Shown: piece after piece, positions 1 to 43,659 of the stretch | Layout of the letters: each line of letters starts with the position of its first letter | Numbering within the stretch: the first letter of the stretch is position 1 | From: Deltaproteobacteria bacterium GWF2_42_12 | GTDB lineage: Bacteria > Desulfobacterota > GWC2-55-46 > UBA9637 | Assembly (NCBI GenBank): GCA_001797665.1 | Contig: MGQA01000048.1 | Location: forward strand, 1-43,659 | DNA: 43,659 bases | Reading direction: 5' to 3' | Position numbers and translations under genes: made by a program | Notes under the pieces: generated by a model | Seen by the model: the letters and a program-made list of their open reading frames with translations, nothing else | What the model was told of the DNA's origin: nothing | The model's database searches: none

Positions 1-116
1 CCAATCTGGAAGTAGAGCTCATCATGCCGATAGCAATGGACGAGGGGTTAAGATTTGCGATAAGAGAAGGCGGCAGGACAGTTGGAGCAGGCGTGGTAAC
101 GAAGATACTGGCATAA
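1..116 (+). CDS. tuf: Elongation factor Tu, C-terminal end (first tuf copy, cut by window edge)
   Basis: Only the last 37 codons are inside the window, read from base 3, ending in a TAA stop. The bases match 16881-16996 of the complete tuf gene except for one C/T difference (92 versus 16972), which is silent (GGC/GGT). The similarity ends at the stop codon. The encoded part is the end of beta-barrel domain 3 ([16 protein letters not shown]). Two tuf copies, one before secE and one in the str operon, is a common bacterial arrangement. The near identity suggests gene conversion or strong constraint. The window may begin here because an assembly broke in the repeat. Confidence 0.95.
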
Positions 117-120
117 ATAT

Positions 121-172
121 GGAGCAAGCCAACCGTGTTGGCGTAGAAACGGCGACACGGTCGCCTTGTTCC
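121..172 (+). repeat. Family A cloverleaf element, copy 1
   Basis: An outer stem GGAGCAA (121-127) pairs with TTGTTCC (166-172). Inside it are two hairpins: GCCAAC/GTTGGC with loop CGT (128-142) and GGCGAC/GTCGGC-type arms GGCGAC/GTCGCC with loop ACG (151-165). The element lies between tuf and rpmG and is followed at once by a TGGAG Shine-Dalgarno sequence. Related copies lie at 2615, 8336, 20130 and 23293, all in the same orientation. Confidence 0.8.
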
Positions 173-185
173 AAATGGAGAAAAG

Positions 186-335
186 ATGAGAGACATTATA
201 ACTTTAGCATGTAGTGATTGTAAGAACAGGAACTATACAACCACAAAAAATAAAAAGACAACGCCTGACAGGCTAGAGCTAAAAAAATATTGCAGACACT
301 GCAGAAAGCATACGGTCCATAAAGAGGCAAAGTAG
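186..335 (+). CDS. rpmG: 50S ribosomal protein L33, zinc type
   Basis: This 49-residue protein is a small subunit of the 50S ribosome, near the E site. Two CxxC pairs (C9/C12 and C36/C39) form the zinc ribbon of the C+ form of L33. The length and the start [13 protein letters not shown] match the family. ATG 186 has TGGAG six bases upstream, directly after the family A element. Its position between tuf and tRNA-Trp/secE is the usual one for rpmG. Confidence 0.95.
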
Positions 336-447
336 CAGCCTTACGGCAATTGTAAAATGAAAATTGCAAATTGCAAATTTTAAGAAAAGGTTTTCATTTT
401 GCAATTTAAAATTTTCACTTTGCATTTTTCAATGAGCGATAGCGTAT
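336..447 (+). repeat. Family B hairpin repeat, copy 1 (rpmG to tRNA-Trp spacer)
   Basis: The spacer begins with a degenerate GCC-TTACGGC hairpin. It then has words of the type AAATTGCAAATTGC on the left and their complements (TTTTGCAATTTAAAATTTTC) on the right, so the RNA can fold into a long imperfect hairpin. It ends in CAATGAGCGATAGCG, a variant of the GGAGCGAAGCGAC end seen in other B copies. No gene is visible here. Confidence 0.65.
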
Positions 448-524
448 AGGCCAGTAGCTCTAACGGCTAGAGCGTCGGTCTCCAAAACCGAGTGTTGGGG
501 GTTCGAATCCCTCCTGGCCTGCCA
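448..524 (+). tRNA. tRNA-Trp (anticodon CCA)
   Basis: A full cloverleaf can be drawn. The acceptor AGGCCAG (448-454) pairs with CTGGCCT (514-520), and the D arm is GCTC/GAGC. The anticodon stem TCGGT/ACCGA encloses CTCCAAA with anticodon CCA at 482-484. The T arm GGGGG/CCCTC encloses TTCGAAT. G is the discriminator base, and the CCA end is encoded at 522-524. tRNA-Trp next to secE-nusG is a frequent bacterial arrangement and suggests co-transcription. Confidence 0.97.
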
Positions 525-659
525 AGCTTAGCTTGGCATAGGCACCCTTAGTGTGCCAGCCAGTTAAAAAAGTATGGAGTAAGCAGTAGTCAGTAAGCAG
601 AAAAGAGGCAATTACTTTTTAACCGCCTACTCCTTACTGCATACTGCCTACTTTATTTA
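521..659 (+). repeat. Palindrome plus family C hairpin repeat, copy 1
   Basis: A palindrome GCCAAGCT-T-AGCTTGGC (521-537) overlaps the CCA end of the tRNA. From 571 to 653 come CAGTAAGCAG-type words followed by their complements (CCTACTCCTTACTGCATACTG). The two halves can form a long imperfect hairpin directly before the secE ribosome-binding site. Related spacers lie before rplD, rpsC and rpsH. Confidence 0.6.
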
Positions 660-676
660 AGAAAAGAGGAGTTAAG

Positions 677-868
677 ATGGAATTTATTGACAGATCAAGA
701 CAGTTCTTATCAGAGGCAAACCAGGAATTGCAGAGAGTAACCTGGCCTGTAAAAAAACATATTGTTGCCTCTACATGGGTAGTTATTGGGTTGGTTTTTG
801 TAATATCTATTTTCTTGGGATTTGTGGATTTTATATTTTCTAAATTGATAAGGTGGATACTCGGTTAA
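677..868 (+). CDS. secE: Preprotein translocase subunit SecE
   Basis: SecE clamps SecY in the SecYEG channel of the inner membrane. The 63-residue protein is the short single-span form. An amphipathic N-terminal part ending in [16 protein letters not shown] carries the conserved TWP segment, and one hydrophobic helix follows at about residues 31-58. GAGGAG lies just before ATG 677. It is followed after 32 bases by nusG, the standard pair. Confidence 0.95.
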
Positions 869-900
869 TCTATCCAAATACAGGGGTATTACTAACAGAT

Positions 901-1431
901 ATGGCAAAGAAATGGTATGTAGTTCACACATATTCAGGTTATGAAAATAAGGTAAAGGCTACTCTTCAGGAAAGAATAAAAAACGCTAAAATGGACGATT
1001 TTTTTTCAGAGGTATTAGTGCCTTCAGAAAAGGTTATAGGATTAGTTAAAGGCGAAAAGAAAACTACATCCAGAAAGTTTTTCCCAGGCTATATCCTGGT
1101 AAATATGGAATTGAATGAAGATTCATGGCATCTTGTAAAGGAGACACCTAAAGTCACTGGTTTTGTGGGCGGTGCAACAGCCCCTCAATCAATATCTGAA
1201 GAAGAGGTAAAGAAGATAACCCATCAAATGGAAGAAGGGGCAGTAAGGCCAAAGCCCAAGGTCCTTTTTGAAAGAGGAGAAAACGTGCGCGTTGTTGATG
1301 GACCGTTTACAAATTTTGCTGGTATTGTAGATGAAGTAAAGCCTGAGAAGGGTAAATTAAAGGTCTTGGTTAGCATATTTGGCAGGGCAACACCAGTAGA
1401 GCTCGATTTTGTGCAGGTAGAAAAGGCATAA
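901..1431 (+). CDS. nusG: Transcription termination/antitermination factor NusG
   Basis: NusG binds RNA polymerase, suppresses pausing and links it to Rho or the ribosome. I chose ATG 901, giving [15 protein letters not shown] and 176 residues, the normal family start. A frame-extending ATG at 853 overlaps secE and adds unrelated residues. The NGN domain covers about residues 1-110, with the YSGYE and FPGYILV motifs. The KOW domain is in the last 50 residues ([15 protein letters not shown]). The Shine-Dalgarno sequence is weak (AGGGG at 882). Confidence 0.96.
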
Positions 1432-1433
1432 GG

Positions 1434-1474
1434 ACAAAATTTCAAATTTCAAATTGCAAATTTCAAATTTAAGG
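1434..1474 (+). repeat. Short AAATTTC-word repeat (nusG to rplK spacer)
   Basis: The words AAATTTC/AAATTGC are repeated about five times between nusG and the rplK ribosome-binding site (AGGTAGGAG). AAATTT is itself palindromic, so the tract can fold weakly. A very similar tract precedes rpsD at 31116. Confidence 0.5.
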
Positions 1475-1486
1475 TAGGAGTTTAAA

Positions 1487-1912
1487 ATGGCAAAAAAGGT
1501 TGTTACACAGATTAAATTACAGGTTCCGGCTGGAAAGGCGAATCCATCGCCGCCAATTGGGCCGGCATTAGGTCAACATGGCGTAAATATAATGGAATTC
1601 TGCAAGCAGTTTAATGCCAAGACCCAGAAACAGGAAGGAATGATTATACCTGTTGTTATTACAGTCTATCAGGACAGGTCGTTTTCATTTATCACAAAGA
1701 CACCGCCCGCATCAATCCTTCTTATAAAGGCAGCGGGTGTGGAAAAGGGTTCTGGAAACCCGAATAAAGATAAGGTAGGAAAGGTTACAAAAAAACAGGT
1801 TATAGAGATAGCAAAATTAAAGATGCCTGACCTGACAGCCGCAAATCTTGATGCTGCTGTAAGGACTATTGAAGGTACAGCAAGAAGTATGGGAATAGTA
1901 GTGGAGGGTTAA
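1487..1912 (+). CDS. rplK: 50S ribosomal protein L11
   Basis: L11 (141 residues) binds the 23S rRNA GTPase-associated centre with L10 and L7/L12. The N-terminal domain holds the proline-rich [19 protein letters not shown] segment. The C-terminal RNA-binding domain follows with [17 protein letters not shown] 1487 has AGGTAGGAG upstream. rplA follows after one base, so the two are translationally linked, as in the standard L11 operon. Confidence 0.98.
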
Positions 1913-1913
1913 A

Positions 1914-2606
1914 ATGGGTAAAAACTATAACGCAGCTATTGCAAAAGTAGACACAAATAAATTTTACAATATTGACGATGCAGTGAAACTGCTTCCTGAA
2001 ACAGCTACGGCCAAATTTGATGAGACAGTGGATGTGGCTGTAAGATTAGGGATTGACCCAAAACAATCTGAGCAGATGGTTAGAGGGACTGTAGTACTAC
2101 CTAATGGGACTGGCAAGAAGGTCAGGGTTTTGGTTTTTGCAAAGGGGGAAAAGGAAAAAGAGGCAAAAGATGCAGGCGCAGATTTTGTAGGGGGAGAAGA
2201 TCTTGTTGAAAAGATAGCGAAGGGCTGGCTTGATTTTGACGCTATTGTTGCAACGCCAGACATGATGGGTTCTGTTGGTAAGCTGGGAAAAGTTTTGGGC
2301 CCCAGGGGGCTTATGCCAAATCCTAAACTTGGTACAGTAACATTCGATATTGCCAGGGCAGTAAAGGATATTAAGGCGGGTAAGGTAGAATTTAAGATTG
2401 ATAAGGCAGGCAATGTGCACGTTGCATTTGGCAAAATTTCCTTTGGTGTGAACAAGCTAAAAGAAAATTTTACTGTATTGTTAGAGAGTATTATAAAGGC
2501 AAAACCATCTACAAGCAAAGGGACATACTTAAGAAGTATTACAATATCAACAACAATGGGGCCCGGGATTAAGATAGATGCTGCCGGGGTAAGGGAGACT
2601 TTTTAA
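1914..2606 (+). CDS. rplA: 50S ribosomal protein L1
   Basis: L1 (230 residues) forms the mobile stalk that helps release E-site tRNA. In many bacteria it also represses its own L11-L1 mRNA. The family signature is visible in [21 protein letters not shown] around residues 121-141. The C-terminal [13 protein letters not shown] is also typical. The start lies one base after rplK. A family A element and the L10 leader follow. Confidence 0.98.
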
Positions 2607-2614
2607 ATAAATAT

Positions 2615-2668
2615 GGAGCAAGCCAACCGTGTTGGCGTAAGAATACGGCAACATGGGTGCTTTGATCC
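2615..2668 (+). repeat. Family A cloverleaf element, copy 2 (decayed)
   Basis: The outer arm GGAGCAA and the first hairpin GCCAAC/GTTGGC (2622-2636) are intact. The second hairpin is eroded (GGCAACATGGGTGC), and the closing arm reads TTTGATCC with one mismatch. Unlike the other copies it does not end at a ribosome-binding site. It abuts the 5' arm of the L10 leader at 2675. Confidence 0.65.
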
Positions 2669-2674
2669 AAATAT

Positions 2675-2897
2675 GGTCAAAGACAGTAGGGGCTGTTTGG
2701 CTTAATAATCCTACCGAGGCCAACGTCTTATGGCGATTGCAAAATGAAAATTGGCGCCAAAAGCGCCATTCTGAGTCCGCCTAAGGCGGATGAAGAATCC
2801 CTGAGACCCTTCGCTTCGCTCAGGGTGACATCTTCATGTCATTTTTCAATTTGCATTTTTCAATGAGCGGTAGCGATAGTCCTTTCTGTCTTTGTCC
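2675..2897 (+). promoter_or_regulatory. Ribosomal protein L10 leader (autoregulatory mRNA element), split by repeats
   Basis: The core 2680-2729 has the stem GTAGG/CCTAC (2686-2690 with 2710-2714). CTTAATAATCCTACCGAGG, the hallmark of bacterial L10 leaders, folds as a kink-turn in that family. AAGAC/GTCTT (2680-2684 with 2725-2729) can close it. A longer arm GGTCAAAGACAG (2675-2686) pairs 11 of 12 with CTGTCTTTGTCC (2886-2897), on the far side of a repeat tract at 2731-2880. In this family L10 or L10-L7/L12 binds the leader and represses rplJL. The identification rests on remembered family features, not on a search. Confidence 0.75.
2731..2880 (+). repeat. Composite B/J repeat inserted in the L10 leader
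   Basis: B-type ends (ATTGCAAAATGAAAATTG on the left, CAATTTGCATTTTTCAATGAGCG on the right) flank a J-type palindromic block at about 2762-2831. The block contains GGCGCC/GGCGCC-like arms, TCCGCCTAAGGCGGA and CCCTGAG/CTCAGGG. It looks like a dispersed repeat nested in a B element. It separates the L10-binding core from rplJ. Confidence 0.65.
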
Positions 2898-2945
2898 ATT
2901 ACGTTGAGTTTGATTAAAAAAATCCAAGAGACAGAAAGGGGGGAG
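2881..2945 (+). promoter_or_regulatory. Hairpin next to the rplJ ribosome-binding site
   Basis: CCTTTCTGTCT (2881-2891) is a perfect 11-base complement of AGACAGAAAGG (2929-2939). The 3' arm runs into the G-rich Shine-Dalgarno region of rplJ (GGAG at 2942-2945). The 5' arm overlaps the closing arm of the L10 leader (2886-2897), so the two pairings exclude each other. This suggests a translational switch, which is inference. Confidence 0.6.
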
Positions 2946-2952
2946 AAAAAAA

Positions 2953-3468
2953 TTGATTAAGGAAGAAAAGGTAAAGCTTGTAAACGAACTTCAGGACAAG
3001 TTTAAAAAGGCTAAGGCTGCATTTGTAACTGATTACAAGGGACTGAAGGTAGGGCAGGTGACTACCTTGAGAAAGTCTTTAAGGGATGCGTCTGTTGAGT
3101 TCAAGGTTGTCAAGAACACCCTTGCCAAGATAGCCATCAAGGAAGCTGGAGCAGAATCTTTGAAGGACTACTTCGATGGCACTACTGCTGTTGCCATGAG
3201 CTATGCTGACCCAGTCGCAGCAGCAAAGATTCTTACCCAGTTTGCGAAGGACGAACCTAACCTTAAAATCAGGGTTGGACTATTGGGGGGGAAACTCCTC
3301 AATCTTAACGAGATAAAGGCGCTTTCAGAGCTTCCATCCAGGGAAGTACTGTTGGGAAAACTTGTTGGCATGCTTAGGGCAGTTCCAACCAACCTGGTAG
3401 GAGTTTTGAGCGGCGTTCCAAGACAGTTGGTTTATACATTGGTTGCAATCCAGGCAAAAAAACAGTGA
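2953..3468 (+). CDS. rplJ: 50S ribosomal protein L10
   Basis: L10 (171 residues) anchors L7/L12 dimers to the ribosomal stalk. The N-terminal rRNA-binding domain contains VTDYKGLKVGQVTTLR and FKVVKNTLAKIA. The C-terminal helix, which binds L7/L12, is at about residues 135-171. The start is TTG 2953, eight bases after GGAG. No upstream ATG gives a family-like N terminus. It is followed by rplL after a family E repeat. Confidence 0.97.
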   Translation: MIKEEKVKLVNELQDKFKKAKAAFVTDYKGLKVGQVTTLRKSLRDASVEFKVVKNTLAKIAIKEAGAESLKDYFDGTTAVAMSYADPVAAAKILTQFAKDEPNLKIRVGLLGGKLLNLNEIKALSELPSREVLLGKLVGMLRAVPTNLVGVLSGVPRQLVYTLVAIQAKKQ

Positions 3469-3537
3469 ATTAGAGATTAGAGAATTAGAGATTAGTTTTT
3501 TCTAATTCACTAATCCACTAATTCGCTAATTAACTAA
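3469..3537 (+). repeat. Family E hairpin repeat (rplJ to rplL spacer)
   Basis: ATTAGAGATTAG words (3469-3496) are followed by complementary CTAATTCACTAATCC words (3502-3535). They form a long imperfect hairpin that ends just before the rplL ribosome-binding site. The word is unrelated in sequence to families B, C and D, but the layout is the same. Confidence 0.6.
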
Positions 3538-3559
3538 ATTAAAAATGGAGGTTTTAAAA

Positions 3560-3952
3560 ATGGCAAATATTTCAAAACAGGATGTAATAAAGTTTATTGA
3601 GAGTTCAACAGTTATGGAAATTGCAGAGCTTGTGAAAGAATTAGAGAATAAATTTGGCGTTACAGCAGCAGCCCCTGTGGCTGTAGCAGCCCATGTAGCA
3701 GGCGCTGCAGTGGCAGCAGGAGCTGCTCCGGCAGAAGAAAAAACAGAATTTACTATTATCCTCAAGAATACAGGCGCGGATAAGATTAAGGTAATCAAAG
3801 AAGTAAGGACAATTACAGGCCTTGGCTTAAAAGAGGCTAAGGATCTTGTAGAGGGTGCGCCAAAGACACTGAAAGAGGGTGTTTCTAAGGCAGATGTAGA
3901 TAATTTCAAAAAACTGCTTGAAGCTGCGGGCGCACAGGTAGAGATTAAGTAA
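3560..3952 (+). CDS. rplL: 50S ribosomal protein L7/L12
   Basis: L7/L12 (130 residues from ATG 3560) recruits translational GTPases. An N-terminal dimerisation domain ([29 protein letters not shown]) is followed by an Ala/Pro-rich hinge at about residues 35-62. The C-terminal domain carries the factor-binding helix [24 protein letters not shown] chose 3560 because TGGAGG lies eight bases upstream and the N terminus matches the family. An in-frame ATG at 3545 overlaps that ribosome-binding site. Confidence 0.97.
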
Positions 3953-3954
3953 TA

Positions 3955-4005
3955 AAGGACAATATTGTCAAGGCGGGGCAGATCGCCCCGCTGTCCTTGT
4001 TTTAG
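3955..4005 (+). terminator. Hairpin after rplL (attenuator-like)
   Basis: An inner stem GCGGGGC/GCCCCGC (3973-3979 with 3985-3991) is extended by AAGGACA (3955-3961) pairing with TGTCCTT (3992-3998). A weak T-tract (TTGTTTTA) follows. In well-studied bacteria a partial terminator or RNase III site lies between rplL and rpoB to lower polymerase expression. This hairpin may do the same. Confidence 0.6.
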
Positions 4006-4082
4006 GAAATAATTTTGGAATAAGAAACATATTTTTTCACATTGATGCACGAAGCTTCCATAGACGAGGTTAAGTGTTAAGG

Positions 4083-4138
4083 CCCAAAGTTCAAAGATAT
4101 ATACCAAAATATGGTTTTTATTTTGAGCTTTGGGTTTT
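4083..4138 (+). terminator. Second hairpin upstream of rpoB (attenuator-like)
   Basis: CCCAAAG (4083-4089) pairs with CTTTGGG (4128-4134). The stem continues inward with TCAAA/TTTGA, and TTTT follows. Together with the hairpin at 3955 this gives two terminator-like structures in the 239-base rplL-rpoB spacer. Confidence 0.55.
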
Positions 4139-4191
4139 AGCATTTATATTATAAAAGAAATCTGAACGATTATTTTAAATAGGAGAGAGAA

Positions 4192-7100
4192 ATGGGACAT
4201 GCATTATTAAGAGGAGCAATCCTTAGAAAGGATTATTCTCGCATTGGTAAGATAATAGATATTCCCAACCTAATAGACATTCAGAAAAAATCTTATCAGC
4301 AATTCTTGCAGGTAGGCGTAAAATCTGAAGGAAGGACTGATATAGGCCTTCAGGGCGTATTTAAGAGTATTTTTCCGATAAAGGATTATAGCGGCACAGC
4401 AACTTTGGATTTTGTAGGCTATGCTCTTGAAGAGCCAAAGTACACGGTTGAAGAATGTCAACAGAGAGGTATGACGTATGCCTCGCCTATGAAGATGACC
4501 GTTCGGCTTGTTGTGTGGGACAAGGATCGTGCAACCGGCGCCCAGACTATTAGGGACGTGAAGGAGCAAGAGATATATTTTGGCGAAGTGCCGCTCATGA
4601 CAGAGAATGGGACATTCATCATCAACGGAACTGAAAGGGTTATTGTAAGCCAGCTACATAGATCGCCTGGGGTGTTTTTTGAATATGAGAAGGGTAAAGG
4701 CTATACAGGCGGGAAGCTCCATTATACAGCAAGGATAATACCGTATCGTGGTTCATGGCTTGATTTTGAGTTTGACCAGAAAGATTGGATATATGTGCGT
4801 ATAGATAAACGCAGGAAGATGTTTGCTACTATTCTTCTCAAGGCATTGGGGTATTCTATAGAAGAACTGCTTAATTATTTCTATCCCGCAGAGGAGATTA
4901 CCCTGGAAGGCAAGAAGCTATTTAAAAAGGTAGAGCCAGACTATCTTGTGGGTCAGAAGGCCAGTAAGGAAATAAGGGACCCGAAGACCGATGAGGTAAT
5001 TATAAAAAAGGATAGGAAGTTTAACAGGGCGATTGTAAAGAGGCTTGTTGCTGCTGGGATTAAGCATATACCGATTGAATTAGAAGATATTTTAGGAAGG
5101 ATAGTAGCAAAGGATATAGTTGATAAAAAAACCGGAGAGGTTCTCTTAGAGTGCAACCAACTTGTTACAAAAGAAAAACTTGATGAGATAGAAAAAAGAG
5201 GAATAGATAAATTTCGGGTTTTATTTATAGATTCCTCAGGTCCTTTTTTCAGGGAAACACTTATTAATGATAGGATTACAAATGAGGAAACAAAGATTAT
5301 CCAAGCCTACCGCAAGGAAAACCCGGAGGACACTACCTCCAATATGACTATCAATGCTATGGTGGAGATATACAAAAGACTTAAACCTGGCGACCCTCCA
5401 ACCGTTGCTGCGGCTAAACAGAATTTCCAAAATCTGTTTTTTGCAGCAGACAGGTATGACCTGTCAAAGGTAGGCAGATTAAAACTTAACAGGAAACTTG
5501 GGTTCGATGTTGCTTTGGAGACAACGACACTGCGTAATGAGGATATCTACGGCGTTGTCCGTTATCTCGTAGGCCTAAAGAATGGACAGGGGATTGTTGA
5601 TGATATAGACCACTTAGGGAATAGAAGGGTCAGGTCAGTGGGCGAACTCCTGGAAAATCAGTACAGGATTGGTCTGTTGAGGATGGAGAGGGCAGTAAAG
5701 GAACGGATGAGCCTTGGTGAGTTGGAGACGCTTATGCCGCATGATTTTGTAAACCCCAAACCAGTTCAGGCTGTAATAAGGGAGTTTTTTGGTTCAAGCC
5801 AGCTTTCTCAGTTTATGGATCAGACTAATCCACTTTCTGAGATTACACATAAGAGAAGGCTTTCTGCCCTTGGCCCAGGAGGTTTGACAAGAGAGAGGGC
5901 AGGATTTGAAGTTAGAGACGTTCATGCAACTCACTATGGCAGGATATGTCCAATAGAAACCCCTGAAGGACCGAATATCGGACTGATAGTATCGCTCAGC
6001 ACCTATGCAAGGGTCAATGAATTTGGTTTTATTGAGACACCCTATAGAGAGGTTGTAAGCGGCAAGGTAACTAATCGGATAAAGTATCTGTCAGCACTGG
6101 ATGAGGAGGAGCATGTAATAGCTCAGGCAAACGCACCTATTGATAAGGATGGCAAATTTACTACGGAATTTGTTTCTGCGAGAAAGGGCGGCGAATTTGT
6201 CATGGCGCGGCCTGAGGAAATTACCCTTATGGACGTTTCTCCAAATCAGTTGGTCAGTATCGCGTCAGCGCTTGTCCCATTTCTTGAAAATGATGATGCC
6301 AACAGGGCGCTCATGGGTTCTAATATGCAGCGTCAGGCAGTTCCATTGATTCAGTCAGATGCCCCTCTTGTTGGAACAGGCATTGAAGAGGTTGTTGCAA
6401 AGGATTCAGGCGTCACAGTGGTTGCTAAAAGGGATGGCGCTGTGGAGAGCGTCGATGCCTCAAGAATAGTGATAAAATCACATGACGGCGTTGATATCTA
6501 CAATCTTACCAAATTTAAAAGGTCTAATCAGAATACCTGTATGAATCAGAAACCTATAGTAAAGATTGGTGAGCGGGTAAGCAAGGGAGATATTATAGCA
6601 GATGGGCCTTCAACAGATTGTGGCGAGCTTGCACTCGGCAGGAATGTAATTGTAGCCTTCATGCCATGGGGTGGGTATAATTTTGAAGACTCTATTCTGC
6701 TCAGTGAGCGGCTTATGAAGGATGATGTATTCACCTCTGTGCATATAGAAGAGTTCGAGACAATGGCCAGGGATATGAAGCTTGGTAAAGAGGATATCAC
6801 CAGGGATATTCCAAATGTGGGTGAGGAGGCGCTGAAGGATTTAGATGAGGGCGGTATTGTGCGGATTGGCGCAGAAGTAGGGCCTGGAGACATACTGGTT
6901 GGTAAGGTGACGCCAAAAGGCGAGACCCAGCTTTCACCAGAAGAGAAACTGCTCCGCGCTATCTTCGGGGAAAAGGCAGAGGATGTAAAGGATACATCTT
7001 TGAAGGTTCCGCCAGGCATCGAAGGGGTTGTTATTGATGTAAATGTCTTTGCAAGGAAAGGCGCTGATAGGGATGAAAGGAGCAAATCTATTGAAGATAA

Positions 7101-8331
7101 GGAAATAGCCAAACTTGCTAAAGATAGAGATGATGAAATAAAGATAGTAAAAGATAGCGCCTTTAAAAAGATGAAGAAGCTGTTAGTCGGGAAGCGTCTC
7201 GCTGCAAAACTTGCTGACAAGAAAGGCAACGTAATTCTCAAAAAAGGCACAACCATTACTGAAGATATATTAGATAAACTTCCGATGGGCAGATGGGAAG
7301 AGATGTCTATAGAAGATGAGCATTCAGAAAAGGAATTAAAGCGAGTTGTTGATAATTTTAATGAGCAGGTGGACCTTATAAAGGTTGTATTTGGTGAGAG
7401 GATTGACAGGCTGAAGAGGGGTGATGAGCTTCCCCCTGGTGTTATAAAAATGGTTAAGGTGTATATAGCCATGAAGAGGAAGGTGGCTGTCGGGGATAAG
7501 ATGGCAGGAAGACACGGCAACAAAGGGGTTGTGTCACGGATACTGCCTGAGGAGGATTTACCATACCTGTCAGACGGAACACCTGTAGACTTAGTTTTAA
7601 ATCCACTTGGCGTTCCATCCAGAATGAATGTTGGCCAGATACTTGAGACGCATCTTGGTTGGGCTGCCATGAATCTGGGAAAAGAGCTGGCTCAATATAT
7701 GGAAAGGGAATATAGCCCAAATGCATTGCGTGAGAAGATTAAGAAGCTCTATGGCTCCCTTGATTTCAGTAAATTTATAAACGACCTTTCTGATAAAGAG
7801 GTTGTGGAGATAGCAAAGAGATTAAAGAAGGGCATACTAATAGCCAGCCCGGTATTCGATGGCGCAAGGGAGCAGGATATTAAAGATATGTTAGAGAAGG
7901 CAGAATTGCCTCTTAACGGTAAGGTTACCCTTTATGATGGAAGGACAGGTGTTCCATTTGACCAGAATGTAACTGTGGGCGTCATGTATATGCTTAAACT
8001 GCATCATCTGGTAGATGATAAGATACATGCAAGGAGCACTGGGCCATACTCTCTTGTCACTCAGCAGCCTTTGGGAGGCAAGGCACAGTTCGGCGGTCAG
8101 AGATTGGGAGAAATGGAAGTTTGGGCATTAGAGGCATATGGTGCAGCCCATACACTTCAGGAATTTTTGACGGTGAAATCCGATGATGTGCCGGGCAGGA
8201 CAAGGGTATATGAGGCTATTGTTAAGAAAGATTATCATATGGAGCCAACACTTCCCGAGTCCTTCAATGTCCTGATTAAAGAGTTGCAGAGTTTAGCGCT
8301 GGATGTTGAGCTTCTGGAAGAAGAGAAGTAA
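4192..8331 (+). CDS. rpoB: DNA-directed RNA polymerase subunit beta
   Basis: The 1379-residue protein forms half of the RNA polymerase active cleft. The rifampicin-binding region is at about 5790-5960 ([20 protein letters not shown] then [10 protein letters not shown]). The Gln, Asp, His and Ser positions known from resistance mutants are of the sensitive type. The conserved [15 protein letters not shown] is near residue 1105. The C-terminal [20 protein letters not shown] clamp region is complete. A Lys/Glu-rich, less conserved block lies around residues 955-1060. AGGAGAGAG precedes ATG 4192. Confidence 0.99.
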
Positions 8332-8335
8332 GTAT

Positions 8336-8386
8336 GGAGCGAGCCGACCGTGTCGGCGTAGAACGGCAACATGGTTGCCTTGCTCC
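8336..8386 (+). repeat. Family A cloverleaf element, copy 3 (rpoB to rpoC spacer)
   Basis: The outer stem GGAGCGA (8336-8342) pairs with TTGCTCC (8380-8386). Hairpin 1 is GCCGAC/GTCGGC (8343-8357), where copy 1 has GCCAAC/GTTGGC. Hairpin 2 is GGCAAC/GTTGCC (8365-8379), where copy 1 has GGCGAC/GTCGCC. Both changes preserve pairing. The rpoC ribosome-binding site AGGAGG begins five bases after the element. Confidence 0.85.
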
Positions 8387-8404
8387 AAAGAGGAGGAAAC
8401 AACT

Positions 8405-11400
8405 TTGGAAAAACTAATGGCGCTTTTTGGGAAACAGAAAAGTCCCAAAGATTTTTCTGCTATAAGGATATCAATTGCCTCACCTGAAAAGATACGTGCA
8501 TGGTCTCATGGTGAGGTAAAAAAACCTGAGACTATTAACTACAGGACATTCAAGCCTGAGAGGGATGGTCTTTTCTGCGCGAAGATATTCGGCCCTGTAA
8601 AAGACTATGAGTGCAACTGCGGAAAGTACAAAAGGATGAAGCACAGGGGCGTAACCTGCGAAAAATGCGGTGTGGAGGTTATACCATCCAAGGTGAGGAG
8701 AGAAAGGCTCGGCCATATAGAACTTGCCGCTGCTGTGGCGCATATATGGTTCATGAGAAGTCTGCCGAGCAGGATAGGTACTATTCTCGATATGACCCTT
8801 AAGGAGCTTGAAAGGGTTATTTATTATGAAAGCTATATTGTTATTGACCCAAAGGATACAGACCTTAAATTTGGTGAACTCTTAACGGATGATAAATATG
8901 AGAAGGCTATAGAAAAGTATGGCAGTGATAGTTTCGTTGCTGGCATGGGCGCCGATGGGGTAAGAGAGGTGCTTAAAAAGCTTGATCTTCAGAAGCTTTC
9001 ATTCAGCCTTCGGGCTGAGATGAAGAAGACCGCATCTGAGGTGAAAAAGAAAAAAATCGTAAAGAGATTAAAGATAGTAGATGGATTCAGATTGGCTGGC
9101 AACAGACCAGAATGGATGATACTTGACGTTGTTCCGGTCCTGCCGCCAGACCTGAGACCGTTGGTGCCGCTTGATGGCGGAAGATTTGCTACTTCTGACC
9201 TTAATGACCTTTACAGGAGGGTGATAAATAGAAATAACCGCCTGAAGAGGCTTATGGAGCTTAATGCCCCTGAGATTATTATAAGGAATGAGAAAAGGAT
9301 GCTGCAGGAGGCTGTTGACGCCTTGTTTGATAATGCCAGAAGGGGCAGAATAGTAACAGGACAAAACAAGCGTCCATTAAAGTCCTTAAGCGATATGATA
9401 AAAGGGAAAGGGGGCCGCTTTAGACAGAACCTCCTTGGCAAGAGAGTTGATTATTCAGGCCGTTCGGTTATTGTAATTGGACCAGATTTGAAATTGCATC
9501 AATGCGGTTTGCCAAAAAAGATGGCCCTCGAACTCTTTAAGCCATTTATATATCAAAAACTTGAAGAGCGAGGCTATTCTACAACGATTAAGGCAGCAAA
9601 GAAGATGGTTGAAAAGGAAAGGCCAGAGGTATGGGATGTACTGGATGAGGTAATAAGGGAGCATCCTGTTATGTTAAACAGGGCGCCAACGCTACACCGA
9701 TTAGGTATTCAGGCATTTGAACCTCTTCTCATAGAGGGCAAGGCTATTCAGCTTCATCCACTTGTATGTACTGCCTTTAACGCAGACTTTGACGGAGACC
9801 AGATGGCAGTGCATATCCCTCTTTCTGTAGAGGCACAGGCTGAGGCAAGGGTGCTTATGATGTCAACCAATAATATTCTCTCACCTGCTAATGGTAAGCC
9901 AGTCATAGTGCCTACTCAGGACATTGTCCTTGGTCTCTATTATATGACTAGGGATAGGTATGGGGTAAAAGGTGAAGGCAATGTATTTTCATCGCCTGAA
10001 GAAGTTAGAGTTGCATATGACGCAGGAGAGGTTCATCTCCAGGCAAGGGTAAAAGTTAAGAAGGATGGCAAGCTGATAGATACAACAGTTGGCAGGATAT
10101 TATTAGGCGAGGTATTGCCAGAAGAGATTCCATTTGAATTTATAAATAAAGTGATGGACAAGAAACAGCTTGCAAACTTGATAGATGTCTGCTACAGGCG
10201 CGCTGGGGATAAGAAGACGATAATACTTTCTGATCAGCTTAAAAATCTTGGCTATGCTTATGCTACAAAGGCTGGCATATCAATCTGCATCGATGATATG
10301 AAGATTCCAGCCAAAAAAGAGAAGCTCCTTGAAAAGGCATACAAAGAGGTTCAGGAGATTCAGAAGCAGTATAACGAGGGATTAATAACTGATGGCGAAA
10401 GATATAATAAGGTTATAGATATATGGGCGCAGACTACTGAAGAGGTTGCAGAAGAAATGCTTAAGGAGCTGGGCACAGAGATTATAAAAGACGAAAACGG
10501 CAAAGAGAAGAGTGCGCCGAGCTTTAATCCAATCTTTATCATGGCTGATTCTGGCGCAAGAGGTTCAGCCCAGCAGATAAGACAGCTGGCAGGGATGCGC
10601 GGACTCATGGCAAAACCCTCTGGCGAAATTATAGAGACGCCTATTACAGCCAATTTTAGAGAAGGCTTGACTGTGTTACAGTACTTTATATCCACTCACG
10701 GCGCCAGAAAAGGTCTTGCGGATACAGCTTTGAAAACAGCTAATTCAGGTTATCTTACAAGAAGGCTGGTAGATGTGGCGCAAGACGCAATAATTGCTGA
10801 AGATGACTGTGGAACCCTGGACGGCATATATATGACATCGCTTATTGAGGGTGGAGAGATTATCGAAACCATTGGTGAAAGGATTTTAGGCAGAGTTGTC
10901 ATGGAAGATGTAGTTGATCCGTTTACAGGTAAGGTCCTTGTGAAAGAGAATGAAGAGATTGACGAAGATATTGTGTTTAAGTTGGAGGAGGTTGGCATAG
11001 ATAAGGTAAAGATAAGGAGTGTTCTTACCTGCAGGAGCAAGAGGGGGATTTGCGCAAAGTGTTATGGCAGAGACCTGGCCAGAGGCAGGATAGTTGAAAT
11101 GGGAGAGGCAGTGGGTGTCATTGCGGCCCAGTCCATAGGCGAGCCAGGAACCCAGCTTACAATGAGAACATTCCATATTGGAGGTACCGCCAGCCGAAGG
11201 GCAGAGCAGACAACGCTCGAGGCAAGACACGAAGGTCATATTAAATTTATCCATTTGCATAAATCTGTAAACTCAAAGGGTGAAGTAGTAGTTATGAGTA
11301 GAAGCGGAGAGATAGCTGTTCGTGATGAACAGGGCAGAGACAGGGAAGTGAATCCCCTTATATATGGCGCAAAACTCAAGGTAAAGGATGGACAAAAGGT

Positions 11401-12535
11401 TAAGGTCGGCGATATTCTGGCAGAGTGGGATCCATATACAATCCCCATCCTTACTGAGGCAACTGGTATAGTGAAATTTGGCGATATTGAAGAGGGAAAG
11501 ACCATGCGGGAGCAGGTTGATGAAGTTACTGGTCTTGCCAGCAAAGTTATTGTAGGTTATAAGGAAGGTGATTTAAGACCGAGGGTCTCTATAAAAGATG
11601 AAGGCGGAAAAACATTGAGGGTTCCAGGAACCACGATAGAGGCTCGTTACCTCCTTCCTGTCGGAGCTATCATCACTGTAAACGAAGGCGATGCTGTTAA
11701 GTCTGGCGATGTTATAGGAAAGATTCCGAGAGAGACAACAAAGACAAAAGATATCACAGGCGGATTGCCGCGCGTTGCAGAGCTCTTTGAAACAAGGAAG
11801 CCAAAGGAATGCGCTGTAATAAGTGAAATAGATGGAGATGTATCGTTCGGAAAAGATACAAAAGGCAAGAGAAAGGTTGTTGTAACACCTGAGGTTGGAG
11901 AACCAAAGGAGTATCTCATCCCTAAAGGCAAGCATATTAGTGTGAGAGAGGGGGACCGTATAAGGGCAGGGGAACCTCTCATGGATGGTTCCGCAAATCC
12001 ACATGATATCTTGAGTGTGCTTGGCGTAAAAGAATTGGCCAAGTATCTTGTTGACGAGATACAGGAAGTGTATCGTTTGCAGGGCGTTAAGATAAATGAT
12101 AAACACATTGAGGTGATTGTCAGACAGATGCTCAAGAGGGTAAAGATAAAAGACGCAGGCGATACAGATTTCTTGCCCGGAGAGCAGGTGGAACGATATA
12201 TCTTTGAAGAGGTAAATGAAAAGATGCTGGCAAAAGGAAAGAGACCTGCAATTGCTGAACCGCTCTTACAGGGAATTACAAAGGCCTCGCTGTCTACTGA
12301 GAGTTTCATATCAGCGGCCTCTTTCCAGGAAACAACAAGGGTGTTAACAGAGGCAAGTATCGCGGGCAAGATCGATTATCTGAGAGGGCTCAAGGAGAAT
12401 GTCATTATGGGAAGACTGATACCAGCTGGCACAGGGTTCCCTTATTATAGGAGATTATTGATTACAAAAGCCGAAGACGAACAATTGCCTGAAGGGGAGC
12501 AAGAATTGTCGCAAAATGTTCAACTAAATGCTTGA
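8405..12535 (+). CDS. rpoC: DNA-directed RNA polymerase subunit beta'
   Basis: The catalytic subunit of RNA polymerase, 1376 residues. The active-site motif NADFDGDQM is at residues 459-467 and holds the magnesium-binding aspartates. The N-terminal zinc site is [19 protein letters not shown]. The second zinc site ([11 protein letters not shown]) is near residue 880. I chose TTG 8405 because AGGAGG lies eight bases upstream and MEKLMALF resembles family N termini. ATG 8417 is the alternative. The frame is open further upstream, but only through rpoB and the A element. Confidence 0.97.
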
Positions 12536-12560
12536 CAAGAAATTATAAAGTTGATAATAT
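12532..12560 (+). promoter_or_regulatory. Sigma-70-type promoter for the str operon
   Basis: TTGACA (12532-12537) is a perfect -35 box. After 17 bases comes TAATAT (12555-12560), a good -10 box. The -35 box overlaps the rpoC stop codon. The predicted start would be about 25-30 bases before rpsL ATG 12595, so rpsL-rpsG-fusA-tuf can be expressed apart from rpoBC. Confidence 0.7.
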
Positions 12561-12594
12561 TAAAAAGTTTTTGTTTGGAAAAGGGAAAAAATAG

Positions 12595-12966
12595 ATGCCA
12601 ACAATAAATCAGCTAGTTAGAAAAGGTAGGTCGCTTGTAAAAAGGAAGACAGCATCCCCGGCCTTGAAGGCATGTCCTCAGAAGAGGGGTGTTTGTATCA
12701 GGGTTTATACGACGACGCCCAAAAAGCCAAACTCGGCGCTCAGAAAGGTAGCGAGGGTCAGGCTTACAAATGCAATGGAGGTTACTTCGTATATCCCCGG
12801 GATCGGCCATAATCTTCAGGAGCATTCAATTGTCCTTATCAGGGGTGGAAGGGTAAAGGACTTGCCGGGCGTGAGGTACCATATAGTTCGTGGCACCATG
12901 GATGCGGTTGGCGTTCAAAACAGGAAGCAGGGTCGTTCAAAATACGGGGCAAAAAGGCCCAAGTAA
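12595..12966 (+). CDS. rpsL: 30S ribosomal protein S12
   Basis: S12 (123 residues) sits at the decoding centre. The [13 protein letters not shown] and [17 protein letters not shown] segments are intact. The two lysines whose change gives streptomycin resistance in other bacteria are present. The aspartate of KDLPG is the usual methylthiolation site. AAAGGGA lies before ATG 12595. It is the first gene of the str operon behind its own promoter. Confidence 0.98.
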
Positions 12967-12972
12967 TAAATA

Positions 12973-13022
12973 GGGTTAAGGTTGCAAGGCTTGACCGATA
13001 GTTGCCTTAACCCGTTGTATTT
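12973..13022 (+). promoter_or_regulatory. Hairpin between rpsL and rpsG
   Basis: GGGTTAAGG (12973-12981) pairs perfectly with CCTTAACCC (13005-13013). GTTGTATTTTTT follows, leading into the rpsG ribosome-binding site. It could be an attenuator or a translational control site. In some bacteria S7 represses translation from the S12-S7 spacer, but I see no specific S7 site. Confidence 0.5.
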
Positions 13023-13034
13023 TTTGGAGGTTTG

Positions 13035-13508
13035 ATGTCAAGAAAAGGGATTATTTCTAAGAGGGATGTATTGCCCGACCCAAAATATAATGACAAGCTT
13101 GTTACAAGGTTTGTGAATACCATCATGCGCGACGGTGAGAAAAGCACTGCTGAAGGGATTGTTTACAAGGTGTTTGACTTTTTGAAAGAGAAGACCAAGG
13201 ACGACCCGCTAAAGATTTTTAAAAAGGCATTGGATAATATTAAACCTATGCTCGAAGTAAGGTCAAGAAGGGTTGGAGGCGCGACCTATCAGGTTCCGGT
13301 TGAAGTGAGGCAGCAGAGGCGGATATCTCTTGCCCTGAGATGGCTTACAACATACGCATTGTCGCGAAGCGCCGAAAAGACAATGGTTAATAAGCTTACT
13401 GCTGAGTTGCTGGATGCGGCAAATAATAAAGGCGGGGCAGTAAAGAAAAAAGAAGATGTGCATAAGATGGCGGAGGCCAATAAGGCATTTGCCCATTATA
13501 GATGGTAA
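13035..13508 (+). CDS. rpsG: 30S ribosomal protein S7
   Basis: S7 (157 residues) organises the 3' major domain of 16S rRNA. The start [10 protein letters not shown] and the segments [17 protein letters not shown] and [15 protein letters not shown] are family hallmarks. I chose ATG 13035. The TTG at 13032 is only one base from the TGGAGG ribosome-binding site. A family B repeat separates it from fusA. Confidence 0.97.
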
Positions 13509-13627
13509 TAGCCCTACGGGCAATTGCAAAATGAAAAATGCAAATTGCAAAATACAAAATTAAGGATGTTTTAAGTTTACAATTTAAAATTTACAATCTT
13601 CAATTTGCAATGGAGCGAAGCGACAAT
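13509..13627 (+). repeat. Family B repeat, copy 4, carrying the fusA ribosome-binding site
   Basis: The element starts with the hairpin GCCCTACGGGC and runs through ATTGCAAAATG-type words and a central ATGTTTTAAGTTTA. It returns through CAATTTAAAATTTACAA and ends CAATGGAGCGAAGCGAC, directly before fusA ATG 13628. It is nearly identical over about 95 bases to the element before rplB (19150). GGAG at 13612 is the only visible Shine-Dalgarno sequence for fusA. Confidence 0.75.
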
Positions 13628-15709
13628 ATGCCAAGATTGGTACCAATAGAAAAGACAAGGAATATAGGTATAATGGCCCATATAGATGCCGGTAAAACAA
13701 CCACAACCGAAAGGATTCTTTATTATACGGGTGTTACCTATAAGATAGGAGAGGTTCACGAAGGTACAGCTGTAATGGACTGGATGCCTCAGGAGCAGGA
13801 AAGGGGAATCACCATTACATCTGCTGCCACAACGTGTTTCTGGAAAGAACATCGTATTAATATAATTGATACGCCAGGTCATGTGGACTTTACCATTGAG
13901 GTAGAAAGGTCGTTAAGGGTACTTGATGGCGCTGTGGCAGTATTTTGTTCTGTTGGCGGCGTTGAGCCTCAATCTGAGACTGTATGGCGTCAGGCAAATA
14001 AATATCATGTTCCAAGGATTGCCTTTGTTAACAAGATGGACAGGGTTGGCGCGGACTATCACAGGGTTATTAAAATGATGATAGACAGGCTTCAGACTAG
14101 GCCAGTTGTTTTGCAGCTTCCAGTTGGCACAGAAGAGAATTTCAAAGGTATTGTTGACCTGGTTTCTCAAAAGGCAATTATTTGGGATGAGTCTACTCTC
14201 GGCGCAAAGTTTCGTTATGAAGATGTACCAGCAGATATGAAGGATATAGTTCATGAATATAGAGATAAACTTATAGAGGCTGCGGCTGATTTTGATGAGG
14301 CCTTAATGGGAAAGTATCTTGAAGGAAAGCAGCCGACAGAGGATGAATTAAGAAAGGCAATAAGAAAAGGCACTATTCAAATGGCTATAACACCTGTGCT
14401 TTGCGGTTCATCTTTTAAAAATAAAGGGATACAGCCGCTTCTTGATTCCGTTATAGAATATCTTCCAGCGCCAATTGATATACCTCCTGTAAAAGGGATT
14501 AATCCTGACACTGAAAACGAAGAGCCAAGGAATGCGGCAGATGATGCGCCATTTTCTGCTATTGCATTTAAAATCATGTCAGACCAATTTGTCGGACAGC
14601 TTACATTCTTTAGGGTATATTCAGGTTCTATGAGCGCGGGTTCTTATGTATACAATGCTACAAAACAGCAGAAAGAGCGTATTGGAAGGCTTTTGAAGAT
14701 GCATGCAAATAAGAGAGAAGATATTAAAGAGGTTTATGCTGGCGAGATAGCTGCGGCAGTTGGCTTAAAGAATACAATAACAGGCGATACTATATGTGAC
14801 GAAGATAAGCCAATACTGTTGGAAAAGATGGTATTCCCTGAGCCTGTTATGAGTATTGCTATAGAGCCAAAGACTAAGGCTGATCAGGAAAAGCTTGGCA
14901 TATCATTACAGAAGCTCGCTATAGAAGACCCCTCATTCAGGGTAAAGACAGACGAAGAAACGGCACAGACCATTATCTCAGGTATGGGTGAATTACATCT
15001 TGAGATTATTGTTGACAGAATGCTCAGGGAGTTTAAGGTAGAGGCAAATGTTGGCAAGCCGCAGGTTGCGTATAGAGAGACTATAACCAAGAAGGTTGAG
15101 TCAGAGGGCAGATATATAAAGCAAACAGGCGGACGTGGCCAATATGGGCATGTATGGCTTACCGTAGAACCTCAGGAACCTGGCAAGGGCTTTGAGTTTG
15201 AGAATGATATCGTTGGTGGTTCGGTGCCTAAAGAGTATATTCCTGCTGTGGAAAAGGGATTAAAAGAGGCGTTAGAGACAGGCGTGCTTGCAGGCTATCC
15301 TGTTGTGGATTTGAAGGTTTCTCTATTTGATGGTTCTTACCACGATGTTGACTCATCTGAAATTGCATTTAAGATAGCAGCTTCAATGGCCTTTAAGGAT
15401 GGGTGTAGGAAGGCAAATCCAATCATTCTTGAGCCAATCATGGATGTAGAGGTGGTAACCCCTGAGCAGTTCATGGGAGATGTTATTGGAGACCTGAATT
15501 CCAGGAGGGGGAAGATACTTGGAATGGATACAAGGGGTGGGTTTCAGGTAGTGTCTTCAAAGGTTCCTCTTGCAAATATGTTTGGTTATTCTACGGATAT
15601 ACGGTCTAAGACTCAGGGAAGGGCTACCTTTACTATGCAGTTTTCCCATTATGAGCAGGTGCCGAATTCCGTAAAGGAAGAGATTGTTGCAAAGATACAA
15701 GGGAAGTAA
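13628..15709 (+). CDS. fusA: Elongation factor G
   Basis: EF-G (693 residues) drives ribosomal translocation with GTP. The G domain has [13 protein letters not shown] at about residue 17, DTPGHVDF, and NKMDR. Domains II-V follow, including GGRGQYGHV in domain IV. The start ATG 13628 gives [20 protein letters not shown]. The frame stays open upstream to 13538 through the B repeat, but those residues are repeat-derived and not family-like. Confidence 0.98.
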
Positions 15710-15717
15710 ATATAAGA

Positions 15718-15781
15718 AACCGTTCAAGCAGTTCAAACCGTTGAAACCGTTTAATCGGCTTGAACGGTTTGAACAATCTTT
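15718..15781 (+). repeat. Family D hairpin repeat, copy 1 (fusA to tuf spacer)
   Basis: CCGTTCAAGC (15720-15729) is the exact complement of GCTTGAACGG (15758-15767). GTTCAAACCG-type words flank both arms. The spacer ends just before the tuf ribosome-binding site. Related spacers precede rpsJ and rplF. Confidence 0.65.
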
Positions 15782-15796
15782 AATAGGGGAGGTTTT

Positions 15797-16996
15797 ATGA
15801 GCAAGGCCAAATTTGACAGGACAAAGCCGCACATCAACATAGGAACGATAGGGCATGTAGACCACGGGAAGACAAGCCTGACAGCGGCAATAACAAAGGT
15901 ATTAAGCACCAGAGGATTGGCAGAATTTCTGGCATACGAAAACATAGACAAGGCCCCTGAAGAAAGAGAAAGGGGATTAACCATATCCATCTCCCATGTA
16001 GAATACCAGACAGACAAAAGGCACTATGCCCATGTGGATTGCCCTGGCCATGCAGACTATGTAAAGAACATGATAACCGGAGCAGCCCAGATGGACGGCG
16101 CAATCCTTGTCGTAAGCGCAGCAGACGGCCCAATGCCCCAGACAAGAGAGCACATACTATTGGCAAGACAAGTAGGAGTTCCAGCCATAGTAGTATTCTT
16201 AAACAAAGTAGATATGGTAGACGACAAAGAACTCATGGATTTAGTAGAACTTGAAGTCCGAGAACTATTAAACAAATACAAATTTCCTGGAGATGAAATA
16301 CCAGTAGTAAAAGGAAGCGCAATAAAGGCATTAGAATGCGGATGCGGCAAAAAAGAATGCAAAAGCTGCGGCCCAATCTTACAACTACTTGACACAGTAG
16401 ACAGCTACATAAAAGAGCCCAAAAGAGACATAGACAAGCCATTCATCATGCCGATAGAAGACGTCTTCTCCATATCTGGAAGAGGGACAGTAGTAACCGG
16501 CAGAGTAGAGAGAGGCGTCGTAAAAGTAGGAGAAGAAATAGAGATAGTAGGAATAAAACCGACCCAGAAGACCGTAGCAACAGGAATAGAGATGTTCAGA
16601 AAACTCCTTGACGAAGGAAGGGCAGGAGACAACATTGGAGTGCTATTAAGGGGCACAAAGAAAGAAGAAGTAGAAAGAGGACAAGTGCTTGCAAAACCTG
16701 GCAGCATAACCCCGCATACCAAATTCAAGGCAGAGATATACGTTTTGACAAAAGAAGAAGGCGGAAGACACACGCCGTTCTTTAATGGATACCGACCGCA
16801 GTTCTACTTTAGGACAACAGATGTAACCGGAGTAGCCACATTACCGCAGGGGGTGGAGATGGTAATGCCAGGAGACAACACCAATCTGGAAGTAGAGCTC
16901 ATCATGCCGATAGCAATGGACGAGGGGTTAAGATTTGCGATAAGAGAAGGCGGCAGGACAGTTGGAGCAGGTGTGGTAACGAAGATACTGGCATAA
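15797..16996 (+). CDS. tuf: Elongation factor Tu (complete copy)
   Basis: EF-Tu (399 residues) delivers aminoacyl-tRNA to the ribosome. GTPase motifs are GHVDHGKT (19-26), the RGLT switch, DCPGH and NKVD. Beta-barrel domains 2 and 3 are complete. The end of the G domain has an unusual cysteine cluster, C181, C183, C188 and C191 ([13 protein letters not shown]), where E. coli has no cysteines. Codon choice differs from all neighbours: Val is mostly GTA, Ile mostly ATA with a single ATT, and Asp mostly GAC. GGGGAGG precedes ATG 15797. Confidence 0.98.
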
Positions 16997-17007
16997 GGGG
17001 AAAATAT

Positions 17008-17053
17008 GATTTAAGCGGTTTAAACTGTTTAAACGGTTTGAACTGTTTTTAAT
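17008..17053 (+). repeat. Family D repeat, copy 2 (tuf to rpsJ spacer)
   Basis: GCGGTTTAAACTG, TTTAAACGG and TTTGAACTG words repeat with a period of about 10. GTTTAAAC is self-complementary, so the tract can fold back. It ends at the rpsJ ribosome-binding site (TGGAG). Confidence 0.55.
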
Positions 17054-17062
17054 GGAGAAAAG

Positions 17063-17380
17063 ATGAAGGACCAGAAGATAAGGATTAGATTAAAGGCATA
17101 CGACCATAGGCTCTTAGATAGGTCAGTCAAAGAGATTGTAGATACTGCTAAGAGAACTGGTGCGAATATCAAGGGACCTATTCCTCTGCCTACAGAGATA
17201 AATAAATATTGTGTGCTACGCTCTCCGCATGTTGATAAAAAATCAAGGGAGCAATTTGAGATAAGGACTCACAATAGGTTGATGGATATTGTTGAACCTA
17301 ATCAGCAGACAGTGGATGCCTTGATGAAACTGAACTTACCTGCTGGCGTGGATGTTGAGATAAAACAGCTTAATGCATAA
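17063..17380 (+). CDS. rpsJ: 30S ribosomal protein S10
   Basis: S10 (105 residues) is a 30S head protein and also NusE in antitermination complexes. The sequence is family-typical throughout: [15 protein letters not shown] at the start, GPIPLPTEI in the loop, and [15 protein letters not shown] lies before ATG 17063. It opens the S10 operon nine bases before rplC. Confidence 0.98.
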
Positions 17381-17389
17381 GAGGTTTAA

Positions 17390-18040
17390 ATGTCGATGGT
17401 GAATGGAATCTTAGGTAAAAAGATTGGAATGACCCAGATTTTTAATAAAGATGGCGAGGTAGTTCCTGTTACTGTGATAAAGGCCGGGCCTTGTTTTGTA
17501 GTTCAGAAAAAAAACAAGACTAATGACGGCTATGATGCAGTACAACTTGGATTCATTGAAAAAAAGAAAGAAAGGGTAAATAAGCCACTTAGCGGGCACT
17601 TTGCGAAGGCCAAAACCCCTACATGTTACCATCTTAAAGAGTTTAAAGGAGACTCCTTAGATCAGTATCAGCTCGGCCAGAAAATAACTTGCGATATATT
17701 TAAGGTTGGTGAATTTGTTGACGTCTCAGGAAAAACCAAAGGACGAGGCTTTACAGGCGTTATGAAAAGATGGGATTTTGCTGGAGGCCCAGGGAGCCAC
17801 GGTTCTATGTTTAATAGGGCGCCTGGCTCAATTGGTTCAAGCTCTGACCCATCAAGGGTTTACAAAGGTATGAGGATGGGCGGTCATTATGGGAATGAAA
17901 CTGCGACTGTACAGAATCTTCAGATTGTCGCAGTCAAACCAGAAGAGGGCATTTTACTTATTAAAGGCGGCATACCAGGGGCTGTTAACAGTATTTTAGA
18001 GATAAAAAAGGCGAGGAAGAAAGTAGTCAGTAAGCAGTAA
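17390..18040 (+). CDS. rplC: 50S ribosomal protein L3
   Basis: L3 (216 residues) has its loop near the peptidyl-transferase centre. [13 protein letters not shown] opens the protein. The signature [20 protein letters not shown] and the following [15 protein letters not shown] are intact. The last five codons (VVSKQ) are written by a C-type repeat word (GTAGTCAGTAAGCAG), so the C terminus and the stop come from the repeat. An ATG two codons in (17396) is a possible alternative start. Confidence 0.97.
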
Positions 18041-18050
18041 GCAGAAAGGA
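18021..18050 (+). repeat. Family C repeat, short copy overlapping the end of rplC
   Basis: AAGTAGTCAGTAAGCAGTAAGCAGAAAGG carries the same CAGTAAGCAG words as the spacers at 571, 20941 and 24446, but lacks the complementary right half. It supplies the last codons and stop of rplC and the AAAGGA ribosome-binding site of rplD. Confidence 0.55.
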
Positions 18051-18055
18051 TTGCT

Positions 18056-18676
18056 ATGCCAACAGTAGATATATTAAATATAGAGAACAAGAAAGTTGGA
18101 ACCGCCAATTTGAATGACAACGTCTTTGCCAGTCCTGTGAAGGAAAGCCTGTTCTATGAGACGGTGAAGATGCAGCTGGCCAACAGGAGGGCTGGTACTG
18201 CATCAACAAAAACGAGGGCTAATGTCTCTGGCGGTGGTGTAAAACCTTGGAAGCAGAAAGGCACAGGCAGGGCAAGGGCTGGCTCTATTCGTTCTCCTTT
18301 GTGGAGACATGGTGGAACTGTTTTTGGTCCTCATCCCAGAGATTACTCGTATAAATTGCCTAAGAAGGTTAGGGAGGGGGCAATCAGGTCTGTTTTAGCC
18401 CTCAAGCTAAAGGAAGGAAGATTAAGGGTTTTAGATGAGATAAAGCTTAATGAGCCAAAGACTAAGGGTCTTGCAGTGATTTTAAAAAAGATTAACTCAA
18501 ACAAGGGGCTCATAGTTATAGATGGTTCTAATCCAAATCTGGAATTGGCTGTAAGAAATCTTAAGGATTTCAAATTATTAAAGATTAATGGAATTAATAC
18601 ATTTGACCTTCTGTTATATGATGATTTGATAATAACTAAGGCGGCAGTAGAACAGCTTGAGAAAAAATTGCTGTAA
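18056..18676 (+). CDS. rplD: 50S ribosomal protein L4
   Basis: L4 (206 residues) lines the exit tunnel and can regulate the S10 operon in enterobacteria. The tunnel loop KQKGTGRARAGSIRSPLWRHGGTVFGP is complete (about residues 62-90). The C-terminal lobe is less conserved but has the usual length. ATG 18056 follows a ribosome-binding site within a C-type repeat. Confidence 0.97.
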   Translation: MPTVDILNIENKKVGTANLNDNVFASPVKESLFYETVKMQLANRRAGTASTKTRANVSGGGVKPWKQKGTGRARAGSIRSPLWRHGGTVFGPHPRDYSYKLPKKVREGAIRSVLALKLKEGRLRVLDEIKLNEPKTKGLAVILKKINSNKGLIVIDGSNPNLELAVRNLKDFKLLKINGINTFDLLLYDDLIITKAAVEQLEKKLL

Positions 18677-18858
18677 GGAGCTCTGTTAGGTATATGCCAT
18701 ACGAAGCCTGACAGAATAAATTGTAAACCCCTGCACCTTGACCCACACACCAAAATCTTTGGTGTGTGGGCAAGGAAAAAATGAGCGACCCTGCGTCAAG
18801 AGCGCAGGGTATTCCCAGCAAGGTGTGGGGGTAAAGAATATAAAGGGAGAGCCGACAG
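18677..18858 (+). repeat. Nested family G palindromes (rplD to rplW spacer)
   Basis: The 182-base spacer holds an outer pair CCCCTGCACCTT (18728-18739) and AAGGTGTGGGG. Inside are a near-perfect hairpin CCCACACACCAAA/TTTGGTGTGTGGG (about 18742-18769) and a second hairpin ACCCTGCG/CGCAGGGT. Related hairpins lie at 20518 and 38551. The layout looks like one palindrome inserted into another. No gene is visible. Confidence 0.7.
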
Positions 18859-19149
18859 GTGAAAGACATATATCAAATATTAAAAGAACCTGTAATTACT
18901 GAGAAGAGCACAACACAAAGGACTGAGTCAAACAAGGTAGTCTTCTGGGTAGATTTGAAGGCTAATAAGAATGACATAAAAGAGAGTGTTGAAAAGGTAT
19001 TTAATGTGAAGGTTGTTAATGTAAATATATTGCGGATTCCTGGGAAGACAAAAAAGGTAGGTATTAATATCAGCAAAGGTTCGACGAGGAAAAAGGCTTA
19101 CATCACATTAAGAGAGGGAGATAGCATACCCTTATTTGAAGGAGCATGA
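18859..19149 (+). CDS. rplW: 50S ribosomal protein L23
   Basis: L23 (96 residues) lies at the tunnel exit and docks trigger factor and SRP. The start is GTG 18859 (MKDIYQILKEPVITEKST). EPVITEKST, VEKVFNVKVVNVNILR and the end of the protein match the family. GGGAGAG lies upstream. The stop TGA abuts the B element before rplB. Confidence 0.97.
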   Translation: MKDIYQILKEPVITEKSTTQRTESNKVVFWVDLKANKNDIKESVEKVFNVKVVNVNILRIPGKTKKVGINISKGSTRKKAYITLREGDSIPLFEGA

Positions 19150-19303
19150 GCCCTACGGGCAATTGCAAAATGAAAAATGCAAATTGCAAAATGCAAATTA
19201 ATGATGTTTTAAGTTTATAATTTAAAATTTAGAATTTGCAATTTTCAATCACGCTAAGCGTGATTATGCCACGCTGAGCGTGGCAATGGAGCGGAGCGAC
19301 AAG
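19150..19303 (+). repeat. Family B repeat, copy 5, with two extra hairpins, carrying the rplB ribosome-binding site
   Basis: Its first about 95 bases closely match the element before fusA (13509). It then carries TCACGCTAAGCGTGA (19249-19263) and TGCCACGCTGAGCGTGGCA (19267-19285), which the fusA copy lacks. It ends AATGGAGCGGAGCGAC before rplB ATG 19304. GGAG at 19293 lies seven bases before the start. Confidence 0.75.
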
Positions 19304-20125
19304 ATGCCATTAAAGACATATAAACCTACATCACCAGGCATAAGACAATTAACGAGATTATCCTTTGACGAAATCACAAAGGTAGAGCCGGAGAAGTCCT
19401 TGATTTTGCCCTTAAAAAGGACAGGCGGCAGGAATTCATACGGCAGAGTTACCTCAAGATGGATGGGCGGTGGACATAAAAGGGCATACAGAATCATAGA
19501 TTTTAGGAGGGATAAAAGGGGCGTACCTGGCAAGGTAACTGCTATAGAATATGATCCGAACCGTTCTTGCAGAATTGCGCTTTTAACGTATGTTGATGGT
19601 GAAAAGAGGTATATCCTTGCGCCTGTTGACCTGAAGGTTGGCGATACAGTGGTTGCTGGCGAGGGCGTGGACATAAAGATAGGCAATGCAATGCCAATTA
19701 AGTCCATACCTCTTGGAACTTTCATTCATAATATAGAGCTTAAGATAGGCGCTGGTGGACAGATGGTTAGAAGTGCGGGTGGCTATGCGCAGCTTATGGC
19801 TAAGGAAGGCAGTTTGGCGCAGGTAAAACTTCCTTCTGGCGAGGTTAGATATGTTTTGCAGGATTGTTATGCAACGATAGGCCAGCTTGGTAACATAGAC
19901 CATGAAAATGTGACTATAGGAAAGGCAGGCAGGTCAAGATGGCTTGGAAGACTTCCGCGAGTTAGGGGAGTAGCCATGAATCCAGTAGATCATCCTCATG
20001 GTGGCGGCGAAGGCAAGAGTAAGGGAGGAAATCACCCTCAGAGTCCGTGGGGCACTCCTGCCAAAGGGTTTAAGACAAGAAGGCGTAAACAGACAGACAA
20101 GTATATAGTGTCAAGAAGGAAGTAG
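19304..20125 (+). CDS. rplB: 50S ribosomal protein L2
   Basis: L2 (273 residues) is needed for peptidyl-transferase assembly. [15 protein letters not shown] opens the protein. The OB-fold and SH3-like domains follow. [19 protein letters not shown] carries the conserved histidine region. I chose ATG 19304; a GTG at 19280 in the same frame lies inside the B repeat and adds MAMERSDK, which is repeat-coded. Confidence 0.97.
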
Positions 20126-20129
20126 ATTT

Positions 20130-20201
20130 GAAGCGAGCCAACCACCGCACACTTAGCGTGACATGGTTGGCGTAACAACGGCAACACGGTTGCCTTGCTC
20201 C
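20130..20201 (+). repeat. Family A cloverleaf element, copy 4 (rplB to rpsS spacer)
   Basis: The outer arms GAAGCGA (20130-20136) and TTGCTCC (20195-20201) pair with one mismatch. Hairpin 1 is extended to GCCAACCA/TGGTTGGC and its loop carries an inserted small palindrome (GCACACTTAGCGTG). Hairpin 2 is GGCAAC/GTTGCC with loop ACG. GGGAGG for rpsS follows directly. Confidence 0.8.
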
Positions 20202-20217
20202 AAAAAGGGAGGAAGTA

Positions 20218-20517
20218 GTGGCTCGTTCCATAAAAAAAGGCCCATTTGTAGATGAACATTTGCTAAAGAAGATAGAGCAGGCAAATGAGGCAAAGGCAAA
20301 AAAGGTTATCAAGACATGGTCAAGACGGTCTACCATTACCCCGGATATGATCGGCCATACGATAGCAGTTCATAATGGGAAGAAATTTATTCCTGTTTTT
20401 GTTACTGAAAATATGGTCGGGCATAAATTAGGAGAATTTTCACCAACCAGGACATTTAAGACTCATTCTGGTGATAGAAAGACAAAGGTTGCTGGCGCAG
20501 AGGGTAAGGCAGCGTAA
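20218..20517 (+). CDS. rpsS: 30S ribosomal protein S19
   Basis: S19 (99 residues) is a 30S head protein contacting tRNA and S13. The family core is visible in [37 protein letters not shown] and [14 protein letters not shown]. The start is GTG 20218 with GGGAGG upstream, immediately after the family A element. Confidence 0.97.
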
Positions 20518-20549
20518 ACCCCCACACGAAAAATTTTGGTGAGGGGGTA
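20518..20549 (+). repeat. Family G hairpin, copy 2
   Basis: ACCCCCACACGAAAAATT is followed by TTTGGTGAGGGGGTAAA. The arms CCCCCACAC and GGTGAGGGGG pair imperfectly. It resembles the inner part of the rplD-rplW spacer and the copy at 38551. It starts at the rpsS stop codon. Confidence 0.55.
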
Positions 20550-20604
20550 AATACAGTGAACAGTGGCGAGTTAACAGTCCATATTTATTTATAGGAGTAG
20601 AGAA

Positions 20605-20937
20605 ATGGAAGCCAAGGCAAGTGCACGATATGTCAGGGTCAGTCCGCAGAAGGCAAGACTCGTAATAGACCTCATAAGAGGCAAAAAGATAAATGATGCG
20701 ATAGCCAGATTAGCATTTACCAAGAAGGCTGTAGCAAAAGAAATAGATAAGATTTTAAAGAGCGCTATAGCAAATGCTGAGAATACAAAGAAGATGGATG
20801 TTGATAATCTTTATGTTAAAAAGGCATATGTTGACCAGGGCCCTACCATGAAGCGGATACATGCAAAGGCAATGGGTAGGGCAAATGTAATAAGACGGCG
20901 GAATAGCCATATTACGATAGTATTGGACGAAAAGTAA
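20605..20937 (+). CDS. rplV: 50S ribosomal protein L22
   Basis: L22 (110 residues) reaches into the exit tunnel with its beta hairpin. ASARYVRVSPQKARLVIDLIRGK and the C-terminal GPTMKRIHAKAMGRANVIRRRNSHITI are family-typical. AGGAGTAG precedes ATG 20605. Confidence 0.98.
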   Translation: MEAKASARYVRVSPQKARLVIDLIRGKKINDAIARLAFTKKAVAKEIDKILKSAIANAENTKKMDVDNLYVKKAYVDQGPTMKRIHAKAMGRANVIRRRNSHITIVLDEK

Positions 20938-21020
20938 AAAGACAGTAGGCAGTAAGCAGTAGGCAGTAAGCAGGAAGATTTTTTCTGCTTACTCCATACT
21001 GCCTACTCCTTACTGCAGTA
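20938..21020 (+). repeat. Family C hairpin repeat, copy 3 (rplV to rpsC spacer)
   Basis: CAGTAGGCAGTAAGCAG words (20942-20970) are followed by complementary CTGCTTACTCCATACTGCC words (20986-21017), giving a long imperfect hairpin. It ends at AAAAAGGAGG, the rpsC ribosome-binding site. Confidence 0.65.
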
Positions 21021-21037
21021 AAAAAGGAGGTGTATTT

Positions 21038-21703
21038 TTGGGCCAGAAGGTTAATCCAATAGGTTTCAGAGTAGGCATATATAGGGACTGGACTTCGAGA
21101 TGGTATGGTGAGAAGGACTATGCCAAGTTCCTGCATTCGGATATACAAGTGAGAAAATTTATAAAAGAAAAACTCAAACATGCAGGGGTTTCGAAGATAG
21201 ACATAGAAAGAACAGCCGGTAACGTGAAGGTCATTATTCATACAGCTAAACCCGGTATGGTGATAGGCAAGAAGGGTTCTGAAATTGATGTTCTAAAAAA
21301 GGGCGTAGTAAAGTTCGCTGGCAAAGATGTTGATATTGACATCCAGGAGGTCAGAAGGCCTGATACCGATGCGCAACTTGTTGCAGAGAACGTAGCCACC
21401 CAGTTAGAAAGAAGGGTTGCATTCAGAAGGGCAATGAAAAAGGCTGTGACAACCGCCTTAAAGCTGGGAGCTGGTGGAATAAAGATTATGTGTGCAGGCA
21501 GACTTGGTGGAGCAGAGATTGCAAGGACTGAATGGTATAGACAGGGAAGGGTGCCTCTTCATACCCTTAGAGCAAACATTGACTATGGTTTTGCGGAGGC
21601 CAAGACAACATATGGAATTATCGGGATTAAGGTATGGATATTTAAGGGCGAGATAATGCCTGAGAGCGCTGTAGTCAGCGCCCAAGTTCCGGTGGGTAGT
21701 TAG
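21038..21703 (+). CDS. rpsC: 30S ribosomal protein S3
   Basis: S3 (221 residues) forms part of the mRNA entry tunnel. The start is TTG 21038 ([18 protein letters not shown]) with AAGGAGG upstream. The KH domain has [20 protein letters not shown], and the C-terminal domain has [26 protein letters not shown]. Length is usual for the family. The 106-base spacer to rplP has no clear repeat family member. Confidence 0.97.
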
Positions 21704-21809
21704 TGGATTCAAATAAAAAGTGGTTGAGGTTTCGGCTAAGGCTTAAGAATTACTTAACCTGAATCTTAATATTAGTTGTATATTATTTAACAGTGGAGTG
21801 AAATGACGC

Positions 21810-22226
21810 ATGTTAATGCCTAAAAGGACAAAATTCAGAAAGCAGCAACGTGGAAAAAGAAGAGGCATGGCAACAAGAGGCGCTGAGCTTACTTTTGGAG
21901 ATTATGGTCTTCAGGCAACTGCGTGTGGTTGGCTTACAACAAGGGAAATAGAGGCTGCGCGTATTGCAATGACCCGTTTTATAAAGAGAGGCGGAAAGAT
22001 ATGGATAAGGATATTTCCTGATAAGCCTGTTTCCAAAAAACCCGCTGAAACAAGGATGGGGAGCGGAAAGGGTGCGCCTGAGGACTGGGTTGTTGTTATA
22101 AAGCCAGGACGGATTTTATATGAAATGGAAGGCATTACAGAGGATGTGGCTAAAGAGGCATTTAGGTTAGCAAGTCATAAGATCTCTATTCCGACAAAAA
22201 TGATTTGCAGGGAGGAAAATATATGA
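21810..22226 (+). CDS. rplP: 50S ribosomal protein L16
   Basis: L16 (138 residues) contacts the A-site tRNA elbow. [24 protein letters not shown] is the classic start. [27 protein letters not shown] and the [19 protein letters not shown] segment are intact. ATG 21816 is a possible alternative start, but the TGGAG site fits 21810 better. A TIR element begins right after the stop. Confidence 0.97.
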
Positions 22227-22328
22227 ATCCCGTTAGACCTGTATGCAAGTATAGCTTATTAAGTGGTAATAAAAGGCGTGGTAACGGAAAATATTTGGTT
22301 AATTTTCTAAAGGGAGGTCTAACGGGAT
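22227..22328 (+). repeat. Family H TIR element, copy 1 (rplP to rpmC spacer)
   Basis: ATCCCGTTAGACCT (22227-22240) and AGGTCTAACGGGAT (22315-22328) are a perfect 14-base inverted repeat around a 74-base interior. The element fills the whole spacer. Its right arm runs into the rpmC start codon (GGGATG). The rpmC ribosome-binding site GGGAGG (22312-22317) is partly in the arm. Similar termini flank spacers at 28924 and 33637. Confidence 0.7.
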
Positions 22329-22527
22329 GAAGCCTGCTGAAATAAGGGATATGACACTGGATGACCTTAAGTTAAAGATTGGAGAACTATCTAAAGAGTT
22401 CTTTAATATAAAATTACAACATGCTATGGGACGGCTTGATAATCCCATGAGAATTCCTCAGATAAAAAAGGATATAGCTCGCATCAATACAATTATGAGG
22501 GAGAAAGAATTGGAAAAGAGGGCGTAA
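22327..22527 (+). CDS. rpmC: 50S ribosomal protein L29
   Basis: L29 (66 residues) sits near the tunnel exit beside L23. [43 protein letters not shown] is a clear family match of two antiparallel helices. The ATG overlaps the end of the H element. rpsQ follows after four bases. Confidence 0.96.
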
Positions 22528-22531
22528 ACAC

Positions 22532-22792
22532 ATGGAAGTTAAGAAGAGAGGGTTAAAAAAGGCCAGAATCGGCACTGTAATAAGCGATAAGATGGATAAA
22601 ACAGTTGTAGTTTCTGTTGAGAGGATAGTAAAACATCCAATTTATGGAAAGTATGTAAAGAAGCAGGCAAAATATATGGCACATGATGAAAAGGATGAAT
22701 GCAAAGCTGGAGATAGAGTTAAGATAATAGAGATTCGTCCATTGAGCAAATTAAAAAGGTGGCGGATAAGTCAAGTGTTGGAGAAGGCATAA
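22532..22792 (+). CDS. rpsQ: 30S ribosomal protein S17
   Basis: S17 (86 residues) is a 16S rRNA-binding OB-fold protein. [30 protein letters not shown] and [23 protein letters not shown] are family signatures. It follows rpmC by four bases and so is probably coupled to it. A B-type repeat lies downstream. Confidence 0.97.
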
Positions 22793-22915
22793 CTGCAAAT
22801 TGAAAATTGAAGATTGAAAATTGCAAATTTTAAAGCCTAAAATTTACAATTTTATTTTACAATCACGCTAAGCGTGATTATGCCACGCTGAGCGTGGCAA
22901 TGGAGCGAAGCGACA
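22793..22915 (+). repeat. Family B repeat, copy 6, carrying the rplN ribosome-binding site
   Basis: CAAATTGAAAATTGAAG words are followed by AATTTACAATTTTATTTTACAA. Then come the hairpins TCACGCTAAGCGTGA (22863-22877) and TGCCACGCTGAGCGTGGCA (22881-22899), and the end ATGGAGCGAAGCGAC. GGAG at 22902 lies ten bases before rplN ATG 22916. The two hairpins are identical to those before rplB. Confidence 0.75.
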
Positions 22916-23284
22916 ATGATTCAGATGAGAAGCATACTTAATGTGGCTGATAATTCCGGTGCAAAGAAGATAGCATGTATAGGCGTAATTGGCGCTTCTA
23001 ATAAACGGTATGCCACAGTAGGAGATATCATAACAGCGTCAGTTAAGGTTGCGACTCCAAACGCTAAGGTAAAAAAGGGCGAAAAGGTACGGGCAGTTGT
23101 CGTTCGCACTGTTAAAGAGCTAAGACGCATTGATGGTTCTTATATAAAATTTGATGAGAATTCAGCTGTTATTATCAATAAGGATAATGAACCAGTTGGG
23201 ACACGTATCTTTGGTCCTGTGGCAAGAGAGCTCAGGGCAAAAAGGTTTATGAAGATAATATCCCTCGCGCCAGAGGTGCTGTAA
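22916..23284 (+). CDS. rplN: 50S ribosomal protein L14
   Basis: L14 (122 residues) forms an intersubunit bridge and binds silencing factor RsfS in other bacteria. [26 protein letters not shown] and the C-terminal [24 protein letters not shown] are family-typical. The start codon is directly after the B element. Confidence 0.98.
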
Positions 23285-23292
23285 AAGTTTAT

Positions 23293-23361
23293 GGAGCGAG
23301 CCGACCATGTCACGCTAAGCGTGACTATGTCGGCGTAACGGCAACACGGTTGCCTTGCTCC
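23293..23361 (+). repeat. Family A cloverleaf element, copy 5 (rplN to rplX spacer)
   Basis: The outer stem GGAGCGA (23293-23299) pairs with TTGCTCC (23355-23361). Hairpin 1 is GCCGAC/GTCGGC (23300-23305 with 23329-23334), its loop enlarged by TCACGCTAAGCGTGA (23310-23324), the same hairpin found in B elements. Hairpin 2 is GGCAAC/GTTGCC. GAGGGAG for rplX follows directly. Confidence 0.85.
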
Positions 23362-23376
23362 AAAGAGGGAGATGAA

Positions 23377-23706
23377 ATGCAGCTTGCAAAATATAAAATA
23401 AAAAAGAATGACCAAGTCATGATAGTAAAAGGCAGGGAGCAGGGAAAGACTGGCAGGGTCATGAAGGTTGTCCCTGATAAGGCGTGTATATTGATAGAGA
23501 AGCTGAATATGGTAAAAAGACATACAAAGCCATCCGCACAATATAAGCAGGGTGGTATCATAGAAAAGGAAGCGCCCATTGCCATCGCAAATGTAATGCT
23601 TATATGTGATAAATGTAAGGGGCCTGTTCGGACTGGAAGAAAAATCTTAGATGATGGGAAAAAGGTGAGATACTGCAAAAAGTGTGGGGAGGTTTTGGAT
23701 AAGTAA
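23377..23706 (+). CDS. rplX: 50S ribosomal protein L24
   Basis: L24 (109 residues from ATG 23377) initiates 50S assembly. The KOW segment [24 protein letters not shown] is near the start. A C-terminal four-cysteine site (CDKC and CKKC) is typical of bacterial L24. An in-frame TTG at 23350 lies inside the A element. 23377 has GAGGGAG five bases upstream. The stop overlaps the rplE start (TAATG). Confidence 0.96.
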
Positions 23707-24245
23707 TGACTAGACTGAAGGATATATATCGCAAGGATATAGTGCCGGGCATGATGAAGGAGTTTAAGTACAAAAATGTCATGCAAGTGCCGCGGTTGGA
23801 GAAGATAGTATTAAATGTGGGTCTTGGGGAGGCTACGCAGAATATAAAGGTTGTCGACCATGCGGTGCAGGACTTAACAAGTATAACAGGACAGAAGCCG
23901 GTAGTTACTGCAGCAAAAAAATCTATTGCAGCATTTAAGCTCAGACAGGGTATGCCAGTAGGGTGTATGGTTACGCTGCGTGGAGATAGAATGTATGAGT
24001 TTTTGGATAGATTCATCAATTTTGCGCTTCCACGGGTAAGAGATTTTAAAGGTGTTTCTGACAAGAGCTTTGATGGCAGGGGCAGTTATACCACTGGAGT
24101 TAGGGAACAAATTATATTTGTTGAAGTAGAGTACGACAAGATTGACAAGATAAGGGGTATGAATATAACCTTTGTTACAAATGCAAAAACTGACAATGAG
24201 GCAAAGGTGCTTTTGAAGTATTTTGGCATGCCGTTCAGAAGTTAA
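23706..24245 (+). CDS. rplE: 50S ribosomal protein L5
   Basis: L5 (179 residues) is part of the 5S rRNA particle. [45 protein letters not shown] and [15 protein letters not shown] match the family. ATG 23706 shares a base with the rplX stop, which implies translational coupling. Confidence 0.98.
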
Positions 24246-24259
24246 TATGTGGAGGTTTT

Positions 24260-24445
24260 GTGGCGAAGACGTGTTTAATAGTCAAGGCTCAAAGAAAAAA
24301 TAAGTTTAAGGTTAGAGAGTATAATCGATGTCCTTTATGCGGAAGGTCACGGGCTTATTACCGAAAATTCAATATGTGCAGAATATGCCTGCGCAAACTG
24401 GCATTAAAAGGTGAAATCCCGGGTTTGATTAAATCAAGTTGGTAA
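24260..24445 (+). CDS. rpsZ: 30S ribosomal protein S14, zinc type
   Basis: S14 of the short C+ form, 61 residues. C24, C27, C40 and C43 form the zinc site ([22 protein letters not shown]). The start is GTG 24260 after GGAGG. The position between rplE and rpsH is standard. The gene is often annotated rpsN or rpsZ. Confidence 0.97.
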
Positions 24446-24525
24446 ATAAAGACAGGTAACAGTAGGTAGTAAACGAATAAAATTTTTTGTTTTCTGCCTA
24501 CTGCATACTGCTTACTGAATAAACA
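24446..24525 (+). repeat. Family C hairpin repeat, copy 4 (rpsZ to rpsH spacer)
   Basis: CAGGTAACAGTAGGTAGTAAACG on the left is followed by TTTTCTGCCTACTGCATACTG and CTTACTG on the right. The halves form an imperfect hairpin around an A/T-rich centre. AAGGAG for rpsH comes right after. Confidence 0.6.
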
Positions 24526-24536
24526 AGGAGTTTAAA

Positions 24537-24935
24537 ATGCCTATTACAGATACAATTGCAGATATGCTGACACGTATAAGAAATGCTAATCAGGCACAAC
24601 ATAAAGAGGTTGAGGTACCTCAATCCCGTGTTAAGTTGGAAATAGCTAAGATATTGAAAGAAGAAGGATATATTAGAAGCTATACGTCTATAAAGAAGGA
24701 TAGCCAGGATGTAATTAAAATTGAACTTAAGTATGATTCATCTAAAAAAGGGGTTATATCTGTAATTAGAAGAATTAGTAAGCCAGCTTTAAGGAGATAT
24801 GTAAAAAAGGACAAAATCCCTAAGGTGTTAAATGGGCTTGGTTTGGCCATCCTTTCTACATCGAAGGGGATTGTTTCCGACAGGAAGGCAAGAGAGTTAT
24901 GTGTTGGTGGTGAACTTATCTGCACGGTGTATTAA
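24537..24935 (+). CDS. rpsH: 30S ribosomal protein S8
   Basis: S8 (132 residues) binds central-domain 16S rRNA and represses the spc operon in E. coli. MPITDTIADMLTRIRNANQA and the C-terminal GLGLAILSTSKGIVSDRKARELCVGGELICTVY are clear signatures. AAGGAG lies before ATG 24537. Confidence 0.98.
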   Translation: MPITDTIADMLTRIRNANQAQHKEVEVPQSRVKLEIAKILKEEGYIRSYTSIKKDSQDVIKIELKYDSSKKGVISVIRRISKPALRRYVKKDKIPKVLNGLGLAILSTSKGIVSDRKARELCVGGELICTVY

Positions 24936-24936
24936 C

Positions 24937-24977
24937 TAAAACGGTTTAATCGGTTTGAACAGTTTAAACGGTTTAAT
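24937..24977 (+). repeat. Family D repeat, copy 3 (rpsH to rplF spacer)
   Basis: AAAACGGTTTAATCGG, TTTGAACAG and TTTAAACGG words repeat with a period near 10. They share the words of the spacers before tuf and rpsJ. The tract ends at TGAGGGG, the rplF ribosome-binding site. Confidence 0.55.
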
Positions 24978-24989
24978 GAGGGGTTTTCA

Positions 24990-25550
24990 ATGTCAAGGAT
25001 TGGTAAAAAACTTATAGATATTCCAGCAGGGGTTAAGGTAAATATAAATAATGATGTTGTGAAGGTCGAGGGGCCAAAGGGTAGCCTTGTCCAGCAAATA
25101 GAAAAAGAATTTAAAGCCGAAATTTCTGATAATAAGATAAAGATAATAAGAAGCTCTAATGATAAAGAGGTCACTATGCGCCATGGTTTGTTCCGCAGTC
25201 TGGTAGCAAACATGGTTACTGGTGTAACAGAAGGCTTCGAGAAAAACCTCGAAATTGCTGGAGTCGGCTATAGGGCCGAGGCTCAGGGTAATGTATTGAA
25301 TCTGAGCCTGGGTTATTCGCATCCTATTAAATATACGCTTCCAAAGGGCATAGCAGTAACTGTAGATAAACAGACAAGTATTACATTAAAGGGTGCGGAT
25401 AAACAGCTTTTAGGGCAGATTGCTGCAGATATAAAGTCATTCAGAATCCCTGACCCCTATAAGAATAAGGGTATAAAATATGCAAATGAAACTTTAATTA
25501 AAAAGGCTGGGAAGGCTGGAAAGGCAGCAGGCGGAGGTAAGGCGGCATAA
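24990..25550 (+). CDS. rplF: 50S ribosomal protein L6
   Basis: L6 (186 residues) supports the factor-binding region of the 50S subunit. [18 protein letters not shown] opens the protein. The C-terminal domain has the motif [14 protein letters not shown]. After the family core there is a 16-residue low-complexity tail of Lys, Ala and Gly ([16 protein letters not shown]). The stop overlaps the rplR start (TAATGG). Confidence 0.97.
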
Positions 25551-25918
25551 TGGGAATAGAAAAAAGGATAGAAGGTTATTTAAAGAGGAAAAAAAGGGTC
25601 CGAAAAAAGATATGGGGCACCTCTGAAAGGCCAAGGCTTAGCATTTTTAGAAGCAATAAGCATATCTATGCCCAGATTATAGAGGATGCCTCTGGTAAGA
25701 CGCTCATTTCAACCTCTACAATAAGCAAGGAATTGCAAGATAAGCTAAAGAAGAAAACTAAAAAGACAGAGGCAGCAAAAAAGATAGGAGAGCTTGTGGC
25801 TAAAAAGGCCATTTCTAAAGGAATAGATAAGGTAGTCTTTGATAGAGGCGGTTTCATTTATCATGGCAGGATAAAGGCTGTTGCAGACGGCGCGAGAGAG
25901 GCAGGATTAAAATTCTAA
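25550..25918 (+). CDS. rplR: 50S ribosomal protein L18
   Basis: L18 (122 residues) binds 5S r[37 protein letters not shown] and the C-terminal [27 protein letters not shown] are family signatures. ATG 25550 overlaps the L6 stop. A family B repeat follows the stop directly. Confidence 0.98.
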
Positions 25919-26008
25919 TTGCAAATTGTAAAATGCAAATTGCAAAATGTAAAATCAAATCTTTAATTTGCAATTTGCACTTTTCAATGAGCGAAGCGTA
26001 AGGGAGGT
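25919..26008 (+). repeat. Family B repeat, copy 7 (rplR to rpsE spacer)
   Basis: TGCAAATTGTAAAATG words are followed by TTTAATTTGCAATTTGCAC and the end CAATGAGCGAAGCG. The rpsE ribosome-binding site AAGGGAGG lies just beyond this end. No gene is visible. Confidence 0.65.
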
Positions 26009-26011
26009 TGT

Positions 26012-26503
26012 TTGGAAAGAATAGATCCCAAGACATTGGAATTAAAAGATAAAGTTATTTACCTCAATAGAGTGGCAAAGGTTGTCAAAGGCGGCAAGAG
26101 GTTTAGTTTTAATGCCATAGTGGTTGTTGGTGATGACAAGGGCCATGTAGGTGTTGGTCTTGGAAAGGCAAATGAGGTTCCAGACGCAATAAGAAAGGCC
26201 ATTGAACAGGCCAAAAAAAACCTGTTTAGTTTTCCACTTGCCCAAAATACGATTCCTCATGAAGTTATCGGCCGCTACGGCTCAGGAAAGGTGATATTAA
26301 AACCAGCGTCTCCTGGAACAGGGATTATAGCTGGCGGTGCGGTAAGACTGGTTTTGGAGGTTTCTGGAGTGCATGATGTTTTGACCAAATCGCTTGGCTC
26401 AACAAACCCGCACAATATGGCAAAGGCTGCAATAGATGCGCTTAGACAGCTCAAGGATCCGGCAGATGTGTCTCAGATAAGAGGCAGAGATATCACTATC
26501 TGA
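26012..26503 (+). CDS. rpsE: 30S ribosomal protein S5
   Basis: S5 (163 residues) affects decoding accuracy at the mRNA entry site. The N-terminal domain has [27 protein letters not shown], and the C-terminal domain has [23 protein letters not shown]. The start is TTG 26012 after AGGGAGG. The next gene is rplO only 29 bases later, so rpmD is absent from its usual place between them. Confidence 0.96.
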
Positions 26504-26532
26504 TTTTATTAATTATAAAAGGAAAAATAGCA

Positions 26533-26970
26533 ATGCTAAATAGACTTAAGTCCCCAGATGGGGCATCAAAAAATAGAACGAGGGTAGGAAGAGGCGAAGG
26601 CTCTGGCCTTGGAAAGACCTCTGGGAGAGGACATAAAGGACAGAAGGCAAGAACAGGCGGCACTGCCAAAGTTGGATATGAGGGTGGCCAGACGCCTATC
26701 CATAGAAGACTTCCCAAGAGGGGATTCACCAACAAGTTCAAAAAAATTTATAATATTATAAATGTTGAAAAGTTGTCTATCTTTAAAAATGATGATGTAA
26801 TTGATGCAAAGACCCTGATTGACAGGGGTGTTGTGAAAAATATAAAGGATGGTATAAAGGTGCTGGGAGACGGTGAAATAAAAGTACCATTGACAGTCAA
26901 GGCAAACAAGTTTACTGCCACTGCCAAACAAAAGATTGAAGCAGCCGGCGGAAAGGTAGAGGTAATATAA
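26533..26970 (+). CDS. rplO: 50S ribosomal protein L15
   Basis: L15 (145 residues) is an assembly protein with a long glycine-rich N-terminal extension. GRGEGSGLGKTSGRGHKGQK and YEGGQTPIHRRLPKRGF match the family. AAAGGAAAA precedes ATG 26533. secY starts on the base after the stop. Confidence 0.97.
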   Translation: MLNRLKSPDGASKNRTRVGRGEGSGLGKTSGRGHKGQKARTGGTAKVGYEGGQTPIHRRLPKRGFTNKFKKIYNIINVEKLSIFKNDDVIDAKTLIDRGVVKNIKDGIKVLGDGEIKVPLTVKANKFTATAKQKIEAAGGKVEVI

Positions 26971-28281
26971 TTGTCGAGTGGAATCCAGAACATAGGGAAG
27001 ATTCCAGAGCTTAACCGCCGCATATTAATTACCATCCTTTTGTTAGCTGTATACAGAATAGGTGTTTTCGTACCTACGCCAGGGGTAGATGCTCAGGCGC
27101 TTTCAAACTTTTTCACTCAGGCCAGAGGAACTCTTCTGGATTTTGTTGTAATGTTTACTGGCGGCGCACTGGAGCAATTCTCGGTCTTTGCGCTTGGTAT
27201 AATGCCGTATATCAGCGCCTCTATCATTATACAACTTCTTACAGTTGTACTACCGCATCTTGAGAGGCTTTCGAAAGAGGGCGAATCGGGCAGGAGGCAG
27301 ATAGTTAAGTATACACGGTACGGGACAATGGTCTTAAGCGCTATCCAGGGATTGGGTATAAGCATAGGTTTGGAGAGCATGAGAGGGCCTGCTGGAGAAC
27401 TTGTTGTTCCCATACCCGGATGGGATTTCAGGATAATGACAATTATAACGCTCACCGCAGGAACTGCATTTATCATGTGGCTGGGTGAGCAGATAACTGA
27501 GAGGGGAATAGGGAATGGCATTTCTCTCATTATATTTGCAGGCATAGTGGCTCGATTGCCGCAGGCCATTGGCAATACTTTCGGCCTTGTAAAAACCGGT
27601 GAGATGAATTTGTTGTTAGTTCTCCTGCTCGTCCTTGTAATGATTGCAGTTATCGCATTCATTATATTTGTAGAGTTAGGGCAGAGGAGGATTCCAATAC
27701 AATATCCCAAAAGGATGGTGGGACGGAAGATATATGGTGGTCAGAGTACGCATCTCCCGTTAAAGGTGAATTCAGCAGGGGTTATACCGCCAATATTTGC
27801 ATCTTCCTTGATTATATTTCCTGCTACAGCGGTTAATTTTATAGAGTTGCCGTGGCTTAAGGATATTTCAAACAGCCTCAATCCAACGGGTATTCTTTAC
27901 AATGTCCTTTATGCTGGTTTGATAATATTTTTTACTTATTTTTATACTGCGATACAGTTTAATCCAAATGATGTAGCTGAAAATCTAAAAAAATACGGCG
28001 GTTTTGTGCCGGGTATAAGACCGGGGACTAACACAGCAGAGTATATAGACAGGATTCTAACAAGACTGACGCTTTGGGGCGCTATTTATCTATCCCTTGT
28101 ATGCGTATTGCCTTCGTTCCTAATAGGGTGGTGGAATGTCCCATTTTATTTTGGCGGGACCTCCCTTTTAATCGTGGTCGGAGTTGCCTTGGACACTGCC
28201 CAGCAAATAGAATCACATGTGCTTGCAAGGTCATATGAGGGTCTTTTATCATCAGGCAGATTAAAGGGTAGGAGGGGTTAG
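26971..28281 (+). CDS. secY: Preprotein translocase subunit SecY
   Basis: SecY (436 residues) is the channel subunit of SecYEG in the inner membrane. Ten hydrophobic helices can be traced. TM2 has the motif [20 protein letters not shown]. The cytosolic loop [11 protein letters not shown] and the later [23 protein letters not shown] are SecY hallmarks. The start is TTG 26971, immediately after the rplO stop. The stop overlaps the adk GTG. Confidence 0.98.
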
Positions 28282-28931
28282 TGTTTACCCTTATCCTTCT
28301 CGGCCCCCCAGGCGCTGGAAAAGGCAGTCAGGGCAAAAGCCTATCAGAAACGTATAAAATACCGCAGGTATCCACAGGCGATATATTAAGGGCTGCTGTT
28401 AGAGATAAAACAGAACTTGGCATAAAAGCCAAGTCATATATGGATAAAGGTGAATTAGTTCCAGATAGTCTTGTCGTGGAGATAGTTGCAGAGAGGCTCA
28501 GAAAAAACGATTGTCATAATGGTTTCATACTCGATGGGTTTCCAAGAAATATTCTGCAGGCCAAGGCCGTTGAAAAGATATTAGCTGGATTGGGTAAAAA
28601 AATACATTATATAATTAATATCGAGGTCCCGCGTAAAGAAATAATCAAAAGATTAAGCGGCAGACGGGTTTGCAGAAACTGTGGAGAGGGATATCATTTA
28701 ATATTTAATCCATCTGTTGACGATAAGAGATGTGACAAGTGTAAAGGCGAGCTTTATCAGAGAGAGGATGATAAAGAGGATACAATTGAGGCGCGCTTGA
28801 AGGTTTATGAGGAACAGACTGCCCCCCTGATAGATTTTTATAGAAAAAAGGGGGCTCTTATATCAATTGATGGCGTAGGTGGATTCAAGGATATTACAGA
28901 AAAGATTGTTAATGCCATTGAATCTCGTTAG
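28281..28931 (+). CDS. adk: Adenylate kinase, zinc-lid type
   Basis: Adenylate kinase (216 residues) converts ATP and AMP to two ADP. The P-loop GPPGAGKGSQ is at residues 8-17. DGFPRN and the lid with four cysteines (CRNCGEGYH and CDKCKGE) are present; four cysteines in the lid bind zinc in other members. The start is GTG 28281, overlapping the secY stop. The last codons and the TAG stop lie in the left terminal repeat of an H element. Confidence 0.97.
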   Translation: MFTLILLGPPGAGKGSQGKSLSETYKIPQVSTGDILRAAVRDKTELGIKAKSYMDKGELVPDSLVVEIVAERLRKNDCHNGFILDGFPRNILQAKAVEKILAGLGKKIHYIINIEVPRKEIIKRLSGRRVCRNCGEGYHLIFNPSVDDKRCDKCKGELYQREDDKEDTIEARLKVYEEQTAPLIDFYRKKGALISIDGVGGFKDITEKIVNAIESR

Positions 28932-29003
28932 AAAGCTTTCTAAAATATAGTACTTATCACTTTTGATTATAAAAATAGTCTTCTATCGAGGCTTTCTAAC
29001 GGG
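28924..29003 (+). repeat. Family H TIR element, copy 2 (adk to map spacer)
   Basis: CGTTAGAAAGC (28926-28936) and GCTTTCTAACG (28991-29001) are a perfect 11-base inverted repeat around 54 bases of A/T-rich sequence. The left arm contains the adk stop. The right arm is followed directly by GGATG, whose ATG starts map. The same CTAACGGGATGAAG junction occurs at rpmC. Confidence 0.7.
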
Positions 29004-29765
29004 ATGAAGGAAAGTGAGATAATAACCCTTAAAACACCTGCTGAGATAGAAAAGATGAGGGTGAGCAATCTTATCGTGGCTGAGATACTCGCAAAGATAA
29101 GCGAGAAAGCAGCGCCTGGAATTGCGACTATTGAGCTGGAGAGGATATGCGAGGAAGATCTGAGCAGAAGAAGGGCCAAATCAGCATTTAAGGGGTATAG
29201 AGGTTATCCATTCTGTCTGTGCACGTCAGTGAATGACGAGGTTGTGCACGGGATGCCCTCTGAGAGAATTTTGAAGGATGGCGATATACTGAGTATTGAT
29301 TTTGGAGTTGAGTATAACGGATATTATGGAGATGCGGCTGTAACAGTTCCAATTGGTAATGTCTCAGATAAGGCTGACAAATTAATAAATATTGCTCAGT
29401 CGGCGCTAAATTTGGCAATAGATGCAGCAAGGGTTGGCAATAGACTTTTTGATATTTCATACGCTGTCCAGAATTATACTGAGGCAAATGGTTTTTCAGT
29501 GGTGAGGACGTTTGTTGGTCATGGGATAGGCAGGGAACTTCACGAGCCGCCTCAGGTTCCAAACTATGGGCCCCCTGGCAAGGGGGTGAGACTAAAGGAA
29601 GGGATGGTGCTGGCGATAGAGCCTATGATAAATGCCGGAGGCAGTGAAGTTATTATACTCGGAGATGGTTGGACTGCTGTAACAAAAGATGGAAGTCTCT
29701 CAGCGCATTTCGAGCATTCTGTAGCGATAACTGATAGAGGGCCGTATGTGTTAAGTAAATTATAA
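29004..29765 (+). CDS. map: Methionine aminopeptidase, type I
   Basis: It removes the initiator methionine from new proteins in the cytoplasm. The 253-residue protein has the metal ligands expected for type I: Asp in [17 protein letters not shown] (two), His in [14 protein letters not shown], and Glu in AIEPMIN and [12 protein letters not shown] 29004 lies at the end of an H element, with a modest CGAGG site 12 bases before it. infA follows after seven bases. Confidence 0.97.
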
Positions 29766-29772
29766 GGAGCCT

Positions 29773-29991
29773 ATGGTTAAGGAAGAGGCAATACAAGTAG
29801 AAGGCACAGTAATAGAGACCCTACCCAATGCAATGTTCAGGGTCGAGTTGGAGAATAAGCATGTGGTATTAGCCCATGTCTCAGGCAAGATGAGGATGCA
29901 TTTTATAAAGATTCTGCCTGGTGATAAGGTTACAGTTGAACTTTCACCGTATGACCTGACCAGGGGCAGGATTATATACAGGGCACAGTAA
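29773..29991 (+). CDS. infA: Translation initiation factor IF-1
   Basis: IF-1 (72 residues) occupies the 30S A site during initiation. It is a single OB fold with [38 protein letters not shown] and [19 protein letters not shown] precedes ATG 29773. map-infA-rpmJ is a common bacterial order. Confidence 0.98.
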
Positions 29992-30064
29992 TTGCATTGC
30001 GAGGCCAGCGCAGCGTGACCCGCTAAGCGGGTCGTGTCGAGCCCGCCTGAGGCTGGCGAAGCAA
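29992..30064 (+). repeat. Family I palindromic repeat (infA to rpmJ spacer)
   Basis: ATTGCGAGGCCAGCGCAGCG at the left and CTGGCGAAGCAA at the right form imperfect arms around the hairpin GACCCGCTAAGCGGGTC. The GGCCAGC/GCTGGC ends and ATTGCGAG wording resemble a dispersed palindrome known by sight from other genomes. I cannot name it. Confidence 0.55.
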
Positions 30065-30106
30065 ACTGAATACATCAATAGAAAATAGATATGAGGATAT
30101 AAAGAG

Positions 30107-30220
30107 ATGAAAGTTAGAAGTTCTGTTAAAAAGATATGTAATAAATGCAAGATTATTAGACGCAAAGGGGTAGTGCGAGTTGTGTGTGAGAATCCGAAGC
30201 ATAAACAGAGGCAAGGATAG
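30107..30220 (+). CDS. rpmJ: 50S ribosomal protein L36, zinc type
   Basis: L36 has 37 residues: [20 protein letters not shown] and so on. C11, C14, C27 and H32 form the usual zinc site. The start ATG 30107 has an AAAGAG site. The stop is TAG 30218. The position between infA and rpsM is standard. Confidence 0.96.
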
Positions 30221-30227
30221 TTCTGGA

Positions 30228-30336
30228 GAAGTGCAAATTGAAGATTGAAAAATGGAAAATGCAAAATTTAAAACCTTTTTAAATTTGTAGTTTGCAATTT
30301 AAAATTTTCATTTTACAGCTCTCGCAAAGCGAGGAG
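30228..30336 (+). repeat. Family B repeat, copy 8 (rpmJ to rpsM spacer)
   Basis: GTGCAAATTGAAGATTG words are followed, after AAAACC, by TTTGTAGTTTGCAATTTAAAA and a small hairpin CTCGCAAAGCGAG (about 30320-30332). GAGGAGGGAGG for rpsM overlaps the end of this hairpin. Confidence 0.65.
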
Positions 30337-30346
30337 GGAGGCAAAA

Positions 30347-30721
30347 TTGGCAAGAATAGCAGGTGTAGATTTACCAAAGAATAAGAGAATAGAGGTAGCC
30401 CTTACCTATTTATACGGCGTAGGCGGAACAGCTTCTAATAAGATTCTTAAAGAGGCAGAAGTGGATCCGAATACAAGAACACAGAATCTTACTGAGGCGC
30501 AGATTGCCAGCATACGAAAGGTATTAGACAGAGAGCACAAGGTGGAAGGCGATCTGAGAAAAGAAGTAGCCATGAATATAAAAAGACTTATGGATATTGG
30601 TTCATATAGGGGGCTAAGACATAGGAAGGGATTGCCAGTCAGAGGGCAGCGTACACATACGAATGCGAGAACAAGAAAGGGGCCGAGAAAGGCCAGTATA
30701 GCAATAAAAAAAGCTGAGTAG
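30347..30721 (+). CDS. rpsM: 30S ribosomal protein S13
   Basis: S13 (124 residues) contacts P-site tRNA and L5. [26 protein letters not shown] and the C-terminal [21 protein letters not shown] are family signatures. The start is TTG 30347 after GGAGGGAGG. rpsK follows after 16 bases. Confidence 0.97.
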
Positions 30722-30737
30722 CAGACGGAGGCGGTTT

Positions 30738-31112
30738 ATGGCAAAGGTAAAAAAAGAAAAAAAAGTAGCATCAAAGGGTATTGCCAGTATACAGGCTACT
30801 TTTAACAATACTATAGTCACAATATCAGATGTAAATGGGAATGTGCTTTCATGGAGCAGTGCAGGCAGCCATGGTTTTAAAGGCTCAAGAAAAGGGACGC
30901 CGTTTGCTGCTCAGATTGCTGCAGAGAATGCAAGCAAAAAGGCCATGGAGCAAGGCGTTAGAAGCGTTGATGTGTATATTAAAGGGCCTGGCGCAGGGAG
31001 AGAAGCTGCATTAAGGGCTATTCAGGGTACAGGGCTTAATATTGCTCTTATTCGGGATGTAACGCCGATTCCACATAATGGATGCAGGCCACCGAAGAGG
31101 AGAAGGGTGTAA
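30738..31112 (+). CDS. rpsK: 30S ribosomal protein S11
   Basis: S11 (124 residues) lies on the 30S platform near the mRNA exit. [40 protein letters not shown] and the end [13 protein letters not shown] are diagnostic. GACGGAGG precedes ATG 30738. Confidence 0.98.
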
Positions 31113-31151
31113 AATGAAATTTCAAATTTCAAATTTCAAATTTCAAATTTT
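31113..31151 (+). repeat. AAATTTC-word repeat (rpsK to rpsD spacer)
   Basis: The seven-base word AAATTTC is repeated about four times in tandem, as in the nusG-rplK spacer. It ends just before GTGGGAGGAG, the rpsD ribosome-binding site. Confidence 0.5.
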
Positions 31152-31168
31152 ATCTGTGGGAGGAGACT

Positions 31169-31795
31169 TTGGGAAGATATATTGAATCTGTATGTAAGAT
31201 GTGCAGACGCGAAGGGATGAAGCTCTTTTTAAAGGGCAACAGATGTTATAGTGACAAGTGTGCATTTGAAAGAAGGAGTTATGCACCTGGTCAGCATGGA
31301 CAAGGAAGAGGTAAAGCCACTGCCTATGCAACTCAGCTGAGAGAAAAGCAACGTGTGAAGAGGATGTACGGCATTATGGAAAGCCAATTTCATGGCTATT
31401 TTAAAAAGGCTGAGAGACTGCGCGGTATTACGGGCGAAAACCTTCTTATGCTCTTGGAAAGAAGGCTTGACAATGTGGCCTATCGCCTTGGTTTTGCCTC
31501 CTCGAGGAATGATGCAAGACAGTTGATTTTGCACAGACATGTTCTGATAAACGGCAAGCGAGTAAATATTCCTTCTTATATTGTTAAACCTGGCGAGATA
31601 GTTGAGATAAAAGAGAAGAGTCGGAATAAGGCAAGACTTAATGAATCATTAGAGGCTGTAGAGAGGCGTGGGGTACCTCAGTGGCTCGAGCTCGATAAGG
31701 CAAATTATAAAGGGACCGTCAAGGTAATGCCAAAACGCGATGATATAACCATGCCTATTCAAGAGCAGTTGATAGTAGAATTATATTCTAAATAA
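31169..31795 (+). CDS. rpsD: 30S ribosomal protein S4, zinc type
   Basis: S4 (208 residues) is a primary 16S rRNA-binding protein. C9, C12, C26 and C31 form the zinc site of the C+ form. [13 protein letters not shown] and the S4 RNA-binding domain ([25 protein letters not shown]) are intact. The start is TTG 31169 after GGGAGGAG. It precedes rpoA in the usual alpha-operon order. Confidence 0.97.
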
Positions 31796-31858
31796 CATAA
31801 ATTGTAGAGTAGAGAGCATAAAGTTATCAACTCTCAAACTCTTAATTTTTAAACTCAT
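31796..31858 (+). repeat. Short hairpin repeat (rpsD to rpoA spacer)
   Basis: AGAGTAGAGAGCATAAAG on the left is followed by TTATCAACTCTCAAACTCTTAA on the right. The GAGAG/CTCTC and AGAGT/ACTCT words pair imperfectly. The layout is like families C and F, but the words are specific to this spacer. GGGGGGA for rpoA follows. Confidence 0.45.
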
Positions 31859-31870
31859 TTGGGGGGATAT

Positions 31871-32896
31871 ATGCAAAAGAACTGGCGGGATCTAATCAAA
31901 CCTAAAAAAATAGAGGTTGATAAAGATACCTTGACCAATACGTATGGTAAATTTGTGGCTGAACCTCTGGAAAGGGGGTTTGGCATTACTATAGGCAATT
32001 CACTGCGGAGGATACTGCTTTCTTCTTTGCAAGGCGCTGCTATTGTTTCTGTAAAGTTTAACGGGGTACTCCATGAATTTTCATCCGTTCCTGGTGTAAA
32101 AGAGGATGTGGCAGACATTATATTGAATTTAAAGCAGGTAAGGATTAAACTACACGACCAGGGGCCAAAGACCATAAGGATAAAGGCAAGCGGTGAAGGT
32201 GAGATGAAGGCAGGCGATATAATATGCGATTCTACAGTAGAAATTTTGAATCCAGACCTCCATATTGCCACACTTACAAAAGACGCAAAAATAGAAGCAG
32301 AGTTGATAGTAAAAACAGGCAAGGGCTATGTTTCTGCTGCCTTTAATAAAGAAGAAAATCAGCCGATAGGCACTATTCCTATCGACGCTATCTTCAGCCC
32401 TATTATAAGGGTAAACTATAATGTCAGCAATGCAAGGGTTGGGCAGAGGGCTGATTATGATAAACTTACCCTTGAGGTATGGACAACTGGCGCAGTAACT
32501 CCTCAGAATGCGCTTGCATTTGCAAGTAAGATTATTAAAGATCAACTGAGCATATTTATACCATTTGAAGAGGCGGAAGAAGAGGTAGTTCAGGAGTTTG
32601 CTGAGGAAGGAAAACTTGCCCCTTTAAATGATAATCTCTTCAGGATGGTAGATGAAATGGAGCTTTCGGTTCGTTCGGCTAACTGTCTTAAGAATGCGGA
32701 CATAAAGTATATTGGAGAATTAGTGCAGAAGACAGAACAAGAGATGTTAAGGACAAAAAATTTTGGCAGAAAATCACTGAACGAGATAAAAGAAATATTA
32801 AATGGCATGGGGCTAAATTTTGGCATGAAGGTAGAAGGGTTTCCATCAAGGGAAGAGTTGGATAGTATAGTGGTTGAGAAGAAGGAGACGGTGTAA
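31871..32896 (+). CDS. rpoA: DNA-directed RNA polymerase subunit alpha
   Basis: Alpha (341 residues from ATG 31871) dimerises to nucleate RNA polymerase. The N-terminal domain has [28 protein letters not shown]. An acidic linker ([10 protein letters not shown]) is at about residues 235-245. The C-terminal domain has [20 protein letters not shown] and [12 protein letters not shown] for UP-element and activator contact. A TTG at 31859 in frame lies in the ribosome-binding site, so 31871 is preferred. Confidence 0.98.
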
Positions 32897-33020
32897 AATA
32901 ATTACAAAGTGCAGATTGTAAATAAGACGGAAGATCAGAAGCTTAGAAGATAAGAAGTTGCGATAAAAAGGCTTAACTTCTCAACCTCTTAACTTCTGCT
33001 TCTTACAATAGAGCGGAGCG
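32897..33020 (+). repeat. Composite hairpin repeat with B-type end (rpoA to rplQ spacer)
   Basis: CAGAAGCTTAGAAGATAAGAAG (about 32937-32958) is matched by GGCTTAACTTCTCAACCTC and TTAACTTCTGCTTCTTA (about 32969-33005), giving an imperfect hairpin. The end is AATAGAGCGGAGCGAC, the B-family terminus. GGAG at 33015 is the ribosome-binding site of rplQ, six bases before ATG 33025. Confidence 0.6.
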
Positions 33021-33024
33021 ACTT

Positions 33025-33474
33025 ATGAGACACAATAGAGATGAGAAGAGATTTGATAGGCGAGTAGGGCATTTGAGATGCATGATGGCAAATATGACTA
33101 ATTCACTTTTTTTACATGGACGGATTAGGACCACGCTGCCTAAGGCTAAAGAATTAAGAAGTTTTGCGGAAAATATGATTACTTTGGGTAAACAGGGTGA
33201 TACGTCTGCCAGGAGGCGGGCGATGTCATTTATGAGGGATAAATCTGTTGTTGCAAGGCTTTTTGATGAGATTTCTCTTAAATATAAAGATAGAAACGGC
33301 GGTTATACAAGAATACTTCGTGCTGATAGTAGACCTGGCGATTCTGCCGATATGGCCTTGATTGAACTGATAGAGTCTGGCGAGGCAAAAGAGGAAAAAA
33401 AGGGTAAAACTAAAAAAGCCACCTCACGGAAAAAGGCAGAAGCTTCTGTGAAGCAAGGTAAAAAGGCGGCATAA
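33025..33474 (+). CDS. rplQ: 50S ribosomal protein L17
   Basis: L17 (149 residues) lies near the exit tunnel. RFDRRVGHLRCMMANMTNSLFLHGRIRTTLPKAKELR and YTRILRADSRPGDSADMALIEL match the family. A Lys/Ala-rich tail of about 30 residues (from EEKKGKTKK) goes beyond the E. coli length. It ends the alpha operon. Confidence 0.97.
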   Translation: MRHNRDEKRFDRRVGHLRCMMANMTNSLFLHGRIRTTLPKAKELRSFAENMITLGKQGDTSARRRAMSFMRDKSVVARLFDEISLKYKDRNGGYTRILRADSRPGDSADMALIELIESGEAKEEKKGKTKKATSRKKAEASVKQGKKAA

Positions 33475-33550
33475 TAAGAAAGTAAGAAGTCAGGAGTCAA
33501 GAGTCAGAAGTTAAAAGCTACTGATCAATGACTAAAGACTTTTGACTGTA
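33475..33550 (+). repeat. Family F repeat (rplQ to tRNA-Gly spacer)
   Basis: AAGTCAGGAGTCAAGAGTCAG words (33488-33508) are followed by ACTAAAGACTTTTGACTG. The AGTCA and TGACT words pair across the spacer. The same GTCAGGA word is tandemly repeated inside trpG and trpE. Confidence 0.55.
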
Positions 33551-33555
33551 TTTAT

Positions 33556-33631
<76 letters not shown>

Positions 33632-33636
33632 GGAAA

Positions 33637-33734
33637 CCCGTTAGAAAGGACGGGGCTTTAAACCCTCGCCCTTTCTATAACGAATTAAAATTTTATTTAT
33701 ACCATCCCAGCCATAAATGGCGGGGCTTTCTAAC
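33637..33734 (+). repeat. Family H TIR element, copy 3 (tRNA-Gly to fur spacer)
   Basis: CCCGTTAGAAAG (33637-33648) and CTTTCTAAC (33726-33734) form the terminal repeat. Inside, AGAAAGGACGGGG and CGCCCTTTCTATAACG give a second, imperfect pairing. The termini match the elements at 22227 and 28924, but the interiors differ. Confidence 0.6.
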
Positions 33735-33754
33735 AAGGTAAATGCTCAGAACTT

Positions 33755-34189
33755 ATGAAATCCACAGACAAGAAAGAACTCCTGCAGAAATACCTCCATG
33801 AAAAAGGCCTTAAATCTACTGTCCAAAGAGATGACATCGTAGACGCCTTTTTTAAAACCAACACCCATATAAGCCTTGAAGAGCTTTTAAAAAAGGTCAA
33901 ACGTAAAAATCCTAAAATCGGCTATGCCACAGTCTATCGCACTATGAAACTACTCACAGAGTGCGGTATCGCCTTGGAGAGACAGTTTGGGGATGGGCAG
34001 ACAAGGTATGAACATATACCTGACGACAGTCATCATGATCATTGCATTTGTGTCAGATGCGGTAAGATTATGGAGTTCGAGAATCAGAAGATAGAGCACC
34101 TCCAGAAGGATATAGCGGATAAATTGGATTTTACCGTTATGAACCACAAGTTAGAGTTGTACGGTTTTTGCTCTAAATGCGCTGATTAA
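33755..34189 (+). CDS. fur: Fur-family metal-dependent transcriptional regulator
   Basis: A 144-residue Fur-family repressor. The winged helix covers about residues 1-85 (STVQRDDIVDAFF, IGYATVYRTMKLL). HHDH at 93-96 begins the dimerisation domain. C99/C102 and C139/C142 are two CxxC pairs, a structural zinc site in Fur and PerR. The gene lies next to feoB with a candidate Fur box between them, so iron is the likely effector. PerR or Zur specificity cannot be excluded. Confidence 0.93.
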   Translation: MKSTDKKELLQKYLHEKGLKSTVQRDDIVDAFFKTNTHISLEELLKKVKRKNPKIGYATVYRTMKLLTECGIALERQFGDGQTRYEHIPDDSHHDHCICVRCGKIMEFENQKIEHLQKDIADKLDFTVMNHKLELYGFCSKCAD

Positions 34190-34208
34190 AAATTTTTAGC
34201 TTGATTTT

Positions 34209-34227
34209 GAAAATAATTTTTATTATC
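34209..34227 (+). promoter_or_regulatory. Candidate Fur box upstream of feoB
   Basis: GAAAATAATTTTTATTATC matches 14 of 19 positions of the classical consensus GATAATGATAATCATTATC, counted by hand. It lies between fur and feoB, 96 bases before the feoB start. Iron repression of feoB by Fur is common, so the placement makes sense. Confidence 0.55.
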
Positions 34228-34232
34228 ATAAT

Positions 34233-34317
34233 GAAGGCAGGCAATAGGTTATGGGTGATAGGTGATAGGAAAGCCTCGTTTTTTATAGCCTCTATCCCAT
34301 TGCTGATGGCCTGTATT
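34233..34317 (+). repeat. Hairpin repeat upstream of feoB
   Basis: AGGCAGGCAATAGGTTATGG on the left and CCTCTATCCCATTGCTGATGGCCT on the right pair imperfectly around TTTTTTAT. It lies between the Fur box and the feoB start. There is no clear Shine-Dalgarno sequence for feoB after it. Confidence 0.5.
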
Positions 34318-34322
34318 TATAT

Positions 34323-36293
34323 ATGCATGAACATAAGAAGATAAATATTGCAGAAGATGCTAAAAGGCTTATCCTTATAGGCAATCCAAATGTCGGGAAG
34401 AGCGTCATATTTGGTTTGTTGACAGGCAGATATGTAACTGTCTCCAATTATCCTGGTACAACAGTTGAGGTTACTAAGGGTAGCGCTGTTATCAATGACG
34501 AGAAATATATGGTGATAGACACGCCCGGTGTGAACAGCCTTGTGCCAATGTCTGAAGATGAGAGGGTAACAAGGGACATACTCTTGAATGAGAGGGCAGA
34601 CAGTGTAGTGCTCGTAGCAGATACAAAAAATTTACGAAGGGCGCTTCTTATATCACTTCAGTTAATTGAGCTTGGTCTTCCTTTCTCAATAGCGCTCAAT
34701 ATGATAGATGAGGCGAGAAGCAGAGGATGGCAGATTGATATTGTTAAGTTATCAGGGCTATTAGGTGTTGATATAGTTCCGACCATTGCAACACAGAAAT
34801 GGGGTATTGATAGTCTTGCCAAGACAGTCCCATCACAGAAGGTATCTAACTTTAAACTCAGCTATAGCGAGGATATAGAGAAGGCTATCAAGGATATTGA
34901 AAAGTATTTGGCTGACGCATTAATATCTAAAAGGTCAATTGCATTAATGCTGCTTTCCGGTGATGAGACGCTCAAGAACTGGCTGCATAAAAATCTATCA
35001 AAAGAGGATATTAAGAGAATAGAAGAAATCCGTTACAGTGTCCAGTCTCAATACACAGAACCATTGAACTATATATTAAATCTTGAGCGCCTAAAGCGGA
35101 TTGATAAGATTGTTGCTGAGGTCGCAACTATGGAGCCTGCGAGTGGAGGATGGCTTGGCAGATTCATAGGAAAATGGTCTATGCATCCTGTGGCAGGTAT
35201 TCCAATCCTCGTAGTAATTTTGTATTTGATGTATAAGTTTGTGGGCCAGTTTGGGGCGGGAACCAGTGTTGATTTTTTAGAAGAAGTAATATTTGGCGAA
35301 TATTTGAATCCATGGGTAACGAGGATTATAAATGTTCTGATACCAATCGGCTTTGTCCAGGAGCTGCTGATAGGACCTTACGGGTTGATAACTATGGCCC
35401 TTACCTATGCGATTGCTATAATACTGCCTATTGTGGGATATTTCTTTATATTCTTTGGCCTGTTGGAGGATTCAGGTTATCTGCCAAGGCTTGCAGTTAT
35501 GGTGGATAAGATATTCAAGCTGATTGGCCTTAATGGCAAGGCAGTATTACCAATGGTTCTTGGCTTGGGTTGTGATACTATGGCTACTATGACAACAAGG
35601 ATACTGGAGACTAAAAAAGAGCGTATAATTGTCACCTTGCTCTTAGCGCTTGGGGTTCCGTGTTCTGCCCAGCTTGGTGTCATTCTTGGTATGCTGGGCG
35701 CGTTGTCTTTCAAGGCAACTCTCCTGTGGGGAGGAATTGTAATATTTGTTATGTTTTTAGTCGGTTTCTTTGCATCAAAGGTTATTACTGGCGAGGCTTC
35801 AGATTTTTTGTTGGAGATTCCGCCTATAAGAGTTCCCCGGCTTTCAAACATCCTTATTAAGACACTTGTAAGGGTTGAGTGGTATTTGAGAGAGGCGGTG
35901 CCACTCTTTATCCTTGGCACCCTCTTTTTGTTTGTGTTGGATAAGGTGTCTGCTTTGGCTATTCTTGAAAGGATTGCATCTCCTGTTATAGTTGGTTTCC
36001 TTGATTTGCCGGCCAAGTCTACAGAGGCATTCATTATTGGTTTTCTAAGAAGGGATTATGGCGCAGCAGGGCTTTTCGCTCTTCAGAAAGATGGGCTATT
36101 GAGTCCTATACAGGTTGTTGTCAGCCTAACCACAATGACACTATTTGTTCCATGTATTGCAAACTTTTTTATGATAATAAAGGAAAGGGGATTCAAAACC
36201 GCTATCTGGATGAGCGCTTTTATCTTTCCCTTTGCAGTATTTGTTGGCGGAGTGCTCAATTTTATTCTCAGGGGATTGAAGGTAAGTTTATAA
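34323..36293 (+). CDS. feoB: Ferrous iron transport protein FeoB
   Basis: FeoB imports Fe(II) across the inner membrane. The N-terminal GTPase domain has G1 GNPNVGKS (20-27), G3 DTPG (66-69) and G4 NMID (126-129). A helical regulatory domain precedes about eight membrane segments. The core has VLGLGCDTMATMTTRILETKKER and GVPCSAQLGVILGM, the two conserved Gate-region cysteine motifs. At 656 residues it is shorter than E. coli FeoB but within the family range. No separate feoA is adjacent. Confidence 0.97.
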   Translation: MHEHKKINIAEDAKRLILIGNPNVGKSVIFGLLTGRYVTVSNYPGTTVEVTKGSAVINDEKYMVIDTPGVNSLVPMSEDERVTRDILLNERADSVVLVADTKNLRRALLISLQLIELGLPFSIALNMIDEARSRGWQIDIVKLSGLLGVDIVPTIATQKWGIDSLAKTVPSQKVSNFKLSYSEDIEKAIKDIEKYLADALISKRSIALMLLSGDETLKNWLHKNLSKEDIKRIEEIRYSVQSQYTEPLNYILNLERLKRIDKIVAEVATMEPASGGWLGRFIGKWSMHPVAGIPILVVILYLMYKFVGQFGAGTSVDFLEEVIFGEYLNPWVTRIINVLIPIGFVQELLIGPYGLITMALTYAIAIILPIVGYFFIFFGLLEDSGYLPRLAVMVDKIFKLIGLNGKAVLPMVLGLGCDTMATMTTRILETKKERIIVTLLLALGVPCSAQLGVILGMLGALSFKATLLWGGIVIFVMFLVGFFASKVITGEASDFLLEIPPIRVPRLSNILIKTLVRVEWYLREAVPLFILGTLFLFVLDKVSALAILERIASPVIVGFLDLPAKSTEAFIIGFLRRDYGAAGLFALQKDGLLSPIQVVVSLTTMTLFVPCIANFFMIIKERGFKTAIWMSAFIFPFAVFVGGVLNFILRGLKVSL

Positions 36294-36364
36294 AAGATGA
36301 GTTTCAGGATAAGAATTTATCAACCTAAATCTTAACCTTAACCTATTCAGTTAATGGAGAGCCT

Positions 36365-37027
36365 ATGACTGAGCAGAAAGTAATCGAAGAAGTTTTAGAG
36401 TTTATATGGACACAAAGGGAAATAGGCAATGACAGCATTGATGCCCTTCTGAATATAAATGAGATTAAAGAGGCAAATGCAGACAGAGAGACCTTAAAGT
36501 CATTAGAACATGCTGGAATAGCGCACATCAAAGGGAACAAAATTACCCTTACATCAAAGGGCGAAAAGATGGCAGAGGCTACGGTGAGAAGGCATCGGCT
36601 TGCAGAAAGGCTTTTGACCGAAGTTCTGGAGATTGAAGAAAAAAATATAGAAGAAAATGCATGCTCTTTTGAACATTCTTTGTCACCGCTTGTAACTGAT
36701 AGTATCTGTACGTTGTTAGGGCATCCGCCTACATGTCCCCACGGGCTTCCTATACCACGAGGTGAGTGCTGTAAGAAATATAAGGTTGAGGTTAGTCCGC
36801 TTGTTCAGCCGCTAAAAGATATGGAGATTGGTCACAAAGGGAGGATTGTCTTTATTATGCCCCGCTCACATTCGAGATTAGACAGACTCGCCTCTCTCGG
36901 CATTGTTCCGGGGAGTATTATAAAACTACATCAAAAGCAGCCATCTTTTGTAATAGAAATTGGCGAGACAACCCTGGCAATAGATTACGATATTACAAAA
37001 GAAATATATGTAAGAAGGGAGAAATAA
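36365..37027 (+). CDS. DtxR-type metal-dependent regulator with FeoA-like domain
   Basis: A 220-residue protein. The N-terminal winged helix covers about residues 1-65. The dimerisation domain has VRRHRLAERLLTEVLEI and HPPTCPHGLPIP, typical of DtxR/IdeR/MntR proteins. The C-terminal 75 residues (DMEIGHKGRIVFIMPR and RLDRLASLGIVPGSIIKLHQ) form a FeoA/SH3-like domain. It starts 71 bases after feoB, so it probably controls iron or manganese uptake together with fur. It ends two bases from a convergent gene with no terminator visible between them. Confidence 0.9.
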   Translation: MTEQKVIEEVLEFIWTQREIGNDSIDALLNINEIKEANADRETLKSLEHAGIAHIKGNKITLTSKGEKMAEATVRRHRLAERLLTEVLEIEEKNIEENACSFEHSLSPLVTDSICTLLGHPPTCPHGLPIPRGECCKKYKVEVSPLVQPLKDMEIGHKGRIVFIMPRSHSRLDRLASLGIVPGSIIKLHQKQPSFVIEIGETTLAIDYDITKEIYVRREK

Positions 37028-37029
37028 TA

Positions 37030-38391
37030 TTAGCCAGTCTTGAAGGCAAATACCCTGTTTTTCCCAGCCTTCTTTGCTGCATACATCGCCTCATCAGCCT
37101 TTTTTATTAGTAATTCCTGTTCTTCAGTATCCTCTGGGAAGGACGCAACACCAAGACTTATGGTAATCTTCCTTGAAACAGCAGAGCTCCATTCAGGCAC
37201 GCAAACCTTGTCTACTTCTGTTCTAATCCTCTCAGCCATAAGAACGGCGTTCTCCTTTGTTGTGCCAGGAAGAATAATGCAGAACTCTTCGCCTCCAAAC
37301 CTTGCAACCGTATCAATGCTACGAACAATCTTTTTGACGATAGCGGCAACAATTGACAGTACATAGTTTCCGTGGATGTGGCCGAAATCGTCGTTGTAGC
37401 TTTTAAAATTATCTATATCAAGCATGATAAGTGATACATAGTGTCTGTATCTTTTTGCCCTGTAAAGTTCATTAGAGAGGGTGTTTATAAAATATCTATG
37501 GTTATAGGTTTGAGTCAACTCATCTGTAATTGCCAGAACCTCGGTTTTTTCCAGTATCTGCATCTTATCTATTGCAAGGGTTGCGTTAGTGGCAAGTAGC
37601 GTAAGTATAGAGACCTCTCTCTCCGTAAAATTCCTTGGTTTAAAGTCATCCAGATAGAGTATGCCGATAGTCTTTTCCTTATATTGAAGAGGCATACCAA
37701 TGATTGTCCGTACCCCCTCTTCAAATATAGCAGGATTTACAGTTGGCGATGTTTCTTTTGTTATGTCGTAGATTATTGTAGGTTGTGCGCTATTTAGGAT
37801 GCGTTTTGTTAATCCTTTTGTCCTTGGCAGCCACATGGTTGATTTTGAGATAAAACGCTGGCTAAATCCCTTTGCAAGGACCATCCTGAGCATGCCATTC
37901 TTCTCGTCTAATATTACAATGCTTCCAGCAGGGGTGTTTGTAAGCTCCATTGCGCTGGTCAGGATTATATCAAATATCTTTTCTGACTTTTCAGCAGAGG
38001 CAAGTTCAACTGCAATTTTATATAAGGTTTTGTGCTCATGTAGCCCTTTTTTGAGTTCTTCCTCTCTGTCTTGCCGTTCCTTTATCAGGCGCCAGAGGAG
38101 CATGGAACTCAAACCACCGATAATTTCTATTCCAGGAGGAAGATTTTCTTTGAGGTAATTTGATATCTCCTTACTGCCAGTAACATTTACAATCACATCA
38201 AACTCAAATTCCTTGATTGCATCTTCGAGTTTATATGAAAGGGGGATATTGTTTTGCTTGGCAAATTCAAAACCTGGGGCAGAAGGATTTTTGTCCACCA
38301 TACCAACTATCTTGATATCAGTATCTTTATGGAACATGTGGAGGAGTGCTGTTCCACCCTTACCAGCGCCTATGATTAGTATTTTAACCAC
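37030..38391 (-). CDS. Rossmann-GAF-GGDEF protein (putative diguanylate cyclase)
   Basis: A 453-residue protein in three parts. Residues 1-110 are a nucleotide-binding Rossmann domain with GAGKGG at 8-13 and DVIVNVTGS, like NAD-dependent dehydrogenases. Residues about 125-275 are a GAF domain (GSIVILDEKNGMLRMVLAKG). Residues about 285-450 are a GGDEF domain with GGEEF at 366-370, so it is likely active in making cyclic di-GMP. RSID (357-360) is an RxxD inhibitory site five residues upstream. There is no membrane segment. It could sense a dinucleotide or redox state; this is inference. AGGTGG precedes its ATG. Confidence 0.88.
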   Translation of the reverse strand: MVKILIIGAGKGGTALLHMFHKDTDIKIVGMVDKNPSAPGFEFAKQNNIPLSYKLEDAIKEFEFDVIVNVTGSKEISNYLKENLPPGIEIIGGLSSMLLWRLIKERQDREEELKKGLHEHKTLYKIAVELASAEKSEKIFDIILTSAMELTNTPAGSIVILDEKNGMLRMVLAKGFSQRFISKSTMWLPRTKGLTKRILNSAQPTIIYDITKETSPTVNPAIFEEGVRTIIGMPLQYKEKTIGILYLDDFKPRNFTEREVSILTLLATNATLAIDKMQILEKTEVLAITDELTQTYNHRYFINTLSNELYRAKRYRHYVSLIMLDIDNFKSYNDDFGHIHGNYVLSIVAAIVKKIVRSIDTVARFGGEEFCIILPGTTKENAVLMAERIRTEVDKVCVPEWSSAVSRKITISLGVASFPEDTEEQELLIKKADEAMYAAKKAGKNRVFAFKTG

Positions 38392-38418
38392 CTATAGTAA
38401 CTCCATGTTTTTTGTCAG

Positions 38419-38447
38419 CTTTTAACATAAGCTTAGTTTCTTGTCAA
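38419..38447 (-). promoter_or_regulatory. Candidate promoter for the GGDEF gene
   Basis: On the reverse strand TTGACA (38447-38442) is a perfect -35 box. After 17 bases comes TAAAAG (38424-38419), a four-of-six -10 box. The reading frame starts about 28 bases further on. On the forward strand an overlapping TTGTCA-17-TAAATT could serve trpE. Both are tentative. Confidence 0.4.
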
Positions 38448-38550
38448 ACTTAAATTTACAACTTAAATTTACCACAACAACCAGAATGCTATGGGCGTAA
38501 GTCCATAGGGTAACGGTTATCTATGCTTGCAATGCGATAATATGTAAATC

Positions 38551-38581
38551 CCTACACCAAAATCTTTGGTATGGGGGTAAA
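38551..38581 (+). repeat. Family G hairpin, copy 3 (upstream of trpE)
   Basis: AAATCCCTACACCAAA and TTTGGTATGGGGGTAAAT form an imperfect hairpin closely like those at 18742 and 20518. It lies in the 286-base divergent spacer 38392-38677. The spacer also holds a small hairpin CTATGG/CCATAG near 38489 and the promoters described at 38419. I see no trp leader peptide, T-box or other attenuator. Confidence 0.55.
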
Positions 38582-38677
38582 TGCCCAACCCATAAGCGAT
38601 TGGTGGTCAACTTCATTTCTCCAGTAAGCCCATAATTCTTGACCTCTTAAATTTCGTGTGTTAGATTAGCTGATATT

Positions 38678-40171
38678 ATGAAAAAAATCATATACTTCCC
38701 TTCTTTAGAGGGTTTTATAGAAAAGGCAAAAAAGGGCAATCTTGTTCCAGTATTCAGAGAAATTATGGCAGATATGGAGACTCCGGTATCTGCATTCAAG
38801 AGTATTGATAAGGAAGGTCCTGTATTTCTACTTGAGAGTGTTGAGGGTGGAGAAAAATGGGGTAGATATAGTTTCCTCGGTGTTGAGCCAAAACTTGTTT
38901 TTAGGGGCAAGGGTGAAGAGATAGAGATTATAGAAGATAAAAAAAAGAAGAAGATAACTGGCGACCCAATTGAAATCTTAAGACAGATACTATCAAAATA
39001 CAGGCCTGTTGTAACAGATGGGTTGCCGAGATTTTACGGTGGAGCTGTTGGATATATTGGATATGACACGGTGAGGTTTTTTGAAGACCTGCCAGACCTT
39101 TCTCCTGCAGATATCAGTGTGTATGATGCAGTATTTGTTATTACAGATACACTCCTTATTTTTGACAACCTTGAGCATAAGATAAAGGTTATTGCCAACG
39201 CTGTTATAGAGGAGGGAGATAACCCTACCGATGTTTATAAAAGGGCAATCAAAAAGATAGACGGCCTGGTAAAAAGGCTTAAAACATCTTCGTCAGAGAG
39301 TCAGAGGGTCAGAGGGTCAAAGAGTCAAAGAGCCAAAGAAGTAGTTTCTAACTTTACAAAAGAGAAATTCATTGGCGGTGTTCTTAAGGCAAAGGAATAT
39401 ATTCAGGCAGGGGATATTATTCAAGTGGTTCTGTCGCAGAGGTTTGAGACATGTCTTGATGTGGAGCCGTTTGATATTTACAGGGCGCTCAGGGTTATAA
39501 ACCCATCTCCGTATATGTTTTATCTGAGGCTGGACGGCATTGAGCTGATAGGTTCTTCGCCTGAGATACTCGTAAGGGTTGAGGGAAGGGATATAGATGT
39601 TCGGCCTATTGCAGGCACAAGACCAAGGGGAAAGGATGAGGCTGAAGATAAAAGGCTGGAGCAAGAGCTTCTTAAAGACCCAAAAGAAATTGCAGAGCAT
39701 ATAATGCTTGTTGATTTGGGGAGAAATGATATTGGCAGGGTTGCAGAAACAGGAAGCGTTTCAGTAAACGAGCTTATGGTTGTTGAGAAATATTCTCATG
39801 TTATGCACATAGTCTCCAATGTCCATGGACAGTTAAAACGAAGTAAAGACAGCTTTGATGCCTTGCGTGCCTGTTTTCCTGCCGGCACATTGACAGGCGC
39901 TCCAAAGGTAAGGGCAATGGAGATAATTGAAGAGATAGAGCTGTGCAAACGTGGCGCGTATGGCGGCTCTGTCGGCTATTTCGGCTTTTCAGGTAACATG
40001 GATATGGCTATAACTATAAGGACACTGGTTATAAAGGATGGTAAGATTTATATACAGGCTGGCGCGGGTATTGTGGCTGATTCTGTGCCTGAAAAGGAAT
40101 ACCAGGAAACCATAAACAAGGCAAAGGCGATGTTGAAGGCTGTGGAGATGGCAAGGGAGGGGCTTGAATAG
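38678..40171 (+). CDS. trpE: Anthranilate synthase component I
   Basis: TrpE (497 residues) makes anthranilate from chorismate with TrpG, the first step of tryptophan synthesis. The N-terminal half has DMETPVSAFKSI and LLESVEGGEKWGRYSFLG, the region that binds tryptophan in the family. The chorismate-binding domain has RPIAGTRPRG, ILLVDLGRND-like IMLVDLGRND, and GTLTGAPKVRAMEIIEE. Residues about 205-220 are coded by a GTCAGAG-type tandem repeat in the linker between the domains. trpG follows 169 bases later. Confidence 0.96.
   Translation: MKKIIYFPSLEGFIEKAKKGNLVPVFREIMADMETPVSAFKSIDKEGPVFLLESVEGGEKWGRYSFLGVEPKLVFRGKGEEIEIIEDKKKKKITGDPIEILRQILSKYRPVVTDGLPRFYGGAVGYIGYDTVRFFEDLPDLSPADISVYDAVFVITDTLLIFDNLEHKIKVIANAVIEEGDNPTDVYKRAIKKIDGLVKRLKTSSSESQRVRGSKSQRAKEVVSNFTKEKFIGGVLKAKEYIQAGDIIQVVLSQRFETCLDVEPFDIYRALRVINPSPYMFYLRLDGIELIGSSPEILVRVEGRDIDVRPIAGTRPRGKDEAEDKRLEQELLKDPKEIAEHIMLVDLGRNDIGRVAETGSVSVNELMVVEKYSHVMHIVSNVHGQLKRSKDSFDALRACFPAGTLTGAPKVRAMEIIEEIELCKRGAYGGSVGYFGFSGNMDMAITIRTLVIKDGKIYIQAGAGIVADSVPEKEYQETINKAKAMLKAVEMAREGLE
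39292..39338 (+). repeat. GTCAGAG tandem words inside trpE
   Basis: GTCAGAGAGTCAGAGG, GTCAGAGG, GTCAAAGAG and related words repeat for about 47 bases, with unit lengths of seven to nine. The tract is read in frame as SESQRVRGSKSQRAK. It lies between the two domains of TrpE. The words resemble the intergenic family F at 33488. Confidence 0.65.
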
Positions 40172-40340
40172 AGACAATTGTAAATTGAAGATTGCAGATT
40201 GGAAAATGCAAAATTAACACGAAGCGTCATTCCGAGCGAAGCGAAGGAATCTCGTTGGGATTGTTCGGGACTTTATCCCTCGCAATGACAATTTACAATT
40301 TGCACTTTTCAATTTTCATTTTGCAATGGAGCGGAGCGAC
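40172..40340 (+). repeat. Composite B/J repeat carrying the trpG ribosome-binding site
   Basis: B-type words (ACAATTGTAAATTGAAGATTG) at the left and ACAATTTGCACTTTTCAATTTTC at the right enclose a J block at about 40218-40292. The block has GTCATTCCGAGCGAAGCGAA and the reverse of a CATTGCGAGGGATAAAGTCCC type sequence. It ends CAATGGAGCGGAGCGAC. GGAG at 40333 lies four bases before trpG ATG 40341. Confidence 0.7.
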
Positions 40341-40961
40341 ATGCTATTGATGATTGACAACTACGATTCCTTTACTTACAACCTCGTTCAATATTTTGGT
40401 GAGCTGGGTGAGGATGTGAGGGTCTATCGTAATGACAAGATTACGGTAAAGGAGATAGAGAAGCTTAAACCAGAGAGAATTGTCATATCGCCTGGGCCAT
40501 GCGACCCTGAAAAGGCGGGCGTGTCTGTTGAGGTTATAAGGAAATTTGCAGGAAAAGTTCCTCTCCTCGGCGTTTGTCTTGGACATCAATCTATCGGTTA
40601 TGCCTATGGCGCAAAGATTGTAAGGGCAAAAAGGCTTATGCACGGAAAGACCTCGCCCATCTATCATGATGGCAAGACCATATTTAAGGGCATTAAAAAT
40701 CCGTTTGAGGCGACACGTTATCATTCGCTTTTAATAAAGAAAGACACCCTTCCTGATTGTTTTGAAATAAGCGCATGGACAAAGGAAGGGGAGATAATGG
40801 GGGTGAGGTATAAAGTCAGGAGTCAGGAGTCAGGAGACAGGAGTCAGAAAAAAACTATACTGGAGGGGGTGCAGTTTCATCCTGAGTCAATTCTGACAAA
40901 GGTTGGGAAGGATATATTGAGGAATTTCCTGGAGTTGTCAACAAGGGGAAAAAAGGTTTGA
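40341..40961 (+). CDS. trpG: Anthranilate synthase component II (glutamine amidotransferase)
   Basis: TrpG (206 residues from ATG 40341) supplies ammonia to TrpE. The catalytic triad is C79 in GVCLGHQ and H180/E182 in VQFHPES. Residues 159-169 are coded by an exact 33-base tandem repeat just before the HPES motif, in a loop that is shorter in relatives. An in-frame ATG at 40326 lies in the repeat and would add MERSD. The last four bases overlap the next gene. It could also serve as PabA. trpD is not adjacent. Confidence 0.94.
40815..40847 (+). repeat. GTCAGGA tandem repeat inside trpG
   Basis: Four full seven-base units (GTCAGGA three times, then GACAGGA) and a partial GTCAG make 33 bases. 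That is exactly 11 codons in frame ([11 protein letters not shown]). The same word occurs in the spacer at 33488. Confidence 0.75.
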
Positions 40962-41203
40962 GTCCAACTGTTTTTATTTATGGAAAATATCGTTTCTACT
41001 TTAACTCTCGTGAAGAGTGCAGAATGCATGTGCATATTCAATCTCCTGATGGAGAAGCCAAGTTTTGGCTGGAGCCGCTTGTTGCACTGGTAGAAAATTA
41101 TGGTTTAAGGCCATCGGAATTAAAAGAAATTCAAAAGGTAATTGAGGAGAGAAATCATGAAATTATCAAGGCATGGAAAAGGCACTTTATCAGCAAGCGT
41201 TGA
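40958..41203 (+). CDS. DUF4160 family protein
   Basis: An 81-residue protein starting at TTG 40958, which overlaps the trpG stop by four bases (TTGA). [32 protein letters not shown] and [23 protein letters not shown] match the DUF4160 pattern. Genes of this family usually stand next to a DUF2442 gene, as here, and the pair has been suspected to be a toxin-antitoxin module. The function is not known. Confidence 0.85.
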
Positions 41204-41417
41204 GAATATAACACCATTCGGCATCTGGATTCTTATAGGTAACGAAGAATACTTCTTGAGCTATAAAGACTTTCCAATGTTTTTGAATAAGCCGATTAAG
41301 AACATTCTCAATGTTAAGCAGCTTAATTACAACCATTTGTATTGGCCTGATATGGATGTTGATTTAGAACTGGATTCTATTAAGAATCCACAGAAATATC
41401 CTCTCATAGCTGTATAG
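41157..41417 (+). CDS. DUF2442 family protein
   Basis: An 86-residue protein. ATG 41157 has GAGGAG upstream and overlaps the DUF4160 gene by 47 bases. WILIGNEEYFLSYKDFPMFLNKPIKNILNVKQLN and YWPDMDVDLELDSIKNP match DUF2442. An ATG at 41142 in the same frame is less well placed. The long overlap implies coupled translation with the DUF4160 gene. Confidence 0.83.
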   Translation: MKLSRHGKGTLSASVENITPFGIWILIGNEEYFLSYKDFPMFLNKPIKNILNVKQLNYNHLYWPDMDVDLELDSIKNPQKYPLIAV

Positions 41418-41431
41418 ACACTTTAGCAGAC

Positions 41432-41824
41432 ATGAATACTGAAATATCAGTGAAAACCAAAAGCAGAAACGAGTTTATAAATATAACGCAGGAAGTGCAG
41501 AACGTTGTAAATAAATCAGGGATAAAAGACGGTGTCTGTTATATATTCATTCCGCACACCACAGCAGGCATTACAATAAATGAGGCGGCAGACCCGGATG
41601 TGGTTGCTGACATTCAGCAGGAACTAAATAAGATAGCGCCTGCAGGCAGTCATTACAGGCATACAGAGGGCAATGCAGATGCCCATATCAAGGCAAGCAT
41701 AATAGGTTCTTCACAGGCAGTCTTTATTGAAAATGGCAGGCTAAAACTTGGCACATGGCAGGGGATATTTTTCTGCGAGTTTGATGGGCCACGAAATAGG
41801 AAGGTGTGGGTGAAGATAATGTAG
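41432..41824 (+). CDS. yjbQ: YjbQ / UPF0047 family protein
   Basis: A 130-residue single-domain protein. GVCYIFIPHTTAGITINEAADPDV and HIKASIIGSSQAVFIENGRLKLGTWQGIFFCEFDGPR are the family hallmarks. The histidines in PHTTAG and the later HIKA are likely functional. Weak thiamin phosphate synthase activity has been reported for E. coli YjbQ. The true role is not settled. No clear promoter is seen upstream. Confidence 0.92.
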   Translation: MNTEISVKTKSRNEFINITQEVQNVVNKSGIKDGVCYIFIPHTTAGITINEAADPDVVADIQQELNKIAPAGSHYRHTEGNADAHIKASIIGSSQAVFIENGRLKLGTWQGIFFCEFDGPRNRKVWVKIM

Positions 41825-41949
41825 TTCACGCTGAAAAGTCTGTGGAACGCCATAACTTTGCATACCTGCGTTGCTCACATACCTCAATACGTATGCTCCG
41901 CTGCTCGCTCCTCGGCGCCTTGCATCTGGGCAATTTATGAGCGTGAACT
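41823..41949 (+). repeat. 127-base element with terminal inverted repeats
   Basis: AGTTCACGCT (41823-41832) and AGCGTGAACT (41940-41949) are perfect 10-base inverted ends. The left end overlaps the yjbQ stop codon. The interior (GCATACCTGCGTTGCTCAC, ATACGTAT, CCGCTGCTCGCTCCTCGGCG) is richer in G+C than the flanks and has no reading frame of note. It looks like a dispersed non-coding repeat. Confidence 0.6.
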
Positions 41950-41992
41950 GATAGAAACGAATAGCAAAATTAGACGAGAGGAATAACAATTT

Positions 41993-42316
41993 ATGCTGCT
42001 TAAAGAAAATGAGAAACCTGCTCTTACTGAACTGAAAAAGGTATTGCAGGCTAATTATGGACTTATAGACTTGAAGGTGTTTGGTTCCAAGGCAAGGGGG
42101 GAAGATACTGCCGAATCCGATATTGATGTTATGATTGAACTATCTAAACTTAGTCCACATATAGAAGCGGAGATTGATAATATTGTCTTTCGTATAAACT
42201 TGAAATACGATTGCTTTATATCAACTGTGATATTTGGCGAAGAAGAGTTGACAAAAGGCCCTATGGATGAATCACCTCTATATAAGGCTATAGAAAGGGA
42301 AGGCATACAGTTTTGA
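41993..42316 (+). CDS. MNT-type nucleotidyltransferase (MntA-like antitoxin)
   Basis: A 107-residue minimal nucleotidyltransferase. GSKARG at 31-36 and SDIDVMIEL with D43 and D45 form the GS-x-DxD catalytic site. In HEPN-MNT modules such proteins AMPylate and silence the HEPN partner. The gene overlaps the next one, a HEPN-like protein, by four bases, so the pair is probably one toxin-antitoxin unit. AGAGGAATAA is a modest ribosome-binding site. Confidence 0.88.
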   Translation: MLLKENEKPALTELKKVLQANYGLIDLKVFGSKARGEDTAESDIDVMIELSKLSPHIEAEIDNIVFRINLKYDCFISTVIFGEEELTKGPMDESPLYKAIEREGIQF

Positions 42317-42723
42317 CTGCTGAAGAGAAAAAGAAAGAGCTGGCCTTATACCGTTTGCGGCAAGCTGACGAAACCCTTGATGAGGCAGAGTTTCTTTTTG
42401 TTGGCAAGAAAAGTCCAAGGGCTATTATTAACAGAGCCTATTACGCCATGTTTTATGCTGTGCTTGCTCTTCTGATATTTGAGCCTTATTCTTCCTCAAA
42501 GCATAGCGGGGTCCTTTCCTATTTTAACAGGCGATTTATTAAAGAAGGTCTTCTTTCTGAGAGGGCGGGAGAGTCCATCAACACAGCATTTGAACTGAGA
42601 CAGCGCGGAGACTATAGGGAATATGCAGAACTTGGCTATGAACAGGTAAAACCCTATATTCAAAAGGCCAGGGAATTCATAGCTGAGGTCAGAAACTATC
42701 TAAAATTGCAATCTTTAATATAA
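42313..42723 (+). CDS. HEPN-domain protein (UPF0332-like)
   Basis: A 136-residue helical protein starting at TTG 42313, overlapping the nucleotidyltransferase stop. SPRAIINRAYYAMFYAVLALL, SSKHSGVLSYFNRRFIKEGLL and AFELRQRGDYREY match the UPF0332 branch of the HEPN superfamily. I do not see the R-x4-6-H ribonuclease motif of classic HEPN toxins. It is therefore either a different catalytic type or not a nuclease. Confidence 0.85.
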   Translation: MTAEEKKKELALYRLRQADETLDEAEFLFVGKKSPRAIINRAYYAMFYAVLALLIFEPYSSSKHSGVLSYFNRRFIKEGLLSERAGESINTAFELRQRGDYREYAELGYEQVKPYIQKAREFIAEVRNYLKLQSLI

Positions 42724-42772
42724 GATGGATATGAGATTATGAAATATATTTTGACAATCGCTACCCATGCCT

Positions 42773-42830
42773 GTCATTGCGAGGGGCAAAGTCCCGAAGC
42801 AATCTCAGAGAAGGTTCCGCAATCTCTGCT
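42773..42830 (+). repeat. Family J repeat in the N-terminal region of the TPR gene
   Basis: GTCATTGCGAGGGGCAAAG and TCCCGAAGCAATCTC match, in the other orientation, the J block before trpG (40218-40292). The tract is readable as coding sequence (HCEGQSPEAISEKV), but it has the word pattern of the dispersed repeat. It lies just before the hydrophobic segment of the next protein. Confidence 0.6.
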
Positions 42831-42840
42831 CTGGCAGACA

Positions 42841-43626
42841 ATGCTTGCTGTTTGTGTCAGTTTTTTTGCAATGATGTTGTTTTTGCCGTCTGTTGGATTT
42901 ACGGAATCCAAAGAGATTATCTCCGAAGGAACATACAACATGGGCGATGGAGAGACTCCTACTGTTGCGGAGAGCAGGGCATTGTTGCAGGCAAAACGGA
43001 CTGCATTGGAAGAGGCAGGGACTTATGTGGAGAGTTATTCAAAGGTCAAAGACCTTAAATTGACAGAAGATGAAATAAAGGTTCTTGCATCAGGCTTAAT
43101 GGAGGTTACAATCCTTGACAAGAAAAGGACAATTGTCGGCGACGGCTTTAATTTCTGGGTAAAAATCAAGGCAAAGGTCAATCCTGATAAGATTGAGGAG
43201 ATGGCAAAGAGGGTAAAAGAAAAATCAGTAATAGATGATTACAAAAAGATACAGGAGGCTTATGATAAGAGCCAGAAGGATATTGAGGAACTAAAAAAGC
43301 AGTTAGCACAGGCAAAGGGTGAAAAGGAAAAGAAACAGGTAGAGGCAAAAATCACAGATGAGGAGAGGCTGTTTGAGGCAAATCAGTGGTTTGAGAAGGG
43401 ATTAAAGCAAGGATATAAAAATCCTTATTCTTATAAGGAACAAATTGATGCATTTACTCAAGCGATATTGTTATATCCAAGTTATGCAGAAGCATATATT
43501 CATCGTGGGTGGACATATTATCTATATAATCATCTCAATAAAGCATTTCTCGATAAAGCATTTGCTGATTTCAATCAGGCAATTTTAATAGCTCTTCGGG
43601 TAAATTCCCCGCAGCTTGCTGCGTAG
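42841..43626 (+). CDS. Exported protein with coiled coil and TPR-like repeat
   Basis: From ATG 42841 the protein has 261 residues. It opens with a signal-like hydrophobic segment (VCVSFFAMMLFLPSVGF). A domain at about residues 30-130 (ESRALLQAKRTALEEAGTYVES) resembles secreted LPP20/FlgT-like folds. A Lys/Glu coiled coil is at about 140-180. A TPR unit (YPSYAEAYIHRGWTYY) follows. An upstream ATG at 42739 in frame would put a J repeat before the signal segment. The C terminus ends in repeat-coded residues (NSPQLAA) inside a second TPR unit, so the gene may be truncated. Its function is unknown. Confidence 0.65.
   Translation: MLAVCVSFFAMMLFLPSVGFTESKEIISEGTYNMGDGETPTVAESRALLQAKRTALEEAGTYVESYSKVKDLKLTEDEIKVLASGLMEVTILDKKRTIVGDGFNFWVKIKAKVNPDKIEEMAKRVKEKSVIDDYKKIQEAYDKSQKDIEELKKQLAQAKGEKEKKQVEAKITDEERLFEANQWFEKGLKQGYKNPYSYKEQIDAFTQAILLYPSYAEAYIHRGWTYYLYNHLNKAFLDKAFADFNQAILIALRVNSPQLAA
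43602..43625 (+). repeat. Short palindrome at the end of the TPR gene
   Basis: CGCAGCTTGCTGCG (about 43610-43623) is a perfect hairpin preceded by AAATTCCC. It codes the last residues and provides the stop of the TPR protein. The remaining 33 bases of the window contain no recognisable feature. Confidence 0.5.
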
Positions 43627-43659
43627 AAAATGGTATATTGTATGTGTGAGTGAATACAT

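Follow-up and report, generated by a model that had tools for sequence, protein, structure and literature searches.

The analysed window, a stretch of 43,659 nucleotides from Deltaproteobacteria bacterium GWF2_42_12, contains ribosomal protein genes together with rpoB and rpoC, and five copies of a short repeat lie among them. An initial annotation had described five such elements with two inner hairpins each. All of them were verified in the window sequence, and each consists of a Y unit followed by an inverted Z unit:

118-175, + strand: element 1, in the tuf-rpmG gap; Y unit 121-142 and inverted Z unit 151-172, with TAT and AAA edges
2612-2671, + strand: element 2; Y unit 2615-2636 and degenerate inverted Z unit 2647-2668
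8333-8389, + strand: element 3; Y unit 8336-8357 and inverted Z unit 8365-8386
20117-20125, + strand: string to the left of element 4, AGGAAGTAG, in the rplB end and stop
20127-20204, + strand: element 4, in the rplB-rpsS gap; Y unit with enlarged hairpin 1 and inverted Z unit 20180-20201
20210-20218, + strand: string to the right of element 4, second copy of AGGAAGTAG, in the rpsS Shine-Dalgarno sequence
23290-23364, + strand: element 5, in the rplN-rplX gap; Y unit with hairpin 1 at 23300-23334 and inverted Z unit 23340-23361
23309-23325, + strand: 17-nt nested palindrome in hairpin 1 of element 5, GTCACGCTAAGCGTGAC

Element 2 lies 8 nt downstream of the rplA stop codon and upstream of an rplJ leader-like region, while element 3 follows the rpoB stop by 4 nt and precedes the rpoC Shine-Dalgarno sequence. 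In elements 4 and 5 an additional hairpin is nested within hairpin 1: in element 4 the stem 20137-20142/20166-20171 encloses extra sequence at 20143-20165, and the nested insert of element 5 recurs in other copies of the family. All five copies, which the initial annotation had described as sharing one orientation, are oriented with the downstream genes, and four of them end 3-6 nt upstream of a Shine-Dalgarno sequence (rpmG, rpoC, rpsS and rplX). The further proposal that the repeat carries its own translation signal was not supported. The conserved element ends at TCCAAA and the Shine-Dalgarno sequences fall outside it; at rpsS the corresponding string flanks the insert on both sides. A search of the window against Rfam returned only two ordinary tRNAs above the gathering score, and the repeat elements matched no family.

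Unit structure and covariation

The elements are inverted pairs of a 27-nt REP unit, which is composed of a TWTGGASCRA head, a hairpin with a 6-bp stem and a 3-nt loop (GSCRAC-CRT-GTYGSC) and a final GT. The units are of two types, Y (GCC..GGC) and Z (GGC..GCC). A doublet thus contains two separate 6-bp hairpins, with a short spacer of mostly 5-12 nt.

The paired stem changes noted between window copies (GCCAAC/GTTGGC versus GCCGAC/GTCGGC, and GGCGAC/GTCGCC versus GGCAAC/GTTGCC) are genuine, and true two-sided changes persisted in helices 2 and 3 when 20 genomic copies were compared. In this set helix 2 was paired in 100% and helix 3 in 99.2% of cells, and 14 cells showed two-sided change against 6.2 in shuffles. 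Compensatory changes lie in these two small hairpins. Of the shared cloverleaf that had been proposed, the paired and covarying inner hairpins stand, but the outer stem is weak and hardly covaries: 11 of the 20 copies leave pair 10-59 open, and in the window copy 4 begins with GAAGCGA and copy 2 carries TTGATCC. This outer stem consists of two conserved unit heads that face each other.

A single long hairpin was also considered as the fold and rejected, as it paired only 81.6% of cells and lacked covariation. RNA energies slightly favour this long hairpin (-22.7 vs -20.4 kcal/mol); with DNA folding parameters the cloverleaf or two-hairpin form beats it in 27 of 34 cases. Hairpin complementarity is maintained inside each half of the doublet, not between the halves.

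Distribution in the genome

Genome-wide work consisted of pattern, model and locus searches. The covariance-model search that the initial annotation had suggested, combined with a unit scan, placed about 65-69 loci in the 2.44 Mb genome, and in relatives it gave 27 matches in G004. Exact-pattern units numbered 112, against 0 with a reversed-pattern control, which excludes chance. Among 69 unit clusters, 51 are inverted doublets, and in 50 of these 51 the two hairpins are non-identical, making heterodimers near-obligate. In several apparent singlets the partner unit has diverged or been interrupted; single units also exist, both as singlets and in a head-to-tail array on contig C13.

The copies are dispersed singly, form no cassette arrays and mostly adjoin genes unrelated to the ribosome. 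Twenty-five loci lie 3-8 nt downstream of a stop codon, and about ten copies are intragenic and in frame, including those in dnaE, pth, cusA and a nicotinate phosphoribosyltransferase gene. Co-orientation with transcription, seen for every copy in the window, extends to the genome at 41:4; transcription direction and replication orientation (GC skew) agree in nearly all copies and are hence not separable in this ratio. A 43-kb tailed-phage contig, IMGVR_UViG_3300044848_000015, carries at least seven loci of this family. No report of REP elements in phage genomes was found in open-licence papers, which is weak evidence given that scope.

REP-associated tyrosine transposase genes

A candidate enzyme is encoded on contig C22:

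C22:2766-3308: RAYT, a small HUH single-tyrosine transposase of 181 aa, identified by NCBIfam profile match

Its translation scored 91.7 bits against NF047646 (REP-associated tyrosine transposase; curated cut-off 80) and 29 bits against the NCBIfam IS200 profile, below the cut-off of 55. HYH and NYIYYNPVKHG, corresponding to the HUH motif and the catalytic tyrosine region, are retained, and the only relative in the PDB is chain 4er8, labelled TnpArep (E 1.4e-10). An IS200/IS605 insertion sequence was rejected on the missed IS200 cut-off and on the copy numbers, which are two for RAYT but about 65 loci for the element.

The gene is bracketed by units. Two tandem REP units lie upstream, 11 nt from the ATG, and a doublet begins 27 nt downstream of the stop. 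A second RAYT paralog, truncated where contig C13 ends, shares 77% identity across its 66 available residues and has three head-to-tail 27-nt units immediately upstream. At both genes REP units lie 8-11 nt upstream of the start. None of the nine other Y1 transposase genes has such neighbours: the nearest unit was at a distance of 3.7 kb, or the contig yielded no unit. In G001, which belongs to a different genus, an identical unit pair extends up to ATGATA at a contig end. Since the REP head is not GTAG, the link to the specificity of the C22 RAYT rests on this adjacency. No close RAYT ortholog was found in relatives that carry the element (best identity 26-32%), including the 99% complete G004, which suggests loss of RAYT in these genomes, a gene overlooked there, or the action of another enzyme.

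Orthologous sites and insertion flanks

The elements were absent from every orthologous ribosomal and rpoC junction that was compared in six relatives. Element 1 is missing from the tuf-rpmG junction of G001-G006 and element 3 from the six rpoB-rpoC junctions, and in five of the six relatives the rplB stop and rpsS start overlap without an insert. In relatives, the equivalent slots between stop codon and Shine-Dalgarno sequence are often occupied by imperfect palindromes that are unrelated to the element (rpoB-rpoC, 7 of 7 genomes), or they are empty; a stem is absent from tuf-rpmG of G004. Over 58 loci we detected no general target duplication, with a flank similarity of 4.92 compared to 4.83 +/- 0.13 for mismatched flanks. 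The exception is the rpsS site, where AGGAAGTAG forms a 9-nt flanking duplication of the Shine-Dalgarno/stop string on both sides of element 4.

Origin of the elements

The initial annotation had weighed a mobile palindrome against a structured RNA acting on co-transcribed ribosomal genes. The former is borne out by the dispersed family, the empty orthologous sites, the in-frame intragenic copies and the RAYT flanked by units, and the doublet anatomy and missing general duplication were observed directly as well. The system is a REPIN/REPtron, a relative of a known bacterial repeat and not a dedicated control RNA of ribosomal genes. We are confident in the account as a whole, in which the five elements belong to one REPIN family of RAYT-mobilised doublets whose position arose through survivorship. 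The C22 RAYT would recognise the head and hairpin of each unit in single-stranded DNA, cleave the unit and move the doublet as a non-autonomous single-stranded DNA element that inserts without regular target duplication. Copies would survive if they landed in an operon after one gene's stop codon and ahead of the following Shine-Dalgarno sequence, or if they kept the reading frame within a protein loop that tolerates them, so that they appear to precede ribosomal genes. Insertion into the gap that separates a stop codon from the ribosome-binding site downstream would likewise account for their adjacency to Shine-Dalgarno sequences.

A conserved structured RNA, such as a cis-regulator or autogenous leader of ribosomal and rpo genes, would fit the covarying inner hairpins, the placement of the co-oriented window copies immediately upstream of r-protein genes and rpoC, and the 41:4 bias. 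We nevertheless regard it as very improbable, given the missing Rfam match, the unrelated neighbours of most copies, the copies within coding sequence, the same genes in relatives lacking the element, and the linkage to RAYT. No more credit goes to a MITE that would have arisen by deletion from an insertion sequence with a DDE transposase and terminal inverted repeats. The short, multicopy element with imperfect inverted ends (TWTGGASCRA) and the single duplication at rpsS resemble one, but the average duplication is nil, the genes bracketed (C22) or preceded (C13) by units are RAYTs, units also occur head to tail and as singlets, and complementarity is kept within halves rather than across them. 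Integron attC-like recombination sites or a tRNA-like cloverleaf share paired hairpins in single-stranded DNA and a comparable size; singly scattered copies, no cassette arrays, no Rfam match beyond the two tRNAs and a linked gene that is a RAYT leave this reading next to no probability.

Exaptation is compatible with the REPIN origin: the stem-loop 3-8 nt after a stop may now tune the termination of translation, the decay of mRNA or coupling within operons. The 25 post-stop loci, the orientation with transcription and the unrelated palindromes in the same slots of relatives point this way. However, the empty rplB-rpsS slots and the stemless tuf-rpmG of G004 indicate that a stem is not essential, and survivorship can account for position, so that we consider such a role rather unlikely. 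As the orientation bias is genuine, a secondary transcript effect, and with it a later influence of the REPIN on operon expression, is possible.

Within the REPIN account, the non-GTAG head, near-obligate heterodimers, 41:4 co-orientation, post-stop insertion and phage copies are unusual. A further reading, which we hold to be less likely than not, is that this REPIN lineage has acquired a new recognition head, obeys a functional heterodimer rule by which the hairpins of a doublet must differ, and is spread between lineages by tailed phages into stop-to-Shine-Dalgarno slots of phage and host operons. The 50 of 51 non-identical doublets and the loci on the phage contig are compatible with this reading.

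Significance and comparison with known systems

With a recognition head that carries neither the GTAG nor the CGTC tag, the family adds an uncultured groundwater lineage to those with REPIN/RAYT systems. A 27-nt unit with a 6-bp hairpin and two RAYT paralogs offers a compact case for how RAYT specificity evolves, and the near-total lack of identical-hairpin doublets represents a sharp constraint on doublet copying or survival. Conserved proteins have been remodelled repeatedly by mobile DNA, as the in-frame insertions in DnaE, Pth and CusA demonstrate. Phage copies would provide a horizontal route for repeats that are usually treated as populations persisting for a long time within a genome.

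The family resembles REPINs/BIMEs with RAYT (Bertels & Rainey 2011, PMC3116915) in its inverted head-plus-hairpin doublets, high copy number, bracketed RAYT and compensatory stem changes, and its two unit types recall the Y and Z REPs of E. coli, the system of TnpAREP (PMC8266576). It differs in the TWTGGASCRA head in place of GTAG, the spacer of mostly 5-12 nt, two separate 6-bp hairpins instead of one long hairpin, and near-absolute heterodimers. GTAG is the tag of most described RAYT-linked REPs; membership in the GTAG superfamily was rejected, as the foot is GGASCRA in the conserved alignment, with no 5′ GTAG. The CGTC superfamily was rejected as well: the conserved unit has no CGTC tag and a RAYT is linked, whereas CGTC repeats have no linked transposase gene (Di Nocera 2013, PMC3733652). 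Even so, the GTAG- and CGTC-tagged REPs of that study are likewise small palindromes located just after stops between co-directional genes, sometimes intragenic (including DnaE-type genes) and commonly heterodimeric.

Rickettsia palindromic elements (RPE), of which RPE-4 and RPE-6 are CGTC repeats (PMC3733652), are also short palindromes inserted in frame in conserved protein genes, but sequence and lineage are unrelated, and here a RAYT is linked and most copies are intergenic. Finally, the atypical REP-like structures of Y1 transposase subclass 2.6/class 3 (Quentin 2018, PMC6006769) also have non-GTAG feet beside Y1 transposase genes and many dispersed copies. Compared by foot alone, the reported class 3 foot is CnGA (PMC6006769) and that of the present family is SCRA, with CCGA in part of the Z units only.

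Paired hairpin units

The initial annotation had described five stretches of the window as a cloverleaf repeat with compensatory changes. Sequence inspection found all five as described (between tuf and rpmG, rplA and rplJ, rpoB and rpoC, rplB and rpsS, and rplN and rplX), with the paired stem changes visible in the copies. Aligned with their flanks they read TAT-GGAGCRA-GCCRAC-CRT-GTYGGC-GTA..AC-GGCRAC-AYG-GTYGCC-TTGCTCC-AAA; copies 4 and 5 carry an extra hairpin within hairpin 1. Among 20 genomic copies, one inner helix is paired in 100% of cells and the other in 99.2%, and their two-sided changes exceed shuffles. One pair of the outer stem is broken in 11 of the 20, and two-sided change occurs at only one of its pairs. 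Since the outer stem is thus under no comparable constraint, the cloverleaf is better read as two small hairpins facing each other, each with a conserved 5′ head. To either side of this doublet, conservation extends no further than TAT (left) and AAA (right). Exact unit boundaries were derived from contig C13, where three units repeat head to tail every 27 nt, TATGGAGCAAGGCAACCGTGTTGCCGT being the last. In several copies the loop of hairpin 1 contains a nested 17-nt palindrome, GTCACGCTMAGCGTGAC:

Window 23309-23325
C36:4306
C54:16969
C71:29605
C87:6698

The flanks of C87:6698 and C90:4675 are near-identical and only the former contains the palindrome, which therefore seems to have been gained or lost on its own.

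Genome-wide family

The genome holding the window (2.44 Mb, 126 contigs) was searched with a strict pattern, which found 30 copies, and with a covariance model, which matched about 65 places and revealed a dispersed family. Being almost palindromic, the element is matched on both strands at most of these places. With a pattern for the single unit, 112 units were detected, 57 forward and 55 reverse, and the same pattern read backwards, as a control, had no match in the genome. Clustering gave 69 loci, 51 of them inverted doublets. With Y for GCC..GGC and Z for GGC..GCC hairpins, the doublets comprise 25 Y+Z-, 16 Z+Y- and 10 Z+Z-. The remaining loci are triplets or tandems or appear as singlets, and several of these singlets have an interrupted partner.

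In 59 related genomes, own included, the model matched only genomes of the family to which the window belongs, 7 of its 8 members. The strict unit pattern occurred in 3 of 395 genomes of a phylum sample; one of the three lies outside the family and has just one unit. Named carriers in a public genome set were groundwater 'Deltaproteobacteria' and one 'Nitrospiria' MAG. Three viral contigs also had units. One, IMGVR_UViG_3300044848_000015 (43 kb, tailed phage; 61–65% GC in the pieces examined), carries at least seven loci that belong to this family:

L233:2697-2773
L240:4884-4937
L243:4891-4912
L244:1159-1180
L245:111-163
L245:3526-3547
L245:11429-11450

Genes around them encode a major head protein, head-tail adaptor, tail fibre J and endolysin, and several loci sit between a stop codon and the next Shine-Dalgarno sequence (SD). 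No RAYT (REP-associated tyrosine transposase) relative was found in the examined pieces.

Insertion sites and orientation

The element is absent from all five junctions in all six relatives compared. In five of these, the rplB stop overlaps the rpsS start (AGGAGGAARTAGTGG); in the window the element there is bordered on both sides by AGGAAGTAG, so that upstream stop and downstream SD are both retained. The 3′ ends of the two tuf copies (window 1-116 and 16881-16996) are 99% identical over their common last 116 nt; an element follows the first copy alone, and no unit was found behind the second. No general target duplication was seen over 58 loci. In-frame copies lie within long genes for DNA polymerase III alpha, peptidyl-tRNA hydrolase, a CusA-type transporter, nicotinate phosphoribosyltransferase, an IleS-like synthetase, an LptD-like protein, a P-type ATPase, a DNA glycosylase and a sensor kinase. 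Aligned to solved homologs, the element-coded peptide forms extra residues in Pth; in DnaE and CusA it amounts to a net gain across a stretch that varies.

Twenty-five loci lie 3–8 nt past a stop codon. Where assignable (in genes or between co-directional genes), loci are co-oriented with transcription in 41 cases versus 4, a count that rests on simple ORF calls, a few of them possibly wrong, and on non-independent copies, and in which replication and transcription are inseparable. Replication would be a plausible cause of the bias, because IS200/IS605-family HUH elements favour the lagging-strand template (PMC6006769). Dedicated control of ribosomal genes, the regulatory role initially suggested, is not supported.

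The stop-to-SD slots of same-family relatives (rpoB-rpoC, tuf-rpmG, rplN-rplX; G001-G006, pieces L175-L180 and L227-L232) often hold unrelated imperfect palindromes, many composed of degenerate repeats of about 7 nt; the rpoB-rpoC slot has a palindrome in 7 of 7 genomes (RNAfold z -1.6 to -6.6). Intergenic gaps of the window also contain dispersed short repeats of other kinds, namely AAATTGCAAATTGC-type arrays and CACGCTAAGCGTG and GGAGCGAAGCGACAAT palindromes:

338-439
13519-13617
19158-19302
22788-22916
25907-25999
30226-30332
40173-40333

Upstream of rplJ (window ~2672-2735), GGTCAAAGACAGTAGGGGC..GGCTTAATAATCCTACCGAGGCC is retained with small changes in 6 of 6 relatives. It looks like an L10 leader; Rfam gave no match for this region at the gathering threshold.

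A linked RAYT and unequal pairing

A family search identified ten Y1_Tnp genes in the genome, and a protein search one partial gene on C13. With 91.7 bits, the gene at C22:2766-3308 (181 aa) passes the RAYT model's cut-off of 80. It falls short of the IS200 model, and 4er8 (TnpArep) is its sole PDB match. Tandem Z and Y units stand 11 nt upstream of its ATG, and a Y/Z doublet begins 27 nt past its stop. The C13 paralog runs off the end of its contig; it is 77% identical over the 66 residues present, and three units lie immediately upstream of it. G001, which belongs to another genus of the family, has the identical unit pair, directly followed by ATGATA, where its contig ends. The genome-wide unit list places no unit within 3.7 kb of the other Y1 genes, several of which are flanked by different palindromes of their own:

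C19:7631-7951, GTAGCGCGGGGG..
C67:5979-6296, GTAGGGGAGGGG..
C44:4387-4743, GTAGGTTGGGTT..

The genome therefore seems to hold several REP systems. The C22 RAYT would cleave at the units, presumably with a transposition intermediate, and the elements may affect transcripts.

The variable A/G stem position differs between the two hairpins in 49 of 51 doublets, where about half are expected (nominal p 6e-13, an overstatement as copies share ancestry, yet at least three different combinations follow the rule). Y-Y doublets are absent among the 51 (about 8 expected), and only in one are both hairpins of a single type, against about 16 expected. Among relatives, too, the listed doublets consist of two differing units. 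A preference for heterodimers is known from several REP families, with protection from SbcCD cleavage as their proposed role (PMC3733652). The elements form a real REPIN/RAYT system, fairly rich and non-canonical in its head, and the RAYT with its flanking units is a REPtron as the literature defines it (PMC3733652, PMC6006769).

Follow-up and report, generated by a model that had tools for sequence, protein, structure and literature searches.

How might the binding of ribosomal protein L10 to the leader of rplJ–rplL be relayed to the rplJ Shine–Dalgarno (SD) sequence? In Escherichia coli L10(L12)4 binds a kink-turn far 5′ of the rplJ start and from there represses translation, and an SD-hiding hairpin was proposed earlier (cited in PMC4538822), while the mechanism of repression is described as unresolved (PMC10931766). 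In Bacillus subtilis the rplJL leader is an attenuator composed of an anti-antiterminator, an antiterminator and a terminator (PMC4538822). The question is raised here by a contig of Deltaproteobacteria bacterium GWF2_42_12 (MGQA01000048.1), positions 1–43,659 of which are referred to as the window. Three short strands 5′ of its rplJ gene, termed S1, S2 and S3, can form two helices that share a segment. We consider it likely that this leader is an autoregulatory, three-strand translational switch, ON without free L10 and OFF with L10 bound.

The locus and its leader

The window contains open reading frames in the usual order nusG-like, rplK, rplA, rplJ, rplL-like and rpoB, named from their translations and the conserved order. 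The gap between rplA and rplJ is 346 nt, and the leader lies directly 5′ of rplJ–rplL, the position of an L10 leader (RF00557). The first-pass annotation had taken the region for such a leader, and this is borne out. L10_leader is the top Rfam match to the leader region (E 1.7e-5), though its 41.7 bits are 2.3 below the gathering score of 44, and a scan of the whole window with Rfam does not report it, the score lying under that cut-off. Five relatives score above it (45.6–51.5 bits), four of them in the same family. The lower score of the window is probably due to a repeat insert that lengthens the loop (~2736–2864). The leader is accordingly classed as a homologous L10 leader on position and structure, not on the curated score. 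Both S1–S2 and S2–S3 are absent from the structure line of the match. The features are listed in Table 1.

Table 1. Features of the rplA–rplJ region of the window
Feature	Position	Strand	Description
rplA	1914–2606		
RF00557 L10_leader match	2659–2856	+	41.7 bits, E 1.7e-5; 3′ portion enters the repeat insert
L10(L12)4-binding hairpin (predicted)	2674–2722	+	C-stem UGGUC/GGCCA; kink-turn AAAGACA + CGA; NC-stem GUAGGG/UCCUAC; unpaired UAA
S1	2675–2686	+	GGTCAAAGACAG; bulged strand of the kink-turn; partner of S2 in the proposed ON state
Self-folding repeat insert	2736–2864	+	18-nt inverted ends ATTGCAAAATGAAAATTG / CAATTTGCATTTTTCAAT; lies in the loop that joins the kink-turn to S2
S2, whole	2881–2897		CCTTTCTGTCTTTGTCC
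S2, anti-SD part	2881–2891	+	CCTTTCTGTCT; 2886–2891 common to the anti-kink-turn part
S2, anti-kink-turn part	2886–2897	+	CTGTCTTTGTCC; 11/12 with S1
S3, SD-proximal strand	2929–2939	+	AGACAGAAAGG; AGACAG within S3 copies S1 sequence
rplJ SD	2937–2945	+	AGGGGGGAG; from sequence
rplJ (ribosomal protein L10)	2953–3468	+	TTG start at 2953
rplL-like open reading frame	3545–3952		

A copy of the insert elsewhere in the genome (G000:C101) is 85% alike over ~130 nt, and there are many shorter matches. The rplJ leader of another genome (G002, leader L026) carries a related element at the same site; its insert resembles the interior of a further related element in the window (344–444), which ends CAATGAGCGATAGCG just upstream of a tRNA at 448–521. 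In the leaders L022–L030, L087 and L108 of relatives, different palindromic repeats occupy the same loop or the apical loop of the kink-turn hairpin, which would fit a leader able to accommodate self-folding inserts at these loops. The insert was rejected as the switch itself; with it removed in silico the ON–OFF gap is −7.5 kcal/mol, little different from the −6.0 kcal/mol with it present.

The predicted L10-binding hairpin

Judged on sequence and pairing, the window has a kink-turn hairpin with an unpaired UAA, the kink-turn and UAA being the known determinants of L10(L12)4 binding (PMC4538822). The kink-turn nucleotides AAAGACA/CGA are our assignment by analogy. A protein search with L10 supplied the relatives whose leaders were compared, and 44 leaders of the window's class could be anchored; four (L034, L043, L084 and L085) could not be placed and were left out. 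The C-stem is paired 4/4 in 41 of the 44, UAA is present in all 44 and CGAG in 41. Forming the kink-turn fold costs a median of 4.0 kcal/mol over the free ensemble in these leaders, and 6.3 in the window. This cost would be met by G–A pairs and by the protein, both of which lie outside the energy model.

Three strands can form two mutually exclusive helices

S1 and S2 pair through 11 of 12 Watson–Crick base pairs, with U2677–U2895 as the sole mismatch. S2 and S3 pair 11/11, and the helix extends to 14/14 (2880–2893 with 2927–2940) when G–U pairs are allowed. Both helices need nucleotides 2886–2891, so that they can never be present together. The coordinates, letters and pairings of the first-pass annotation (11/12 for 2675–2686 with 2886–2897, perfect for 2881–2891 with 2929–2939) are all confirmed, as is its statement that the two pairings exclude each other. 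S3 is followed by the SD GGGGGGAG and then the TTG start, and S2–S3 covers the SD in part (2937–2940). On dinucleotide shuffling of the leader interior, 4 of 2000 shuffles gave 11/12 pairing with S1, while an 11-base perfect run with S3 occurred in 0 and both together in 0. Chance is not the source of the two pairings.

The strands were compared across the 44 leaders as motif-anchored segments; a fixed 32-nt SD window cuts S2 in short-loop leaders and under-counts the pairing. In nearly all leaders S1 has the sequence GGTCAAAGACAG or GGTCAGAGACAG, CTGTCT usually lies within S2, and S3 reads mostly GACAGAAAGGAGG, GACGGAAAGGAGG or GACAGAAAGGGGGG. S1–S2 is paired in 95.7% of 352 cells, compared with 36.6–41.5% in slid registers, and at least 9/11 positions are paired in 43/44 leaders. 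Seven cells at three pairs are changed on both sides, against 0–2 in slid controls. In L088, for instance, the GACAG and CUGUC of most leaders are replaced by GAGAAAG (S1) and CUUUCUC (S2). S2–S3 is paired in 81.0% of cells, above every slid register (46.6–68.2%), with at least 11/14 paired in 36/44 leaders. It is weak in two leaders of genus g8 (5–7/14), and L049 and L082 keep S1–S2, but not S2–S3. Covariation of S2–S3 shows no excess over slid controls among the 44 leaders (8 double-changed cells against 4–13) and was dropped as support for this helix. In between-genome permutations 0/5000 reached the observed pairing for S1–S2 and 7.5% of 5000 for S2–S3 (p 0.075), values that are not true probabilities as the genomes are related and non-independent. 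All three strands recur in relatives (S1–S2 96%, S2–S3 81%).

The pattern CTGTCTN{8,38}GACRGAAAGGRGG is present in 9/395 genomes of the phylum, a draw that included 17 genomes of the window's class; all nine belong to that class and, judged by position, all the matches fall within the rplJ leader. On its own, the S3 motif has 68 occurrences in 62 genomes of the class, about half of these being the rplJ site (compared by hand).

Folding energies and SD openness

The computed energy of the window is −105.2 kcal/mol in the ON state (S1–S2) and −99.2 in the OFF state. In the comparison of states that had been proposed at first pass, ON is therefore preferred by 6 kcal/mol, and S1–S2 is the dominant helix of the free RNA (about 73–87%; the unconstrained ensemble has about 73% S1–S2 and about 27% S2–S3). 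Over the 44 leaders ON is favoured by a median of 2.9 kcal/mol. Forcing the kink-turn gives −99.2 kcal/mol, and forcing both the kink-turn and S2–S3 gives the same value; the coupling between them is therefore automatic as computed. The mean unpaired fraction of the SD core in the 44 leaders is 0.88 with S1–S2 and 0.34 with the kink-turn formed. With S2 scrambled, the SD remains closed in silico in the kink-turn state (openness 0.25), so SD openness was dropped as sole evidence for a switch. Closing is partly a matter of composition, with pyrimidines abundant in the strand and purines in the nearby SD, and perhaps not of exact register. Since the model prefers ON by 6 kcal/mol, L10 would have to act during transcription or supply much binding energy; the Kd for the B. 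subtilis L10 leader is 33 nM (PMC4538822). On these computed values, the two states are close enough in energy for a protein-driven switch.

Proposed direction of the switch

With the sequences, exclusivity, conservation and computed energies of the helices as observed, the arrangement is very likely to be a real switch, because the two helices exclude each other and each is conserved throughout the class. We infer that L10 binds this RNA, the direction given below, and control that is translational rather than transcriptional. When there is little free L10(L12)4, S2 would pair with the kink-turn strand S1, leaving the L10 site unfolded and the rplJ SD open. L10(L12)4 in excess over rRNA would bind and stabilise the kink-turn hairpin, probably while the hairpin is leaving the polymerase. 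With the kink-turn held, S1 would be unavailable to S2, which would then pair with S3 beside and over the SD, and translation would be repressed.

The first-pass annotation had S1–S2 closing the L10-binding structure, and gave as its first direction that this closure frees the rplJ site. A reading of this kind, in which S1–S2 completes the L10-binding domain and L10 frees the SD (positive autoregulation), or is a mere basal stem of that domain, is very improbable. S1–S2 would indeed join the two ends of the leader and, as computed, dominates the free RNA. However, it consumes the kink-turn strand itself and so opens the L10-binding structure, and the binding fold sits wholly upstream of S2 and is complete without it. 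In B. subtilis, too, the L10-binding structure does not need the alternative strand further downstream; no RNA beyond about the end of the kink-turn hairpin, the 3′ boundary of binding, is required (PMC4538822). In E. coli and B. subtilis alike, L10 moreover autoregulates by repression (PMC4538822, PMC10931766). The L10 leader and the exclusive helices of the first proposal stand, while the closing role of S1–S2 and the first direction are not supported. S1–S2 uses up the kink-turn strand and therefore competes with L10, which favours the reverse direction that had been offered as the alternative, with L10 bound and the SD hidden. It is somewhat less improbable, yet still unlikely, that only S1–S2 matters, with the likeness of S3 to S1 due to chance or to an extended SD and any pyrimidine-rich sequence able to close the SD once S2 is free. 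The closure by scrambled S2, the lack of S2–S3 covariation and the g8 leaders that lack S2–S3 are what such a reading expects. Against it, S2–S3 pairing exceeds all slid registers, S3 is paired more by the natural S2 than by a scrambled one (0.71 versus 0.48), and the S3 motif falls at the single rplJ site in about half of its occurrences in the class genomes.

Attenuation of transcription on the B. subtilis pattern, with S2–S3 as all or part of a terminator, or as a Rho or pausing signal, would have the same three-strand logic as that proven attenuator (PMC4538822). We give it very little credence, as there is no intrinsic terminator-like site on the + strand of 2590–2990 ahead of rplJ, S3 is followed by GGGGAGAAAAAAATTG without a U run, and S3 lies immediately 5′ of the SD in leaders of the class. 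Under the preferred translational switch the resemblance to B. subtilis is nevertheless close. Both leaders have a kink-turn hairpin and a UAA motif for L10(L12)4, predicted in the window, and in both the L10 site makes the first of three structures that overlap. Each has a strand further downstream that competes for the hairpin, a part taken in the window by S2 in S1–S2, and that would form the OFF structure once released. That structure is a terminator in B. subtilis, whereas in the window it is proposed to form at the rplJ SD. A further difference is that S3 copies the kink-turn strand, so that one S2 segment serves both partners. We propose that the leader corresponds to the B. subtilis attenuator but acts on translation, and is economical in sequence.

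Other lineages

The switch proposed for the window would share with the E. coli rplJ leader translational repression by L10(L12)4 from a distant upstream kink-turn, and the kind of SD-hiding hairpin that was proposed for E. coli. The same search of the E. coli leader found no equivalent S1–S2–S3 arrangement at the SD. The open-access literature searched describes no SD-pairing three-strand switch for the lineage of the window. A duplex scan beyond the class gave S1-complementary strands with other letters in other lineages, which are single-sequence leads without a chance test: GGUUUUUUACAG adjoining CCUCC in Desulfobacterales-type leaders, CUGACUUUGGC in Geotalea and CUCCUUUGGCUAC in L096, from one other family. 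In the Desulfobacterales-type leaders L119–L138 a CACCTCCGGTTTTTTACAG-like sequence lies 5′ of the rplJ SD; pairing is possible between its CCTCC and GGAGG, and between GGTTTTTTACAG and CTGTCAAAGACC, the latter in the kink-turn strand.

Most bacterial L10 leaders may conceivably work through a strand that both opposes the kink-turn and feeds an expression platform, a generalisation that we hold only tentatively and think more apt to fail than to hold. Lineages would then swap the platform only, with SD-hiding in the window's class and in Desulfobacterales- and Geotalea-like leaders, and a terminator in Bacillota. If true, this would point to how translational repression works in E. coli, where the action of L10(L12)4 from far upstream is still open (PMC10931766) and to which the whole class studied here carries a compact candidate answer. 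The leaders of the class suggest how a single site for the protein comes to control translation in one lineage and transcription termination in another.
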